Of a DNA stretch of 64,000 bases, positions 1 through 64,000 are shown piece after piece. Positions within the stretch are counted from its first letter, which is position 1. Every line of letters begins with the position of its first letter. The DNA is taken from assembly GCA_024180945.1 (NCBI GenBank), contig JAKSGN010000003.1:868001-932000 (forward strand), written 5' to 3'. Position numbers and translations under genes: made by a program. A model generated the notes under the pieces. The model was not told the DNA's origin and ran no database searches. It saw only the letters and a list, made by a program, of their open reading frames with translations. The DNA comes from Macrophomina tecta (taxonomy: Eukaryota; Ascomycota; Dothideomycetes; Botryosphaeriales; Botryosphaeriaceae).

Positions 1-494
1 GGATGCGGAGCGGCGCAGCGGATGGCGCGGTTGAAGCGAAGGCGGGGAGCACGAGCTGTCGGGGCGCAGAGATCAGAGAGGAATGGATGGAATGGCCGGG
101 CCAATGAGTGCTGCATTCACGCGTGGGGAGAGGCGAGCGGTCGCGCAGCCATGTGATTCTTGGGGCGATAACGATAAGGGCGGGACGACAGTGGAGCAGG
201 CAGGCAGGATCCCCCCCCCCCCCCGGGCGGCGCGATGCGGGCAGCCGCAAAGGAAAGTCCATCAGCCCAAAGCCCCAGTCACGCCCACAGAGCCGCCCAC
301 GCCGAACCATCGCGACCCTTTCCCCGCCGTTATTCCCCAAAGCGACGTCGACCAGCGAGAAGCGCCACAGCGAGGGTGCCAGGTGCAACGAGCCCCAGAG
401 CGGAAACAAGGGACAGACGTCGACGTCGTGCCCCACTCTCATCTCACCACGCCTTTGGTCACCCGAGAAAAGCTGCCGCTGCAAACCTCCCAGC
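1..494. other. Left-edge spacer and 5' region of SDS23
   Basis: No supported gene. The stretch holds a run of 14 C at 211-224. Several overlapping open frames cross it on both strands, which fits GC-rich non-coding DNA and not competing genes. The last part is probably promoter and 5' leader of the plus-strand SDS23 gene. Confidence 0.5.
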
Positions 495-2273
495 ATGACG
501 AACCCGGGTCCGCGCTCGCCTCAGCTCATCCCCTCGTCCAACTCCAGCCCCAGCGTCTCCCACCGCCAGAGCTTTGCCGACAATTTGCGCGGCATGCCCA
601 CTTCCCCGCGCGCCTCGCGCCAGCCCTCGCTGTCGCAACAGGCCCTGCAAGATCTGCTCAACAACCCGCCCGTGGCCAAGACTCCTCAGAATGCTGCCTT
701 TCAAGGTCGTGACTGGCGTTCTGTGAAAGTCGGCGAGGTCATTGATCCAGAGCTGGTCCGCTTCGTCGAGATAGACACAAGTGTGGAGGAAGCTACGAAC
801 GTAAGTCCGTTCTGCGGGGCCCCGCCCTTTCTCCTGTGTCCTCAAGCGCTTCCGCGAATGCACATCTGACGGCAATTCATTAGACTCTGATCTCCTCGGG
901 CTCTCCCAACGTTGTCCTTCTCCGCGAAAACAAGGAGTCTCACGCTGCTATCGGCACCTTCGACTATAGTGACCTCAATGCCTACCTCCTGCTCGTAGTC
1001 GGACTCGCACGCCCTGAAGCCTCCGAGATACAATCTTTCAATGAGCTTGCCCAGAAGGGTAGGGAGGGGAAACCAATCCCGCTAAAAGATGTCAAGGACC
1101 TAGGGAAAAAGGAACCCCTTATCACTCTGCCTCACACCGCCAGCCTCACTAAGGCCGTGGAAATATTCGGCAGCGGTATCCACAGGATCATCATCGTGAA
1201 GGAACACTCATCGGACGTAATTGGTATTTTGACGCAACTGCGCTTGATGGGTTTCTTCTGGCAGAATGGTCGCAACTTTCCCTCTATTGAGCAGCTTTAC
1301 CCATCAAGCTTAAGGGAGCTGAACTTGGGCTCGCAGCAAGTGATTGCTATCAAGTAAGTCCTTCCTTACTACCGTGCCCGAACTCGTTTCTGACGCTGCA
1401 AACAGCGGCGACAAGCCTGTTACGGATGCTCTCGAACTCATGCACAACGAGGGCATCACTTCTTTACCTGTCCTGGACAATCAAAACAATGTAGTTGGAA
1501 ATATTTCCCATGTTGACGTCAGGGTACGTCAAGGTCCCAGAATGCTTTTGGCCAAATTGCTGACATACTGTTATTTTAGTTGCTGACCAAAACAACTGCC
1601 CTTCCTCTGCTCCGCTCATCATGCATTCATTTCATCTCCGTAATCCTCTCCGAACGGGGTATGAATGACGGAAAAGATTCCTTCCCAGTATTCCATGTCA
1701 CTCCTCAGTCCACACTTGCGCACACTGTTGCCAAGCTTGTCGCAACAAAGTCCCACAGGTGGGTCGAGGCAGTCTATAGAGCGTGATTGTCGGCAACTGA
1801 CTTAGATCCATAGGATGTGGATCACCACACCTCCATCTCCAGCTTCATCTGGGCCTCCCACTCCTGCTGTCACTCCTGCTCAGCCAGCATTCTCCCCGAC
1901 ATCTTCAACGATCCTTTCCCCTCCGCCAAGCGCCAATTCTAACCATAACCCCACTATCAATATACCCCCGCCTCTTGACACAAACCCCTCATCCGGAAAC
2001 CCTTCCGCATCGCCACCTTGGTCGTCTCCGCACCATTCCCTTCCGTCGCCACTCGCGGCCCCGTCGATCTCCGCATCGGCTATTCCCGGCGCTAGCCTAT
2101 CCGGGCATCTCACCGGCGTCGTCAGTCTCACGGACATATTGAATTTGTTCGCTCGAGCCAGCGGACTAAGCCCTCATGATCCAAACGAGACAAGACGTGC
2201 AAGGCGAAGGAGCTCGAGTGTGAGCGTCAGGAGCAGTTTCGACAGCAGCAGGGATATCGCGGGCAAGAGATAG
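495..2273 (+). CDS. SDS23: Sds23/Moc1-like CBS-domain protein
   Basis: Five exons by eye: 495-800, 884-1353, 1406-1523, 1580-1758 and 1814-2273, giving 510 aa. All introns are GT-AG and keep frame. Residues 1-75 are Ser/Pro-rich and disordered. CBS-type segments follow (for example [20 protein letters not shown] and [19 protein letters not shown]), then a Ser/Pro-rich insert of about 95 residues after HRMWIT, then the closing CBS strand [20 protein letters not shown] and a basic Ser-rich tail. The family (yeast Sds23/Sds24, fission yeast Sds23/Moc1) binds and restrains PP2A/PP6-type phosphatases in mitosis, septation and the glucose response, in nucleus and cytoplasm. The start at 495 fits the conserved N-terminal motif [15 protein letters not shown]. 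The family call is firm; the phosphatase role is inferred from it. Confidence 0.93.
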
Positions 2274-3262
2274 ACGTGGCGGTTCTTTGATGACGCAAAA
2301 TTTAAACTAGCATCTGTTAAGGGAATGGTTTTATTGAATGGTTTTCACTGTTGGCGGACCTTATCAGGACGGACGGCATGACGGACAAGCGCTAAAACAA
2401 CTTCTCGCCTCCAAGAGCTAATGAGGGAAAGAATAGTAAGGTGTGGCCATCAGGCAGCTTACTATTCGAGGAGAGGCTAAGCGATCTTCATGAGCTGCAA
2501 TTTCGAAGTGGGACCGCTCACGGAAAAGATTTTGATTTTTTCTATTTTCAATTATAGCAAGCGTCACGGCAGCCTTTCTTCCTCTGATCTCAGTTATCTT
2601 CCATATGACTTTATAGCATGCGATTTCTCTTTTCTCTCTGTCTTTAATGCACACATTTGTCCTTTCGTTATTTTAGTTGTAGAACGGATAAAAACTGAAG
2701 GATTAACCAGAGAATAAATGCGATTGGGCACTGATTCTTGTTCTCCATTGGGCCTGAATAGCTGGGTATACGCAACAGAAGCTGCGGGGCACGATCCAAC
2801 AGAGCAACTATGGCCGTTTCGTGTAAATGACAACTGGACCATTCTCGATAAGATCAGTTTAGTGAGGCTTCGCGTTAGAGCCTGCTGAGTCTTTGACTTC
2901 ATATCTCGCACTCATTGGATATCGTAAGTTGGTCTATCTCAGGATATCTTCCCTCCGGTATTCGCCCTGCCACCAGCCTGTTGCTGCACGCACAGCAGGA
3001 TATTGTTCCCCCGGTTCCTGAAAATTACTCTACCTCTGAGTTTCCTCCCTCCCACATCCCACGAACAAAGAAGCCCAATCAATTACGATGCATCTAGCAG
3101 GGTTAAAAGAACATACAGGCAGCAAAAAGTGACCGCAGTCAGAAAGGCATCTAAAAGCAGGGGCAGCCACTCAAGCCGGGCGCCACCATGATTCCCTCCT
3201 TTTCCGAAGAAGGGAAAAGAAAAAGACTCAAGCCTCATTTCATCCTGTCCTCTCGCGGCCGA
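2274..3262. other. Intergenic between convergent genes
   Basis: This spacer holds the 3' ends of SDS23 and of the minus-strand CRAL-TRIO gene. Only short AT-rich open frames occur. I see no RNA gene or repeat here. Confidence 0.5.
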
Positions 3263-5240
3263 TCACTTCTTGTAAAAGTTCAGCTCACCCTCCGGGCCTA
3301 GATCGCCGTTGCGATCGTACAGCGTCCGTGCCCGCAAGTACGGATCGAGCTTCCAGTAGTTCGTCCTCAGCTCCTTCGCTAGCTCCTCCCTCTCCTTCTT
3401 CAGTGCGTCGGTGTCGCTTGTGCCGCCGAGCACCCACACGGCCGTCGTCTCCTCGTACCTGCGCACGATTTCGTCGCGCTCGTGCTGCAGCTTGTCGCGG
3501 GCGGCGGCGTCCTGCATGAGCGCGTTCTCGTTGTCCTTGGGCTCGATGTACGTGTAGGTCCAGTCCTCGTCGCCGCCCATCTCCTTAGGGATGTTGGCGC
3601 GTGGCACGAATTCTGAGAGCTCGTCGGCGCCCTTGACGAAGTGGACTTTGCTGGCAACGACGGGGTCGAGCCAGCCACGGATGATAGCCCAGATGCCTGG
3701 ATGGCGGTCAGAAAAAGGCGGGGTGGGAGCTGTGTTAGGGGAGATCTTACCCTGGAAGACCCATGGTGCCTTGTAAACCAGGACGGCGCCTAGGGACTCG
3801 GGGTAGTTTGCTTCGAAGCACTTGATGATGAACTTCACGGGTGTGTAGTCCATGTTTGCCAGAGTGAAATTCGACAGATCGAAAACAAGTGTCTGCAACG
3901 TGTCAATGTTAGTATTCCCTTAACACCACCATTCACACCGATTTGGAGGCATTTCCCCCATCTCCGCCAAAATTATGCGGCCGTGGACTTACAGCAGTGT
4001 CTACAGGCGGGCTCAACATCATGCGCGCCGTCTCGATCAGGTAAACGGTGTAACGTTCCAAACTCTGTTCGCTCTGCTCCCCGGGCTTGTGCAGTCTAGC
4101 CCGCACATAGCACATGGGCCTGCCATCCTTGTCCACGCCGTGAACGAAGCTCTTGCCCATGCGCAGCTGGCTCATGAAGTCCTCGCCCTCCTTCTTCACG
4201 GCGGCATCCGCGCTCTTGCTCTGCTCGAGGGCGCCGCCCTCGCCGGCGCGCACGATGTCGTCGTCGACGTGTATCTCGGTGGCGCGCCAGCGCAGGGCCG
4301 AGATCAGCATGATCAGCGCCGCCTGCACGTCCCACTTGCGCGCACGCAGGAAGCGCAGCAGCAGTGCGTCCGGGTTGTCGTGCTTGACCATCCCCCACAG
4401 GTACGCGCGCAGCTCCTCGGGCTTTGTCTCTGCCAACGCCGCCTGGAAGGCCTTGTTCATACCGTGCTTGTCGTCCTCCAGCGACAGGTTCCCCACGTCG
4501 ACGTCGGCGGCGTTGGCTGCCGTCTCCTTCGCCGCCTTCTCGCTGTCCTTGTCCTTGTGCTTGTCGCTGCGCTTGAACAGGTGCAGCCGCTTGCTTTTCT
4601 TCCTGTCGCCCTTCCCGTCCGACTCGGCGATGGAAGACGCGGGTGTGGTGTCGGCCGTCTCGGCAGTGCCATTGGTTACGCTGCTGCCCGACTCGCCGCT
4701 GCCTGCCAGCTCTTCGAAGGGAATGCCGGTTATCTTGGCCAGCGCGATCCAAAGCTCCTTCAACTTCGCTTCCTGCTCGGCAGTGAGATTCCCCGGCCTC
4801 CCCGGAGGTATCTGGACGGACTTGTCGTCGGACATGTCGGATCGTGATTCGTGTGCGTCGTCGTTCGCGGTGGGGAGAGTGTCCTGGAGGTCGTCTCGGG
4901 CTTTTCGGTCTCCGGGAATGGTGTTCGCGACGATGACGCTGCCGGCCGCAATGCCCAAGGCTATGACGCAAAAGGTGAATCCGAGGCTACTTTTGGCGAC
5001 GGTTCGACGAGGAGTATGCGCTCTTGCGGCGTAGGCGCCGAGTCCGCTCGAGGAGAAAGGTTTGCGCGCCGACGTAGTAGCGCAGGAGTGGAGGAATGAG
5101 TGCTGAACAGGGCAGCGGCTGGTTGTGGGACGGTTAAATAGGGCAGAGAAGTTGCAGTGGACAGCAGGCGGAGCGGCGGTGGAGGTAGAAGCGCGGAAGC
5201 AAGTGCTAGTGGCTCTAGTAGAAGGTAGTCTCGAAAACAT
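3263..5240 (-). CDS. CRAL-TRIO (Sec14/Csr1-like) lipid-transfer protein, membrane-anchored
   Basis: Three exons on the minus strand: 5240-3993, 3892-3751 and 3696-3263, giving 607 aa. The N-terminus is basic and Ser/Thr-rich, and is followed by a hydrophobic segment at about residues 86-107 (SLGFTFCVIALGIAAGSVIV), suggesting an organellar or membrane anchor. A charged low-complexity linker with KDKDSEKAAKE comes next. The CRAL-TRIO-N helix bundle (ALLLRFLRARKWDVQAAL) lies near residue 285. The lipid-binding CRAL-TRIO fold spans roughly residues 350-510, with motifs FVHGVDKDGRPMCYVRARLH and SLGAVLVYKAPWVFQGIW. The tail is a charged coiled coil. Sec14-like proteins exchange phosphatidylinositol and other lipids between membranes, and the nearest family I recognise is the Csr1 group. 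Intron 2 (3750-3697, 54 nt) is in frame and stop-free, so a form retaining it is possible. Confidence 0.88.
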
Positions 5241-5916
5241 GAAAGGTCGGAGTTACATAGAAGAGCAGGAGATGACGGCGATGCAGTCTCGGATTGCGCG
5301 CCAGCCTCGGCAGGGTGTGAGACGGGTCGCCGCGGAGTGGCTGTGGCGGCGATGTGGGCTCGTGGCTCTGGGAGAAGATGTGCTCTGTGGCAGTAGCAAC
5401 TGGGCGGCAGACAGTCTGGCGGCAGCGGGCGCCCGACTTGGCCATCGTAATTAAACGCGGGCCCATTCATGTCCCAACGCTCCGCCGCATTTTAACGTCA
5501 TCACCGCGCTCCAGGGCCGTCAATTTCTTGGCCCTCCGCGGGACGCGGCAGCCACGGCTGTGGAGAAAAAGTCATTGCCGTCGCCCGCACACTTCGCAGC
5601 GGCGTCACAACAAAAGCGTATCGACCTTGCTGCCGTCAAGCTGCGTGGAAGCTTCTTACGTGCGCATGCCTCCTGTGTCAGCGCATCTGCAAGTTGTTCA
5701 TGGACCACACATGAGACAGCCGTCTGGCCAGGACTAAACACGGTCGACGATCCGGGATCCGAGAAGGGCTGCCCAGGCACGCCCGCACAGACGAAAGGGC
5801 TGTTTACTGTTTTGGCGGGGCTGCTGCGTTCGTGCAACTAACGACGACCACGCCAAAACCACACCATTCGCCTTCCCGAAATACGCAAAACTCGCATCAG
5901 ACACACACCCAAAACC
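5241..5916. promoter_or_regulatory. Divergent promoter region, CRAL-TRIO gene / DAM1
   Basis: A 676-bp spacer lies between two start codons that point away from each other, so it must hold both promoters. I see no clear TATA box, and no gene in either strand looks coding. Confidence 0.5.
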
Positions 5917-6754
5917 ATGTCCTCCTCAACCACGCCCTTACCGGCCGAGTCCTCGCACCGCCGCTCCGCCTCGCGCAACAACCCTCCCTCGCGGCCCACA
6001 ACGCCCATCCGCCCGACGTCCCGCACCTCCTTCCGCGGCAGCGCCTCGGCCGCCCACACGCCGTCGCGGCCGCAGCCCTACGCCTCCTCGCTCAATGCGA
6101 ATGCCACGCCACTCGAGAGCCTCGAGCCCGCCTTCGCCGAGCTGAGCGACAGCATGGCCGACCTGGAGGCCAACTTCATGCACCTGCAGCTGATGCACGA
6201 GTCGCTCGCCCGCTTCTCCGAGTCCTTCGCCGCTTTCCTGTACGGCCTGAACATGAACGCCTTCTGCGTCGACTTCCCCGAGGCCCCGCTGCCCGAGAGC
6301 TTCAAGCGCCAGCGTCTGCAGGAGCAGGCGCGCGAGGCCGTGGCGCGCATGAGCATGGGCGGCACTGGCGTTTCTTCGTCCCGGGCCCGCGGCGGTGGTG
6401 GGTTGGAAAGTGGCAATGAGGCTGACACCGAGGCTACCTTCATGTGAGTTTTGCTGCATATCCAGATGTTATGCTGGAGAGCTTTTGGGAGAGAAAATGA
6501 GGTCTGCGCGGCATTGGAAATCGAGTGCTAATCCTGGTCTTTGCGTGGATAGGACGACCGACACGTCATTCGTCGAGAATCCACCCTCCTCCAGAGCTCC
6601 TAGCAAGTTCCAGACTCCGGCGCCGTCGAGGACCACGAGAGGCGGCATGCGCGGTGGCGCTTCTGGCATTGCCAGAGGCAGGGGTAGAGGAGGTATTCCT
6701 CGGGCCGGTGGAATCCCCCGAGGAATCGGTAGAGCACGCGGCGGACGGGGTTGA
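5917..6754 (+). CDS. DAM1: DASH complex subunit Dam1
   Basis: Two exons, 5917-6443 and 6553-6754, give 242 aa; the 109-nt intron is GTGAGT...TAG. A Ser/Pro/Arg-rich N-terminus (about 65 residues) precedes the conserved Dam1 helical core: ATPLESLEPAFAELSDSMAD, then LEANFMHLQLMHESLARFSE, then FAAFLYGLNMNAFCVDFPEA. The second exon encodes an Arg/Gly-rich tail (GGMRGGASGIARGRGRGG). Dam1 belongs to the ten-subunit DASH/Dam1 ring, which couples kinetochores to dynamic microtubule plus ends and is an Aurora B target. The length lies between fission yeast (shorter) and budding yeast (longer) versions. The RGG-like tail is notable because such tails often bind RNA or are arginine-methylated; its meaning here is unknown. 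Confidence 0.9.
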
Positions 6755-7613
6755 ACGGTGATTCAAGGCCGAGTCAAGCGATAACCCAGAAAAAAAAACC
6801 CTCCAGGCACCAACAATCTCCCGGCGAGGCTGCAATGCCTGGCTCGGATTAGTGAACTGGCCCGAGATGATATGGCCATCACCAGGGTGTTTCCAAAGCT
6901 TCAGGGCCCGGATCAGCTATTGGAGCGGACATATTCGGCGGCGGACCGGCAATGACAGCCAGAGTCAGTTATTTACCTGGCGATGACACACAGCTGCGTC
7001 AATCTTGCAGTAGCAGGGGACGAATAGAGGCACATAGGTCAAACAACAGAAAGATACCCAATGAGATGAGACGATGGTCCGTATTTTGAGTTTTTCAATC
7101 CTTTCTTCCATTGGTTCCTAGAATGACACAATGCCGCATCCCATCCCCATCCTTCTAGGCAATAAGGGTATTAAGGGAAGCGGCCCGCAGGCGCTTCCCG
7201 CACCGGATCGAACAACCAAGAGACCCTTTACAACGCCAAGAGCCGCCCTCAAAATGCAAAAGCTCTGCTGTGCTAAGTGGTATCGCAAAACAAGGGGGCA
7301 ATCAAAAGAGCAGCAATGCGACCATAGTCATTGCTGTCAAGGAAAGTACTGAAGAAATAAAGAATGCGCGCGGAGATCAGACGACAGCTTTGCCGGGCGC
7401 GGGCCGAGCACGCTTGCGTTCGGGGCCGAAGTGCTCGGCGAGCTGGGCCGAGCGGCATCCGAGAACAACCGAAGCAGCCCAGCTGGCACTTCGCACTGGG
7501 CGAGGTTTTTCATATTCGTTTTTGTTCTCGTCTAATATTCGTGAAGGGGTATCATTTGCGCGCGTTATTAATCGCAGGGATAGAGAGACAAAGAGCAGAC
7601 ACTTTTTTCTGCT
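6755..7613. other. Intergenic between convergent genes
   Basis: Holds the 3' ends of DAM1 and of the minus-strand YTP1-like gene. I see no supported gene, RNA gene or repeat. Confidence 0.5.
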
Positions 7614-9552
7614 TTATGCCAGAGAAGCGCCGGCGCCGTGCTTGGGCACAGACCACGAGCCATGCTCGCGGCGGAAGGCCCAGCCTTTCAGCGCAATGGT
7701 GACAACGGTCCAGGCCATGATCAGCGCGGTCAGGCCGACGGTGAGGACGAAGGTGAACATGGCATCCAGCTCCATGGATTCCAAGGCGGCCACGGTGTCC
7801 TTGTTGCTTACCATGAAGGTGATGCCGCCCGCGACGAGGCAGAACGAGGCGATGATCTCGGACGGCGGCCTGGCGGGCAGGAAAGATGTCGGCGGAGACA
7901 GGTAGAGCAGGATGTAGGTAACAGCGCGAGCCATGGCGAAGCCGACGAACATGTTCCCCCACTGCTTGTGAACCATGCTGGAGAGCATCGAGGCCTGGTG
8001 GTGGGAGCCCATCATGCTGCCGAGGAGGAGGATGACGAGGGCCGGCATCGGGTTCAAGGAGACGCGGTAGGTCTTCGGTTTCTCCCATTTCTCGTCGGCA
8101 GCGTCCGAACGGAAGTCGCGGTTGCTCACGATCGAGGCGTTGAGGAATTCGCGGATCTTCTTGGACTCGATGAGTATACCGAGCTGTTGGGCTGATTAGA
8201 ATGCGTGTTCCTACCAACTCACGTGAGTGTAAAAACTTACAGCGCCACCGCCAAAGAACATGACGGAAATTGAAACATGCTCGAGGTCCTGCGCGGTCCA
8301 TGCATCTCCCCAAGCAGCCAGGTGTTCCAAGAAGACGTTGGAAGCACCGTACAGGAAGATGACAAAAGACTCGGTGAACTCTGCGCTGGGAATGCGAGAT
8401 TTCCAGCGACCAACGAGCTCCTGGCCGGGCTTGACGTTCCACGCCCAGCCAAAGTCGGCGAAACAGCCCATCCAGCGGCCGAGAGTCAGCAGACCGTACC
8501 AGAAGAAGATTGCGCCCTTAACGTAGTGAGCCAGAATATTGAAGACGTGGTTTCCGCGCTGTAGACTCGATCAGCTACGTTAGGATACAAGAAATCGCAG
8601 ATACTCACAGATATGCCGCCAATGGTGGCAGTTCCCATGATGATGAGCACGAAACCGAGAAGCAAGATGGTCCTCTCGATCAGGACATACAAGAAGCGCA
8701 GAACTTTAAGCGAGCGGCCCGCAGCGAAACGCGGGACGAGGCGAGACATCAAGCGATCCAGGCGGTTGTTCTGCAGGAAGCCACGCTTCTCCTCAAAACC
8801 AACCTCGTCCTCGAAGTCGGTATCCTGGTACGGGCTGGCAATTTGCTCGGACTCGGCGCTCGGGGAGCGAGAGTGGCCGAAGAGAGAAGACGAGTTCCTC
8901 TCAGTTCCCTGGCCAGAGTCGTGCGAGTATCTGGGCTGGTCGGAAGAGGCCTGCTGAAGGCGCTGGTAACGCGCCATGACGGCCGCCGAGAGGGGCTGCC
9001 GGGCCTCGCCCAGGGCCTTGCTGCGGTGCGCGTAGAAGTTTACGAGACCCAGGAAAGCCCAGATAGCGGTGATGAAGAAGAGAGGCCATCGCAACTTGTC
9101 GTACGCGTTGTTCGGGTAGAGGTCAGGCGTCTTCGCGTTGTAGACGATGCTGACGAACAGGGTAAGAGCTTGCGAGGCAAGGAAGAAGAGCTGGGCGGGC
9201 ACCGTGAGGCGCGAGCGCGCAACGCTGAGCATCACAACTGCGGCATGGTTAGTCCAGCGCGAGCAATGAATTGGTAACTGTAATCTAGCTGCGCACCTGG
9301 CGGAGCAATGACAACCCAAGTGATCACCGTAAGGGCGACGTAAGTCCAGAGCAACCCAACGTTTTCCGTGTAGCTGAAATAGCTCATCGGCCACCCCTCC
9401 TGCCCGACCACGTTCGCTTCAGTGACGGGCTCATGCTCCGTGTTGCCGTGCTCGGCCATGTCCATGGCGTGGTCATCGCCGTGCGCAGAAGCCAAGGGGA
9501 GCGTTTGGAGGAGCGCGGCCGCAGCGGCCAGGGCAAGTGCTTGCGTCCGCAT
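7614..9552 (-). CDS. YTP1: YTP1-like multi-pass membrane protein
   Basis: Four exons on the minus strand: 9552-9297, 9237-8609, 8558-8241 and 8183-7614, giving 590 aa. A signal peptide is visible at residues 1-23 (ALALAAAAALLQTLPLASAH), followed by a His/Asp/Met-rich stretch (HGDDHAMDMAEHGNTEHEP). Several hydrophobic helices follow (for example GLLWTYVALTVITWVVIAPP and LYVLIERTILLLGFVLIIMG). A charged loop carries DTDFEDEVGFEEKRGF. The C-terminal Ytp1 domain includes LLTLGRWMGCFADFGWAWNV and ESFVIFLYGASNVFLEHLAA. The family is widespread in fungi and its biochemical role is unsettled; older work noted some similarity to respiratory-chain membrane proteins. The His/Met-rich luminal segment could bind metal, which is inference only. 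The neighbours give no functional hint. Confidence 0.85.
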
Positions 9553-11694
9553 TCAGAAGAGCGCGTCCGGAGGGGGGCGAGGAAGGGATTGGAGTGGAAC
9601 AAATGGGGGGCGGAGCCGCAGGAGAGATGCGACGCGGGAAAGACGGGCCTCTGTTTACGCGCGCGCGCGCTCAGGGGATTATAAAATGCGACCGCGAGGT
9701 TAGAGTGACGTCTTGGGGGAAAGGTAAGAGCACGGATAGACGCTAGCCACAGCGTGAGAGCGCAGTGACGCTCTTAAGAGCTAGCAGCGTGCGAGGCGGC
9801 AATATCGGCATCGGGCATGTGTCAGCAGTCTTCGCAGAAGGGCACAAATCGGGCGGACAAGGTCTTGCAGAGGAAGTTTCTCGACAATGACGTGTGAAGC
9901 GGGCGGCGGCCGCTGGTCGCGCTAGGCTCCGAGGTATCCGAGGCCAGCCCTGCCGGGCCTCTAGCCTCAGCCTTCAAGACCCCGCCGAGCCCGCAGCAAC
10001 ACCAGAGAGGCGCCGTCTCAGCGCGCCTGACAGTCGTGCCACTGCCATCCACCCGTCGCGTGATGCGCCGGGGCGTGCAGCCGCAAGCGAAGGCGGCAGC
10101 GGTGGCAGCCCCTCAGCAAACACCAATCAATCGTCAATCAGCAGCCAACGGGCGCTTGCGGCATGCCGAAGCCCGCCGCCAAGGGATCAGCGCCGCCCAG
10201 ACCTTTGCGGGAGAGCGTCACGGACTTATGCAGAGCTCCATCGCTACCGTCCGACCAAAGCTTGGCACAGGTCAGCATTTCAAAGACAGCCAGCTCAGAG
10301 CAGCGGTCAGCCAGCACTCCCTCCAGGCAGCCGCGCTGGGCGGTCAATGGTGCTGTCGCTGCCGCCGACGCTGTCGGACGCCCGTTGCCGCCCGACCTCG
10401 CGCCCGTGCCTGGCACTGCTCTGCCTGCGCGTCGCGACGACCGTGGCTGCTGCAGGGTGCAGACGCGCGCGAACGGCCCGGCGGCCGAAGCTCGCACGAA
10501 AGCGAGCACTGGCGCTTCTCGTCCTAACGCCGAGCGCATTCTGGGGTAGCAGTCAGCATTTGTGAGTCATGTGGCGCGCTGTCGTGCTTGGTGCGCGATG
10601 CATACCGGCCGTTGTCGGCCACGCTGGACTGCCGTGCGCGAAGATCAGATAATCCTTGCAGCCGCCCCGGTCAGCCTGCAGCCAGGAAGCTTAAACCGTC
10701 GTCCCGCAGCCAGCGCAGCCTGCCTGCCTGCCTGCCGTGCAAATCTCACCTGTCCCGGCTGGCACGCGGGGGCAGCAGTCCTGAGATAGCGGCTGTCAGT
10801 CAGATACACCCCGTCCACAGCGAACCCGAAGGAAGCGCGATGGTCAGCCCGACTTTCCGAGTTGGTTGCTGCCGGATGTCGGATGGAAGTGGTCCCTGGG
10901 TTGCACACATCGAGCCCGTCGCCCGCAATCTGGCAATCAAGAGATCGCCAAGCCTCGCGGAGCATGGCCTCTTGCTGCGAGACCCATCTGCCTCGCGCGA
11001 CGCTTGCTGCTTCGGGCCTCCACGTCCGCTTCCAACTGCTTCCCGGTCGCTGCCGTCGACATCCGCGCCGTCTTGGATACCGCCTCTCCAAACCACCTTC
11101 CCCGCCGACCGCATTCATCGATCCCTTTTGCTCACCTGACGGCGATCGCTCGCTGCCAATGTTGCCTTTCCCATCTTCTGATGCTCCGTGGCTGCTCCAA
11201 GACACGGTACCTCGATTTCCCGAATCCCGGTCCTTTTGGAGCCCGCGGGCACCGAGACCATCCACAAATCCGCCCATCCCCTCCAGCGATCGGACGAACC
11301 ACTTTCGCTTCCACTTTTCCCGTCCCGCGGCCTTTTCCCGGCCGTCAAATTCGGCATAGTCGCCGCATTTCCTGTCCAGACTTTGCACCGCGGCAGCGCC
11401 TGCGGTAAGCAACGACCAAGCACTCGAGCATCTGTTTTCTATGTTCTCCGAGTGCAATCTTTACCCTTGTTCGCTGAGCCAACCTCGTAGCCTTGAAGTC
11501 TCTCGGTGCCTGACCCGCATCATGACTTCCATCGACCTTCAGATAAAAGGGAGACTTGCCATGTCCGCTCTGATGTCTGTTTGCGCTTCCGCACTCACTG
11601 GGCCCGGTCGGCGCTCGCTTGTTCCCGTATTCCCACCACGCTCCACCAACACGGCCGCCGACGATACCCCCTTTCAACCTCCACACCAAACGAC
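9553..11694. other. GC-rich intergenic stretch, no supported gene
   Basis: The first part is the promoter side of the YTP1-like gene. From about 9.9 to 11.5 kb the sequence is GC-rich and stop-poor, so overlapping open frames appear on both strands at once (for example 9894-10565 plus and 10645-11457 minus). Their products are Arg/Pro/Ala/Ser-rich with no recognisable domain, so I treat them as composition effects. Confidence 0.5.
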
Positions 11695-11703
11695 AAAAAA
11701 AAA
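11695..11703 (-). terminator. Pol III T-run downstream of tRNA-Ala
   Basis: Nine consecutive A on the plus strand, hence T9 in the minus-strand transcript, lie 37 nt past the last base of the tRNA-Ala gene. This fits a Pol III terminator. Confidence 0.6.
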
Positions 11704-11739
11704 TATGGGAATACACTGGAATCTAACCAGATAGATTGC

Positions 11740-11898
11740 TGGATCCGCGGGGAATCGAACCCCGGACCACTCCCATTCACGATATCGAACGTGATGTTGA
11801 GTATTGCTAAGGGAGTATTATACTTCAATCTGCGTTAATATTGGATTTCAAGGCGGAATCGGTATTATGTGTTGACTTACCCACTAAACCACAGACCC
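11740..11898 (-). tRNA. tRNA-Ala (anticodon AGC), interrupted twice
   Basis: The mature tRNA (72 nt) assembles from 11898-11881, 11822-11805 and 11775-11740. The acceptor GGGTCTG pairs with CGGATCC and contains the G3-U70 wobble, the alanine identity signal, with A73 as discriminator. The D-stem is GTT/AAT around loop TAGTGGTAT. The anticodon stem CTCCC/GGGAG encloses TT-AGC-A. The T-arm is CGGGG-TTCGATT-CCCCG. A 29-nt intron at 11804-11776 sits after base 37, the normal fungal position. A second insertion of 58 nt (11880-11823) splits the D-loop. Without removing both, no cloverleaf forms. The A box (TGGTTTAGTGG) ends exactly where the second insertion begins and stays intact. Sequence and pairing are seen directly; splicing is inferred. 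Confidence 0.82.
11823..11880 (-). other. Spliceosomal-like GT-AG insertion in the tRNA-Ala D-loop
   Basis: This 58-nt insertion begins GTAAGT, has a TATTAAC branch-like motif at 11840-11834, and ends GAAG. It removes cleanly between G19 and T20 to give a standard nine-base D-loop. An earlier AG (CGCAG) lies only about 5 nt past the branch-like A, too close for usual spliceosomal use. No run of four T occurs inside, so Pol III could read through it. Confidence 0.6.
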
Positions 11899-14184
11899 AT
11901 TGTGTTTCTGATGTCTCACAGTCGACTGGTTTCATAATTATAGAACAGCTCTGCTCTCTTAGTAGCGTGTGCCCAGCCTCAGGCGGCCGGCACATTTCAG
12001 GCTGTCCAACTATAGTGTCCTATGCAACCCAAAGCTACGAGCGCGCTTGATATATGCAGTGGACACTGTGTATTAAACACAATCCCGAGTCGTTCCAAGA
12101 GTTGTCGAATCTTTCTTTCCGGCAACTGCCACTTCGGCGAAACCCCACGATGTCAGCCCAAAACAAATTTGGAACCACAGTGGTAGCAATAAGAATTGCG
12201 GCACATTCTAAGGAACTAAGCGGAAATTATTTGTACCACCTTAAGTTTCCCACTGCGGCCAGACGGGAAGCCGGAATGTCTCACACCTTCTCGACTGCGG
12301 TGGGTCCGAACGCCGGCCTCTACATGTAGCGGTACACCCAACGACCCGTCCAGCCGCCGGTAGCCATCCCGAGCATCCGAACCTGCAGCGACTTCTTGCT
12401 TTCCTCTGATCTGCCTGCTATCCGACGTTTCGCGCATGATTTGTGCAACTCGAAGCAAGGCCGTCCCTCCAGTGCCTCTGTACTCCATATTTCTCTACTT
12501 CCCTCAACCACGCTATTGAATAGGTAAGTTCGCGTCCAGGAACGATGCCGCAGCCGCAAGAATAAGCATTGCGGCACCACGTGGCCGGGCCGGGTTCCTG
12601 ATCAGATCCCCCGCCCTACAACGTCCTAGTGACGTAGCAGCAGCTGCGGAACCACCGGCAGAACAGACAGCCTTGAATTATCTCGGCTGGCAGCTCAAAG
12701 CACACACTACTGATGATTAGCGCTCGCGCGAAGGGGGCCAGGCGGCTATCCGGCACGCGAAAGAATGTTGTATCTCAAAAAGCTTATAACACCCCCTCAC
12801 CCTTGTCGGCTTTGAGCTTTCAGTGTTGTCGATGACGTCGAGACGGCATTTGAGAACGTGCAAGCATAGGGCTTTGATCCGTTCAAAACGTCAGCTTCAT
12901 TAGTGAGGCTCTCGCCTCCGGCAATGTCGGGCTGTCGAGTTGTGATGCAATGTTGCATGATGCGACTTGTGCCGTCTTAATCATACTGACGACGGCGAGG
13001 ATGGCCAGAGTCTTCTATCAAAGCTGGGTCTGGATCAGTCCGTTGCCTTGTTCGCGGTCTGCGGCCAGAGAGTTGCAAGATGTATTTTTGCCATGGTTTT
13101 CCACGCATTCGGAAGACAATCCCTGTGCAGGTACTTGATATTGGTATAAACCTATACCCAAAAAAGATAAAGAGCCCGATTTCATGGCTAAGATGTCACC
13201 GGCATCGGGACTATACCGTCCTCAACTTCATCTTACATCTCCAAGACTGAGGCAAGAGGCCAAACACCCGAATGTTCTGCAATGCTCATCTTCTCGACTA
13301 CCTCGATACTCCATTGCCGCTGCTTACTATCGTCTTCAGACCACCTCAGCACCACCAATTTGAAAGTCCCAGCCGTTCTCCGCCACATTTACACCCTCGC
13401 AGGAAGCTGAGCCAGTTTTAGCATGAATGTGCGCAAGGCGTACAATAGAAACGCAAGCGGCCTTGACGCCACAGCCAAGAGTATGAATATCATTCAGTGT
13501 ATCATTCAGTGTACCGAGGAACCGAGGAATACGAATATCTCACTGCACGCGTGCGCAAGATGCTCGAAACCAGCCGGGGAGACCTATGTGCGTGGTAGAA
13601 ACTGGCTGGATGATGCGCATACCCCAGCAGATCTTTATTTGCCTTCCAAACAAATATCACCGCAGACTCGTTGCCTGATGCAAATATCAAGCTCGTGGTG
13701 GGCGCGAGGTTGTCGGAGCTTAAGAAAATGGATGGGAGATGGCTCCACCGCGGACAAAGAGCTGAAGCAGAGGTTAGAGCTGCTTTCCTGGCCAGCAGAT
13801 AATGCAGCGGCTCACTCAACCTTGAGGGTGCCATAAGTAAGCCTGTGGCATGCCAAACTATGGGTTGTCGTGGTGACAGTCGCCTTTATTGGATTGCGGG
13901 GAAAGTCTCTATGGACGTCCCATCGACTGTGCCGGGCACAGGCGGGATGGCCAGCATGTCACAAGATCGTAAGTTGTTCAGCTGGCCATTTGTGTAAAAT
14001 AATGTTGAATTGGAGTAAGTAACGGTCGCAGTAATTGACGAGCCTGATCTGTTGCAGACGTTGCCCTAAAACATAGAGCGTAAACTTCTATTGCAGCAAT
14101 TCTCCTCTTGCAAGGATACCTTAGCACAGTTATGGCTGGACACGGTTGGATTCTCTGAGCGATTGTTTACCTCATGGTTTACTC
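11899..14184. other. Intergenic, no supported gene
   Basis: Only short open frames. A minus-strand frame at 13502-13834 and an overlapping plus-strand frame at 13423-13836 reach 110-137 residues, but neither has a domain I recognise. I see no further tRNA-like fold here. Confidence 0.45.
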
Positions 14185-17007
14185 TCAACCCTTGCTCTTC
14201 CACCTCACCCTCCCGTCCTCCCTCCTCCAAACCCTCCTCATCCACCTCCTCTTTTTCCTGACCTCCGTCCCCGCAAATTGTCCAGTCCCCTGCACCGACC
14301 CTATGGCCTGCCTATCCGCTCCATACCTCAGCATCTCCTCCCAAACCTCCATCCCATACTCCTCCGCCCCACCGCCGACCACAACCTCCTCCCACGGCGA
14401 CCTTTCCAATCCCGCCCTAAAGTTTGGATCCGCCCCCCAATCCAACAGCAATCCAATCAACCTCGCCCTATCATCCTCCATATCAGCACCCCTCTCTCCC
14501 TCATCATCATCATCATCATCACTATCCTCCTCCTCCCCGCCCATCCCCACCGCCGACGACGCAACCGCAAAATGCAAAAGCGGCGCCGCCCCTCCCTCAA
14601 CCCTCTGCTCCTGAACCCGCAGCCACGTCCTTCCAAGCCGGTACTCGACGTACGGCAGCAACCGCAGCCGCACCGCCAGCGCCATGAACGGCCCGTCCGG
14701 ATGGTCAGCGGCGCCGCGGCACCAGCACCCGCCGTCATCGCAAGGCCCGGAGCGCTGGACGAGCGTTGCCGTGGTGTGCGCGAGGGCGTCCCAGAGCGGC
14801 GTCGTGAGAGTTGGTTCTTTGGGGTCTTCATGGGCGGCGAGGGCGGAGATGTGGCGAATGGCGCGGAGGAGGGGGCTGTTGGGCGTATCATCGTGGATGG
14901 GATTGTAGGAGTGTTTTTCGTCGTTGAGCGAAGGGCCAGGAGCGGTTTTGAGGCGCAAGAGGGAGGCGTGGGCGAGAGAGAGGTGCGGGTTGAAAGGGCT
15001 GTCGCGGTCTGTGAGGTGGGATGATGTGAGGCGCGTCCAGATGTCCGGGCGGTAGAGAAAGTCGCGGACGGCTCGGTGGAGATGGCCGGCTGTGGCGGTA
15101 GCACGGATCGAGGTGGTGCTGTCCGGTGGAGAGACTACGACGAGGCCTTTGCAGTGGCTGTGTAGGCGCCGGCGGATCTGCTCGCATCGCGCGGCTTCTT
15201 GGTTTTGGGAAAGCGGCTCGATGGGATGCTCGTAAGGTAGAGCTGGGTCGTCTTCATCGGCGAAGGAGAGACACAGCAGGTCTATTGGCGCCCTCGCGGC
15301 CCGGATGACCTGGAAGATCTGGGAGGTATGCTCGAGGCGCGCCGGGTCGATGCTGCTCAGTATGTATTCAAACAGAGATTCCAGACCGCTGGGCACACTT
15401 CCAAGTCGTCTCAGAAGATCCGAGAGCCTCTCTCCATCTTGAAGGCCCCGGTTAAGCATGCCAACCACGATACGGGCCCACAAGAAAACACCTGCGGCCT
15501 TATCTGCAGTTTTTTCCACAAGTTCCTGTGCCTGCTTTGGGGACATACTCCGGAGGTAGGTGAAGTCAGGACTCTCCTCCAAGCCGGCCTGCACAAACTG
15601 AACAATATCCGGGCGATTCAGGTCTTCCAGCCGCAGACCAGGTTCAGACCCATAAGCGCCCTTGAAATCGAACCGGGGCTGGCTGCTTAAACATATTTTA
15701 ATGTTGGAATTAAGCGCCAGTTTTTGAAAGAAGACCACTGTTGTTTTGGGGTGCTCTCCGAGCTCGTCAAGACCGTCGACGAAGAAGATGAAGCGTGTGT
15801 CGAGATTATACCTGATCATACGTTCCAGTGCCTGCTGTAGATCGAGCTCTGTCATGTATGAATCAGGCCGTATGCTTATCAGAGTGAACATCTCCCACTC
15901 AATGGGAAAGGTCCTTGCCACGAGCCTGTGATCTTGTGCCAGGGACTTGTAAAGCAGTGTCCGAAGAAGGCGTTTCTTTGATACCTGCTTGGACATCTCG
16001 CGGCTTCCGACAAAACATTGTGCGCGGACCAGTCTTTCGTTTCTAGCCCAGCCGCGGCTCAACTGGACAGTGTGTTCGTGGCCACAGATGTACTTCATGA
16101 GCGTTGATTTGCCTGCGCCTGCCTTGCCAGTTATCCAGTAGACTTGCTTTTCTGCTTCCTTTCCCAGCCAGTCACTAAAGCCAGACCACCGACTTTGTTC
16201 GGGTAGGGGTTCCTGAAAAATCCAGCGAAGTGTGTTCGCGCAGGGCTGGTGGATTTCATCCTCTTGGCTATCGATTCCGTGAAACCATAGAGTCAAAAGG
16301 ATACTCGCCTCGAACTCCTCGCTCGAGGCAAGCTCAAAGGCATCTACGGCGGATCTGGGATTTCTTCTGATGGCCTCTTGGATATCTGAGTAATACACGG
16401 CGTTCTTCTCCAGGCAGTCCAAGAACCTTTGGCCGTTTTTGCTGTTCTGGACGGTTACACTCTGCAGAAGCGGGACTTGGCACCCCAGCCGGGCCTGTAA
16501 CCCCCTTTTCTACTTGTGAGCGAGGACTCGATGCGATCAAAAAGGGTCAGAGTCTTACCTCAACGCCGAAATAGTGAGAACGACGAGCCGGGACCGCCAA
16601 TCTCCAAGACTGTTCTGTAACCGCCCAATCTCCTCAGGACTCCAGATTGTCTCGAGTGCTTCTCTAAAGCTCTCGAACTTTTCTTTCCTACACATACGAC
16701 GCCCCCTCAACTTTCGCACGGCGTGGACGAGTGCTTCCGCCGCGGCGCCACACTCGTCGCACACGATCCGAATCTGCTTCTCGGTCTCGGAGGCAAGTTG
16801 GCCAGGCCCGCTCCCGCTACGGGCCTCATCAATTTCCCGGCCGTAGTTCAGTAGCTCCTCGGCGATTGTCAAGGTTTCTTCTGACTCTCGCTGCAATTCT
16901 CCGCTTTTCGATCTTCGGATCCTCGAATCTGTGGACAGCAGCGCGGCGGAAAAGTCGGCGAACTGCACTGCCGCCGCTGCCATTCCCAGCGGCGTGGATG
17001 ATTCCAT
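14185..17007 (-). CDS. NACHT (NLR-like) STAND protein
   Basis: Two exons on the minus strand, 17007-16559 and 16459-14185, give 907 aa. The N-terminal ~150 residues are a helical domain of the type found before fungal NACHT domains (RLQNSLGDWRSRLVVLTISA). The NACHT NTPase follows with Walker A GKAGAGKST, Walker B FIFFVDGLDEL and a downstream KICLSSQPRFDF sensor region. Further C-terminal motifs include AAGVFLWARIVVGMLNRGLQ and, near the end, an acidic run (EEEDSDDDDDDEGE) and one ankyrin-like unit (LIGLLLDWGADPNFRAG). Fungal NLRs act in non-self recognition and regulated cell death. The start is the first in-frame ATG (MESSTPLG). The junction is odd: the first CAG acceptor would give an immediate stop, and frame is kept only by the AG two bases later. 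Either a tandem acceptor is used or the gene is damaged. Confidence 0.8.
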
Positions 17008-17781
17008 GTTGTTGCTTGAAAGGTATTTTGACCCCGGGAAAGGGGATGGAGAGGACTGCTTGATGGTTCTGGTTGTGGGAGCTGCCCGCAGGGGGGTGCG
17101 CGCGCTTCTTACGCGGCAGGTCCTCCGTGCAGCTGACGTGGTGGGCACGATTGCGCGCGAGTGGCTGAGTACTTCTATTCCGTGCTTTTGCAGCTTGAAA
17201 TCGAACTCTACATCCAATGAAGATGCGCAGGGATTGCTGTTTGTCGGAAGCGGTGGCGGAGTGGGGTCCAAGGGAGCGGCTCGGACGTGGCATTGCTCCA
17301 CCGCCACACTGGGATCCCACCGCCCACGCTTCGGGTAACATACGCGCGCACGCTGTCAGCCCAAACCTACTGGCAGCTTATTGGAGTATACCAGGATGGA
17401 TTGTATTTTGGTTAACTGACTAGCTCACATACATAAGAAACATCGCCCAGATGTATCATATATTTTTGATATAAAATAATCTAGCAAATACTCCCTTTCG
17501 CAGTTGTACATAGCATAGACCGATTCCGAGTTCGCGACGATCATGTCTTTCAGGCTATATAGCCTATTGGCATGCCTTTTTCCCCCCCTTATTTTCTTTT
17601 GGCCTTTACTACGGTGAGTTAAGGGAAATGGCTTGTGGAAAGCCGTATGAAGCTGAAAAAAACATTTTCATCAGTGTGAAATAAGACCTGGCAGCATTTT
17701 TCCGGCGTCATACCACACACGATCTAGTACTTATCATCGTCCGCGGCTTACGGGCGAAAAAACAGAACAAGCCCTCCAGTT
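17008..17781. other. Intergenic, NLR promoter side
   Basis: Holds the 5' region of the NACHT gene and the 3' end of the acyltransferase gene, both on the minus strand. Open frames continue upstream of the NACHT ATG but lack an ATG start. Nothing else is supported. Confidence 0.5.
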
Positions 17782-19286
17782 TCATTGGCATCTCACCTCA
17801 GCCCATTTAGCCAGCTCCTCATCCTGCAGCAGCCTTTCCATACAGCTCTTCTCCAACCCAAGATAGACTTCCATTCCTTCCTCGGGATCATCCTTCGGCC
17901 GCTGAGGAAGGAAGAAGATGTACCCGTCAAATACCGGAGTTGCCCACCTCAATGCCTGCAGCTGCCCAAATCCAAAGTCCCACGTCCGGTAAGCCGAAAC
18001 CACGCGCCAGTTCGTCACCACCGCATCGATTCCCTTGATGATGTCCAAATTAAATTGGATGCCAGTCCGATGTGGAAAAGACGCCACGTAGTCCATAGTA
18101 CTCTTGATGATGTCCCACGAGCGCCACTTATTCACGGCCGCCCGCACGAGGACCGCATGCTCTGGCAGCGAACCCGGCGCGAGAAGGCGGTCCAAGCTCG
18201 TCTCGACGCAGGAGAAAGACACCGTATTACCCGGATAGGTGTCGGGCACGGGCGGCTTGACGTAGTCGCGGACGTTGAGCGAGTGCTCGAGTACGACGGG
18301 GTGGCACATGTCCGCAGCGAGTCCGAGGAAGTCCAGGCGCGATCGCGCCACGCACCGCCACATCAGTGCTGCGACTGCGTCGCAAGTTGATATCCATTGA
18401 TCGGGCTTACCGGTGGAGGCTGCTGCCTTCAGAGCCGCAAGGCTGCTTGTCCGGAAGTGGAAGATGGCTTGGCCCATGTCTCCTGGCTCGAGGTCTACTG
18501 AAGGGGTCTCGTCAGCGTACTTGAGGGAGCGTAGTTTCGCCTCTACCTCCGGGATGCGGTCCCTAGGAAGTGGCGTGGTCGAGTTTAGCCTGGAGATATC
18601 CAGGCAACTGGGATCGAATTGAGAAGGCAGAGTGCCTGTAGTGATGGCCCTGGTGTTGGCAGCCCATCTGCATTCTTAGTGAGTGAACATAAAAAAATAA
18701 TTTTTTTTTTTTTTTGGTAAATCAGCTGATCATACCTGCTCATTACAGCATCCAGTCCCTTTGCATCAACGCAAATGTGATGTACAACTGTGCCGATGAT
18801 GAGGCCGCCGCTGATGAAATTGAGCTGTACCATTGTGACCGGAACCCCCTTCTCGGGCGTTGGCACCGAACATGGGGTAAAACCTGGAGGCAAGAGCCGC
18901 TCATTCAGCTCTGACGCTGGGAAATTACGCTGCTCGAGCTCGGAATAAGACGGAAAGTCCGTATGCTCCAGGTAATTGATTTCAACGGGAAAGTTGGCTT
19001 GGTCCGTGGAGCGCCGAACAAAGAGCTTGCCTTTTGAATCTGTCTCAAGAAGACCAGCAAGGGAACGATATTCAGCCATGGTAATCTGCAGGCCCTGGCA
19101 CACATTTGCAATGACGAACTCGCGATCGGTGTCTTGGTCGAGCCTATAGGTTGAAGTGATTGGCACGCCCATCTTGGGCATCACGCAGTCCAGATCGCTG
19201 ACGGGAAACACCTCTTCTCCAAGCTCTTTCTCCAGGTCAACCACCTCGATCTTCCTCGTTTCCTTCCGTGGTTGACTGTGAGGCAT
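17782..19286 (-). CDS. BAHD-type acyltransferase (transferase family)
   Basis: Two exons on the minus strand, 19286-18736 and 18667-17782, give 478 aa, a normal length for the family. The catalytic HHxxxD motif is present as VVHHICVDAKG near residue 168, and the structural DFGWG motif appears as DFGFG near residue 413. The intron (18735-18668) starts GTATG, carries a run of 15 A in the transcript and joins S-R-W at a conserved spot. These enzymes move acyl groups from CoA to hydroxyls or amines; trichothecene 3-O-acetyltransferase is a fungal example. Substrate cannot be read from sequence. No polyketide synthase, NRPS or terpene cyclase adjoins it, so a metabolite cluster is not evident. The start is the first ATG before the conserved EVVDLEKELGEEVFPVSDLD region; an upstream in-frame GTG was rejected. 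Confidence 0.88.
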
Positions 19287-20950
19287 CTTGGATTTCTTTG
19301 TTGCTGGACTTCGAGGGCTACGATGAAGAGTTGGTTTGTCAATTTCGAGCGGATTCCATTGCCGGAATTGCCCTTGCAATAAATACACAGGCACAGTCTC
19401 TCTATGTGCTGTGCCTCATCACCCCTGGCGCTCAGAATCCCACGGCCCCGAGTGACACGTCTCGGCCTTATCAAGGTGGATTCAGAGGCCATATAAGGAG
19501 GGGGTCCGTCCCGATGCTTTGGGTAACGACAGTGCCGCAGTGGGTCCCACCAATGGGATCAAGTAATTCTTGTCTGTGCGGTCGGAGTCACGACCTTCTT
19601 TCTCGCAAATTACTCCGCCCCATACTACATACGAAGGCTGCCAGAGCAAGACTGCGGACAGTGAGCGCTTATACCTTCCGAGTTTTGATTCGACCCTAGT
19701 CACGTCAGCTCCCTTTCAGGAAGCATGATTCTCATTGAAGTTTAGATCGGAGAGTTTTAAAGTGCAGCAGGCTGGTGATGACTCCTTGTCACAATGTTCA
19801 GACCTCATGGCGCCAAGCGAGCCGAGCGCCCCATCTCACAGTCAGGATACTTGTGGAGCTGACAGCAAGGTGGCGGGAAAGCCCGCAGGGTATAGAGCTC
19901 AAGGAGACATCCGTGTTGTTACTTGAAGAGCATGCCTTGGGAGAAATCACAATCGCTCGGGAACGGCGGGAGTCAACGCCCAGTTCATGATAATGCCATG
20001 GTGTTGAGCTCAGGAAGAGATGATAAAGGAATCAGTCGGCCCGATCCGCGGCGGATAGAAGCGCCATTGGAGCGTACATTGCCGAGGTCGGCTCGAGAAA
20101 TTCGGCGCAGTGGAGCAAAAAGGTAGCTATGAAAGGCAGCTCATTCCTTCCCTTTCCGCTGTTGTTTGCGGAACTCGACGCGGGTATCTGGAATTAATTG
20201 GACTCATATATCCAGGGCCCTGCCTCAAAGTCCCACAATAGCATAAACGTACATGGGGCGGTGGAGGAAGAAACCACGTATGCGAGTAACGTTCGTTTTT
20301 GAAACATTGCGCTCGTAAAGTTTGCCGATTAGCCATAGATGGTTTTGCCTTGGCTGCTACAACTGCACTGGACGAGACTGTGTTCCTCACGCTGCGTCCA
20401 ATAGACACTGCTGTTTCATTTAATATGGCTCTTCAGTATGCTCTTTGGCTTCTTCAACACACTTCTGTGCTTCACGAGCCCTATGCGCGAAATGCTCCAG
20501 CACGAGTATTATGCTGTTGATTTTTCTTTTCACGGGCAACTTGGATGGGAAATTGCCCATCACCGCCTCATCTCAAAACGCATCAGCAAGACCGAAGCGA
20601 TTGCTACCGAGGTTTACAACCAGTGGCAGGCTAAATACAAATCGACCTAGCCTGACTTCCAACATAAGTCACGTCGTTCGTCCATTATACCAAACTGGGA
20701 ACACCACTCAGTACGGCGGTAGAGTAGCAGCGGAAGCTGTTGTTCAAGGTTTGTTTTGATCAGGGCCTGAAGTTCATGGCGGGGGCCATGTACCCCCAAA
20801 GTGACCGGCTCTGGTGTTGGATCTGGAGGGTAGAGGCTAAGCTAGTAAGTACAACGCAAATCTTTCGGAAGCAAGGGTTGATCGCATGGTGCGCAGGGAC
20901 CAGAGCCGGCCCACAAGCAGGCCAAAAATGTGTCAGAGTAAAACAAAAAA
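19287..20950. other. Intergenic, no supported gene
   Basis: Begins with the promoter side of the acyltransferase gene. Small open frames occur, the least noise-like being plus 20438-20650 (70 residues, FNTLLCFTSPMREMLQHEYY). It has no domain I know and is not called a gene. A run of A at 20945-20950 is the Pol III terminator of the 5S gene. Confidence 0.45.
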
Positions 20951-21069
20951 ACGTACAACAGCCGGGATTCCCCAATGGTCACCCACTTGAGTACTAATCG
21001 GCCGGTTCGCAGCTTGAGTACGGCTGAGCGGACGGGAAGCCCTATATTCTGCGACCTATGGTCGTATGT
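20951..21069 (-). rRNA. 5S ribosomal RNA
   Basis: A complete 119-nt fungal 5S sequence on the minus strand. It begins ACATACGACCATAGG, contains GGGCTTCCCGTCCGCTCAGC and GTGGGTGACCA, and ends GGCTGTTGTACGT directly before T6 (20950-20945), the Pol III stop. Helix I pairs apart from one A-C mismatch. Another helix shows matched changes, TCGCAG with CTGCGA, arguing that the copy is functional. A single dispersed 5S gene is the usual arrangement in Pezizomycotina. Unlike the two tRNA genes in this window, it contains no insertion. Confidence 0.93.
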
Positions 21070-23233
21070 GAGGACTATTGCACCAAAAAATTCTCATATA
21101 CCCAAAATTATCACAATTCCACGCTCGGGCGTGAGCTTGCACTTGCGAACAAGCACACCCGTTTGGATATGACTTTTTCCCAAAACCGTTTCACACATTT
21201 GCCAAAGTGCTAGGGCATAGATGGAAATGCGGCGAAACGGCGAAGTGATGTTCTTCCTGAATGTCCACTGGGCTCGTCAAAGCATCTGCTTGTGGTATTT
21301 GTGAAAGCCAAGCTAGATCACTGAATGCCATCCGTATTGAATTGATGGCCTTGCCATTACACATACAGCCTAAGCTCTAGGACAGACTACACCCCGAGGC
21401 CGTCGCCGCCGTCGTCACAATGGCCGAAGCACGGCCTAGTGTGGGCGTGCCGCAACCAGCGGTAAATTCCGCAGACACAGTAGTAGAGTAAGTAGTCGAC
21501 AAAATCCGCAGCTGAATATGGAAATACAAGCATCCTGGATGCCGTTATCTCAAAGATTTAACAAAGTGGCGGCATAGAGAAGCAAGAGACAGTGCTCTAG
21601 TTGCAAATTCTATCTTCCATGTCCAATGCTTCGTCAATTACGTGTTTCGCCGGTTGCTTGCGGCGTGCGGGGGTCGTGATTCGTTGGTCGTTCTAGCTTG
21701 TCTATTGAAGGATTACGAAGTACTGTCGCGTAAATCAAGCAGTTGACACAGGTGCGGAAACTACAGACTATTTTTAGCACTGTACTCTGTTGACGATGGC
21801 TGACTGGAGCGAGTGGTAGTGATGTTCCTATGAAAATATGTCAACTGTAGAAGGGGACCACTTCGGGCCGGCTTGGTGCGCCTTGGTGCTGGAATGCGTC
21901 GTCTGGGGGGCTACTGAGGATCAACTGGTGATTACTGAGAATTTCGGTTAACCACTGAAGTCAGCGTTTGAGTGGGTGGGCCGATGCGTTTCCTCTCCGC
22001 CGCACTAAGACGCAAGTGTGGATAACTTAGCAGTACATGTACGGATATGGGTAGGTACCAATATTTTCTGTTAGCCTCAAAGCTGACCACTTCCGACGTG
22101 GAATAAGAATTCATATTCCGTGATGTCTCTGAACCGCGCACTTACCTCCCTCCTTTCACCACCTCAGTATGTGAGACAAGCGGCGGCTTCGCATCACGCG
22201 TCGCAACACCAGTACACGTGTCTCACAGTATCTGCAGACAGCACCGTATCCTCCTTCTAATCCGGTACGTGTGTAGAGGCGGCTTGCGGGTGTTGTGAAC
22301 CTCCGAACTCCGGGCTGTTGCGGCGAAGGATGTGTTGCACAATTTGTATCTCGCAGGGCTGACCCGTTAAGGGAAAAACAAGGATAGCGCTACATCAAAC
22401 CCGGAGTACGGAAAAGACGGCAATCTTCCGAACCAGCAGGGAAAAGAGTCCGGGACGTTGGCGCGTCACCCGAGACGACCAGATGCAGTGAAGGGAGGGG
22501 GAATAATCGGAAGCGTCCCCAACACAGCACAGCCTGCTGCGTTCCGCCAATCTGCGCCAGAAAGTATGATAGATAAGCGACCACACTCTGGTCACAAATA
22601 CCAGCAGAAATACGGATTCAGAGCGCTCCTCGGTCTTGGGATGATTGATTTGCGGCGAGGGACGTGGAGACATGGTGGCGATGTTGTCACGCCTAGTGGT
22701 CGCTTACTTGCTTCCCCCCCCCCCATCGCCAAATCTCAGACAGATAGTCCTTGGTCATAGGCAAAATCGTACGATTTTTGATACCGCTGCTGACGTACGC
22801 CGGGTTGAACAGAGCGCTTCAGCGCTTCGCCACAACTCATTCGTTTCCAATCGCCGCGTGATTTCCGCTTGATCCCGATGCTTTCTCCAACATATTTCTC
22901 GGCGTGTAATGGCCAAGGCATCAAGGACCTCAACGTCGCCACTTTACATGATCTTTGAAATTCCCGGTTTTTCATTAGATACCTCACTCGCTATGCGTTG
23001 CTATGGGAGTCCAAATCCTTGCCTTTTGTAAAACGAAGAGAAAAGATGCAAGAGAAAAACCGGCTCTCAGACGGTATCATGCGCACTTACTGAAAAGAAG
23101 GGGGGATAACGGGTTCATTTCCTTGACGTCCAATACTTCCACCACCAAAATTCTTCCCCCTCCTTTCTAGTTTAAACATGACCAAAATACTACAAATCCG
23201 CTGTACGTGCAAAGAAAAACCGAATGGTGCAGA
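21070..23233. other. AT-richer intergenic region, no supported gene
   Basis: Open frames are short and scattered over both strands. A run of 11 C lies at 22714-22724. The right end is the 3' side of the NADPH oxidase gene. I see no RNA gene, terminal inverted repeats or transposase remnant. Confidence 0.45.
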
Positions 23234-25040
23234 TTAGAAGTTCTCTTTGCCCCAAACAAAGTGGAAGTCCTTATCAGTGTACATGTTGCACTTAATGTGC
23301 AACTGACTGCCAAGGCCCTTGGGCCCGCAGAAGAAAACACCAGCTTCCGCAGGGCTATGGATCTTGCGGATAGACTTGAAGATCATGTCCCAGTTCGGAC
23401 GTCCGAAGTTGGTGGGGGCGCGCAGACCAGTGATTGCATCTTGTTCGGCGTTGGCGTCATTGATCATGATGTTTGCTGCGTCATCGATCTTGACCTTTGC
23501 GGTGAGGTACTGAAGAATGTTAGCAACATATAGGACGAGGGCATGTGACCATAGCCTACCGTATGGATCTCGATGTGATCTTCCAAGTCCTGTGCCTCAA
23601 TAGCCAGGAGAAGAGACCTGAACCACTCCAGGGAACCAAAGTCTCTGCAAATCCAGAAGAAGTATACCTTCTTCAGCCGTGTTTTCCCTTGCGGGTAATT
23701 CATCCGGTACCATATGCTCTTCAGAATCGAGGCAAAAGGCGTGACACCGATACCCGCGCCGACCAGAACCGCAATCTCAAATTTGAAGACATCTTCCGAA
23801 GCACTTCCAAAGGGACCATCGACGTAGACACGGGGAAGAATCCTGCGAAGACTGGGATCGACACTTTGTTCATCCGCTGAGCCGCTCACGACGGCGGTAC
23901 CCTTTTCCTTCGTATCTTTCCGGTCAAACTCGCAACCTAAAGCCTTGGCCATCGCTCTGGTGAAGTTTCCGACACAACGGACGTGAACGGAAATGTAGTC
24001 CTCCTCGGGTGCGCTCGTGAGAGTGAAGGGGTGATACTGCCAGACAGAAACCTCAGGGCAACACAGGAAGATGTACTGGGCAAAGTCAGCGCAAATAAAA
24101 AGAAAATGGAGCAAATAAGTGGAACTACCTGTCCAGCCATTGTCTTGGTGTTTTCCTTCTTGATCTGGATCTCGCAGACATTGCTGGGGTGCTGGATGAC
24201 CTTGGAGACATAGGTCTTGTGTTTTCCACGCACTTCACGTGCGGCTCTTTCGGCCAGATAGAGAAAACCACCGTACATCCAGTACTGCCAGAAGACACCG
24301 ACGGTGTTGCAGTAAGGCGCAAAGTCCGGGCGGATCATGCAGAAGGCTCCGTGAATGGACCACATGACGAAGAAAATGATGAAAAAGTGGTGGGTGTACC
24401 AGAAGCGCTCGTAATTTGCGCGACGCGGCGTTTCGACGGATGTGAATACCATTGCCATCAATGCAATGAGCATGACGTAGCCGGTCCATCCGGGTCCGGT
24501 GACGAGATTGGCAAGGAGGAAACCGACGAAGCCGAGATTGTTGGCGGCGGAGAAACGGCCCAAGTTGACCCAATGGGCGATGGTGTGGACCCAAGAGAAG
24601 AAAACAATGGACCAGGCAACGAGCTTGTGGAAGGTGATGTTTTTGTCGAATTGAATGATTCCATTGAGCGGAGTTTGGCGCAACAGCGAAATGAGATTAC
24701 GACAGACGGGGAAGAGGATAAGGGCGACGTCGAAGTGGAGGACGAGAGCAGCGGCACGGGCGATGACGAAGGTGATGCCGAACTGCTGCCGCGACTGGAC
24801 CAAGTTGTCTTTCAGGCCGTAATGCACCATGCCGAAGCCAAAGATCATCAGGTGAACCAGCATGAAGAGGAAAACAGTTAACCTGCGCCATCCCTCATTG
24901 ACCATCCACCGGTCGAAGCGCTCTCTTAACGTCTCTTCCCTGATGGGCGTGTCACTCATCTCGCCAGACAGGAGCATGCGGGTCAAGGGCGGCCATCTCG
25001 ACCGCTCCTTGCCGGTAAGGCTGGAGGCGTAAGATGACAT
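23234..25040 (-). CDS. noxB: NADPH oxidase, NoxB (Nox2) type
   Basis: Three exons on the minus strand: 25040-24129, 24075-23560 and 23509-23234, giving 567 aa. Six-helix ferric-reductase core: heme pairs are H138/H152 (spacing 14) and H217/H230 (spacing 13), as in gp91phox. FAD motif HPFTLTSAP is at 319-327, NADPH motifs are GAGIGVTPFASIL and FFCGPKGLG, and the C-terminus is the canonical FVWGKENF. The enzyme passes electrons from NADPH through FAD and two hemes to O2 on the far side of the membrane, making superoxide. Fungal Nox enzymes are controlled by NoxR and Rac and govern polarised growth, appressorium penetration or sexual development. The N-terminal extension before RFDRWMVNEGWRRLTVF, and overall sequence, place it with NoxB and not NoxA. 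No regulator gene is adjacent. Confidence 0.95.
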
Positions 25041-26112
25041 CCGGGGCCAGGTGTCGCGCTGGGCTGCTCGTGAGAATGGAGGTCCTGGGAGTAGTGGGGG
25101 TGGACGGGAATGCCTGGGTGCGGAGCGAAATTAGGCGCCGACGAGGCCAGCTCGAGTGGTGGTGAACGATGGACGGATATTATTAAAAGGCGGTATTGTT
25201 CTCTTCTCGCACGATTAGCTTCCGGGGGCGGGGATGAGAGTCAAGCGGCATACCAAAGTGCCAGCACTGAAAGTTAGTGAAGGGAAAACAAGGTGGCTCG
25301 ACTGAAGATCAGCGGCCTGCTGGAAGGGCGAGAGAGCAGCAAGTGACGAAGAAACACAGCTCCTCCCGGTCTTGAATAGCGGAAAGGGCTGGAGGGATTG
25401 GCGGCATTTGAAGCTTGGCAGCGGCGAGAAATCGTACCACCTTCAAGCGCACGCGTGCCAGATTCCAGCAGGCGCAAGACAGTGGAGGCGTCAGATGGCG
25501 AGGCCGGTGCAACCCGGCGATAAGCTGGGGGCAGTATTTTAGCGGGAACTGCAGACGTCGAGGAAGTGTCTTGAGATTGTCTCCTGACTAGCGGCCAGGC
25601 ACGCGGCGGGCGAATGGCGAGGGCGGGCACTGCGGCGGCGGGGCTCATGCGGCCTTCGCTCCAGCCGCCGATGCGACGTCTTCCGTGGCGGGCGTCGTCT
25701 TGGCGGTGTTTGAGGTCTGCTTGATCTGCTCCAGTCTGCGTCTGGGCGCCGCCTTCGCCGCGTCGCGCATCCCTGGAGCCCTACCGTGCCCACTTGTTAG
25801 CCGCCCAGGTCACGTTATCCTCACACGCCGCCAGCACAGCGCCGACCGCGCCCCGGCGCGCGGTGGAGCTGCGGAGCTTGGGCGCGCGCGCTTCGTCCGC
25901 TGCTTCTGGTGGCTCGTCGCCTGCGAGCTGAGTGCCGATGCCGACTTGGCTGCAGCCCGTTTGCGTTTCGAGCAGCGGCAGGATCCCGCAACACCACAGT
26001 ATAATCCTCGCGTGAGAGGGCCGGTAAGATTGAAGGGCGCCGCATTGAGACGCCGCTCTGCTGCTACCTGTCTACCTGCGCCACAGGCCTGGCATGCGGC
26101 TCAACCTGCTCC
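25041..26112. other. Intergenic, NoxB promoter region
   Basis: Upstream region of the minus-strand oxidase gene and 3' end of the next minus-strand gene. GC-rich open frames occur on both strands with no domain. Nothing else is supported. Confidence 0.5.
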
Positions 26113-26955
26113 TCAAGACATCAGGTACCCGCCAGATGCTGATATCGTCTGGCCTGTCATCCATCCACTTTGCGCCTCTGCCACCATTGCCGTCAGCAGA
26201 GCAATGTCCTTGGGCTCGCCCACCCGGTTGCCCAGCGGCGTCATCTTCTTCTGCAGTTCTATGAACTCTGGTGGGATCCTGTCCATCATGTCCGACTTGG
26301 TTGGTCCCGGCTCGATGGCGTTAACGGTGTGACCAAGTCCACCCAGCTCTGCAGCAAGAGAACGTGTGAAGCCCTCAAGGGCAGCCTTGGAGGTGGCGTA
26401 GACGGTTCCTGTAGCCAGGCCAATGCGCCCACCAACCGACGACATGTTGATGATGCGGCCAGGGGCGCGAAGAAACGGCAATACAGCCTGACTCATGAAC
26501 ATGGCCCCGCGCACGTTGAGGTCCATACAGTATGCGTAGTCCTCGGGCGTGACATCCAACAGGGGCTTGATGACTTCGCAGCCTGCGTTGTTGACGAGGA
26601 TATCGATGTTGTGGCCGAACGCGCCCATCGTTTCCGCGATTATCTGTTTGGGAGCATCCAGTTGGCGGAGGTCAGCTCGGATCATTATCGCCATGGCGCC
26701 ATTCCCAAGCTCATTGATGCTATCGACAGCCTTCACGGTGGCGTTATAGCTGCTGCCAGAGGTGAAGGTGAGGGCGACCTGCATCGACATGGTGAGTTTG
26801 TTGACATGGTGATGCCGTGCCAGCGCGTCTCTCACCTTAGCACCGCGATTCGCAAGTTCCAAGGCAACGGCTGCACCAATACCACGTGAAGCACCAGTGA
26901 CGATGGCGACTTTTCCTGCCAGAGTAAGTGGCTGGGTCGAAGTTGCAGAGCTCAT
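26113..26955 (-). CDS. Short-chain dehydrogenase/reductase (SDR)
   Basis: Two exons on the minus strand, 26955-26836 and 26778-26113, give 261 aa, the classical SDR length. Cofactor motif TGASRGIG at 20-27, then NNAG, the catalytic Ser in NMSSVGG and the YATSK active site are all present, followed by EPGPTKSDMM. The substrate cannot be read from sequence; the overall type is the 3-ketoacyl-reductase/gluconate-dehydrogenase-like SDR common in fungi. The 57-nt intron (26835-26779, GTGAGA...CAG with CTCAC inside) is a multiple of three and stop-free. Splicing restores the standard strand RGAKVALTF, so it is surely an intron, yet retaining it would insert 19 residues after the second strand. The start is the first ATG; the upstream open frame uses no ATG. 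Confidence 0.9.
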   Translation of the reverse strand: MSSATSTQPLTLAGKVAIVTGASRGIGAAVALELANRGAKVRDALARHHHVNKLTMSMQVALTFTSGSSYNATVKAVDSINELGNGAMAIMIRADLRQLDAPKQIIAETMGAFGHNIDILVNNAGCEVIKPLLDVTPEDYAYCMDLNVRGAMFMSQAVLPFLRAPGRIINMSSVGGRIGLATGTVYATSKAALEGFTRSLAAELGGLGHTVNAIEPGPTKSDMMDRIPPEFIELQKKMTPLGNRVGEPKDIALLTAMVAEAQSGWMTGQTISASGGYLMS

Positions 26956-27817
26956 AGTTGCTTGTTTCTCAGCAGCAGCAGCAGCAGCAGGAGGAGGAGG
27001 AGGAGGAGGAGGAGGCGGTGATGGTGGAGAGAAGGCGGGCTTGCTGACGGCTGCGTATTCTGCTCCTGCTACCCCGCCGTGTACAGCTGGAGTTAAGCTG
27101 GCTGGCAAGATGGAAAAAATGCATAACTCCGTCGAAGGCCAGGAGCTTGCACGGGGACATCTCTACAAGGTAGTGGCAGGACAATGGGCCCACCGTCCTC
27201 AAAATGCTGTGCCGCATTGTCGCATGCACTCGTGGTGTCGCTCCATCTGGCGCGGTCACTGAGTGGCGGGTGTGGTAGCAAGTGAACGCGCGCGACGATT
27301 ACATGTTTCCAGCGTGGCTCTTGAGGGCTTAGGTCTGTTCGCAAACAAAAGAAGCTTCGGTGTTTATGGCACCCAAACTTCGGAGCAATACGGTGCGGCG
27401 GGTTTCTGAGATGCGTCGGCCCGCGGCGGTATTCGGCGTCGCAGCCACGACGGAGGTGGGCATTTCGGCAGGATGCAGGCTGTCACGCTTCGGCATGATG
27501 GTGCGAGAGGGCCAGGGTAGGGTGTAGGTAGGCAACAACTCTTTACTACATTCGCATCCGGCGATGCGAGAGGTAGCACAGGTGGTCCAACCCAAGGGCC
27601 CGCACAATGTCGCCGTGCCGGGGGTTCCGGCGGCGAGGCGATGGAAGGTCCCCAGCTCGTCGGCCTGAGCGCAGAGATTTTACTTTCCGCGCCCACCCCA
27701 ATCCCCCAATCCCCCACCACCCTCAACGCCCTCAAAAGCACTTTCGCGTGGAGCTGATTTGCAACAGACAGTCCTTGAATCACCATTCCACCCCCTTCCC
27801 GGACCCAGTAAACCGCA
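26956..27817. promoter_or_regulatory. Divergent promoter region, SDR / EMG1
   Basis: An 862-bp spacer lies between opposed start codons, so both promoters lie here. It includes a CAG/GAG trinucleotide tract within 60 bp of the SDR start. A minus-strand frame at 27364-27855 overlaps the EMG1 start and is rejected as a gene. Confidence 0.45.
26970..27015. repeat. (CAG)n(GAG)n microsatellite
   Basis: A run of AGC units followed by GAG units in the probable 5' leader of the SDR gene. Read as protein it would give a Pro/Ala tract, but no ATG precedes it in frame. Confidence 0.85.
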
Positions 27818-28891
27818 ATGGCCTCATCAGCGTCCCAGGTTGACGGCGGAGTCAAGCTTGAGGAGCAACAGCAGCATCAGCAGGAGCCGCAGCAGGACCA
27901 ACCGCAGCAGACGAGCCCGCGTTTGGCGAAGCGTGGCACCAAAAGAATCAGTGAGTGAATTGCCCGCTCCCCGCCGAACAGCCGATTATGAACGCCGGTC
28001 CCGAAGGCCTGCGTTTCATTTCAACCTCACCCGAACATCACCTCCGTCTCAACCCGCTTCCACTAACCACTCGCCATGTCTTTCTGCGCCATAGGGACCC
28101 AGTCGCTTCCGCCTCCTGACCTTCCGAAGCTTGTTGCGGAACAAGCTCACCCCATCCCTTCCAGCGACAAGGACACGCCGCGCCTCATTGTCGTGCTCTC
28201 AAACGCCAGCCTCGAGACGTACAAGGCTTCTCATGGAGGTCGCGCCGGTGTCGGAAAAGAGGACAAGTACTCGCTCCTCAACAGCGACGAGCACATCGGG
28301 ATCATGAGGAAGATGGGTCGCGACATCAGTGATGCGCGTCCCGACATCACCCATCAGGTCTGCCGCAGGCCCTTCTGGCTATTCAACATAGCGCAGCCAT
28401 TAACTGTTTCATAGTGCCTGCTCACCCTCCTCGACTCCCCCATCAACAAGGCTGGAAGGCTCCAAATCTATATCCACACCGCCAAAGGTGTCCTGATCGA
28501 AGTCAGCCCCACCGTGCGCATCCCGCGTACCTTTAAGCGTTTCGCCGGTCTCATGGTGCAGCTGTTGCATCGCCTCTCCATCCGCTCCACCACGTCGCAG
28601 GAGAAGCTCCTCAAGGTCATCAAGAACCCCATCACGGATCATCTTCCTCCGAACTGCCGCAAGGTTACGCTCAGTTTCGACGCTCCCGTGGTCAAGTGCC
28701 GCGAGTACATTGAAGATCTGGACCCCAACCAAAGCGTGTGCGTCTTCATTGGTGCCATGGCTAAGGGTAAGGATGACTTTGCCGACGAGTTCAAGGACGA
28801 CTCGATTTCCATCAGCAACTACAGTCTTAGCGCCAGTGTGGCATGCTCCAAATTCTGCCATGCCGCCGAGGAAGTCTGGAACATCATCTAA
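27818..28891 (+). CDS. EMG1: 18S rRNA pseudouridine N1-methyltransferase Emg1/Nep1
   Basis: Three exons, 27818-27950, 28095-28357 and 28415-28891, give 290 aa. A Gln-rich N-terminus (about 45 residues) precedes the SPOUT-class methyltransferase fold: [35 protein letters not shown], then [40 protein letters not shown] and the cofactor-site region [19 protein letters not shown]. Emg1 methylates the hypermodified pseudouridine of 18S rRNA and has a separate essential role in small-subunit assembly in the nucleolus. Intron 2 (28358-28414, 57 nt) begins GTCTGC, a poor match to the fungal consensus GTANGT, while its branch (ATTAAC) and acceptor (CATAG) are normal. Frame and conserved residues leave little doubt about this junction. 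Confidence 0.94.
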
Positions 28892-30923
28892 TTGTGAAAC
28901 CAAGGCCAGTGCGGGCAGGAGTAGAAGCGTTGCTTCGTGGAGAAGGGAACCATGGGAATGCGCTGGCAGCTGCGATAACAACATCCAGCATCCAGCCCAG
29001 TGCCCGTCTCGATGATGATCTGTGGAGTGGTCTCTGTTTTTGCAACCAAAACATCAGGCTCTTTCAACAGACTCAGCAAGCGTACCTTCTTCGCAAAGCA
29101 CTTCAACTTGCTACGCGGTTCCTTTCTTTTGTTTTCACGGGTTCAGCCTTGCCCACTTGACTATTTTTTTTTTTTTTTAATATCATTTACCAAAAAGAAA
29201 GTTTTGTACGTAGGTAGGCGTTCGTTTGGGACCCTATCTCCGGGTTGGCGCAAGGGTTCGGGATGTAGGTGGTAGCACTGATTTGCTTTTTAGCTTTGAT
29301 TTCACGCGGTGGCATGGCCACGTCCGCGTAAAAAAATATATACATGCCAGTTTATTGATATTCCCCATTTATCTTTTGGATCGTCACTTCCAAGAAGCCG
29401 TCGATAGAAGCCTGCAATCAGATATAGCGCGCCCACCCTTCTATCAGACCAGGTAGAGATGTTGATCGGCTCCGCCCTTAGAAATTATGTACTCGGCCAC
29501 TGTTCAACCAGTTGAAGAGTGAGTCCGGCCGAGAGTGCGGTTTGATGTCAGTATGAAAGATCATTCCCGGTGGAATGTCGCGTGGACAGCATACCCTTGT
29601 GATTCACGTGCAGACGATGAACTGGCACCTTCCTTTCCGATGATAAGCGCGTCGGCGGCATCTGCGAGCTGGAGGTGCTGGAGTTCGCCGGGACGGACCG
29701 CGCGATTGGCTCAATATAAAGCAGCGCTTCCTTGACAAAAATGAGGCTCTGGGTGGAGGACGACGTTTCAACGGCACGGCTTCCGTCTTACAAAACGCTC
29801 GAATCATGCAGAAGAAACGCGGTGCAACCTGGCGCGAAGCCAATCTTGCGCGAGCAGCATCCGGGGCTGCTGGTTTTAAGGCTGTATGCTGCGGGAGGCC
29901 TAGATCGCAGGCAGCCAACAGAGCGTGCATAGGTTGAGGGCGGCTCACCACCCCATTCGACGTGGGCCTTCCAACGCATGCATAATTCTGGCTGAGCCGG
30001 TCGCTCGAGAGACGTGACGGCATGAGCAGCATCTCACGTAGACTGGCGAGCCTCGTCATGGACGCTCTCCCACTTCCCCAGATGCGCCGGTCGACGGGTG
30101 GGTGGCACAAAGTGGCGATCATCGCGGTTGGGCTTGCCCCTCATCGGTGCATTCGCGTTCGATCTGCTAGCCGCACGGGGAGGCGCGACTAGGTCGCGCA
30201 AGCTGGCTCTCTACATCGGGCAGCGTGTGCAGAAGACGATTCACACGACAGAGGCAGTGCTGGCGGCAGGGAAGAGGAGACAGGGTCGGACAGAAGCCTC
30301 ACGAGGCACTCTCCACCAAACGTACTGGAGGGCGAGAGGGAGTGGATTCAGCCGGATACCTGGGCCCGGTCCTAGTCATGACGGACATGTCTTCCCGCGC
30401 GACGGCCGATCGCCTCATGTTTGCACCAACGGCCGTGTTCTGCGCGCTCGTCGAGAAGGCCGCAGTGGAGCTTCGTGAATGATTCCAATGCACGTTCTAA
30501 GCCGGTTCTAGGCCCCGGCCGTGCCAGGTGGAGCATTGGGCCGTTCCGGCGGCCAATCATCCGGCAGTGGTGGGCCGTGCCGGGGCAGACGTGTCACGGC
30601 CTCGAGCAGCAGCCGGGGGATTACCGCAATCCCACGCACGCATCATGCTGCGGCAAAGGCGCCTGTGACCTCGATTGGCACAAGTCCAACCTCTCCCCGA
30701 CTTCCGCTGCGCCTTAGTTAAATACACACGGCCCTGGCGGCGGCGATATGCAGCCCACAGGAGAAGCGAGACTCGTCCAGCCTCCTCTCCAATCCCCATC
30801 TCACACACACCGCATCTCTGAGTAATCCGGACGGCCAGATATAAACTCGCAGCGCGAGTAATCCCTCACATTCTCTCTCTTCTCTTCGACTCAAGCCAGT
30901 CATCCACCATTCCGTAGCCCAGC
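28892..30923. other. Intergenic, no supported gene
   Basis: About 2 kb between co-directional genes. A T15 run lies at 29164-29178 in the probable EMG1 3' region. Open frames near 30.1-30.7 kb overlap on both strands and lack domains. The last few hundred bases should hold the promoter of the VOC gene. Confidence 0.45.
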
Positions 30924-33208
30924 ATGCCTGTCAGTCACATCGGGCTCACCGTGAGCCATCTCCCAACCTCGTGTTCCTTCTTCCTCGCCGCCCTTCAACC
31001 GCTCGGCTATCGTTATATCGGCCAGCAGGGGAACCAAGTTGGCTTTGGCATCAACAACGAAGCCGATTTTTTCCTGTGCCAGGAGACTCCTGGGTGCGTC
31101 CCTTCTTGCCATCACCCGGGCGGCCCCATGTTAACCTCCTCTCCAGCATCAAGGCCGGCGCAGCTCACATTGCCTTCTCGGCGCCTGACCGGATAGCCGT
31201 GCGTAATTTTTACACCGCAGCTCTCACCGCCGGCGCACGCCCGCATGGCTCCCCAGCCACCCGAGATTCTGAGAACGGCGTCTTCAATGCTGCTGTTCTG
31301 GACTTTGACGGCAACAGCATCGAAGTCATGCACCGCGAGAACGTCGATCCCATGGATGACTCGCAGTCAGTTGGCGGCTTCAGCAGAGTCCTGACTTGGC
31401 GAAAATCTGTTAATGGCAGCCTGCGCGACGACGAGTCCGTCATCAGTGGCTCCTCGGTGAAAACTGCCGCCAGGACCGTCGTCCCATACCAGCCCCCCAA
31501 GAGCGCCGGGCCCGGCTCCGTCATTGCGCCTTCCCTCAGGGCCGAGTCTGTAGCCCCCAGTCTGCCGCGGACGCAGTCCGCCCCTGTGGTTCCCAGGGCC
31601 TCGAAAGAGGAACTCAACCCAGAGCTCATGGCGGATGCCGGTGCTCGAAAGATCATTGGTACGCTCATTGGCGCCGCAGCCGGTGCTGCCGTTGCCTATG
31701 CCATGGTGAAGAGCGAGCGCGACAGCGCAAAGGAGGAAGCGGCTGCAGTTGCCGCATCACAAGCCGGATCTCAGCGGGCTCAGTCAGTGAAGGAGCCCTC
31801 GCAGAAGGCGCCCAGTGTTGCGCCATCCCAACAACAGTACCAGCAGTCCGAGTACGCCTATACCCCCTCTCAAATACAACAGATGATCCAGTACGAGCGA
31901 GCGCCAACGCAAACGGAATCTGTATACAGCGCACCCCGCGAACGGATGGCCATCGAAGCTGCTCCGGCTCGCAGCACTCACGCCGCCACTCTGGTGTCTG
32001 CGCTGCAGTCCGGAGCCACGACCATCAGGCAGGCCACTCACCGCAATTTCAGCGAGACCGAGTCCATGTATAGCTCCGCCGACAGCCGTGACCGCTACTC
32101 GCGTGCGCTGGAAAACGCGCCGCAGACGGCCAAGAGTTACCTGAACCCGACGTGCGTGTCAGTCGCGCAGACGTCCGTGTCCAAGCGCAACGAGGACGTC
32201 GAGTACGTCCCGGCCTCGAGCGTCGGACCGCGTAGCACTTACTCCCGCAAGAGCAGTGCCCCCAGCGTCATCTCCGAGATGCCTAAGAGCAGCCGCGCTC
32301 CCTCACAAGCCCCATCCAAGTCCGGCTCGAAGGCCCCGTCTCTGATCTCGAGTTTCCACCCCGACGACGACGACCGCAAATCGAACGCTTCGGAACGCCG
32401 CAGCAGCGCCCCCAGCACCCACAGTTCGCGCTCCAAGGCCGACAGGCTCGACGCCGTCGGCGAGGACGCCGAGCGCCGCTCTTCCGCCGGAAGCGTCCGC
32501 TCGCACCACTCCTCCAAGTCGAAGGCCAAGTCGCTGATCTCGTCCTTCGCCCCTGAGGATCGCAACGACTACCCGCCTACCCCGCCGAAGTCGACCGCGC
32601 CGTCCGCTGTCGAACGCCGCAGCTCGGCCAACAGTGTACACTCGACCAAGTCGAAGGCCTCGACCGCGAAGCCGACGCAGGAAGCCGGTGGCTCGAAGGC
32701 GCCGTCTCTGCTCGGCAGCATCCTGGGCCGCAACAAATCGGGCGACACCAGCGACAACGACGGACCCTCGGACCTCGACACCGTCGCACCATCCGACTCC
32801 ATCTCCAATGCCGGCTCCTCGCGCTCCTCCCTCCGCCGCGGCTCGAGTCGGGCGAATGGCGACGACGATGACGCGAAGAGCAGCCACAGCAGGCACAGCA
32901 AGCACTCGAAGCATAGCTCCGCGTCGAAGCACTCGTCCCGGTCCCGCCGCGAGAAGGACGGCGGCGACGATGATGACCGCAAGAGCCACCACTCGTCGCG
33001 CTCGCACAAGAGCAGCTCGAGCCGCCGAAGTGAGCGGAAAGAGGACGACGGCGACGTCGTGCGCCCCTCTAATATCAGCGAGCCCAGCGAGGCCAGCACG
33101 GTCAAGCCATACAAGCCGCGCAAGGACAGCGTTGTCAGCTTGCCGACCAGGAAGCTGGACAAGGAGTCTGAGGGCAGGCAGAGGAGTGTGGTGAGTTTTG
33201 CGGGTTGA
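30924..33208 (+). CDS. VOC (glyoxalase-fold) protein with long Ser/Lys-rich tail
   Basis: Two exons, 30924-31093 and 31147-33208, give 743 aa. The first ~125 residues form one vicinal-oxygen-chelate module: VSHIGLTVSHLPTSCSFFLA, YIGQQGNQVGFGINNEADFF, AGAAHIAFSAPDRIAVRNFY and VLDFDGNSIEVMHRE. The pattern suits a metal-dependent lyase, dioxygenase or isomerase, but no specific reaction can be named. A Gly/Ala-rich hydrophobic segment lies near residues 221-243 (IIGTLIGAAAGAAVAYAMV) and could be a membrane helix. The remaining ~500 residues are disordered, with recurring KAPSLISSF or KSLISSF-type units, SSAPS motifs and acidic clusters (DDDD). The tail is unlike a normal glyoxalase; fusion to a possible scaffold or phospho-regulated tail is inference. 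Confidence 0.82.
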
Positions 33209-34488
33209 TTCGTGTTCATGATGTGATGAATAATGTATACATTTCTGGTCCCTTTTCCATTTTTTCTAGTCACGGCATGGTTCGGTGCGTCCTTCTTTTG
33301 GGTAGGTCAATTTCTTTTGTTTCTTTCTCCTTACTGCTTTTCTTCAAGGGATCTTGAAGGGATGGTGGTTACTTCTCTTTTTGCATTAGGCCGGCAGATG
33401 CTCGAAACATCTCTGGCCGTTCTTCTATTTTTTGCATGAGTGGCGCTTGGGTTTGCTTTTCCTTGTCATTCCCGCAGAACTACAGACATTGGCTTGTAGA
33501 TTGCAACGTAGGCCGTGCCGGATAACTGCTTGCAAGACGCGCGGTCCGCGGGCAGTTTTCTTCGCATCTAAGATACATCTGATTACACAGAGAACTTTCA
33601 AGTACACCAATTACCGACAGATCGGTCCTCCTTTTGCATGATTGAAAATGGGAAAGAGAGCAGGCATCGAATGATGCCACACTTCAACTGTCCACCACTC
33701 ACCAAACGCCCAACCCTGGATCTGCAACAGGCTCATGAACAACAAACACAGGCAACATGCCGATTAGAGTACATGGCCGCCCATCCACCCTCTCTAGTCC
33801 AGCACCGCCCTCAACCGCACATACATCACATCCAGCAATCTCGCATGGCTGCATCATCCGCATAGCCAGGCCATCCATGCCTCAAACCCCAAAGGCAAGG
33901 CTGCCTATCCGGAGCAGACCGATAAACTCCAAAAAAAAAAAAAAAAAAAAAGAGGAAGCCCAGCCCAAACCCAACTGTTCATGACCCGCATTAGCTTCCC
34001 GGCCGGGCCGGAGCGCCGCGCAGCGAGGAATGGACAAGGAACAAGAGGCGGGTGAAAATTGTAAGGCGGGCGAGCGGAGGTACCCGATGCGGCCGGGGTC
34101 CGCCAGAATAGCAACACCACGTATCTCTCCCGATGGAGCTTGGGCGGGAAAAGTGCCTCTCGATGCTTTGGGGAGGGGGCCAACTGGGATAGGACTAGTG
34201 GGGGTGAAGCCGGTGAGGCCTTACCTCGTGTTTTATTTAGAATCTCCATCTTACATACTGCGTTTGCGCTGGTCAGACGCTGTGGCTGCCTGGCCATACG
34301 GCCACATAAGCGCGACCATCGGGCGGCCATGCACACATGCACAGCCGCTTCTACCGGTCCATCCGACCCGACAACTCCACGACCTATTACTCCAACAACT
34401 GTGATTCATGCGCACCTCACACAAAGCAAATGACAACTGGCAGCACACAACCAGCCGGATCACCCCCCCCCCCGCCCGGCAAAAAAAT
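33209..34488. other. Intergenic between convergent genes
   Basis: Holds the 3' ends of the VOC gene and of minus-strand GAA1. A run of 21 A lies at 33931-33951 and a run of 11 C at 34463-34473, just past the GAA1 stop. No gene is supported. Confidence 0.5.
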
Positions 34489-36657
34489 TCAATCAATCCT
34501 CGTGCTCCCAATCCAGCGAGTAAAAAAGGACCCGCTAACCACAACCGCGCCCACAAACCATGCCGGCCACCACACCAACCATAGCACGACCTGCGTCCAC
34601 AAGCCCCACACGTGCCACCCCATGGCGGCCTGCACCAGCACCTGTCTAACCGCGTCGACACCCACCCAGTCGCCCCTCGCCAGCCCTTTACCAACCAATT
34701 CCTGGCTGGCTACTCCCACAACCGTGACGGGGCTGAGGAGGACGAGCAGAGCGTACTGCAGGGCGGCGAGCAGGATGCGGCGATTTCTGGGTGAGGAGGG
34801 AGAGGGGTGGATGGGGCGGACGAAGGTGAGGGGCGCGGCGCAGAGGCCGACGAGGAAGGAGAGGGAGAAGTTGAGGGTGGCGAGTGCGGAGAAGAACATG
34901 CCTAGGAGGAGGAGGGATAGGCATTGGAGGAGGCAGCTTTCTTGCGGGGTCAGGGCCCGGTGCACGCGGGTCAGTAGGAAGGAGGTAGCTGCTGGAGCTG
35001 CGAGGCTGAGGACGGAGACGAGGATGAAGGCCGTGCCAAGATGCTATGGGTCGTGTGAGTATACTGAGTGATAGGATGTCTAGGCTAGCAGGAACTTACG
35101 TCACCGGGAGTGTGATTGAAGATGGTCAGAGGAACAAGTCCCAGGAAGTGGACGCCGCTGACGCACGCGAGAGGCAGAAGGAGGCTGCGCTCGACTGTTG
35201 TCAGGATGATAGATGGGACGACAGCGACCTTGTTGTCCTCCTTGATCACGGTCATGTCGGGCTTCTTTTCATCCTGAGAATCGGTGGATGCAGGCTTCTC
35301 TTCAGGAATGGGAGGACGTCCGCTTTGAACCCAAAGGCCTATAGCTGTTATGGTGAAATTGACAGCAATCAACATTGCGCTGGGCAGATAGGTTCCTATG
35401 CTGACGAAACGATTGGCTTGCATCAGAAGGTAAAAGAAAAAGCTCTGGTGTAGATGCTCGAGGAGGTTGTTCAAGCTGCGGAACAAACTCTCAACTGTCC
35501 TTCCCAGAGTCATCTCATCATGCCACCCATCTCCCACTGTCTGCAACGTCACCGCGTCAACGTGGTAAGGAATAAAGGCGCTGTGGGGGCCAGATGCATG
35601 TCCAAGACCCTGACTTATCATGCCGCGGAGCATAGTCTGGAGTCGTTCCTCGTAGCTGTCCTGGTGGTTCCACATGCGTTGAATTGTGCACCCAATGCCC
35701 ATTTGTCCACTCGCAATTGCCACAGCAGTGTTGAATAGGTCCAGGTTGGGCAGCTGCCCGTTGATGCCGTCATAGAGCACGTGCAGCTTGTCAAAACGAT
35801 GGCCCCAAGGACCTGCCGGATACTCAATGGCGACAGCTCCCTGAAGGGCACCACTCTTAAGGGGGAGGGGCTCAACTTTGGCGGGGTCATGGGTGTTGTG
35901 GTAAGCGTCAACCCAGGCTTGGGATCCTGCGGTGGTATCGCTGGTGATGAGCACTATGATGTCCTTAGACCAGAGCGACCATCCTGTACAACCATTAACT
36001 CAGGTCGCGAGGAAGGTAATATGCGGAGCTGTACTCTTGAAATAACGTGCGAGCGTCAGAGCCAGAGCAACGCCGCTCTGGTTAATTTCGCCCTTGACAG
36101 TTTCCCAAGAGGCAACCAGCACGACGGCCTCAGTCGCATCCGCACGCGGGCCCTGGAGCACTGCATACACGTTCTCTCCGACTATATCCTTCCCAGGGGT
36201 TTTGTAGGCGTATCTTTGGCGCGCCGTCTTCAGGCCGGTCGATTTCAGGAGCTCCTCCAGTTTCTGGCTCCGCCTGTGCAGTAGGGTCAGCCCCGACGCT
36301 CACTTTCACTCGCGGTTGACGGACTCGTGGACATCCTTGTCCATCAAAGCATGGACCTCATGTCTGTATGCGCGGAAGATGTTGTGCTCGCTGCCGCCGA
36401 AGTAGGTATGGACCTGGCCGGGCAACAGGGCGTTCTCGGAGATGTACGTCTGGCGCGAGTAGTCGTTCAATGGTAACAGGAACAGCCAGATGACGCCAAC
36501 GATGATGCACAGAGCGGACAGGTATGGCGGGATCTTAAGGACGCGGGCATCGCGGCGGAGGCCAAGAATGGCGGGAGCTTCGGAGGAGACAGAGGGTCAG
36601 TGGGCGGCGAGCGGGCGCGGGACACAGTGGACGGGGAGCAGTACCGAGCAGAGCCAT
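34489..36657 (-). CDS. GAA1: GPI transamidase component Gaa1
   Basis: Five exons on the minus strand: 36657-36645 (only 13 nt), 36577-36310, 36273-36035, 35983-35100 and 35043-34489, giving 652 aa. The N-terminus is RRDARVLKIPPYLSALCI, with a membrane helix at about residues 23-41. The luminal domain starts RQTYISENALLPGQVHTYFG and contains KDIIVLITSDTTAGSQAWVD. Several C-terminal membrane helices follow. Gaa1 is a subunit of the ER transamidase (with Gpi8, Gpi16, Gpi17, Gab1) that attaches GPI anchors to proteins. Intron 2 is just 36 nt (36309-36274): GTGAAA, branch CTGAC, acceptor ACAG. Without its removal the frame meets TGA at once. It shares a 192-bp promoter with RBD2 on the other strand. 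Confidence 0.92.
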
Positions 36658-36849
36658 TCCGGGAGCGTGCGGAGGTGCTCAGGCTATGGCAGCTTCATGG
36701 GCAGCGGGGCTGGGCCGGTGGTGGGAGTATTCTGGAGCTGCAGCTTGGCCGGCGTGTCGGCGTTTTGGGGCGCGTGTCCCGTCGCGTCGTCGTCCGCTCC
36801 GTCTTCCTCTCGGCGGCGCCCGCGCAGCTGTCCTCGCCCGCCAAACACC
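36658..36849. promoter_or_regulatory. 192-bp bidirectional promoter, GAA1 / RBD2
   Basis: The start codons of GAA1 (minus) and RBD2 (plus) are only 192 bp apart, so both must be driven from this segment. It is GC-rich with no evident TATA box. An open plus-strand frame runs through it in phase with RBD2 exon 1, but it overlaps GAA1 exons antisense. Confidence 0.6.
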
Positions 36850-37862
36850 ATGCCGCTCGCCATCCCCAATCTCAATCCTGCGCGCTTGCGCTCCTATATA
36901 TTCCGCCTGCCGCTGTGCACCCGTGTTATCCTGTTCATCATCGTTGCTCTCTGGGCCGCCTCCATCCTGACCCCAACTCTACGCGAGAAATGCGCCCTGA
37001 TTCCCGACCAGGTCAGCATAACCGCCGGTGAGTCCGCCGATGATCTGTTGCAGATCGGTCCTACGCAATTGCGACCTCTGCTGATTGCACTGCTCCTTGC
37101 AGCCTTCCGCCTGAACACATACCCCGTCACGCACGTTGGCCTCTTCCACACCTTGTTCAACCTGCTCGCCATAACGCCGCTGCTCGAGCGATTCGAAGCC
37201 GAACATGGCACTCTGGTGTCCTTTGCCCTCTTCTCCGGGCGTACGTTTACTGTTGCCAGTCCTACTCCCTCCATCTGCTTACCAGACTAGCCTTCGCGAC
37301 CCTTCCCGGCCTGCTATACATAGCCGTTGAGCGCGGACTTCTGCGAGGAAACACGGCTGTTCAAGGCGCAAGGTACACGACCAGCCTTGCCCATCTTCTT
37401 CACCGCTGACCTCAACAGTGTCTGGGTATTCCTTCTGCTGGCTGCTGAGGCTATGAAGACGCATAAAGCGAATCCATTCTTCAGGTACTCGTCACTCGCA
37501 CATCCCGGTCGTATCCGGCACTGACACCATGAAGCATCGGGCCCTACAAGATTCCAACCTGGGCTACTCCCCTCATCCTCATCCTCATCACGAGCTTTCT
37601 CGTTCCCAATACGAGTCTGATTGGCCACCTTTGCGGCGCTTTGGTAGGATATCTGTGGGGCTTGAACTACATCAAGTTCCTCGCGCCGCCTGAGAAGATC
37701 CTCCGCTGGATTGAGACCAAGCTGAATTTGCTTGTGAGACTACCACACTACGTTTCCGTGGACCGCTCAACCTTTGGTCGTTATGGCGTCCTGCCATCCT
37801 CCACTCCCATGGCTACCTTGCCGTCGGGTATGGCCGCTTCCTCTCAAAGGCTGGGACCGTAA
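36850..37862 (+). CDS. RBD2: Rhomboid intramembrane protease Rbd2
   Basis: Five exons, 36850-37027, 37103-37240, 37291-37372, 37419-37484 and 37535-37862, give 263 aa. The rhomboid core is TYPVTHVGLFHTLFNLLAIT then LLERFEAEHGTLVSFALFSG, with the catalytic serine in GASVWVF (S133) and catalytic histidine in IGHLCG (H186). The C-terminal LNLLVRLPHYVSVDRSTFGR and closing QRLGP are typical of Rbd2. This Golgi-type serine protease cuts transmembrane substrates; in Aspergillus and fission yeast it is needed for SREBP cleavage and hypoxic adaptation. Intron 1 (75 nt) is a multiple of three and stop-free; splicing nevertheless gives the expected join SITAAFRLNTYP. The introns are short (46-75 nt). 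Confidence 0.93.
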
Positions 37863-38671
37863 TTGTGTAGGTTGTTCTCGGATTGTCAATACAAGGCGTT
37901 GGATTCCTTGCACAATAATTGCATGCCCTTGTCGGTTTCGGCGCGAAAATGGGAATGGCGTCTTAAGGCAAAAGATGGATAAGTATGAAGATGCGCGAAA
38001 ACAAATATCTGCACACTGTCAACGAATGAGATTTGATGGCCATGCCGCATGGCCGACGCTCGATCTGAGGGAGATACAAAATACTGCGGTTGCTGTTGTG
38101 GAGAAATACTTCTTGATTGTATCCAATGAAAAAGTAACCGGCGCACATATATATTGCTTGGCCGAAGCTGTTCATGACTTTCGAACAAACGTGAAGCATT
38201 AAAGCACGCACACTTTGGTATCTGTTCAGGCGCTGAAGTGAGATTTGTCTTCTGCACTGCTCCCATCGCATGTACAGAGACATACAAGCATCCGGAAGCT
38301 CCCGATTGCGGGTCTCGTTTTGTGCTGGACCAGCCGCACAAACACTGGTACCGCGGCCGGCTTGAACCCTCTGGTATTCCTGGGACTGTAGCCGCATCGG
38401 CCGCATCCTCACGTCTCCTTGGATGTGCAGCAGTACTCTGTTCGAGGTGGTGATGTCAGGTCATCGCTTGGGACTGGAGCTTGCGAACGGCGCTCCGGAG
38501 GCTTAACAGTGGGTCGGCCCTTGCACTCTAAGCGATAATTTACTCTCCAAGCTGACTGCAATATACTCTATTACCAGCCCACACAAGTCCTAGGCCTTGT
38601 GCGCCAGGAAGACTGCAGTAGCAAATTCTTACTATATCTATTTAATAATCCTCCACTTTTACTTCAACAGC
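37863..38671. other. Intergenic, RBD2 3' region to tRNA-Ser
   Basis: No coding-like frame and no repeat seen. Sequence just before the tRNA is AT-rich (around 38630-38660). Confidence 0.5.
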
Positions 38672-38818
38672 GGCATAGTGCCAGAGTGGTTAATGGGTCA
38701 GACTTGAATGCTGAGCATTTAGTCATCTGATGGCTTCGGCCTCGCAAGGTAAATACACATTCGCACCATTTCGGAAGTCTTTCCTAATAGGTCTTTAGTT
38801 CGAATCTTGTCTATGTCG
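38672..38818 (+). tRNA. tRNA-Ser (anticodon UGA), interrupted twice
   Basis: The mature class II tRNA assembles from 38672-38708, 38725-38748 and 38799-38818. Acceptor GGCATAG pairs with CTATGTC, discriminator G73. D-stem CCA/TGG encloses GAGTGGTTAA. Anticodon stem TCAGA/TCTGA holds CT-TGA-A. The long variable arm GGC-TTCG-GCC marks it as serine type. T-stem GCAAG pairs with CTTGT around TTCGAAT. A 16-nt intron (38709-38724) lies at the normal site after A37. A second insertion (38749-38798) separates the 5' T-stem strand from the T-loop and must be removed for the T-arm to form. Because the insertion ends in AG, the B box still reads GTTCGAATC, so Pol III could recruit normally. Pairing is seen directly; removal is inferred. 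Confidence 0.85.
38749..38798 (+). other. Spliceosomal-like GT-AG insertion in the tRNA-Ser T-arm
   Basis: This 50-nt insertion begins GTAAAT, contains CTAAT at 38784-38788 and ends TTTAG, 10 nt past the branch-like A. Removal joins GCAAG to TTCGAAT and restores a five-pair T-stem with a standard seven-base loop. The boundary can slide by one G without changing the product. It has no run of four T, so it should not stop Pol III. Confidence 0.62.
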
Positions 38819-38864
38819 GGTAACTGGCAGTCGACTGGCAGTCAACGCTAGTTCGACTCAAGTA

Positions 38865-38880
38865 TTTTTGAATTTTTTTT
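38865..38880 (+). terminator. Pol III T-runs downstream of tRNA-Ser
   Basis: T5 at 38865-38869 and T8 at 38873-38880 are the first long T-runs after the gene, starting 47 nt past the discriminator base. They fit a Pol III terminator. Confidence 0.5.
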
Positions 38881-41800
38881 AAAAAAAATAATACATCTTT
38901 AGCCCTTAGTTCTGTAAAAAAAAAAAAGAAAAGAAAAAAGCTTCCTAGAGGCCACAGTGTTACGCCCGTGGGCTGAGAACCGGGCTAAATGGTTCTGCCA
39001 CCTCAGCAGTGATCCTCGGCCGTGGACAACGACCTCCGGCAGAAGAACTCGATTAGATTAGGGCTTTGGATCGTGGATCATCGTGACAATAACAGCGTGT
39101 TCTCTGACGTTGATTTTTTGATCAGTGGCTGAGGCGGTATTAGACGGCAGTGATACGTACTTACCATGCTTATAAATAATTTGAGGTCGTTTTGAGGGGG
39201 GGTTGCAGAAGCGCATCTTTGCGCCTTTTCTTTCTGCGCCTATCTGTTGCGGCTCTCTATTTCTACTGCGGATGATCTTAGGCATTATGAGGGTGCACCC
39301 GCGGTTGAATACGAACAGTTCGGTAATGTCATCACCGTCTCCTAGGCTAGATCCTCTATTGTACTGGGGCATCAGCACTGGCAGAACAGCCTGTGTTGAA
39401 GGTATTATGGGCTCCAGCGCTGCCTTTCCTCCCGCTGCAGCCTATAAATTCTCCCTTGGCTAACCGTGGTCCACCCTCTCAGCGTCGTCCCGTCATTGTG
39501 TGGTTGTCATTCGGTGTCGCGAACACACAAGAATGGACTGCTTTTTGCCTTTAGAAGGACATTTTTGCAAGGCTGGATTAGAAATTGCTCGAGTACCATG
39601 TGAGATAATTTGAGCACCGAGATCGGTTTCTGGTTTTAGTAATATTCTGGAATCATGGAGAGCAGGCACACGCGGTCAGGAATTCAGGTGCGTCCGCACG
39701 GGTTCCGTCATACTGAAGGTTACTTGCTCCAGGGCAAGCATACATCCGCTTCTCCGTCATGCTCCTGCTACTGCTCCTCCTCTTCCCTAATATGGCATCC
39801 GCACTCTCTCGGTTGGCTCTCCATGTTGCACGCTCTCATAACTCATTTTCAGAAATCCTTTGGCCCAGGCTTTGACTGATATCACGAACTTACGTTTGAG
39901 TCCCTCGTGCTGGTCAGTTGATCCACCACATTTCTCGTTTTTTCTACTTTGCGAGGTTCTCTCTCTCTTGGCCTCTACGTATCGGAAAGTTTCCTCTATA
40001 ATTGAGGCTATCGAAAATAGCTATATGGTCATGGGTTCAGCTGCTCTGCCCAAGTGCGCTGAACCCGCGCATCCGCCTGCCTGCCACCCGGCAATCTCGC
40101 AACTGCCAGTCCGACTAGACTCTGGCCTTGAAGCGACGAAAATGTTTCGACCTTCTTCCTCTCAACCATTTGTTCTTCTCGGCTGCTCTTCTCTACCAAT
40201 CGCCTCTCCGGACGTCTACAATGGTATCATATGGCGCCCGAGCTATGTCTCCAGAGGTTCTGGTGGCCGCTGAAGCTTTGTTTTTATGATATCGATGGAC
40301 GCGAGCCACTGAGCGAGGTAAAACGGTGTCGTACCAAAGGTATCACAAACGATTACCTTCGTGGCTACGCTCCCCTTATCGAGCCTGCGGCTTTGGCTGG
40401 ACCCTTGGACGCATTTTGGCGCATTCCGCTCCCCACTCGAACGATGCGCCCAAGACGTACACCCAACTCCGGAGAAGAATCCGCAATGGATACACAGAAG
40501 CCGACAAGCTTATCTCCGCTTTGGCACGCCTATCCAGGTCAGAAACCGGTCGCTCGATTCACACAGGCAAAGATTCCAGAGCTTCTTGGCCAAGACGATG
40601 CTCCCGAACTCACCGAGATAATCGAGTTCGTCGATCAGCATGACGAGCTGAAGCCGGGCGCCCACCCCGGGGTCTATCTACCTGTGGGCATTCCGAAGAA
40701 GCTAGGAAGGCTACAAATTGGTCATATAGGTATACGTGGAGCTGATATAGGTGTTGAGGGACGATAGATAAATCAATAACGCTTGAACATGCTGGCAGCT
40801 CAGCGTTGCTCAGCAGCGCTGACTACGTTACAAAAGAAAACTAATGCGATATAGATGGTTCGGCATGTTCAACTGCCTTCCAATGGTGGTCAAAGTCTCA
40901 GACATGTAGTAGTCACACTGCGCCGTATCTCGCATCCGCGCTGTTTGGCTAAACAACCTTGTGGTAAAGCCAACCCTATAGCATTCAATACCGCCCTCAG
41001 AGCCCCGGAAGCGCACAATAGGAGACATGGACAGTTTAAGGTAGGATTCTGGGCTTTCCCTATGGGCTTATGCTTTTCGGTCGCACCAACCCACTCTCCT
41101 CGATTGTTCCAGGAATAGGGCGAGAATCGAGCCCCGAGCTCACTCATATCACCACCTCTTCACCGCCGCCCCACTCTTTCTCCGAACACAATGCAGCGGA
41201 GGGTTAGATTCACAATAAGCACGGCCTCTAACCACCGCACAACAGCAGCCACGAAGAGGCCGCGCGTGCATTCACACTGTGCCGTCCAATCAGTCACATA
41301 GAAACGGTCAAGACCAACCGCAGGAGCCGATGCAAGAATAAAGCGAGAAATCGGCCAACAAACTGCACCAGAGATCCTTCGCGCCGCTCCATCCCATCGG
41401 TCCATCTCAAGAAAAAGAGGGAGATTCCGCAGCCTACGTCCATCGACCCGCGTCAGCCCCCTCCAATACCAAGGTATGCACGCGGACGCCGGAGAAGGCG
41501 AAGGGGAAGAGGAAAGTAAGAAGAGGAAAAAAAAAAAAATAAGTAAATAGCGGTCAGCCACGCACAAGCTGATTGATCATAACAGGCCGAGCGGCTAAAA
41601 ATAATCAGATGATGCGATGCGATGCTAGGGCGCACAGCATAAGGCGGAGATCTGACAGCCTGCATGTCATGGAGGAGAAGGATGTTGTGGAACGTCGACC
41701 TCGTTTTTGCAATCGGCCTTCTGGAACAGTCCTTTTTCGGCTGCCACGTCAGATGCGATCGGCCCGGAAGACGGATATGCGTGCACATGCAGACGTGATG

Positions 41801-42243
41801 ATTCCCGAGGGTTTTGTGCACACTTTTGATTGCGAGACTAAAAGTTGCGCTCGAGAGCCGAGATATCCAGAGTGGTTCATTGTTCGTATTTACGTAGTCA
41901 AATGGTTCATCGATAGACAAAGGCATGTGGTCGAGCTCATTAAAGTCATTCAATTCTTGTTCCTGAGACTGATGCGTACCATTCGCTCTTTTTGGTACGC
42001 AGAATGATAACGGAATGTCTAGACATCAATGTCCTAATAGAACAGGACATTCCGCTGAAAGCCAACGCCTACAACCAGCCAAATGACAGAAAGGTTCCAT
42101 CCAGAGGCGTCCGTGCGGAGTCTCCGATGCGGGTGATAATGCGGGGAGAAGAAGGGAAATCGTAAGACGAAACCAGATCGTCGGGACCACCAGCACTTGG
42201 CAGTGTGACAGCTCGAAGGCAACAATAAATGCCGCTCACTATC
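38881..42243. other. Gene-poor region, possible element remnants
   Basis: No gene is firmly supported. From 38958 the sequence starts TGTTACGCCCGTGGGC and a TATA-like CTATAAATTC lies at 39442, which resembles an LTR, but I find no clear end or target-site duplication. A minus-strand frame at 39372-39058 and a plus-strand frame at 40231-40767 (178 residues, VGIPKKLGRLQIGHIGIRGA near the end) look less random than the rest but have no family I know. BRN1 ends at 42244. Confidence 0.4.
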
Positions 42244-43183
42244 TTACATGCAAGCAGCACCGTCGATGCCCTAATATTACCCAATGTGGTTAGCGAGTGA
42301 TCTTGGAGGAAGGTGAATGGGGTGATGTTCGACTTACAATAACCTTGCCGTTCACCCACTCGCCATCCTGAGATGCGAGGAAAGCAACGACGCGAGCAAT
42401 ATCGATGGGCTGGCCGACGCGGTTGTGGGGAGACCAGGTAGCGGCGTACTCATCAACCTGCTCGTTGGTGAGGTTCTCGCCGTTGGGGATGTACTCCTTG
42501 CAGACAGCGTGGTACATGTCGGTCTTGATACCACCGGGGGCGACGCAGTTGACCGTGATCTTCTTGTCACCAGCATCAATGGCCATGCAGCGGACAAAAG
42601 TCTCGATGGCACCCTTGCTGCCGGAGTAGAGAGTGTGCTTGGGGACACCCTTGGCCTGACCGGTGATGGAGCCCATCAGGATGATGCGGCCGCCTTCGGA
42701 CATATGCTTGTAGGCCTCGCGGGCGACGAAGAACTGGCCGCGGGTGTTGATGTTCATGACGCGGTCGTACTCCTCCTCGGTGACGTCCTTCAAGTGACCG
42801 AAGGAGACGACGCCGGAGTTGGAGCAGCAGATGTCGAGCTTGCCGTAGTGCTCAACAACCTTGTCCATGAGGGCAATGGTCTCGGAGACGTTTGCAACGT
42901 TGGCCTTGACGGCAATGGCATCAGAGCCGATCTCGTTCTTGATCTGAGCAACGACCTTCTCGGCGGCCTCGGAGCTGTTGGCGTAGTTGACGACGACCTT
43001 GGCACCACGGCGGGCGAGCTCCAGGGCCATCTCCTTCCCGATCCCACGGCCTGTGATGCGAGTGGTTAGGGGCAGATGGTCATGCAAAAGTCAGCGCTAC
43101 TCACCAGAGCCAGTGACGACGGCGACCTTGCCCTCCAAGCTCCAGCTGGGGACGCTGCCGTTAGGACCGTTGCCGACTGCCAT
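42244..43183 (-). CDS. BRN1: 1,3,8-trihydroxynaphthalene reductase (DHN-melanin)
   Basis: Three exons on the minus strand: 43183-43105, 43050-42338 and 42270-42244, giving 272 aa; the last exon encodes just GIDGAACM. An SDR with TGSGRGIG (24-31), Ser154 in MGSITGQAK, Tyr168 and Lys172 in YSGSK, and the naphthol-reductase signatures [26 protein letters not shown] and [20 protein letters not shown]. It uses NADPH to reduce 1,3,8-trihydroxynaphthalene to vermelone in DHN-melanin synthesis and is the target of tricyclazole-type inhibitors. Sequence and length match the Dothideomycete Brn1 type closely. About 5 kb downstream in the genome (upstream in the same orientation) lies CMR1, its expected activator, so this is part of a melanin locus. 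Confidence 0.95.
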
Positions 43184-46100
43184 AGTGGAGATTCGATTGG
43201 GTGACTGGTTGAGAAGGAGAAGAAGGCTGCTGTGATGCTGAGAGCTGAGGCGATTGCGGTGTGATGAGGCCTCTGCGGCACGCCTAGCACACCCCTATAT
43301 AGTGAATGTGCTGTTCGGACCGGAAGGCTGAGGTCAGTTAGGAATCCCCCACGACGAAGCCGTTCGGCATGGTCGGGCATACGGTCCCCAATCCGGATGG
43401 TGTTTTCGGTCTGGAAACTGGCAACAAGAATAGCGGCGGGGGCTAGCGCAGCTCGCCTCAGATTTTGGCGCAGGGGGCGCGAGGTGAGAGGCTTCGGACT
43501 CGCGGGGCCGAAGCTGTGTCGCCCACTCAACGGCCGTCGGGCAAGCGAGTACCTGAGACGGGATGCAGCACTCGGCCTGCGCACAGCATCCTCGCCCGAC
43601 GCATTTCGGTGCTCTGCAAAGCGCGAGGGCGAGTCAATGGCCGGGCGCCTGTTTGTTGGGGCGCCAAGTTGGGGACGCGAAACGGAGTGGGAGAGGGAAC
43701 GAGAGCCGGCGCGCGCACTCGCTGACGTCAGGCCCGATAAGCGATAAGGCACCGGCCGGAAAAACGTCAGCCGCCGACCTGCTGCCCGCTCCCGCGCATC
43801 TTGGCCCCACGCCGATGCCCCAGGCATCGACCGACAGGCCGTCGCCTCTCGAGCCACTCCGTTCGCTGCGAGAGCGCCGGCCCACGCCTATTGGTGCTCC
43901 GAACTGACGGCAGGCCCTCTGCATGGGTGAGCAACCCTTCCGCACGGCTATCTCAGCTATCGCACGCCTCCCACGGTATGCCAGTCGGGATTTTTGCCCG
44001 CTGCACCATCATGACTGCTGTACAAAATACAACCCCTCCCGCCTGCGGTCCACCCGCCCTGTTTCAATCACGTCTCTGTTGATGCCGCCGGTGCCGGCGC
44101 TTTGAACCGCACCTCGAGCGTGTCTGCAGACACCGACCAAAAGCAATGCTCCGGCACGCGCTGCAACCACCGGCTCTGCGCCATCACCTGTCGACCTGCC
44201 ACTGTATTATGCCAGCGGCCTCTAGCTCGAGGGCGCTGCTCCCTGCCCGCGTGAGGTGCGGTCATCGATTTCGGACTTCGATCACTTCCCCCCCGCTCTC
44301 CGCCCGGATTCGCCAGCTTCCGGACTTCGCAGAATGCTTTCCGGACAACCAACCTGCCAAGACCGCCGCCCCCAGATTCCCCGTCGTCCGTCTTTCCCCA
44401 TCGCCGATGCACTCCATCTCGCTTCGTCGCCGTTCCAGCCCTCTTTCCGCCAGTCCTCTGCAACTGGCCGCCGTGTCGACGGAGGGCCGGTCCAAACACG
44501 TGATATCAGACGTCGGCCGGCCCACTCCAGACTGAGCTTTGCGTACTTGCGGCGCTTAGCACAGCAGCTGCCTCTCTGCTGCAATGTAAGGAAGCCTGCT
44601 TGCGGCTCTGACTGGCACCGCATCAGCCAATTCCCCTGATCCCCGCATGGAGCCGCCACGACATGGGCCTGCAAGCAGCAACGCTTCAGGAACAAGATGA
44701 TCGCAGGAATGCAGATGCAATGCCTGCCCTCCATGGGCCCTGCCGTGGTCAGCACATACCTCCACCACCAGCAATTACCTGCCATGCATCCAATTTCCCG
44801 CTCCGAAAGCAGTCGCGTCACGTCCTGAATCGGCTTGGTTCCATTCCCCTGCGGCTATTTGGGGTGTGCGGACATGTTTGGCCTCTGTCCGGAACTGATC
44901 CTGTGCTCATCCCCGGTTGCTGCTATGCTCTGTTTGGATAACAAGAACGGGGGCATGGTTAGACCGCCAGACCGTCAGCAAGTCCCCATCCTACGGTTCT
45001 GTCCCTACCCACTCACCATGCTTTGCGCAATGCAGTCCACTGAAGATGGCTAGCCAACGGAAAACCAGCCACTGCTGCGTTCTGCCTGTTATGCTTACAT
45101 CAAACGGTCCTCCTCCGTCCGGTCCGTCATCTAAGCGGATCCGGGGAGGTGTCAACCGTCTGGTGTGCGTATGCTTTTGACGTTAGTCCAAGCCTCTCCC
45201 GCTTCGTCATGGCGCAAAGAGGAGCCTAGATGGAGCCGGATGATGGGATAAGCATTCAACGCGTGTCTCAAGCTCCCACCAGTCTCCTCATCTCCGCCAG
45301 CCGGCGTGCCTCGTATCTCGAGCCGGACGGACATTCTCATCTAGTAAGTGATGGGCGGTCGATGGGCCTAACGGACTCGCGTTGTGCTTGCAGCTGGATC
45401 CCACTGCATTGAGTGAGAAGCTTGTCCTTGATGCTCCTTCCTTGGAGCACCCTGCCGCTTGTGGTAGGTGTATGGCATCATCGGCATGGCTGGTGCTACG
45501 TCTCATGTCTATGCTCTACCGTGCCCATCAATGGCGTTTCACAACCAAGAAGAAAAATGGGGTACGTATGTAGCGGTGGATGTGACAGAAGGTGCATCTA
45601 GCGCCTGGCGTCTCTGCAGCCAGGCGTGTATGCGGACCGTTGATGGAGAAGCGGCTCCTGCATGCCGCCGCCGAGCCCTGACAGCTCGGCCGAGGCTACG
45701 TAACTGTCTGGCCTGCTTGAAGGGGTTGGAACCACCGGGCCATGGTGTTGATCATCCATCCGGCCGTGTGGTTGGAAGGTAGGTACGCCGTGCCCCGCGC
45801 CCAATAGGCAAGAGAGGAGAGCCTTGACGGACTTTTGGCGTCAGCATATGGGATTAGGCGCTGCGCAAGCCCGTCCCCCGGCCGGGGTGATATGACATGC
45901 TCTCAGGCATGGCGCAGGGCATGCGACGAGCAAAGGAGCGGAGGTGGAATTCGAGTGTAGTATTGATTGACATGAACGGTGCGCACTCTACTACGGCAAT
46001 GCAAGTGAGAATATTAGACTGCATCCGGGCCGCCTGTGTAGCAACAGCGACTATAAGGCTGATCTCCCCTTTCCCATGCATCCCTTCCCCTTCCGAAGTG

Positions 46101-48246
46101 ATGCTTCCCAGCGAGTAGTCCTCCTTGTGGAACCTTCCCCTATACCACGCATTCACAAACACATCCACGTCCACCTCCCAGGTTGCAGATTCATCTACCC
46201 AGACCACCCGGCCTTCAAAAACAGGGAAGAGGGAAAAGAAAGAAAAGAAGAAGCAAAACAACCATGATCGTTTCGAGACAATGGCGTCGAGGGAAAGGGA
46301 AGTGAACGGATTGGAGGTCCGAACTGTTTCCCGTCCGGATCACCACCTGGCGCAGGCCAGCTGTTGCCTCGATCGAGAGATACCATGTCGTCCTCGCCCC
46401 ATCATTATGATCCCGATCCTGGTCAGCAGCGCCCACGCCGCCATTCTCCCATACCACCCCTGCCCACATACGCCGCCACACGTATCTGCGTACGCAACCA
46501 ACATCGACGCCTAAGACAATACCAAGACAGACGGGACAAACACATAATAGACGAGGCGGAAGGAGGTTAAGAGGTGTTTGATACCAAGAGATCTATACGC
46601 GAAGGAGGAAAAAAAAGAAAGGAAGAGACAGGTGTATAAAGGAAACGCGTACTGAGGCAAGCAGGCATTGCGGCGACGCCACAAAAACCTCCACTGCCAC
46701 CTCAATTGGCTGGAGCCGTGTTTCTCCTGCCGCCAGGACGAACGACCGAACTATGCTTCTGCTGCAAAACACACGCGCACGCACACGGTACACAATAAGA
46801 CAACGACCCCCTTTCCTCCTCGCCCTCCTTCGAACCGTCGTGGATCATCTTGACAGCGACAAAACGAGGAACGGCATTCCATCACCGTAAGAAAGACTTG
46901 ATGGACACTACCCTGTTCGGTACGTTTCTCCCGCGTCAGTGCGCGATGATGTCGCGCCAATGATTCCTTCTTGTCTGTAATGGTCGGTTTCGCCCACCCT
47001 AAGCCCACCCGCACAAGCGCACATCATCCCGATCCGCCCGTCACCCAAACCCCACTCCTCCTTTGCTTCCCCTCCTTCCATCCAACCATCCACCCTTTCA
47101 TCCCCTTCAATCCTCCATAAGAATTCCATATTCATTCAAACACACACCGGGTTTCCATCATTTTGCCCCGTAATACTAACCCGCCTCTCTACCCGCCAAG
47201 CCACTTACCTATCTACCCTTACCCCATCGATCTATCTACACTTAACCATACCAGCGGGTGTCTAATATTCCATTTGCCCCTCTACCTGAAATCCTGCTAC
47301 GCACAATTTGCCACTCTCAGCGCATGCTATCGTCAACGTCCAGCTTGAAGCCACTGCTCAAGACACCATCAACCCTTCCCATCAAGCAACCAACTGATGA
47401 AGCAATAGCACTGCGCCAGCGGAACAGTCCACAGCCTCAGCAACGATAAATTAAACTGATAAGCGAAGACGTCTAGGCCAACATGAAAGGCACCTACGAG
47501 CATCATCACGGACAACGGGACACACTTCGATCTTCAGGATACTTGCTTTCCATTATCGTCAACACTACTACTGGTCACACGTCGTCGGACAGTGTCCATT
47601 GAGGGTTGCATACTAAGGATTACTCGAGAAGAAAAGACAACGCAACACCTGCATGTTTGTCTATCCTGTTGATGAAAGCCCGCGGCCCTTCAGTTCGAAG
47701 CAATGGTGGCTAAGACCGCAACAAAAAAGAGTGATCAAACGACATTGACAGAATAAGAGTAATAAGAGGTAACGTATCGACAACTGACGGGACGGGAACG
47801 AGCAACGTATTTGTATGAACTGAACGTGTCTCCACATGACGCCGAAATGAGACCATTACATCATTGACCTCTTTCGGCCAGACATACACATTACTTGGTT
47901 CGAAGGTCTTCATTAAATCTCTCTCCTTCTCTTTCTTCTTCTTCGTTCTTACTTTTGTCCTTCCTCCCCGGGCCGGCTTCCCGAAGGTGGTCGACAGAGT
48001 TGACGACAACGGCCATTGAATCGGCGGATCGACGCATGGCCGACCTGCATATCGAAGTTGCAGCCTAGCGAACAACAAGGTCTAGTGATGCTGGATCACT
48101 TAGTCGCGACCGGGTAAATCATCCTTCAGATAGAAGGACATCACCTGTCATCGTGAGGATCGATGCGAGGCATGGCCCGGTGCTACCCATCATTGAGACG
48201 AGATGATCAAAAAGTCCATCCGTGCCACAGACACGCACAAACTCGT
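43184..48246. other. Long spacer between BRN1 and CMR1
   Basis: About 5 kb without a recognisable gene. The left part holds the BRN1 promoter. From 43.4 to 45.2 kb the DNA is GC-rich with overlapping open frames on both strands and no domains. The right part (from about 46 kb) is richer in A/C with short frames, and includes the CMR1 3' region. I see no RNA gene or transposon. Confidence 0.45.
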
Positions 48247-51200
48247 TCAGCCCCTCGCCAACCTCTCAAGCTTGCCACGGATGCCGTCCGAGAACCTCGT
48301 GGCATAACCCTCGTCGACGACATCAATGCAGTGCGTTAGGACAGCGAAAGCGTTATCCATACCCAGCTGCGAGCCATCACGCTTGGTAAGGGTCGGCACT
48401 CCCTCACGTTTAGTCAGATAACGACTGATGAGAGGGTGTTCAGCCGGCAAATTGTCGACAGCAAAACTCGGGCCGGGCACAGGGAACATGCCATTCGGCG
48501 GTGAGATACTCTCGTTATGCGTCAGGGCATCCGTCCACAAGATGAGAGCAACGCGATAGATGGCACCCGACCACCATGGCGGACGGATGGCACGAGGCAT
48601 GCCGCGGACAAGGCGGAGCACCTGTCCGCAGTGGAAAGTGGCTTCCTCGACGTCAGAGATGCAGCGCTTATGCACCCACATCAGCTGCTGATAGCTGCCA
48701 TCGAAGTTCTCGCGACGTGCAAGTCGCTCGATCTCCGGGAAGTTCGTCACGGCGTTGAGGCTGATCAGGTGGAACAAGACCAGATTGGCCTGCATAAGAG
48801 CGCAAGGTGCGTTGTTCTTCATGTATCGGTCCGCCAGATCGTACCAACGCTGCAACAACGACTGAACTTCCTCGAGACGGACGCGCGTAGAGGCTGCCGT
48901 CACCGCACGAGTACGCTGCCGCGACGCCGAGTTATCGGAGAAGCAGCTCAGCAGCTGGCAGTACTGGCAAACCAACGTCTGGAGAGGATGAAGCAGAAGG
49001 CGCAGGTGTAATGGTGTCAACTCGATACCCTGCGATGAGATCTCATCATCAAGGAAATGACGGAAAAGATCACGCAAAGACAGAGGACGGGCGCCGGAAC
49101 CGACAGAAGAGAACCCTCCCGAGAACTCATGCACTCGATTGAACATGTCCGACCAATCAGTCGCTGACTTGGCCGTCCACAGGCAGTCCGAATCGGGCAT
49201 GGGCGCACCGAACTCGGTGACCGAGAACAGCGGTGCGGTATCATGGAAAAGAGAGAGCTCTTGATCGACCATGGCCCAGGAATAGATCAATCTGGAAGGA
49301 CTGGTGTTAGTCATGTGAATGCCATGAGCCGTGTCGGGCAGACGGCTAAAGAGACGGGAAGGGATCAATTCACCTGCTGCGACCCTCATGTTGGATCCAA
49401 TCCTCCCACAGACCATCCGGTCCTGAGTGGTCAATCCTCGGCGTCGGCGCATGCCTCGGCTCGAGGATTCCGGAATGCCGTAGCATGGCAAAATACATAC
49501 CACGCTGGCCCATAGCGATATCCATCTGCCACTTGTCTCCACTCCATGCCGCCTGAACGGTGAAGAGAAGGGCAGAGTGCAGCACAATGGGATCTCCACT
49601 CATGATGATATTCTTCTCAATCAAATCGAACAGGGAAATACGGCAGGCTTCAGTAAGACCACCGGTAAGCCAGCGTGCCTCAACTGACGGGATCACCATC
49701 GCACCCTGTGCGATCATCATCAGGACGAGCAGACTAGCCGCCTTATCGTTGTAAGATGACAGGAGGTTGTTCGCGTCAAGAACACCGCGAGCCGTCATCG
49801 GAAAGTAGGCCTCGAAGCTGTTGGCATAAGAGCGCAGGAAATACTCCAACACGCGGGCTGGGGGTAGCAGAACGAAGTTGGAGCCGCCATTGGAAAGTGG
49901 AGAGCCGCCGCTTGCGGGCGAGCCGCTCATACCCTCCTTGTGGATGTCGAGCGCCTTGTGCAAGAAGGACTGGGTGATGGCGAGCAGTTTATCGCGGCTG
50001 CTCTCTTGCAGTTGCATCACCGCAAGACGCTCACCGCCGGTGGGGAAATCGCCATCTTCCCACTGTGGCCTCCAGTTGCTCCAAACTTCGTGGTTCTTTA
50101 GACTTTGTTCCAATCTTTCCAGATTCAACTTTGCCGTCCGAGGGCATGAGGAAGACGGGATAGATGGCGTGCAGCGGAAAACGCTCCAGCCGTCCTGTGC
50201 AGCAATGATGGCACCAAGATCAGGTAACCCCGCAGTGTTGCTGGTGACCGACGCTTGGCGCGTAGGGTAGAACATGGATGCAGAGCTGCCAAGTTCGAGG
50301 TCAGAAAGAGCGCGGTCCATCTGCGGAGTCGTGATGGGTGTTTGAACAGGCGGCAAGGCTTGGGAAAAGTCGGGCATCATTGAGAACATGTTGTCGCCAT
50401 GCGGACCTGCGGGCATACTGGCGAAGTCCATGCCCATGTCCGGCGCCATCATCGCCATGTCGAAGCTCGTCGCCATCGGTATTTGTTGCCAGTCCATGGT
50501 AAACTGCGGGCTTGCACCTTGCTCAGAACTACGGCCAGTGACGCTGGCAAATTGCTCATATCCCGACATGGGAGTGTGCTGCACGAAATCGTTCATGGGA
50601 GTAGGAATAGGGGAGATGACATTGCCGTTGGGGAGGACAGCTGGAGCGCCATTGGTGGGGGAGGCATGTTCGAAGAAGGCTGCAGGACCATCGGTTATGG
50701 TTTTCTCGATCTCGGGGCTGCCATGGTGCGAAGCATGCGAGACGTGAGAAGCGACGGAATGTTGAGAAACCGAGGACGAGGAGTGGTGGTGGCCATGGGA
50801 AGACTGTGGCGTCTGCTGCTGCTGAGGCAGAGGCTGTTGTTGGACTGGCTGCTGGGCGTCTTGCGGCAGAGCCTGGGCTGGAGGAGAGTTGCTACCTGGG
50901 GATCGGCTCGAAGCGTTCTCGCCGTTACCGTCCGAGGTAGAAGAGCCAGCAACACCAACGCCGCCGTTCTCGCCTGGCTGCACTGGGCCGCCCACACGGT
51001 TCATCTGCTTCGAGACGCGCCGAGTTGGGCGCAGGGTGCATTTCAGGTTCCGGCCAGCGCAGCGGCTGCAAGGGAATTTCTTGTCACATTTCGTCTTGGT
51101 CTTTGCGCAGTTGCTGCAAGCAATCGGAGTCCGGCCGGCAGACTTTGGAATAATTCCATTGCTCGGAGGAAGGCCTTCCTGGTTGTTCTGGTCTCGGCCG

Positions 51201-51571
51201 TGGACGGTATAATGGCGCTGGAGCAAGTCCCTACGTGGTACGACAACGATTAGCCCCGTCCTAGCGTTCCTCTCGTTGGAATTGCCGTTTGGGAGGATTC
51301 GGCCGAAGCCGCCAGCCGTAATTTGGACGGCGACGAATATGCGACCATTGAAAGGGGCAGGGAAGAAGGGGTAGGCTCGACTCACCGGCGTGCAAAGGAC
51401 ATGTGACAGGTGAAGCACTTGAAGGGTTTCACGTTGGTGTCTGGACAGCGGAGAGTGTCAGCGAGAAGGAGGCAAGAAGAAGTGAGGGATTGGAGACGCA
51501 CGGGTGAGAATATGCCTCTCGAGATGCTCGTCCCGGGTGAAGGACTGGCCGCAGTAGGTGCAGAACACCAT
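48247..51571 (-). CDS. CMR1: Melanin transcription factor Cmr1/Pig1
   Basis: Four exons on the minus strand: 51571-51502, 51440-51386, 51230-49374 and 49291-48247, giving 1008 aa. Two C2H2 fingers come first: C4-C7-H20-H24 (in CTYCGQSFTRDEHLERHILTH) and C32-C35-H48-H52. A Zn2Cys6 cluster follows (C80, C83, C90, C96, C99, C106). This combination is the hallmark of Cmr1/Pig1, which switches on DHN-melanin genes such as BRN1 and the melanin polyketide synthase. A Gln/Ser/His-rich stretch (about residues 165-210) may activate transcription. A fungal-TF middle domain starts near residue 500 (LEYFLRSYANSFEAYF). Exon 1 is 70 nt and exon 2 is 55 nt. The start at MVFCTYC puts the first finger at the very N-terminus, as in the family. 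It acts in the nucleus; BRN1 is its likely target. Confidence 0.95.
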
Positions 51572-54500
51572 GGTTGCGGTATGGCTGCGTTCAGAAACAA
51601 GGGAGAACGGCGGCGGGATGTCGAGCCGGTGGGCAGACAATCGGCGGTGCTTGCTGGCTTGGGCTTGGCAGGGCAGGCAGGAAGAGCAGCAGCAGCAGGC
51701 AGCGGATGGGGCAAAAAGAAAAGAGAGTGAAGGAGAGGGGGGAGGGGTGGAAACGAAAGGAGAGATGTTTGGACGGCGAGGGCTGAGGCTGATATTATGG
51801 AAGGCGCGGGAGCTACCTCGCGGGCTGGGGGCTTATGCGCGTGGAGCTGAGGCAGCAGGAGTTTTAGTTATTCATTGCAACTACACAGTTCGAATCGGCT
51901 GGCCAGTGGATGGTGCCAGTTGGGCTTGTGCATAATCCAGGTGTCGTCCCTTCTGCTGTTCCGTTACACGCGGAACGCCTAGCATGTGCGGTCTACGGGA
52001 TAGTCGTGACATGGCTGTGATGGGAGGCTTACCCTCGCACCGGCGCCGGGCTTGGGCCTCGCTGCTGTCGCGATAACGAAACACGGCAAGGGGAGATCGG
52101 CGGGCAGCGCAGCGTGCACGCGGGCATTGAGCGCGCCATGGGGGGCCCCCCTGGCCCCTGCCGCTGGTGCTTGTGCTGGCACTGGCCTGGCACCGCTGCA
52201 TGCCGCAGCAGTCAGCGCGGCGATCATCACGGCCATGGCACGCAGGCTGCCGTGTGAGGCCAGCGGCAGCACGTACTCAGTACCTCAGTACCTACGTGCT
52301 GGGACCGCATACAGCGCCGCCCTAGCGCCGCCGCCGTCAGCGACTCTCAGCAGGCGCAGGCTGACAGCGACCCGCCGGCGGTGCTGGGCGAGAATGGCGC
52401 GTCGACCTCCACCATTTCGTTTTCGAGCGTATACACTCCGCTCAACTCCCTGTCTCACGTCCTCTTGCGCCATCCTAGCCGTCCCCGGGCCGGTGCTGGA
52501 AATAGCAGCCCTCGAAACAGCGGCCCTCGATCCTCTGCTCGCGCTCTCTTCACGCCGCCCCACTCGGCCTCACTCAGCACTCGGTGTGCATGTCGCGCAG
52601 CAGGCAGGGCTGACGACACGCCCCAGAACGTATGTTCCTCCGCGCTGCTGACGTGGGCGAGTCGCAGCATTGATTTGACAGCTGGAGGCTGCCTGAAGCG
52701 CTGCCGATCCCAAGTGTCTTCAGTAATAGCAAGCGACTTTGCTGCGGAGGATGCGCGCAGATCTGCAGCCCTTGGCGGCCGTTTCTGGTCGCTACCATTG
52801 CCGCTCTCAGCCAGCCATGTTTCGAGTCGCCGCTTCGGGCCACCGACTGCCCCAAGCCGTTGGCGAAAGGGAATAAGAAATGAACACCACCGTGTCGCTC
52901 CCGCACGGCTCGACCGGTGCTCTCGGGCCACTGCCAAGCTGCTCGGGCGCTGGCACGGGAGCCAGCGCTGTAGCTCGCTGTAGCTCGCTGTCGGCTTGCC
53001 GCCGAGTGGAGATGCCAATGGCAATGCCGCGGCCATTGCCTGCCCGTTCCCGACCTCGACCCCTGCCGCTGCCTCCATCTCTGCGCTCAGGACTCCTGCC
53101 GCTTTCTCTCGAGGCTCCATGCCCAGGCAGGGCTCTGCGGGCCCGGGTGTTTAGGGTAGAAAAGCGAATCTGTAACCTGAGCAAACAGCCGTGATGGGTA
53201 TATCCTCGCAGGCGCGCTTCCGCATTTAGCTTTGACTACTTGCGCGCTCGGGCCCCTAGCTTTGCGGGCCGCCTCGTGCGTCGGTTGCTTGTGTTGGCGC
53301 CTCGGTGCCTTGGGGCGTTGTTGAGGCAGAAGAGCGCTGCGGCGCCGCTTCAAGCCCTCGAAACAGCGCACACGAAAAGCCGGCCCTTGCAATTTGGCGG
53401 AGGGTAGTGCCCCTGCGGCTCCTCGGAGTGGTGTTGGAGATGATGGTAAGTGGTTGTTCGGGGCTGGGGCTCGGTAAAATCGCAGAGTGTGGAGAAATCG
53501 CGTCGAGTGGTGTCGTCGGTGACGCGCCGCTACACCATCCATCACTCAATCAACCATCCATTACTCCCTCCCAGCCTCGACACTTCCGTGCTCTCGTCCA
53601 GCCGACAACGTGTCTACCATGGTACTTCGACTCGCCTGCCGGCCAGCCATTGGCTCTGCGCCGCCCACGCCTGCGGCTCCAATGGCATGGAACGACACGA
53701 CACGAGCCCAGACACGAGCCTGGAGCGCCCGCCGCGATGCCGCTGCCGGTCGTCGCCCTGCTCGTCGATGGCTGTCGCTCCGCGCGCATCTCGGCACCTA
53801 CTCCCTCGCCGGCCGTCTCGAAACCGCGATGTCTGAAGGCTTCGCGCAACAGCAGCAGTGGCTTCGCGTATCTTTTGGCCGTCGATCCCATGATCGCCCG
53901 ATGGGGCGCTGTCTGCTAGCCAGGCACGCCCTCGCCGCTCCACTTGTCGCCCTCGCACATGCGAAGCCGCGAGCGCGCGAGAGCCGCCAAGCTTGCGCTC
54001 GTATCAGGCAACCCTGCTTGCCATTTTCGTCGCCCAGTCCTGCTTACATGCACCCGCGCTGTTTGCTGGCCGCCGCCCTATGGCCCAGCCAGCGCTCCCG
54101 CGGTCCGCCAGTCCTCATCCGGATCCCGATCGCTGCGCCGCTTCCTGTCTCGGCCTCGGGCGCAGCGAGGCCTCTGGATCCCATACGAGCCCACTCCCGC
54201 GCTTCCGCGCCAGCGTTCTGCTGTTGCTGTTGCTGACGTTGGCCAACGACGACTGTGGAAGGATCAGAGGCAGCGCAAGAAGCCTATCCAGCGCACCGGT
54301 TCCCCACCATGCGCCCTACTGGCTGGCCTCGCTTGTTTGTCCGCTTTGGACGTCGTGATGTTATCGTTATCAGGGTCCCGTCTCCCTGTCGAAGGAATCT
54401 CTGCCCTACGACCTCCCCGCCCGCCTACTCGCCAGAGACATGCATGCATGTACATGTATCTCGCCCGTCGATTCTGCAAGGCTACTGTACCAGAATATTG

Positions 54501-57473
54501 GTGGCTGGTGGCCCGCGCAGCCACTGTGCTGTGCTTGTCTCTGCCTGCGCCGCTTCATATTGTCTTCCTTTCTGCACCGCATCCTTGCATATCGCCAGCA
54601 GCTGCTCCGATTCTTCCGGGCACCCTATGTACCTGTTACTTGAGCCCGCTGTACTGCCGTTCCCGAGCTCCACTCTGCTCTCTCGACAATTGGCCGCCAG
54701 AGCAGCCGTGTCTTTCTCCCAAGCCGGCGTCATCGACGGCACTGTACCAGCCTGTTGCACTGCGTGCCAACTCCCATTCCTCCGGGTGTCGGGAACATTC
54801 TAAACGTTCGGAGCATGGGTCTCACCAGCTTGGGAATGATTCGCCATGGTGCCAAGAGCCTTCGATTACCCTTATGGGGTGCGCAGCCTACGTCATGACG
54901 GCAAATGGGGCAACAAGGCGCGGTTGTGGACGTTCCCGCGCGCTAGAAAGCCAAGTTCGCCATTCCCCATCTGCAGGGCATTTCAGAACCTCACTGCCAG
55001 CTCCCACCCCCTCGCCCGTCGGCGATGGCTGCACATGGCCGTTTGCGTGGCGGTCGCCGCCTCCCGCGTCGTGCACAGCCTGGTGGGCGACCCAAGGGAA
55101 AAGAAGACGCCATCATGGCATCCGCTCTTGCATTCGCTTTGCACGACGTGCCCCATTGTCGTCGAGTCAGGTGGTCGGGGAGCCTATACAAGAGGCGCCA
55201 TCCGGGGTCATCTCTAATACAAGTCCTCCCACGAGACTGTTCCGCCAGCATGTCTCAGACCCTTTTCTCAGACACTCCAGTTCAGAATGCTACACCTCGA
55301 GCTTTGTCAACTAATTGCGCTTTTTACTGCTTTGCGGGAGCACGGCATGGCTGGCGTGCTGGTGCGCCAGCCATTAGCAGCTGCAGCGCCCCTCTCCTCG
55401 CTCTCCCCGATGGAGTCAGCGGCAGCCGCACAGGATTCACGCAGCCAAGGACACGGCGGGCGACAGAAGCAGGGTCACTATAAGAAAAGTCAAAAACAAG
55501 ACGAGAGGCGCCGCCGGCGCAGCTTCTTCCTCCATCGTTCCCGTCTTCACCTCTCTCCCCCACTGCTGCACTGCATGGCACGATTTGAATTTCTTCGCCT
55601 TGGCTTCTGATTGCGCAGGCCCTTATTAGCGCCGTCTTGATTTCCCTGAACGGTTCTGTTGATCCGGGCTATACTCAACCACTTGAGACCCACCACTGCA
55701 TTCTCGGAAATAAACCCAAAATGGAGTTGATGGAAAGGGTAATATCTCCTGGAAATCTCCGCTGCAAAGCATAAGCAGTAAAGCAAGGACGGGAGGAATT
55801 GTCTGCGTGGCAGCCTTGACGTTGGGCGGGAGAGGGAAACGGTAGGTCGAGATACGGTAAGGCTGTGGGAGAACGACAGAAGAAGGGCGCTCGGGATGGG
55901 ATCCTGTAGGGCAGAACCCCTCTTGCTTTTCCGCTCTCTATTTCTGGGCTTACTTTCGATGACCCAGGGGTGGAATCAGACGAGAGAACGCCGCTTCTGT
56001 CATACTCTCTCACGGTGCGCTGTTCATCCGGCCCGCCCGTTGATCGAACGGCGGCAGGCGGACGGCGTCCCGTGAGAGTGAGCGGGCCTCGCTCTCGCTA
56101 TACGGGAAGCGGTGCGGTTGGGCTTGCTTTGGGGCCTGTCAGCCTTGCCGCGAAGGAAAGTAAAGTGCTGAGGTGAGATCTGCGTTGTGGGCTTGGTACG
56201 AGGAGGCTTGTGGAGGCGCTGCGCTTATGGGAGCAACGAGCGGGGAGAGTGCTTCGTCGCAGGTACATAAGTCGTGTTGCTAGGGCATTTAAAACCACTC
56301 GCTGGGCGCTTGGCCGGGGTCCCCGCAGGGGGGGGGCTGCGCTGCGGTGGATTTTGGTGGAGGCGAAAAGGAACAACAGAGAGAGAGAGATCAAACACGA
56401 GCGAAGGTGGGGACGGCTCCTCTCTGCCACGCCATGGTGTTTGGCACCCTTGTCGGAGAGAACATCGGCAATTGAGCGATCAGAGGAGCGTTGGAGGCTT
56501 GCCTCCTTCGCCCACAAAGCATATGTTGGGGTAGGGCAGAGCCAGAGCAGGATTCGTCGCTCCTGTGTGCCGCCGGCTTTCCGTTGCGACTGGGCTGGCT
56601 CATGCAGGACAAGTACAAGCAAAGAGAATCGGACTGTAACGAGCCGGTGTCTGCCCTGGAATTGCCATAAATGACAGCGGCGATGACGTTCCTTCTCTCC
56701 AGCCTTTATCTTCGTGCCTGTTTTTTCAGCCTGTTCGCCAGCCATGCTCAGCATCACCCGGCTTGGCCAATCTATGAAGTATTGCTTGGGGATATACAGA
56801 ACCCGAGACGGCGGATATAACGTTGTCCTTCAGGCCAGGCGGGCAGGTTGAGCGCCGATCCGAGGAGAATCAATGGGCCCTTTTTCCGTTTCGGTAGGAG
56901 AGCCTTCGGTCGCGCCCGCTTACTTCCCCATCCACCCATGTACCATGCGCTGGCTTTTCTCGCATTCCATTTCTCTGCCGCCGCCGCCGCCGCCTCCTCG
57001 ATCTTCGCGAAGCGTTCGAGAACGGAGATCTCACGACGTCGCGGCTTGCAGCACCAATGCGTGCGTAAGCAGCACGACAAAAACAGAAAGCATGTGAAAG
57101 ACGACACACTCCCTGTATTCGCTCCGCAGGGTTCAGCCTCCTCTCTCATTCCGCCAAGCGCCCAAACAATCAGCCTTTGGAGGCGACAGAACGGGAAAGA
57201 AAAAAAGCGGGTACCACCGGGCACGCCGCCGCATCTCTATCGCGGAAAATGCATACCCGCGTGTGCCGCTACTAAAGGATCTTTTGATTCTTCTTGCTGT
57301 CTCCCCGCATCTTCACGCAGGAGAGAGGGATGTTCAATCAATAGCCTCTCGTTGAGATCGCGGCTCACCATGCATATCAACCTTCTTTCTGGCATACTGC
57401 TCCTGCCGGCAATCCCAGGATACACACAATGAATGCAACAATCGACGTGGATCATTTTCAAAATGCATGCAAC
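51572..57473. other. GC-rich gene-free region upstream of CMR1
   Basis: About 6 kb with no recognisable gene. Open frames are long but overlap on both strands (for example plus 53944-55314, 456 residues; minus 52455-53120). Their products are Arg/Pro/Ser/Ala-rich without domains, which fits GC-rich stop-poor DNA. The first few hundred bases should be promoter and leader of CMR1. The melanin polyketide synthase expected near CMR1 is absent. Confidence 0.5.
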
Positions 57474-58197
57474 AAAAAAAAAAAAGAGGGGAAAGGAGAG
57501 AAACAGAGAAAGGAGACATGCGTACACACATATGTGCCGGGCCCCAAGAATCTAGACCTGTTGGCAATGGCTACTGCTACTACTACTAACTACCTAGAAT
57601 GTATGTTTCCCGGCCCGGACCGGACCCTCAACCTATGGGCCCACCGCTCGCCTGCATACTGCCGCCGTTGCGCGGAAATCGGGTCTTTTTTTTTTTTTTT
57701 TTCTCTTAATTCATGTCGAAGTCAGTCCACACTCACATACAAAAACGTAATGTTAACGGCAAAATACTGCGAAGAGGCTCCCATCTTTGGAATTTGGGCA
57801 GGGCTTTTTTTTTTTTTTTTTTTTTTTTGGCACTCTTTCTATACTCAGGTGTGAATAATTTTGAAGACAAAAAGGGCCATGGCTTATGGAGCGACATAAT
57901 TGCGGAACCGCTTTCGCAGAATCTAGGGCTGGCTACAATGGCTCTCGTTCCAAATGGTTGGCTTGCTGAGGCTAAGCAGGTGTGGTGATCTTGGCCGGTG
58001 GGATTCCAGAATATCGTCCTGCGGTCTGGGGGGAGTAATTCTCTTTCCAGGATACGTATGACGTGTGGGGCCACCAACCCGTCTCTCCTTCGTATCCAGG
58101 AAGGGAATAGGAGCCAAGGAAAGTAGGGGGAAAAAATGGAACAACACATCACCAGTCAGGTGTCAGATCAGCAGTAGGCCAAAAAAAAAAAAAAAAA
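57474..58197. repeat. Cluster of four homopolymer A/T tracts
   Basis: Within 724 bp lie A12 (57474-57485), T17 (57686-57702), T24 (57805-57828) and A17 (58181-58197). No coding frame accounts for them. Poly-A tails of retroposed sequences are one possible origin, but no flanking duplication was recognised. Confidence 0.6.
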
Positions 58198-58961
58198 GAG
58201 GGAGATATACACCAACCCGCCCGGCTTATTCTTTTCGTGACTTCTGTTTCTTCGCAGCATGAAACATAAAATTAACTGAGACGCAAGGAAACAGATTTTC
58301 CTCGGGACAAGGCCGGAAATTGATCCTCGCGCGTGTCGTTTTTCAAACCCCTCACAGCAAGTTGATCCACGTTAACCCTGCAACTTTTCCGTCCAAGCGG
58401 GGGATGCGGATTAGGAATCTCATGTCATCTGCTCTCCACGTCGCCCCATAATTATTTCACCCGACCTTGACTCTTGGAGATTGCCGGTAAGGGTGTAGAT
58501 ACGTGTGCGCTAATTGTTCGAGAGGGCAGTGCGGATACCGTAATAATGCGGCGCTCAGAGAGGGTCGCGTGGCTGATATGATAGTGTTTCGGAATGAGAC
58601 AACAACCAGCAGCAGCGGCGAGCAAGATGCCAACGGGGAAACGAATGCGGACGAACGAGAGTAGCTGCCCTGGGATGTACGGGCATCCGGAGTGGGGAAT
58701 GAAGGATAGCAAAACCCAAGAGAGCGGGACCGACGAGAAAGGCTTGGGGAGGGGGGCGGCCGGGCTCCCAAAAGTGCCGCGACTGCTGCTTTCGGCTGCT
58801 CGTAATTACTACTACTGCTGCTGCTGCCGCTGCTGCTCTGCTGATAGTGTGCTGATGACGATGTATATGCTGGGCGTGGGGACTGAGTGGAGAGTGAGAT
58901 ATGCAGGTGGACAGCCTCGTCTTATCGTCCAAGGAAATTAGCGAAAGCCACACAACAGCAA

Positions 58962-58980
58962 CAGCAGCAGCAGCAGCAGC
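58962..58980. repeat. (CAG)n microsatellite
   Basis: A short run of CAG units preceded by imperfect CAA/CAG units, in non-coding DNA. Confidence 0.8.
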
Positions 58981-60137
58981 ACAAACCCCCGGATCCTGGA
59001 CATCGAGGCATTGCCCTGGGGGCCGGAACGCAATCTCGATGCGCACGCGCTTCTGGGGATTTGCGCTGCTTGGGGTGGCTAGCGCAGCACGACAGGACGT
59101 CCAGCACGTTGATGGCGTGCTTTCTATTAGTCAGATGGCCGAGGAAAGGGCGGCGTTGCGGGGAGGGCGAAGAGGGCAGAGGAGCGACTGAGGCGTGGAT
59201 CAGGGTTCATCCAGCCAGGCAGGGCTGACCACCTCCAGCCCATCAGCCAGTTGGCCGCCGCACCTTTGGTGCTTCATCTTCCTAACCTCTCCTACTCTGC
59301 TTATTCTTTTCGGCTACCATTGCTGGTTAAACTTTTCGAAGCTCTGATTCATCATCCCCCGCGCCGCAGTCTGGGCTTGATTCCATGAAGCAGCCCGCAC
59401 CACAGCCCAGGGACCCGAGAGGTAAACTCAAGCCGGCGCGACATCAAGTGCAGGCTCAGGTGCAAGCGGGCGCGCGAAAGCAGACGTGCGGCGGTGGCGG
59501 TGGCCAGCCGACCAGCCCCCAACATCCTCCCTGCCGTCGACCAATTGATTCGCCTTCAAAACAAAAGCCACAAAAGGCAGTCCCGGCAAAGTGGATAGGC
59601 TCGGGCGCATGGGTGTATGTACTCGTTCACAGAAAGGTAGGGACGCTCCCTACTTCCATCTTACCTCTGTCTCACATTCCTCTGCTTTCGACCTATTCCG
59701 GTGCATTCTTATCCTACTCTCTATGGCACCGCCGCCGCCCCAGCCTCCTAATGTTGGCCCAAGAGCCTGGAAATGGGGTGTCGACAGTTAAATTTGGATG
59801 TCAGAGGTCATGGGTTTGGGACATATGGTGAGCGCATGGGCTTTGTCGCACAGCCTTGGCCTTCTTCCAGCCTGCTGTATCCGCTACTTGCTTCTATTTC
59901 TTGTCTATTACGTGCAGCTCAAAATGGCTTGCAGTGCGGTCCGGCCGCACCGTCTGCGCACTGCCCCTCTTCGCGTGGTGTGTGAACGCGTTCCCGCTGC
60001 ACCACGCGGTCCCGCTGCACCCGTGCGCTCGGTGCCTGTCAAGCTAGTCACTTGGCCATGTCCAGGGAGAGGAAGATCCCGCGAAATCTTTGCGTAACCC
60101 CAACGCTGGTTTCCATAGACATGTGACGAGAAGTTGG

Positions 60138-60179
60138 TGCTGCTGCTGCTGCTGCTGTTGTTGTTGCAACCGCAACACA

Positions 60180-60217
<38 letters not shown>
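60138..60217. repeat. Compound microsatellite (CTG)n(TTG)n...(CA)n(GA)n
   Basis: CTG units pass into TTG units, then after a short unique stretch come about eleven CA units and about ten GA units. It lies in gene-free DNA. Confidence 0.9.
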
Positions 60218-63200
60218 AGTGAGCAGCATCCTCTGAAGCCTACGCGTCTCTGAAGCTGTCGCGCGCCGAATGGGAAAATGAAGTTGAACGACCGGTCAAG
60301 GATTCATAATAGGGTAGAAGCCTAGAAAATGCGGGTCCCGTATTTCGGCCGGATGCAGAGCTGAAGAGCTGGATATAGCTGGAAAAGAGCCCGGACAGCC
60401 TGTCTGGACGAATGACTCTCAGCGGATGGGCTTGGTGCGGGAACCGTGCTCGCCCTCTCGCGCCTTCAGTTTGCCGACATGTATGAGCAGCTAAGTGGCC
60501 CACTCTACGTCGTACAGGACAATTCCCAGCGTGGAGGAGGGTCGATTTGCGTATGTGTGTCTGACTCTCCACCACGAGGCAGAAACCAACCTATCTTCTG
60601 GTGCTGAACGGAGCAACTGGTTGGCTCTGCTTCGACCCGTGCCTACGCAAGCTCCCATGAGACATGATCATTTGACGCCAAGAACGCAGTATTTACGCAC
60701 GCTCTTCCCGCCCGTCGCGGGGAGGGAGTTTCTTGTTGGCACTGTACCAACTCACTGTGATCGTTCAGCTTTCCCAACACATGTAGGCCGAATAAGCGAG
60801 ATCCGGTAGTCTCGTGCGAGGAATACCTATGCGAGCTGCATATTGCGGAGGCATGGTTGTACTCACGGGCTCCCCGTACAAGCTCATTGGAAGGCCATCG
60901 TTTGGCATTCATAGGCACGTCAATCCACTCGTTCCAGAAGGCAGGGCACGAGAAGCTTAGCTTTCCAGCCCCCGCACCCTCAGAGCTCTCGCCTCAGCTG
61001 TGCGGGCATCGTGGCATCATGGGATCGAGGTACGTGGTGCAGAAGGTACGCCGCTTACGTATGCACGGTGAGATTTCAAAGAAGGCTGGAAGAAGGCGAA
61101 GCAACGGCGGAAGAAAGCGTCCATCAAACGTGGTGGTACTAAAAACAGAATAAAGACTAGATCTTACGCTGTGGATAACCCTTGCGAAGGTGTGTTCTGG
61201 ACCACCATGGCAAGAGCAGGTCAGTGCATTGAGCCATGGCGATGTGCATAGTAGTGGAGCGGCCGAGGACAGCTGGTAGGCGGCTTAATGATTCGCCGTC
61301 GGTAGACCCATCAGGCCAACCGAGGAAGATGAGCTCAGCAGCCAACGGCCCACCTATCTTTCTTCCCTCCTTTTTTTTCCCCCCCTTTTCTTCTTGCTTG
61401 TGTATTCCCTTTTCCCGCTTTCCTCTTCAGGATGACTCTCTGGCTGTGATACAACGGGCACAGCAGCGCCAAGGTACTTGTACTCTTGGATACTTGGAGC
61501 AGCCGCAGTAAGGCAAATAGGCAGAAAATTAGCAGTATGAGAACCACGGAGCAGGGCTTTCCGACCTACAGTGGTGGATGAAATGGCATCTTTGTTGTGG
61601 GACCAACGAGTTGCGTAACGCAAATCTCGTTTTACGCTTCGCTACCGCGCTCGTTCCGCACGGATGTTGGTGTTCGGCGTGTGCGGTGCGCGTGCTCCTG
61701 CCGCTAGCTATCGCAGCACGCGCCGCCCGATTCGCCTCGTAAACGATGTCTGGCTCTCGGGTTGGTCATTGATTAGTTGCGACGCGTCTCCCGAAGCGGA
61801 ACGAGGTTGAGCGCAGCGGTGATGCGGAAGATACCCTGACGGCATGATGACCTGGGAGATTTCCGGATTCATTTAGACCATATCTCCGGCGGACATCTCT
61901 TCTTCGCGTGGAGAGGATATTGATAGGCTTGGGGATTGGACAGTCAGGAGGTCCCAGAAGCAGGAAGTCAATGATGCGACGCCGATAAGAGAAAGCAAGC
62001 GATCCGAATCGGGACGGGCAGCGAGATGGAGGCTTCCCAGCTCGCTTTCGCCGTGTAACTTTGCTTCCGCCGTCAGATGGACGGTTGGCCCGCTCCGCTG
62101 CATGATGGAGGATCCACAGCGGAGAGACCATTAGGGCACGCACCACGAGATCCGGGAGGGCGCTGCCGTACGACGAAGCAGAGGCACTGCAACGTGGTCA
62201 GCTGCGCACAAGAGGCCCGGCAAATCGGAAACGCAATGTTACGCAAGATTAGGTCCGGCTGGCAGCACGCCATGTGCGTCTGTGTAGCTTTGCATGTCTG
62301 GCGACGGAGCTCGATGAGGGTTGGCCATGAAGGCAGGGGGGGGGATCGACAGGGTCCCAGAGGTGGATGCACGGCTCCGCCGAGAAGCATGAGCGGCCAC
62401 TGGAAGTGAGCTGCACCACACCACGCCGCAGATGTTGGAAAGCTGAAACGTCTCCAGGGCGCCAGATGTGCTGCTTTGGGCCGGTTCTCGAGATTCTCTA
62501 TCGCCCGTAGACCTCACCAGTGACTCGTTGCCTCGACGAGCTCCAGCCCTATGTGCGAGCGAGGCGCTTGCGGATGATCTGGATGGGGCCCGCGATGATG
62601 CTTACATTACGGCAAGTGGTTGTACAACGGCTCTGCCCGGCTCTCGTACTTGCTGAAGAATGCTGCGGGGACGCGAGTCAACGATGCCAATGCCGGGGGC
62701 TTGCCCAGTGTTTTCGTGGTGATGTCGAGCATTGAGAGCTCCCCATGACTCCAGTAGCTCTAGGTAGAGCCGATATCCGGCCCACACGCTGCAAGAAGAT
62801 GCTCCACCGGACCCGCGAGCGTCAATAACCTCACCACATTTGGCCGGGATGGACGCGTAATTGACACTCATGTCGGGCTCCGCGCTCTTACTCGACAGCG
62901 GGGCTCGGGTGAATCTTCAAGACCGCTAAGTCCGGCATGCGGGCTCTTCTGCAGTGCATGTTCAGCAGAAACCCAGAGGGCGGGGCAGCGAAGCATATTC
63001 AAGAAGCCCCTGCACCGACTGCTCCTGCTCTGCGGGGCGTGCCCGAATGAGCGGGCCCAGAAGTGCGGCTGGACGAGGATTGAAGCTTTTGGCAAAGTCA
63101 CATGTTCGCGCAGATGCAGGCTGGTAGATGCCCGCGCTCCGGGGTTCCGGGAGGCGAGCCCAGGTGCTTGCTGAGCTTGCTGAGGCTCCTGCCGCACGCT

Positions 63201-63863
63201 CAGTAAGCGTATCTGAGAACCAACTGTGTGCCGTCGATGGCAGTAGATGCCGGCCACGGGGCCTGTGTGGTTGCGCGTACTAAGAGAGGCGTTTTCTTTT
63301 TCGCCGGAGCGGCTCGCCACTAGGGTGGTGTGGAGAGGCCGACGCGGGCATGGCAGTGTGTGCTGCTGCTGCTTGCTTGGCCTGAAGTCAAAATGACCAG
63401 GAGGTGGCCGGGGCTCGCGGCGGCGGCGGAGGGCGAGAGATGGCGGTGGAGATGGCAGCAGCGCCGTGGACTCACTGGTGCAGGTTGCATAACACCGGAG
63501 GCCTGCCCCCCTCCCAGGGCGCGTCGGTCTCTCCAGGGCGGTGGGTATCGATGTGGTAGTGGCTCTGGGCGCAAAGGCCACTCCTCGCGGGCGAGCAACG
63601 GGCAGAAGCCGGGTCGTGGGCGAGCGACGGGAGCTAACGAGTGTTGCAGGAGCGATGCCGCGAAGTTCGAATGGTGATGTCGACGTGAGGCTGGTCGGCC
63701 GAGTGGACCAGGCAGAGGCTGGCAGCCGAGCCGCCCGCGCGGCCACCCGACAGTCTCGGCGCTATTCAGCGAGGCCCTCTGGCCCCAATCCGTGCTTCGC
63801 TTTCCTCTTCCGGCACCACCTCCCTCCCCTCTGCCTCCCTTCCACTCACGCCTGTCCTGCGCA

Positions 63864-64000
63864 TGGCACGCTCCTCGCCCTCGCCCCGACGGGACGCGCG
63901 CGCCCAGGATCTCTACCACCACGATTCAGGGCCCATCGACCTCGCGCGGATTGTTTGCCGGCACGACGAGCAAGGATGCGTCAGGACGCCTGGCCGCATC
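63864..64000 (+). CDS. Possible 5' end of an unknown gene, cut by the window edge
   Basis: An ATG at 63864 opens a frame that runs without stop to the end of the window (45 full codons). It reads MARSSPSPRRDARAQDLYHH and then a less biased DLARIVCRHDEQGCVRTPGR. The second half looks more protein-like than the neighbouring frames, but there is no recognisable domain. It may equally be chance in GC-rich DNA. Confidence 0.2.

Follow-up and report, generated by a model that had tools for sequence, protein, structure and literature searches.

The window, by which we mean the whole 64,000-nt stretch of Macrophomina tecta DNA that was analysed, carries a tRNA-Ala(AGC) and a tRNA-Ser(TGA) gene. As the preliminary description held, each contains a canonical anticodon-loop intron and a second intron with GT-AG ends. 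The parts of the two genes are as follows.

11740..11898, minus strand: tRNA-Ala(AGC) gene with two introns; its exons are those of five other genomic copies
11881..11898, minus strand: Ala exon 1, acceptor 5' strand to G19, GGGTCTGTGGTTTAGTGG; identical in six paralogs
11881-11891, minus strand: Ala A box, within exon 1
11823..11880, minus strand: Ala extra GT-AG intron, D loop, 19|20, 58 nt; missing from three paralogs
11805..11822, minus strand: Ala exon 2, 3' part of the D arm to nt 37, anticodon AGC
11776..11804, minus strand: Ala canonical tRNA intron, 37|38, 29 nt; not GT-AG and without branch motif
11740..11775, minus strand: Ala exon 3, containing the B box (11751-11761)
38672..38818, plus strand: tRNA-Ser(TGA) gene with two introns; the sole TGA copy among three genes matched by the Ser search
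38709..38724, plus strand: Ser canonical intron, 37|38, 16 nt; ARAGORN, given the sequence free of the extra intron, reads the anticodon TGA
38749..38798, plus strand: Ser extra GT-AG intron, T arm, 53|54, 50 nt; the T arm is uninterrupted in the Ser(CGA) gene L127
38797..38807, plus strand: Ser B box, AGTTCGAATCT; its first two bases are the AG of the intron

In the Ala gene, exon 1 ends with GTGG and the extra intron runs GTAAGT...ATATTAAC...GAAG, after which exon 2 resumes with TATAATACTCCCTTAGCA. The branch motif is TTAAC, not CTRAY, and the 3' end is GAAG, not YAG. A CAG lies 7 nt before the intron end; splicing there would leave 7 extra bases. The ends of the canonical intron may slide by about one base. 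Six Ala(AGC) genes were found in the genome, with the same exon sequence whether interrupted or not. In three, an extra intron sits at exactly the same position, its interior mostly unrelated from gene to gene, and in the other three the D arm is unbroken; on these grounds the inserts are not ascribed to chance. The extra intron of the Ser gene, GTAAAT...TTCCTAAT...TTTAG, lies between G53 and T54 and has the branch motif CTAAT. It had been described as ending before the B box, with its AG supplying the start of the box. The AG does restore the 11-base B box, and the same 11 bases are present in the intronless L127 gene, but 53|54 lies formally inside the box (nt 52-62).

ARAGORN reports no tRNA in the window. 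The Ser gene scores 28.3 bits with Rfam, below the 29-bit cut-off, and the Ala gene yields only a weak tmRNA match. It appears that annotation tools lose such genes because of the extra introns.

Extra introns were found in 12 tRNA genes of six families in the 54-Mb genome, which bears out the proposal that mRNA-type introns have been placed in several tRNA gene families. The ten genes outside the window are two Ala(AGC), four initiator-Met (iMet), two Trp, one Leu(CAG) and one Arg(TCT). The introns interrupt Arg at 11|12, Ala at 19|20, iMet and Trp at 24|25, Leu at 25|26 and Ser at 53|54, and none of the 12 occupies the canonical position 37/38. All four iMet genes and both Trp genes that were found are interrupted. 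However, what had been noted for both tRNA genes of the window is not a general pattern: of 82 tRNA genes examined, in a sample both biased and incomplete, 70 are without an extra intron. The 82 include both L038 and L039, which are identical down to the flank; contig C34 is a possible assembly duplicate. Taken in contig order, the first 30 B-box matches were all read; 15 proved to be tRNA genes, and 3 of these (one being the window Ala gene) have an extra intron. The Leu(CAG) gene L050b is without one. No iMet gene occurs among the 46 intact nuclear genes of 60 Rfam matches, and incomplete genome searches turned up no uninterrupted gene for iMet, Trp, Arg(TCT) or Ser(TGA); a divergent uninterrupted iMet gene could have escaped, since the search behind the first three iMet genes missed the fourth. 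Truncated tRNA copies, Gly(GCC) L070 and Asp(GTC) L105, are also present in the genome. They were left out of the counts, as were 13 Rfam matches on contig C17, inferred to be mitochondrial, and B-box matches without an acceptor partner.

The window Ala and Ser genes had been picked for their GT-AG look. Both Trp genes, the Leu gene and the fourth iMet gene (4/12) were found with the TGGC-type pattern, which requires GTAAG; in these four the branch site, the AG and the cloverleaf are independent of the selection. Exon or B-box searches, free of 5' splice site selection, recovered the other six (two Ala, three iMet and Arg). A pattern that placed a 5' splice site immediately behind G19 of the D loop gave 16 matches versus 26 in the control, three of them the Ala genes. 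Nine further matches to it were read: seven lie in tandem-repeat-like DNA (contigs C10, C18 and C21), and no tRNA is seen at C6:4363505 or C31:1340207. The TGGC-type pattern gave 97 matches versus 67 in the control. Thirteen were read, of which 7 are tRNA genes (4 iMet, 2 Trp, 1 Leu) and the others are not (C6:4363506, C7:743208, C7:2622136, C7:4705771, C31:759578 and C37:2029676); the remaining 84 were judged from the listed letters only. The TGGT-type pattern gave 41 matches versus 105 in the control and the TAGC-type pattern 2 versus 9, both of the latter read, with no tRNA found. A separate Trp query had no match, the Trp genes coming from the TGGC-type pattern. The search for an interrupted iMet gene gave one match in viral contigs, which is not a tRNA, and none in bacterial and archaeal sequences.

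All 12 extra introns start with GT and end with AG, and their lengths range from 50 to 58 nt. Their 5' splice sites resemble GTRNGN, position 5 being G in 11 of them, and 11 end with YAG. Each has a YTRAY motif (CTRAY in 11) with the branch A 10-12 nt from the end. Against composition shuffles, YTRAY at that place has P values of 0.029-0.043 per intron and a product of about 10^-17.5, for a range of 10-12 nt that was chosen after the introns had been seen. The canonical tRNA introns of the genome differ in both respects: none of 57 is GT-AG in any register, which substantiates the GT-AG bias claimed for the extra introns (12/12), and 6 have a branch motif at that distance. Some of these 57 are near-identical copies, and the boundaries are only roughly placed for the 9 that come from Ser and Leu genes. 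The scoring gave no clear reading for four Ser(AGA) genes; the long variable arm makes both the anticodon register and the intron limits approximate in Leu genes and in some of the Ser genes. The mRNA introns of the window are close to the extra introns in length and branch spacing, in a small sample of three. Two, in the NADPH oxidase gene, measure 53 and 50 nt with the branch A 10 nt from the end in both. The third, a weakly supported candidate in GAA1, measures 51 nt with a spacing of 11 nt; a 65-nt competitor, its branch A at 16 nt, had the better score, but excising it would take out coding-like sequence. As regards an introner-like family of recent, similar copies, cross matches at E <= 0.05 were absent among the 12 extra introns and between them and the window or the other loci examined. 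The cores of paralogous introns, compared with shuffles, give z values from -1.7 to 2.2, above 2 in two of ten pairs.

Once the extra intron is removed, the acceptor pairs 7/7 and the T stem 5/5 in all 12 genes, the D stem 3-4/4 and the anticodon stem 4-5/5. In the iMet gene on contig C35, acceptor pairs have changed on both strands and pairing is still 7/7. ARAGORN then recognizes a tRNA in 12/12 genes, with the expected anticodon in 8; it reads the anticodon in the wrong register in the window Ala gene, the Ala gene on contig C32, one Trp gene and the Leu gene. The case for the cloverleaf rests on the direct stem count for this reason.

Apart from the A box of Arg, which is split, the A and B boxes can be read in these genes, and T runs lie downstream of several of them. 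The iMet, Trp and Leu introns lie 5-6 nt beyond the A box. The idea that the introns border the Pol III boxes without entering them does not hold for Arg(TCT), split within the A box, nor, formally, for Ser. Likewise, the notion of promoter-neutral sites is contradicted by Arg and survives for Ser to the extent that the intron, though splitting the B box, restores its sequence. Both window genes are devoid of TTTT, as had been stated. Selection against such runs is not supported: their absence from all 12 extra introns is no more than composition predicts (shuffle product P 0.134).

We take the extra inserts to be ordinary U2-type spliceosomal introns residing in nuclear tRNA genes, with a probability of roughly 0.9. 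The sequence features suggest the following course of events. Pol III would produce the pre-tRNA. Its 5' splice site, similar to GUAAGU, would be bound by U1 and its CUAAY branch site by U2, and the spliceosome would join the exons at the AG 10-12 nt downstream of the branch, restoring the D or T arm. Only afterwards would the refolded Ala, Ser, Trp and Leu precursors be cut at 37/38 by tRNA splicing endonuclease.

A very unlikely alternative is that the inserts are ectopic tRNA introns of the bulge-helix-bulge type, cut by tRNA splicing endonuclease as has been proposed for the red alga Cyanidioschyzon merolae. The available portion of PMC9602550 places introns of that alga at similar sites, in the D arm and at 53|54, and several of the genes studied here do carry canonical endonuclease-type introns. 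However, none of the 12 forms the full 4-bp central helix expected between nt 2-5 of the intron and nt 2-5 of the exon; a simplified test at one offset gave 1-3 of 4 pairs. Moreover, inserts at the same site share GTNNGN, YTRAY and AG, none of which, to our knowledge, is needed by the endonuclease, and their length and branch spacing are those of the window mRNA introns.

Slightly less probable still is that decay into pseudogenes, or recent insertion, accounts for the interrupted genes, the working tRNAs being made from other, uninterrupted genes. Half of the six Ala(AGC) genes are indeed free of the interruption, and the genome does hold truncated copies such as L070 and L105. Yet the exons form their stems in every one of the 12 genes, the splice signals are kept among paralogs despite diverged interiors, and the incomplete searches met no intact counterpart for iMet, Trp, Arg(TCT) or Ser(TGA). 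That the GT-AG look is due to chance or to the choice of junction register is scarcely credible. The junction does slide by one base in some genes, but canonical introns with sliding registers never assume GT-AG ends, the branch motif recurs at 10-12 nt far beyond shuffles, and six genes (two Ala, three iMet and Arg) were found with neither a 5' splice site demand nor the earlier pick.

If the inserts are spliceosomal introns, production of the interrupted tRNAs probably depends on the spliceosome; the contrast between 12/12 and 0/57 makes such dependence of tRNA maturation likely. With an interruption in every iMet gene found, initiation of translation in Macrophomina tecta should need the spliceosome. 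We lean, with less assurance, towards a broader model in which the spliceosome, in Macrophomina tecta and probably in related fungi, would be obligatory for every iMet and Trp tRNA and would gate the supply of start tRNA and translation, the introns having been gained repeatedly at several sites and in several isotypes, and retained. The Ala, Ser, Trp and Leu precursors would have to pass through both machines in sequence; the initiator tRNA would require only the spliceosome. Such genes would offer clean substrates for studying the spliceosome on uncapped Pol III transcripts with a first exon of 11-25 nt plus leader. They also raise the questions of how TFIIIC handles an A box that is interrupted and whether translation responds to the capacity for mRNA splicing.

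As far as we know, the mRNA splicing machinery is usually held to have no role in tRNA splicing, and a literature search limited to open-licence papers turned up no nuclear tRNA gene with a spliceosomal intron. Canonical eukaryotic tRNA introns lie at 37/38 and are processed by tRNA splicing endonuclease and a Trl1-type ligase. They co-occur with the extra introns in the window Ala and Ser genes and in Trp and Leu, but differ from them in position and in lacking GT-AG ends. The ectopic introns of C. merolae and archaea resemble those described here in occupying the D and T arms besides 37/38 (PMC3978253, PMC9602550, as far as the accessible text goes). The tRNA-Ile(UAU) of C. merolae, for instance, has introns at 12/13, 37/38 and 53/54 (same portion of PMC9602550), and the D- and T-arm introns of this alga are supposed to leave before the anticodon intron (PMC3978253, PMC9602550, same portions). 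In the available part of PMC3978253, ectopic introns are treated as bulge-helix-bulge substrates of the endonuclease, with no mention there of GT-AG ends or a branch site, whereas the introns reported here have GT-AG and YTRAY.

Fungal U6 snRNA genes provide a precedent for an mRNA-type intron in a small Pol III gene, as proposed here (studies cited in PMC5832005). However, that case concerns a component of the spliceosome itself, not a tRNA. In the Macrophomina tecta genome the only U6 match is uninterrupted. Like the tRNA introns, those of fungal U3 snoRNA genes are GT-AG, occur in some paralogs and not in others, have an RCTRAY branch motif and cluster in one arm of the RNA; U3, however, is not a tRNA, and its introns have a mean length of 92 nt as against 50-58 nt here (PMC5832005).

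ARAGORN reports no tRNA in the window (C3:868001-932000). The Rfam tRNA model matches at 38672-38818 with 28.3 bits, just under the 29-bit cut-off, and at 11737-11898 Rfam gives a weak tmRNA match. Read by hand, the two loci are tRNA genes with two introns each:

11740-11898, minus strand: tRNA-Ala(AGC), with a 58-nt insert after G19 (GTAAGT...ATATTAAC...GAAG) and a canonical intron of 29 nt
38672-38818: tRNA-Ser(TGA), in which G53 and T54 are separated by a 50-nt insert (GTAAAT...TTCCTAAT...TTTAG), with a canonical intron of 16 nt

As read from the sequence, the insert junctions are fixed by comparison with paralogs. A query of the genome (54.1 Mb, 37 contigs) with the Ala exons returned six Ala(AGC) genes of identical exon sequence. 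Three are interrupted at one and the same D-loop position and three have an unbroken D arm. The Ser query matched the window gene and two Ser(CGA) genes, L127 and L107. The T arm of L127, GCAAG-TTCGAAT-CTTGT, equals the window gene's with the insert taken out. The B-box 11-mer AGTTCGAATCT of the Ser gene reads the same whether or not the intron is present, as the AG at the intron's end replaces A52 and G53. A second T-arm-like hairpin lies 5-8 nt past the gene end in five of the six Ala genes (L091, L092, L094, L098 and the window gene, at 11705-11739); TCTGG-TTCAAAT-CCAGA is an example. All five pairs form in three of these genes and four in the other two, and across the examined tRNA genes a fully paired trailer hairpin is confined to Ala. 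It is perhaps an additional B box or the relic of a tandem copy.

Further interrupted genes were found elsewhere. An initiator tRNA-Met query matched three genes only from nucleotide 23 onward. Each has an insert at 24|25, within the D stem, that begins GTAAGT, GTAAGA or GTAAGC, continues with CTAAC or CTGAC and ends in TAG or CAG. A genome pattern of a TGGC-type A box followed by GTAAG (97 matches against 67 in the control) added four more. One is a fourth initiator gene, its acceptor stem altered yet still paired; a pair of Trp(CCA) genes, 0.9 kb from each other, are both split at 24|25; and in a Leu(CAG) gene the break falls at 25|26. Each of the four initiator genes found carries an insert; an uninterrupted one may exist, since the initiator query itself missed the fourth. 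A second Leu gene (L050b) has no extra intron and is assigned to CAG by its likeness to the interrupted one, the automated reading being one base off. An Arg(TCT) gene (L064, C2:1075116) came to light in the sequence around the B-box matches; it is split at 11|12, within the A box, by GTATGT...CTACTAAC...TAG. A TATA-like AT-rich stretch lies some 30-50 nt upstream of it.

All 12 inserts are 50-58 nt long, start with GT, end with AG and contain YTRAY with its A 10-12 nt from the end. Composition shuffles put the branch motif there with a per-intron P of 0.029-0.043, for a range chosen after viewing the introns. For comparison, 57 canonical introns from this genome (9 with rough boundaries, some near-identical copies) were scored: no register gives any of them GT-AG ends, and the branch motif occurs in 6. 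Canonical introns reach about 70 nt in a His gene (L054, C3:2000436-2000576) and 45-66 nt in several Gly and Asp genes. In the window, the mRNA introns of an NADPH oxidase gene measure 53 and 50 nt, with the branch A 10 nt from the end. The best match of this gene is from Macrophomina phaseolina (amino-acid identity 99.4% for exon 2 and 96.8% for exon 3), and the other top named matches are mostly from Botryosphaeriaceae, so the source is probably a filamentous ascomycete of Botryosphaeriaceae-like kind. GAA1 has a candidate mRNA intron of 51 nt with the A at 11; a 65-nt competitor outscored it, and its removal would take out coding-like sequence. The GT-AG ends and branch motif of all 12 bear out the proposal of the preliminary description that the extra introns are spliceosomal in kind.

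With the insert removed, all 12 genes have 7/7 acceptor and 5/5 T-stem pairs, 3-4 of 4 in the D stem and 4-5 of 5 in the anticodon stem. ARAGORN then finds a tRNA in every case, with the expected anticodon in 8/12. A complete bulge-helix-bulge central helix, looked for at one offset, occurs in none of the 12 inserts. The best reading is that the extra inserts would be removed by the spliceosome. The tRNA endonuclease measures its cuts from the folded mature domain. For this reason the Ala, Ser, Trp and Leu precursors would need the spliceosome first and the endonuclease second. The initiator Met and Arg(TCT) genes have no canonical intron, so the spliceosome alone would be needed. A similar order, with the D- and T-arm introns leaving first, is supposed for Cyanidioschyzon (PMC9602550).

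Paralogous introns that share a site mostly resemble each other no more than shuffles do (z -1.7 to 2.2, with 2 of 10 pairs above 2), and none of the 12 resembles another, the window or the collected loci at E <= 0.05. Given this weak likeness, old, freely drifting introns kept by their splice signals would fit better than recent copying of a single element.

The 82 nuclear tRNA genes examined (contig C17, taken as mitochondrial, is left out) comprise 46 intact genes from Rfam, 17 from the B-box pattern, 7 from DNA queries and the 12 that carry an extra intron. This sample has biases. The Rfam genome scan, whose 47 nuclear matches are the 46 intact genes and Arg(TCT), scored only 63 out of 1323 candidates and tends to pick up uninterrupted genes; the TGGC-type/GTAAG pattern favours D-arm introns starting GTAAG; and the sample has no Asn, Ile(AAT), Phe, Tyr or elongator Met gene and lacks several minor anticodons. 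Bias is smallest for the B-box matches. Pattern GGTTCGANTCC occurs 122 times, against 110 in the control, and 100 of the 122 were listed. All of the first 30 by contig order were read and hold 15 tRNA genes and one truncated copy; three of the 15 (the window Ala, an Ala on C2 and Arg) have an extra intron. The remaining 70 include 26 that were read, yielding one truncated copy and 10 tRNA genes that all lack an extra intron; a further 12 correspond to uninterrupted genes counted above, 5 lie on C17 and 27 were not read. Overall, among the matches read or counted above, 3 of 37 tRNA genes carry an extra intron. In two copies the 5' portion, as far as about TAGTGG, is missing:

C2:3305807 (L070): truncated Gly(GCC) copy
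C5:2397003 (L105): truncated Asp(GTC) copy

The upstream stretch examined holds no acceptor partner for either. Four loci on C10, C18 and C21 (L121, L122, L123 and L124) are tandem-repeat-like arrays whose units, roughly 60-70 nt long, include an A-box-like GGTGTAG...GGTAAGTA; no tRNA genes were found in them. About 32 of the 97 TGGC-type/GTAAG matches, on many contigs, share the identical 20-mer TGGCCAAACCGGGTAGTAAG, probably a dispersed repeat.

Two further points of the preliminary description fared less well. Promoter neutrality does not stand as a rule, the Arg gene being split inside the A box and the Ser gene formally inside the B box. The absence of T4 runs is true of all 12 introns and is no more than composition gives (product P 0.134).

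U6 is the best-known example of a fungal Pol III gene with introns. The single U6 match in this genome is uninterrupted, as is the window's 5S rRNA gene (20950-21069, minus strand; 74.1 bits with Rfam). Introns in tRNA genes are described in passages of PMC4090602 and PMC3978253 that do not name the spliceosome as their remover. Among the titles and abstract openings listed by full-text searches of open-licence literature (for one search, 20 of 111), which takes in neither subscription papers nor preprints, there was no report of a spliceosomal intron in a nuclear tRNA gene; within that literature, therefore, the inserts look like a familiar type of intron that has a new class of gene as its host.
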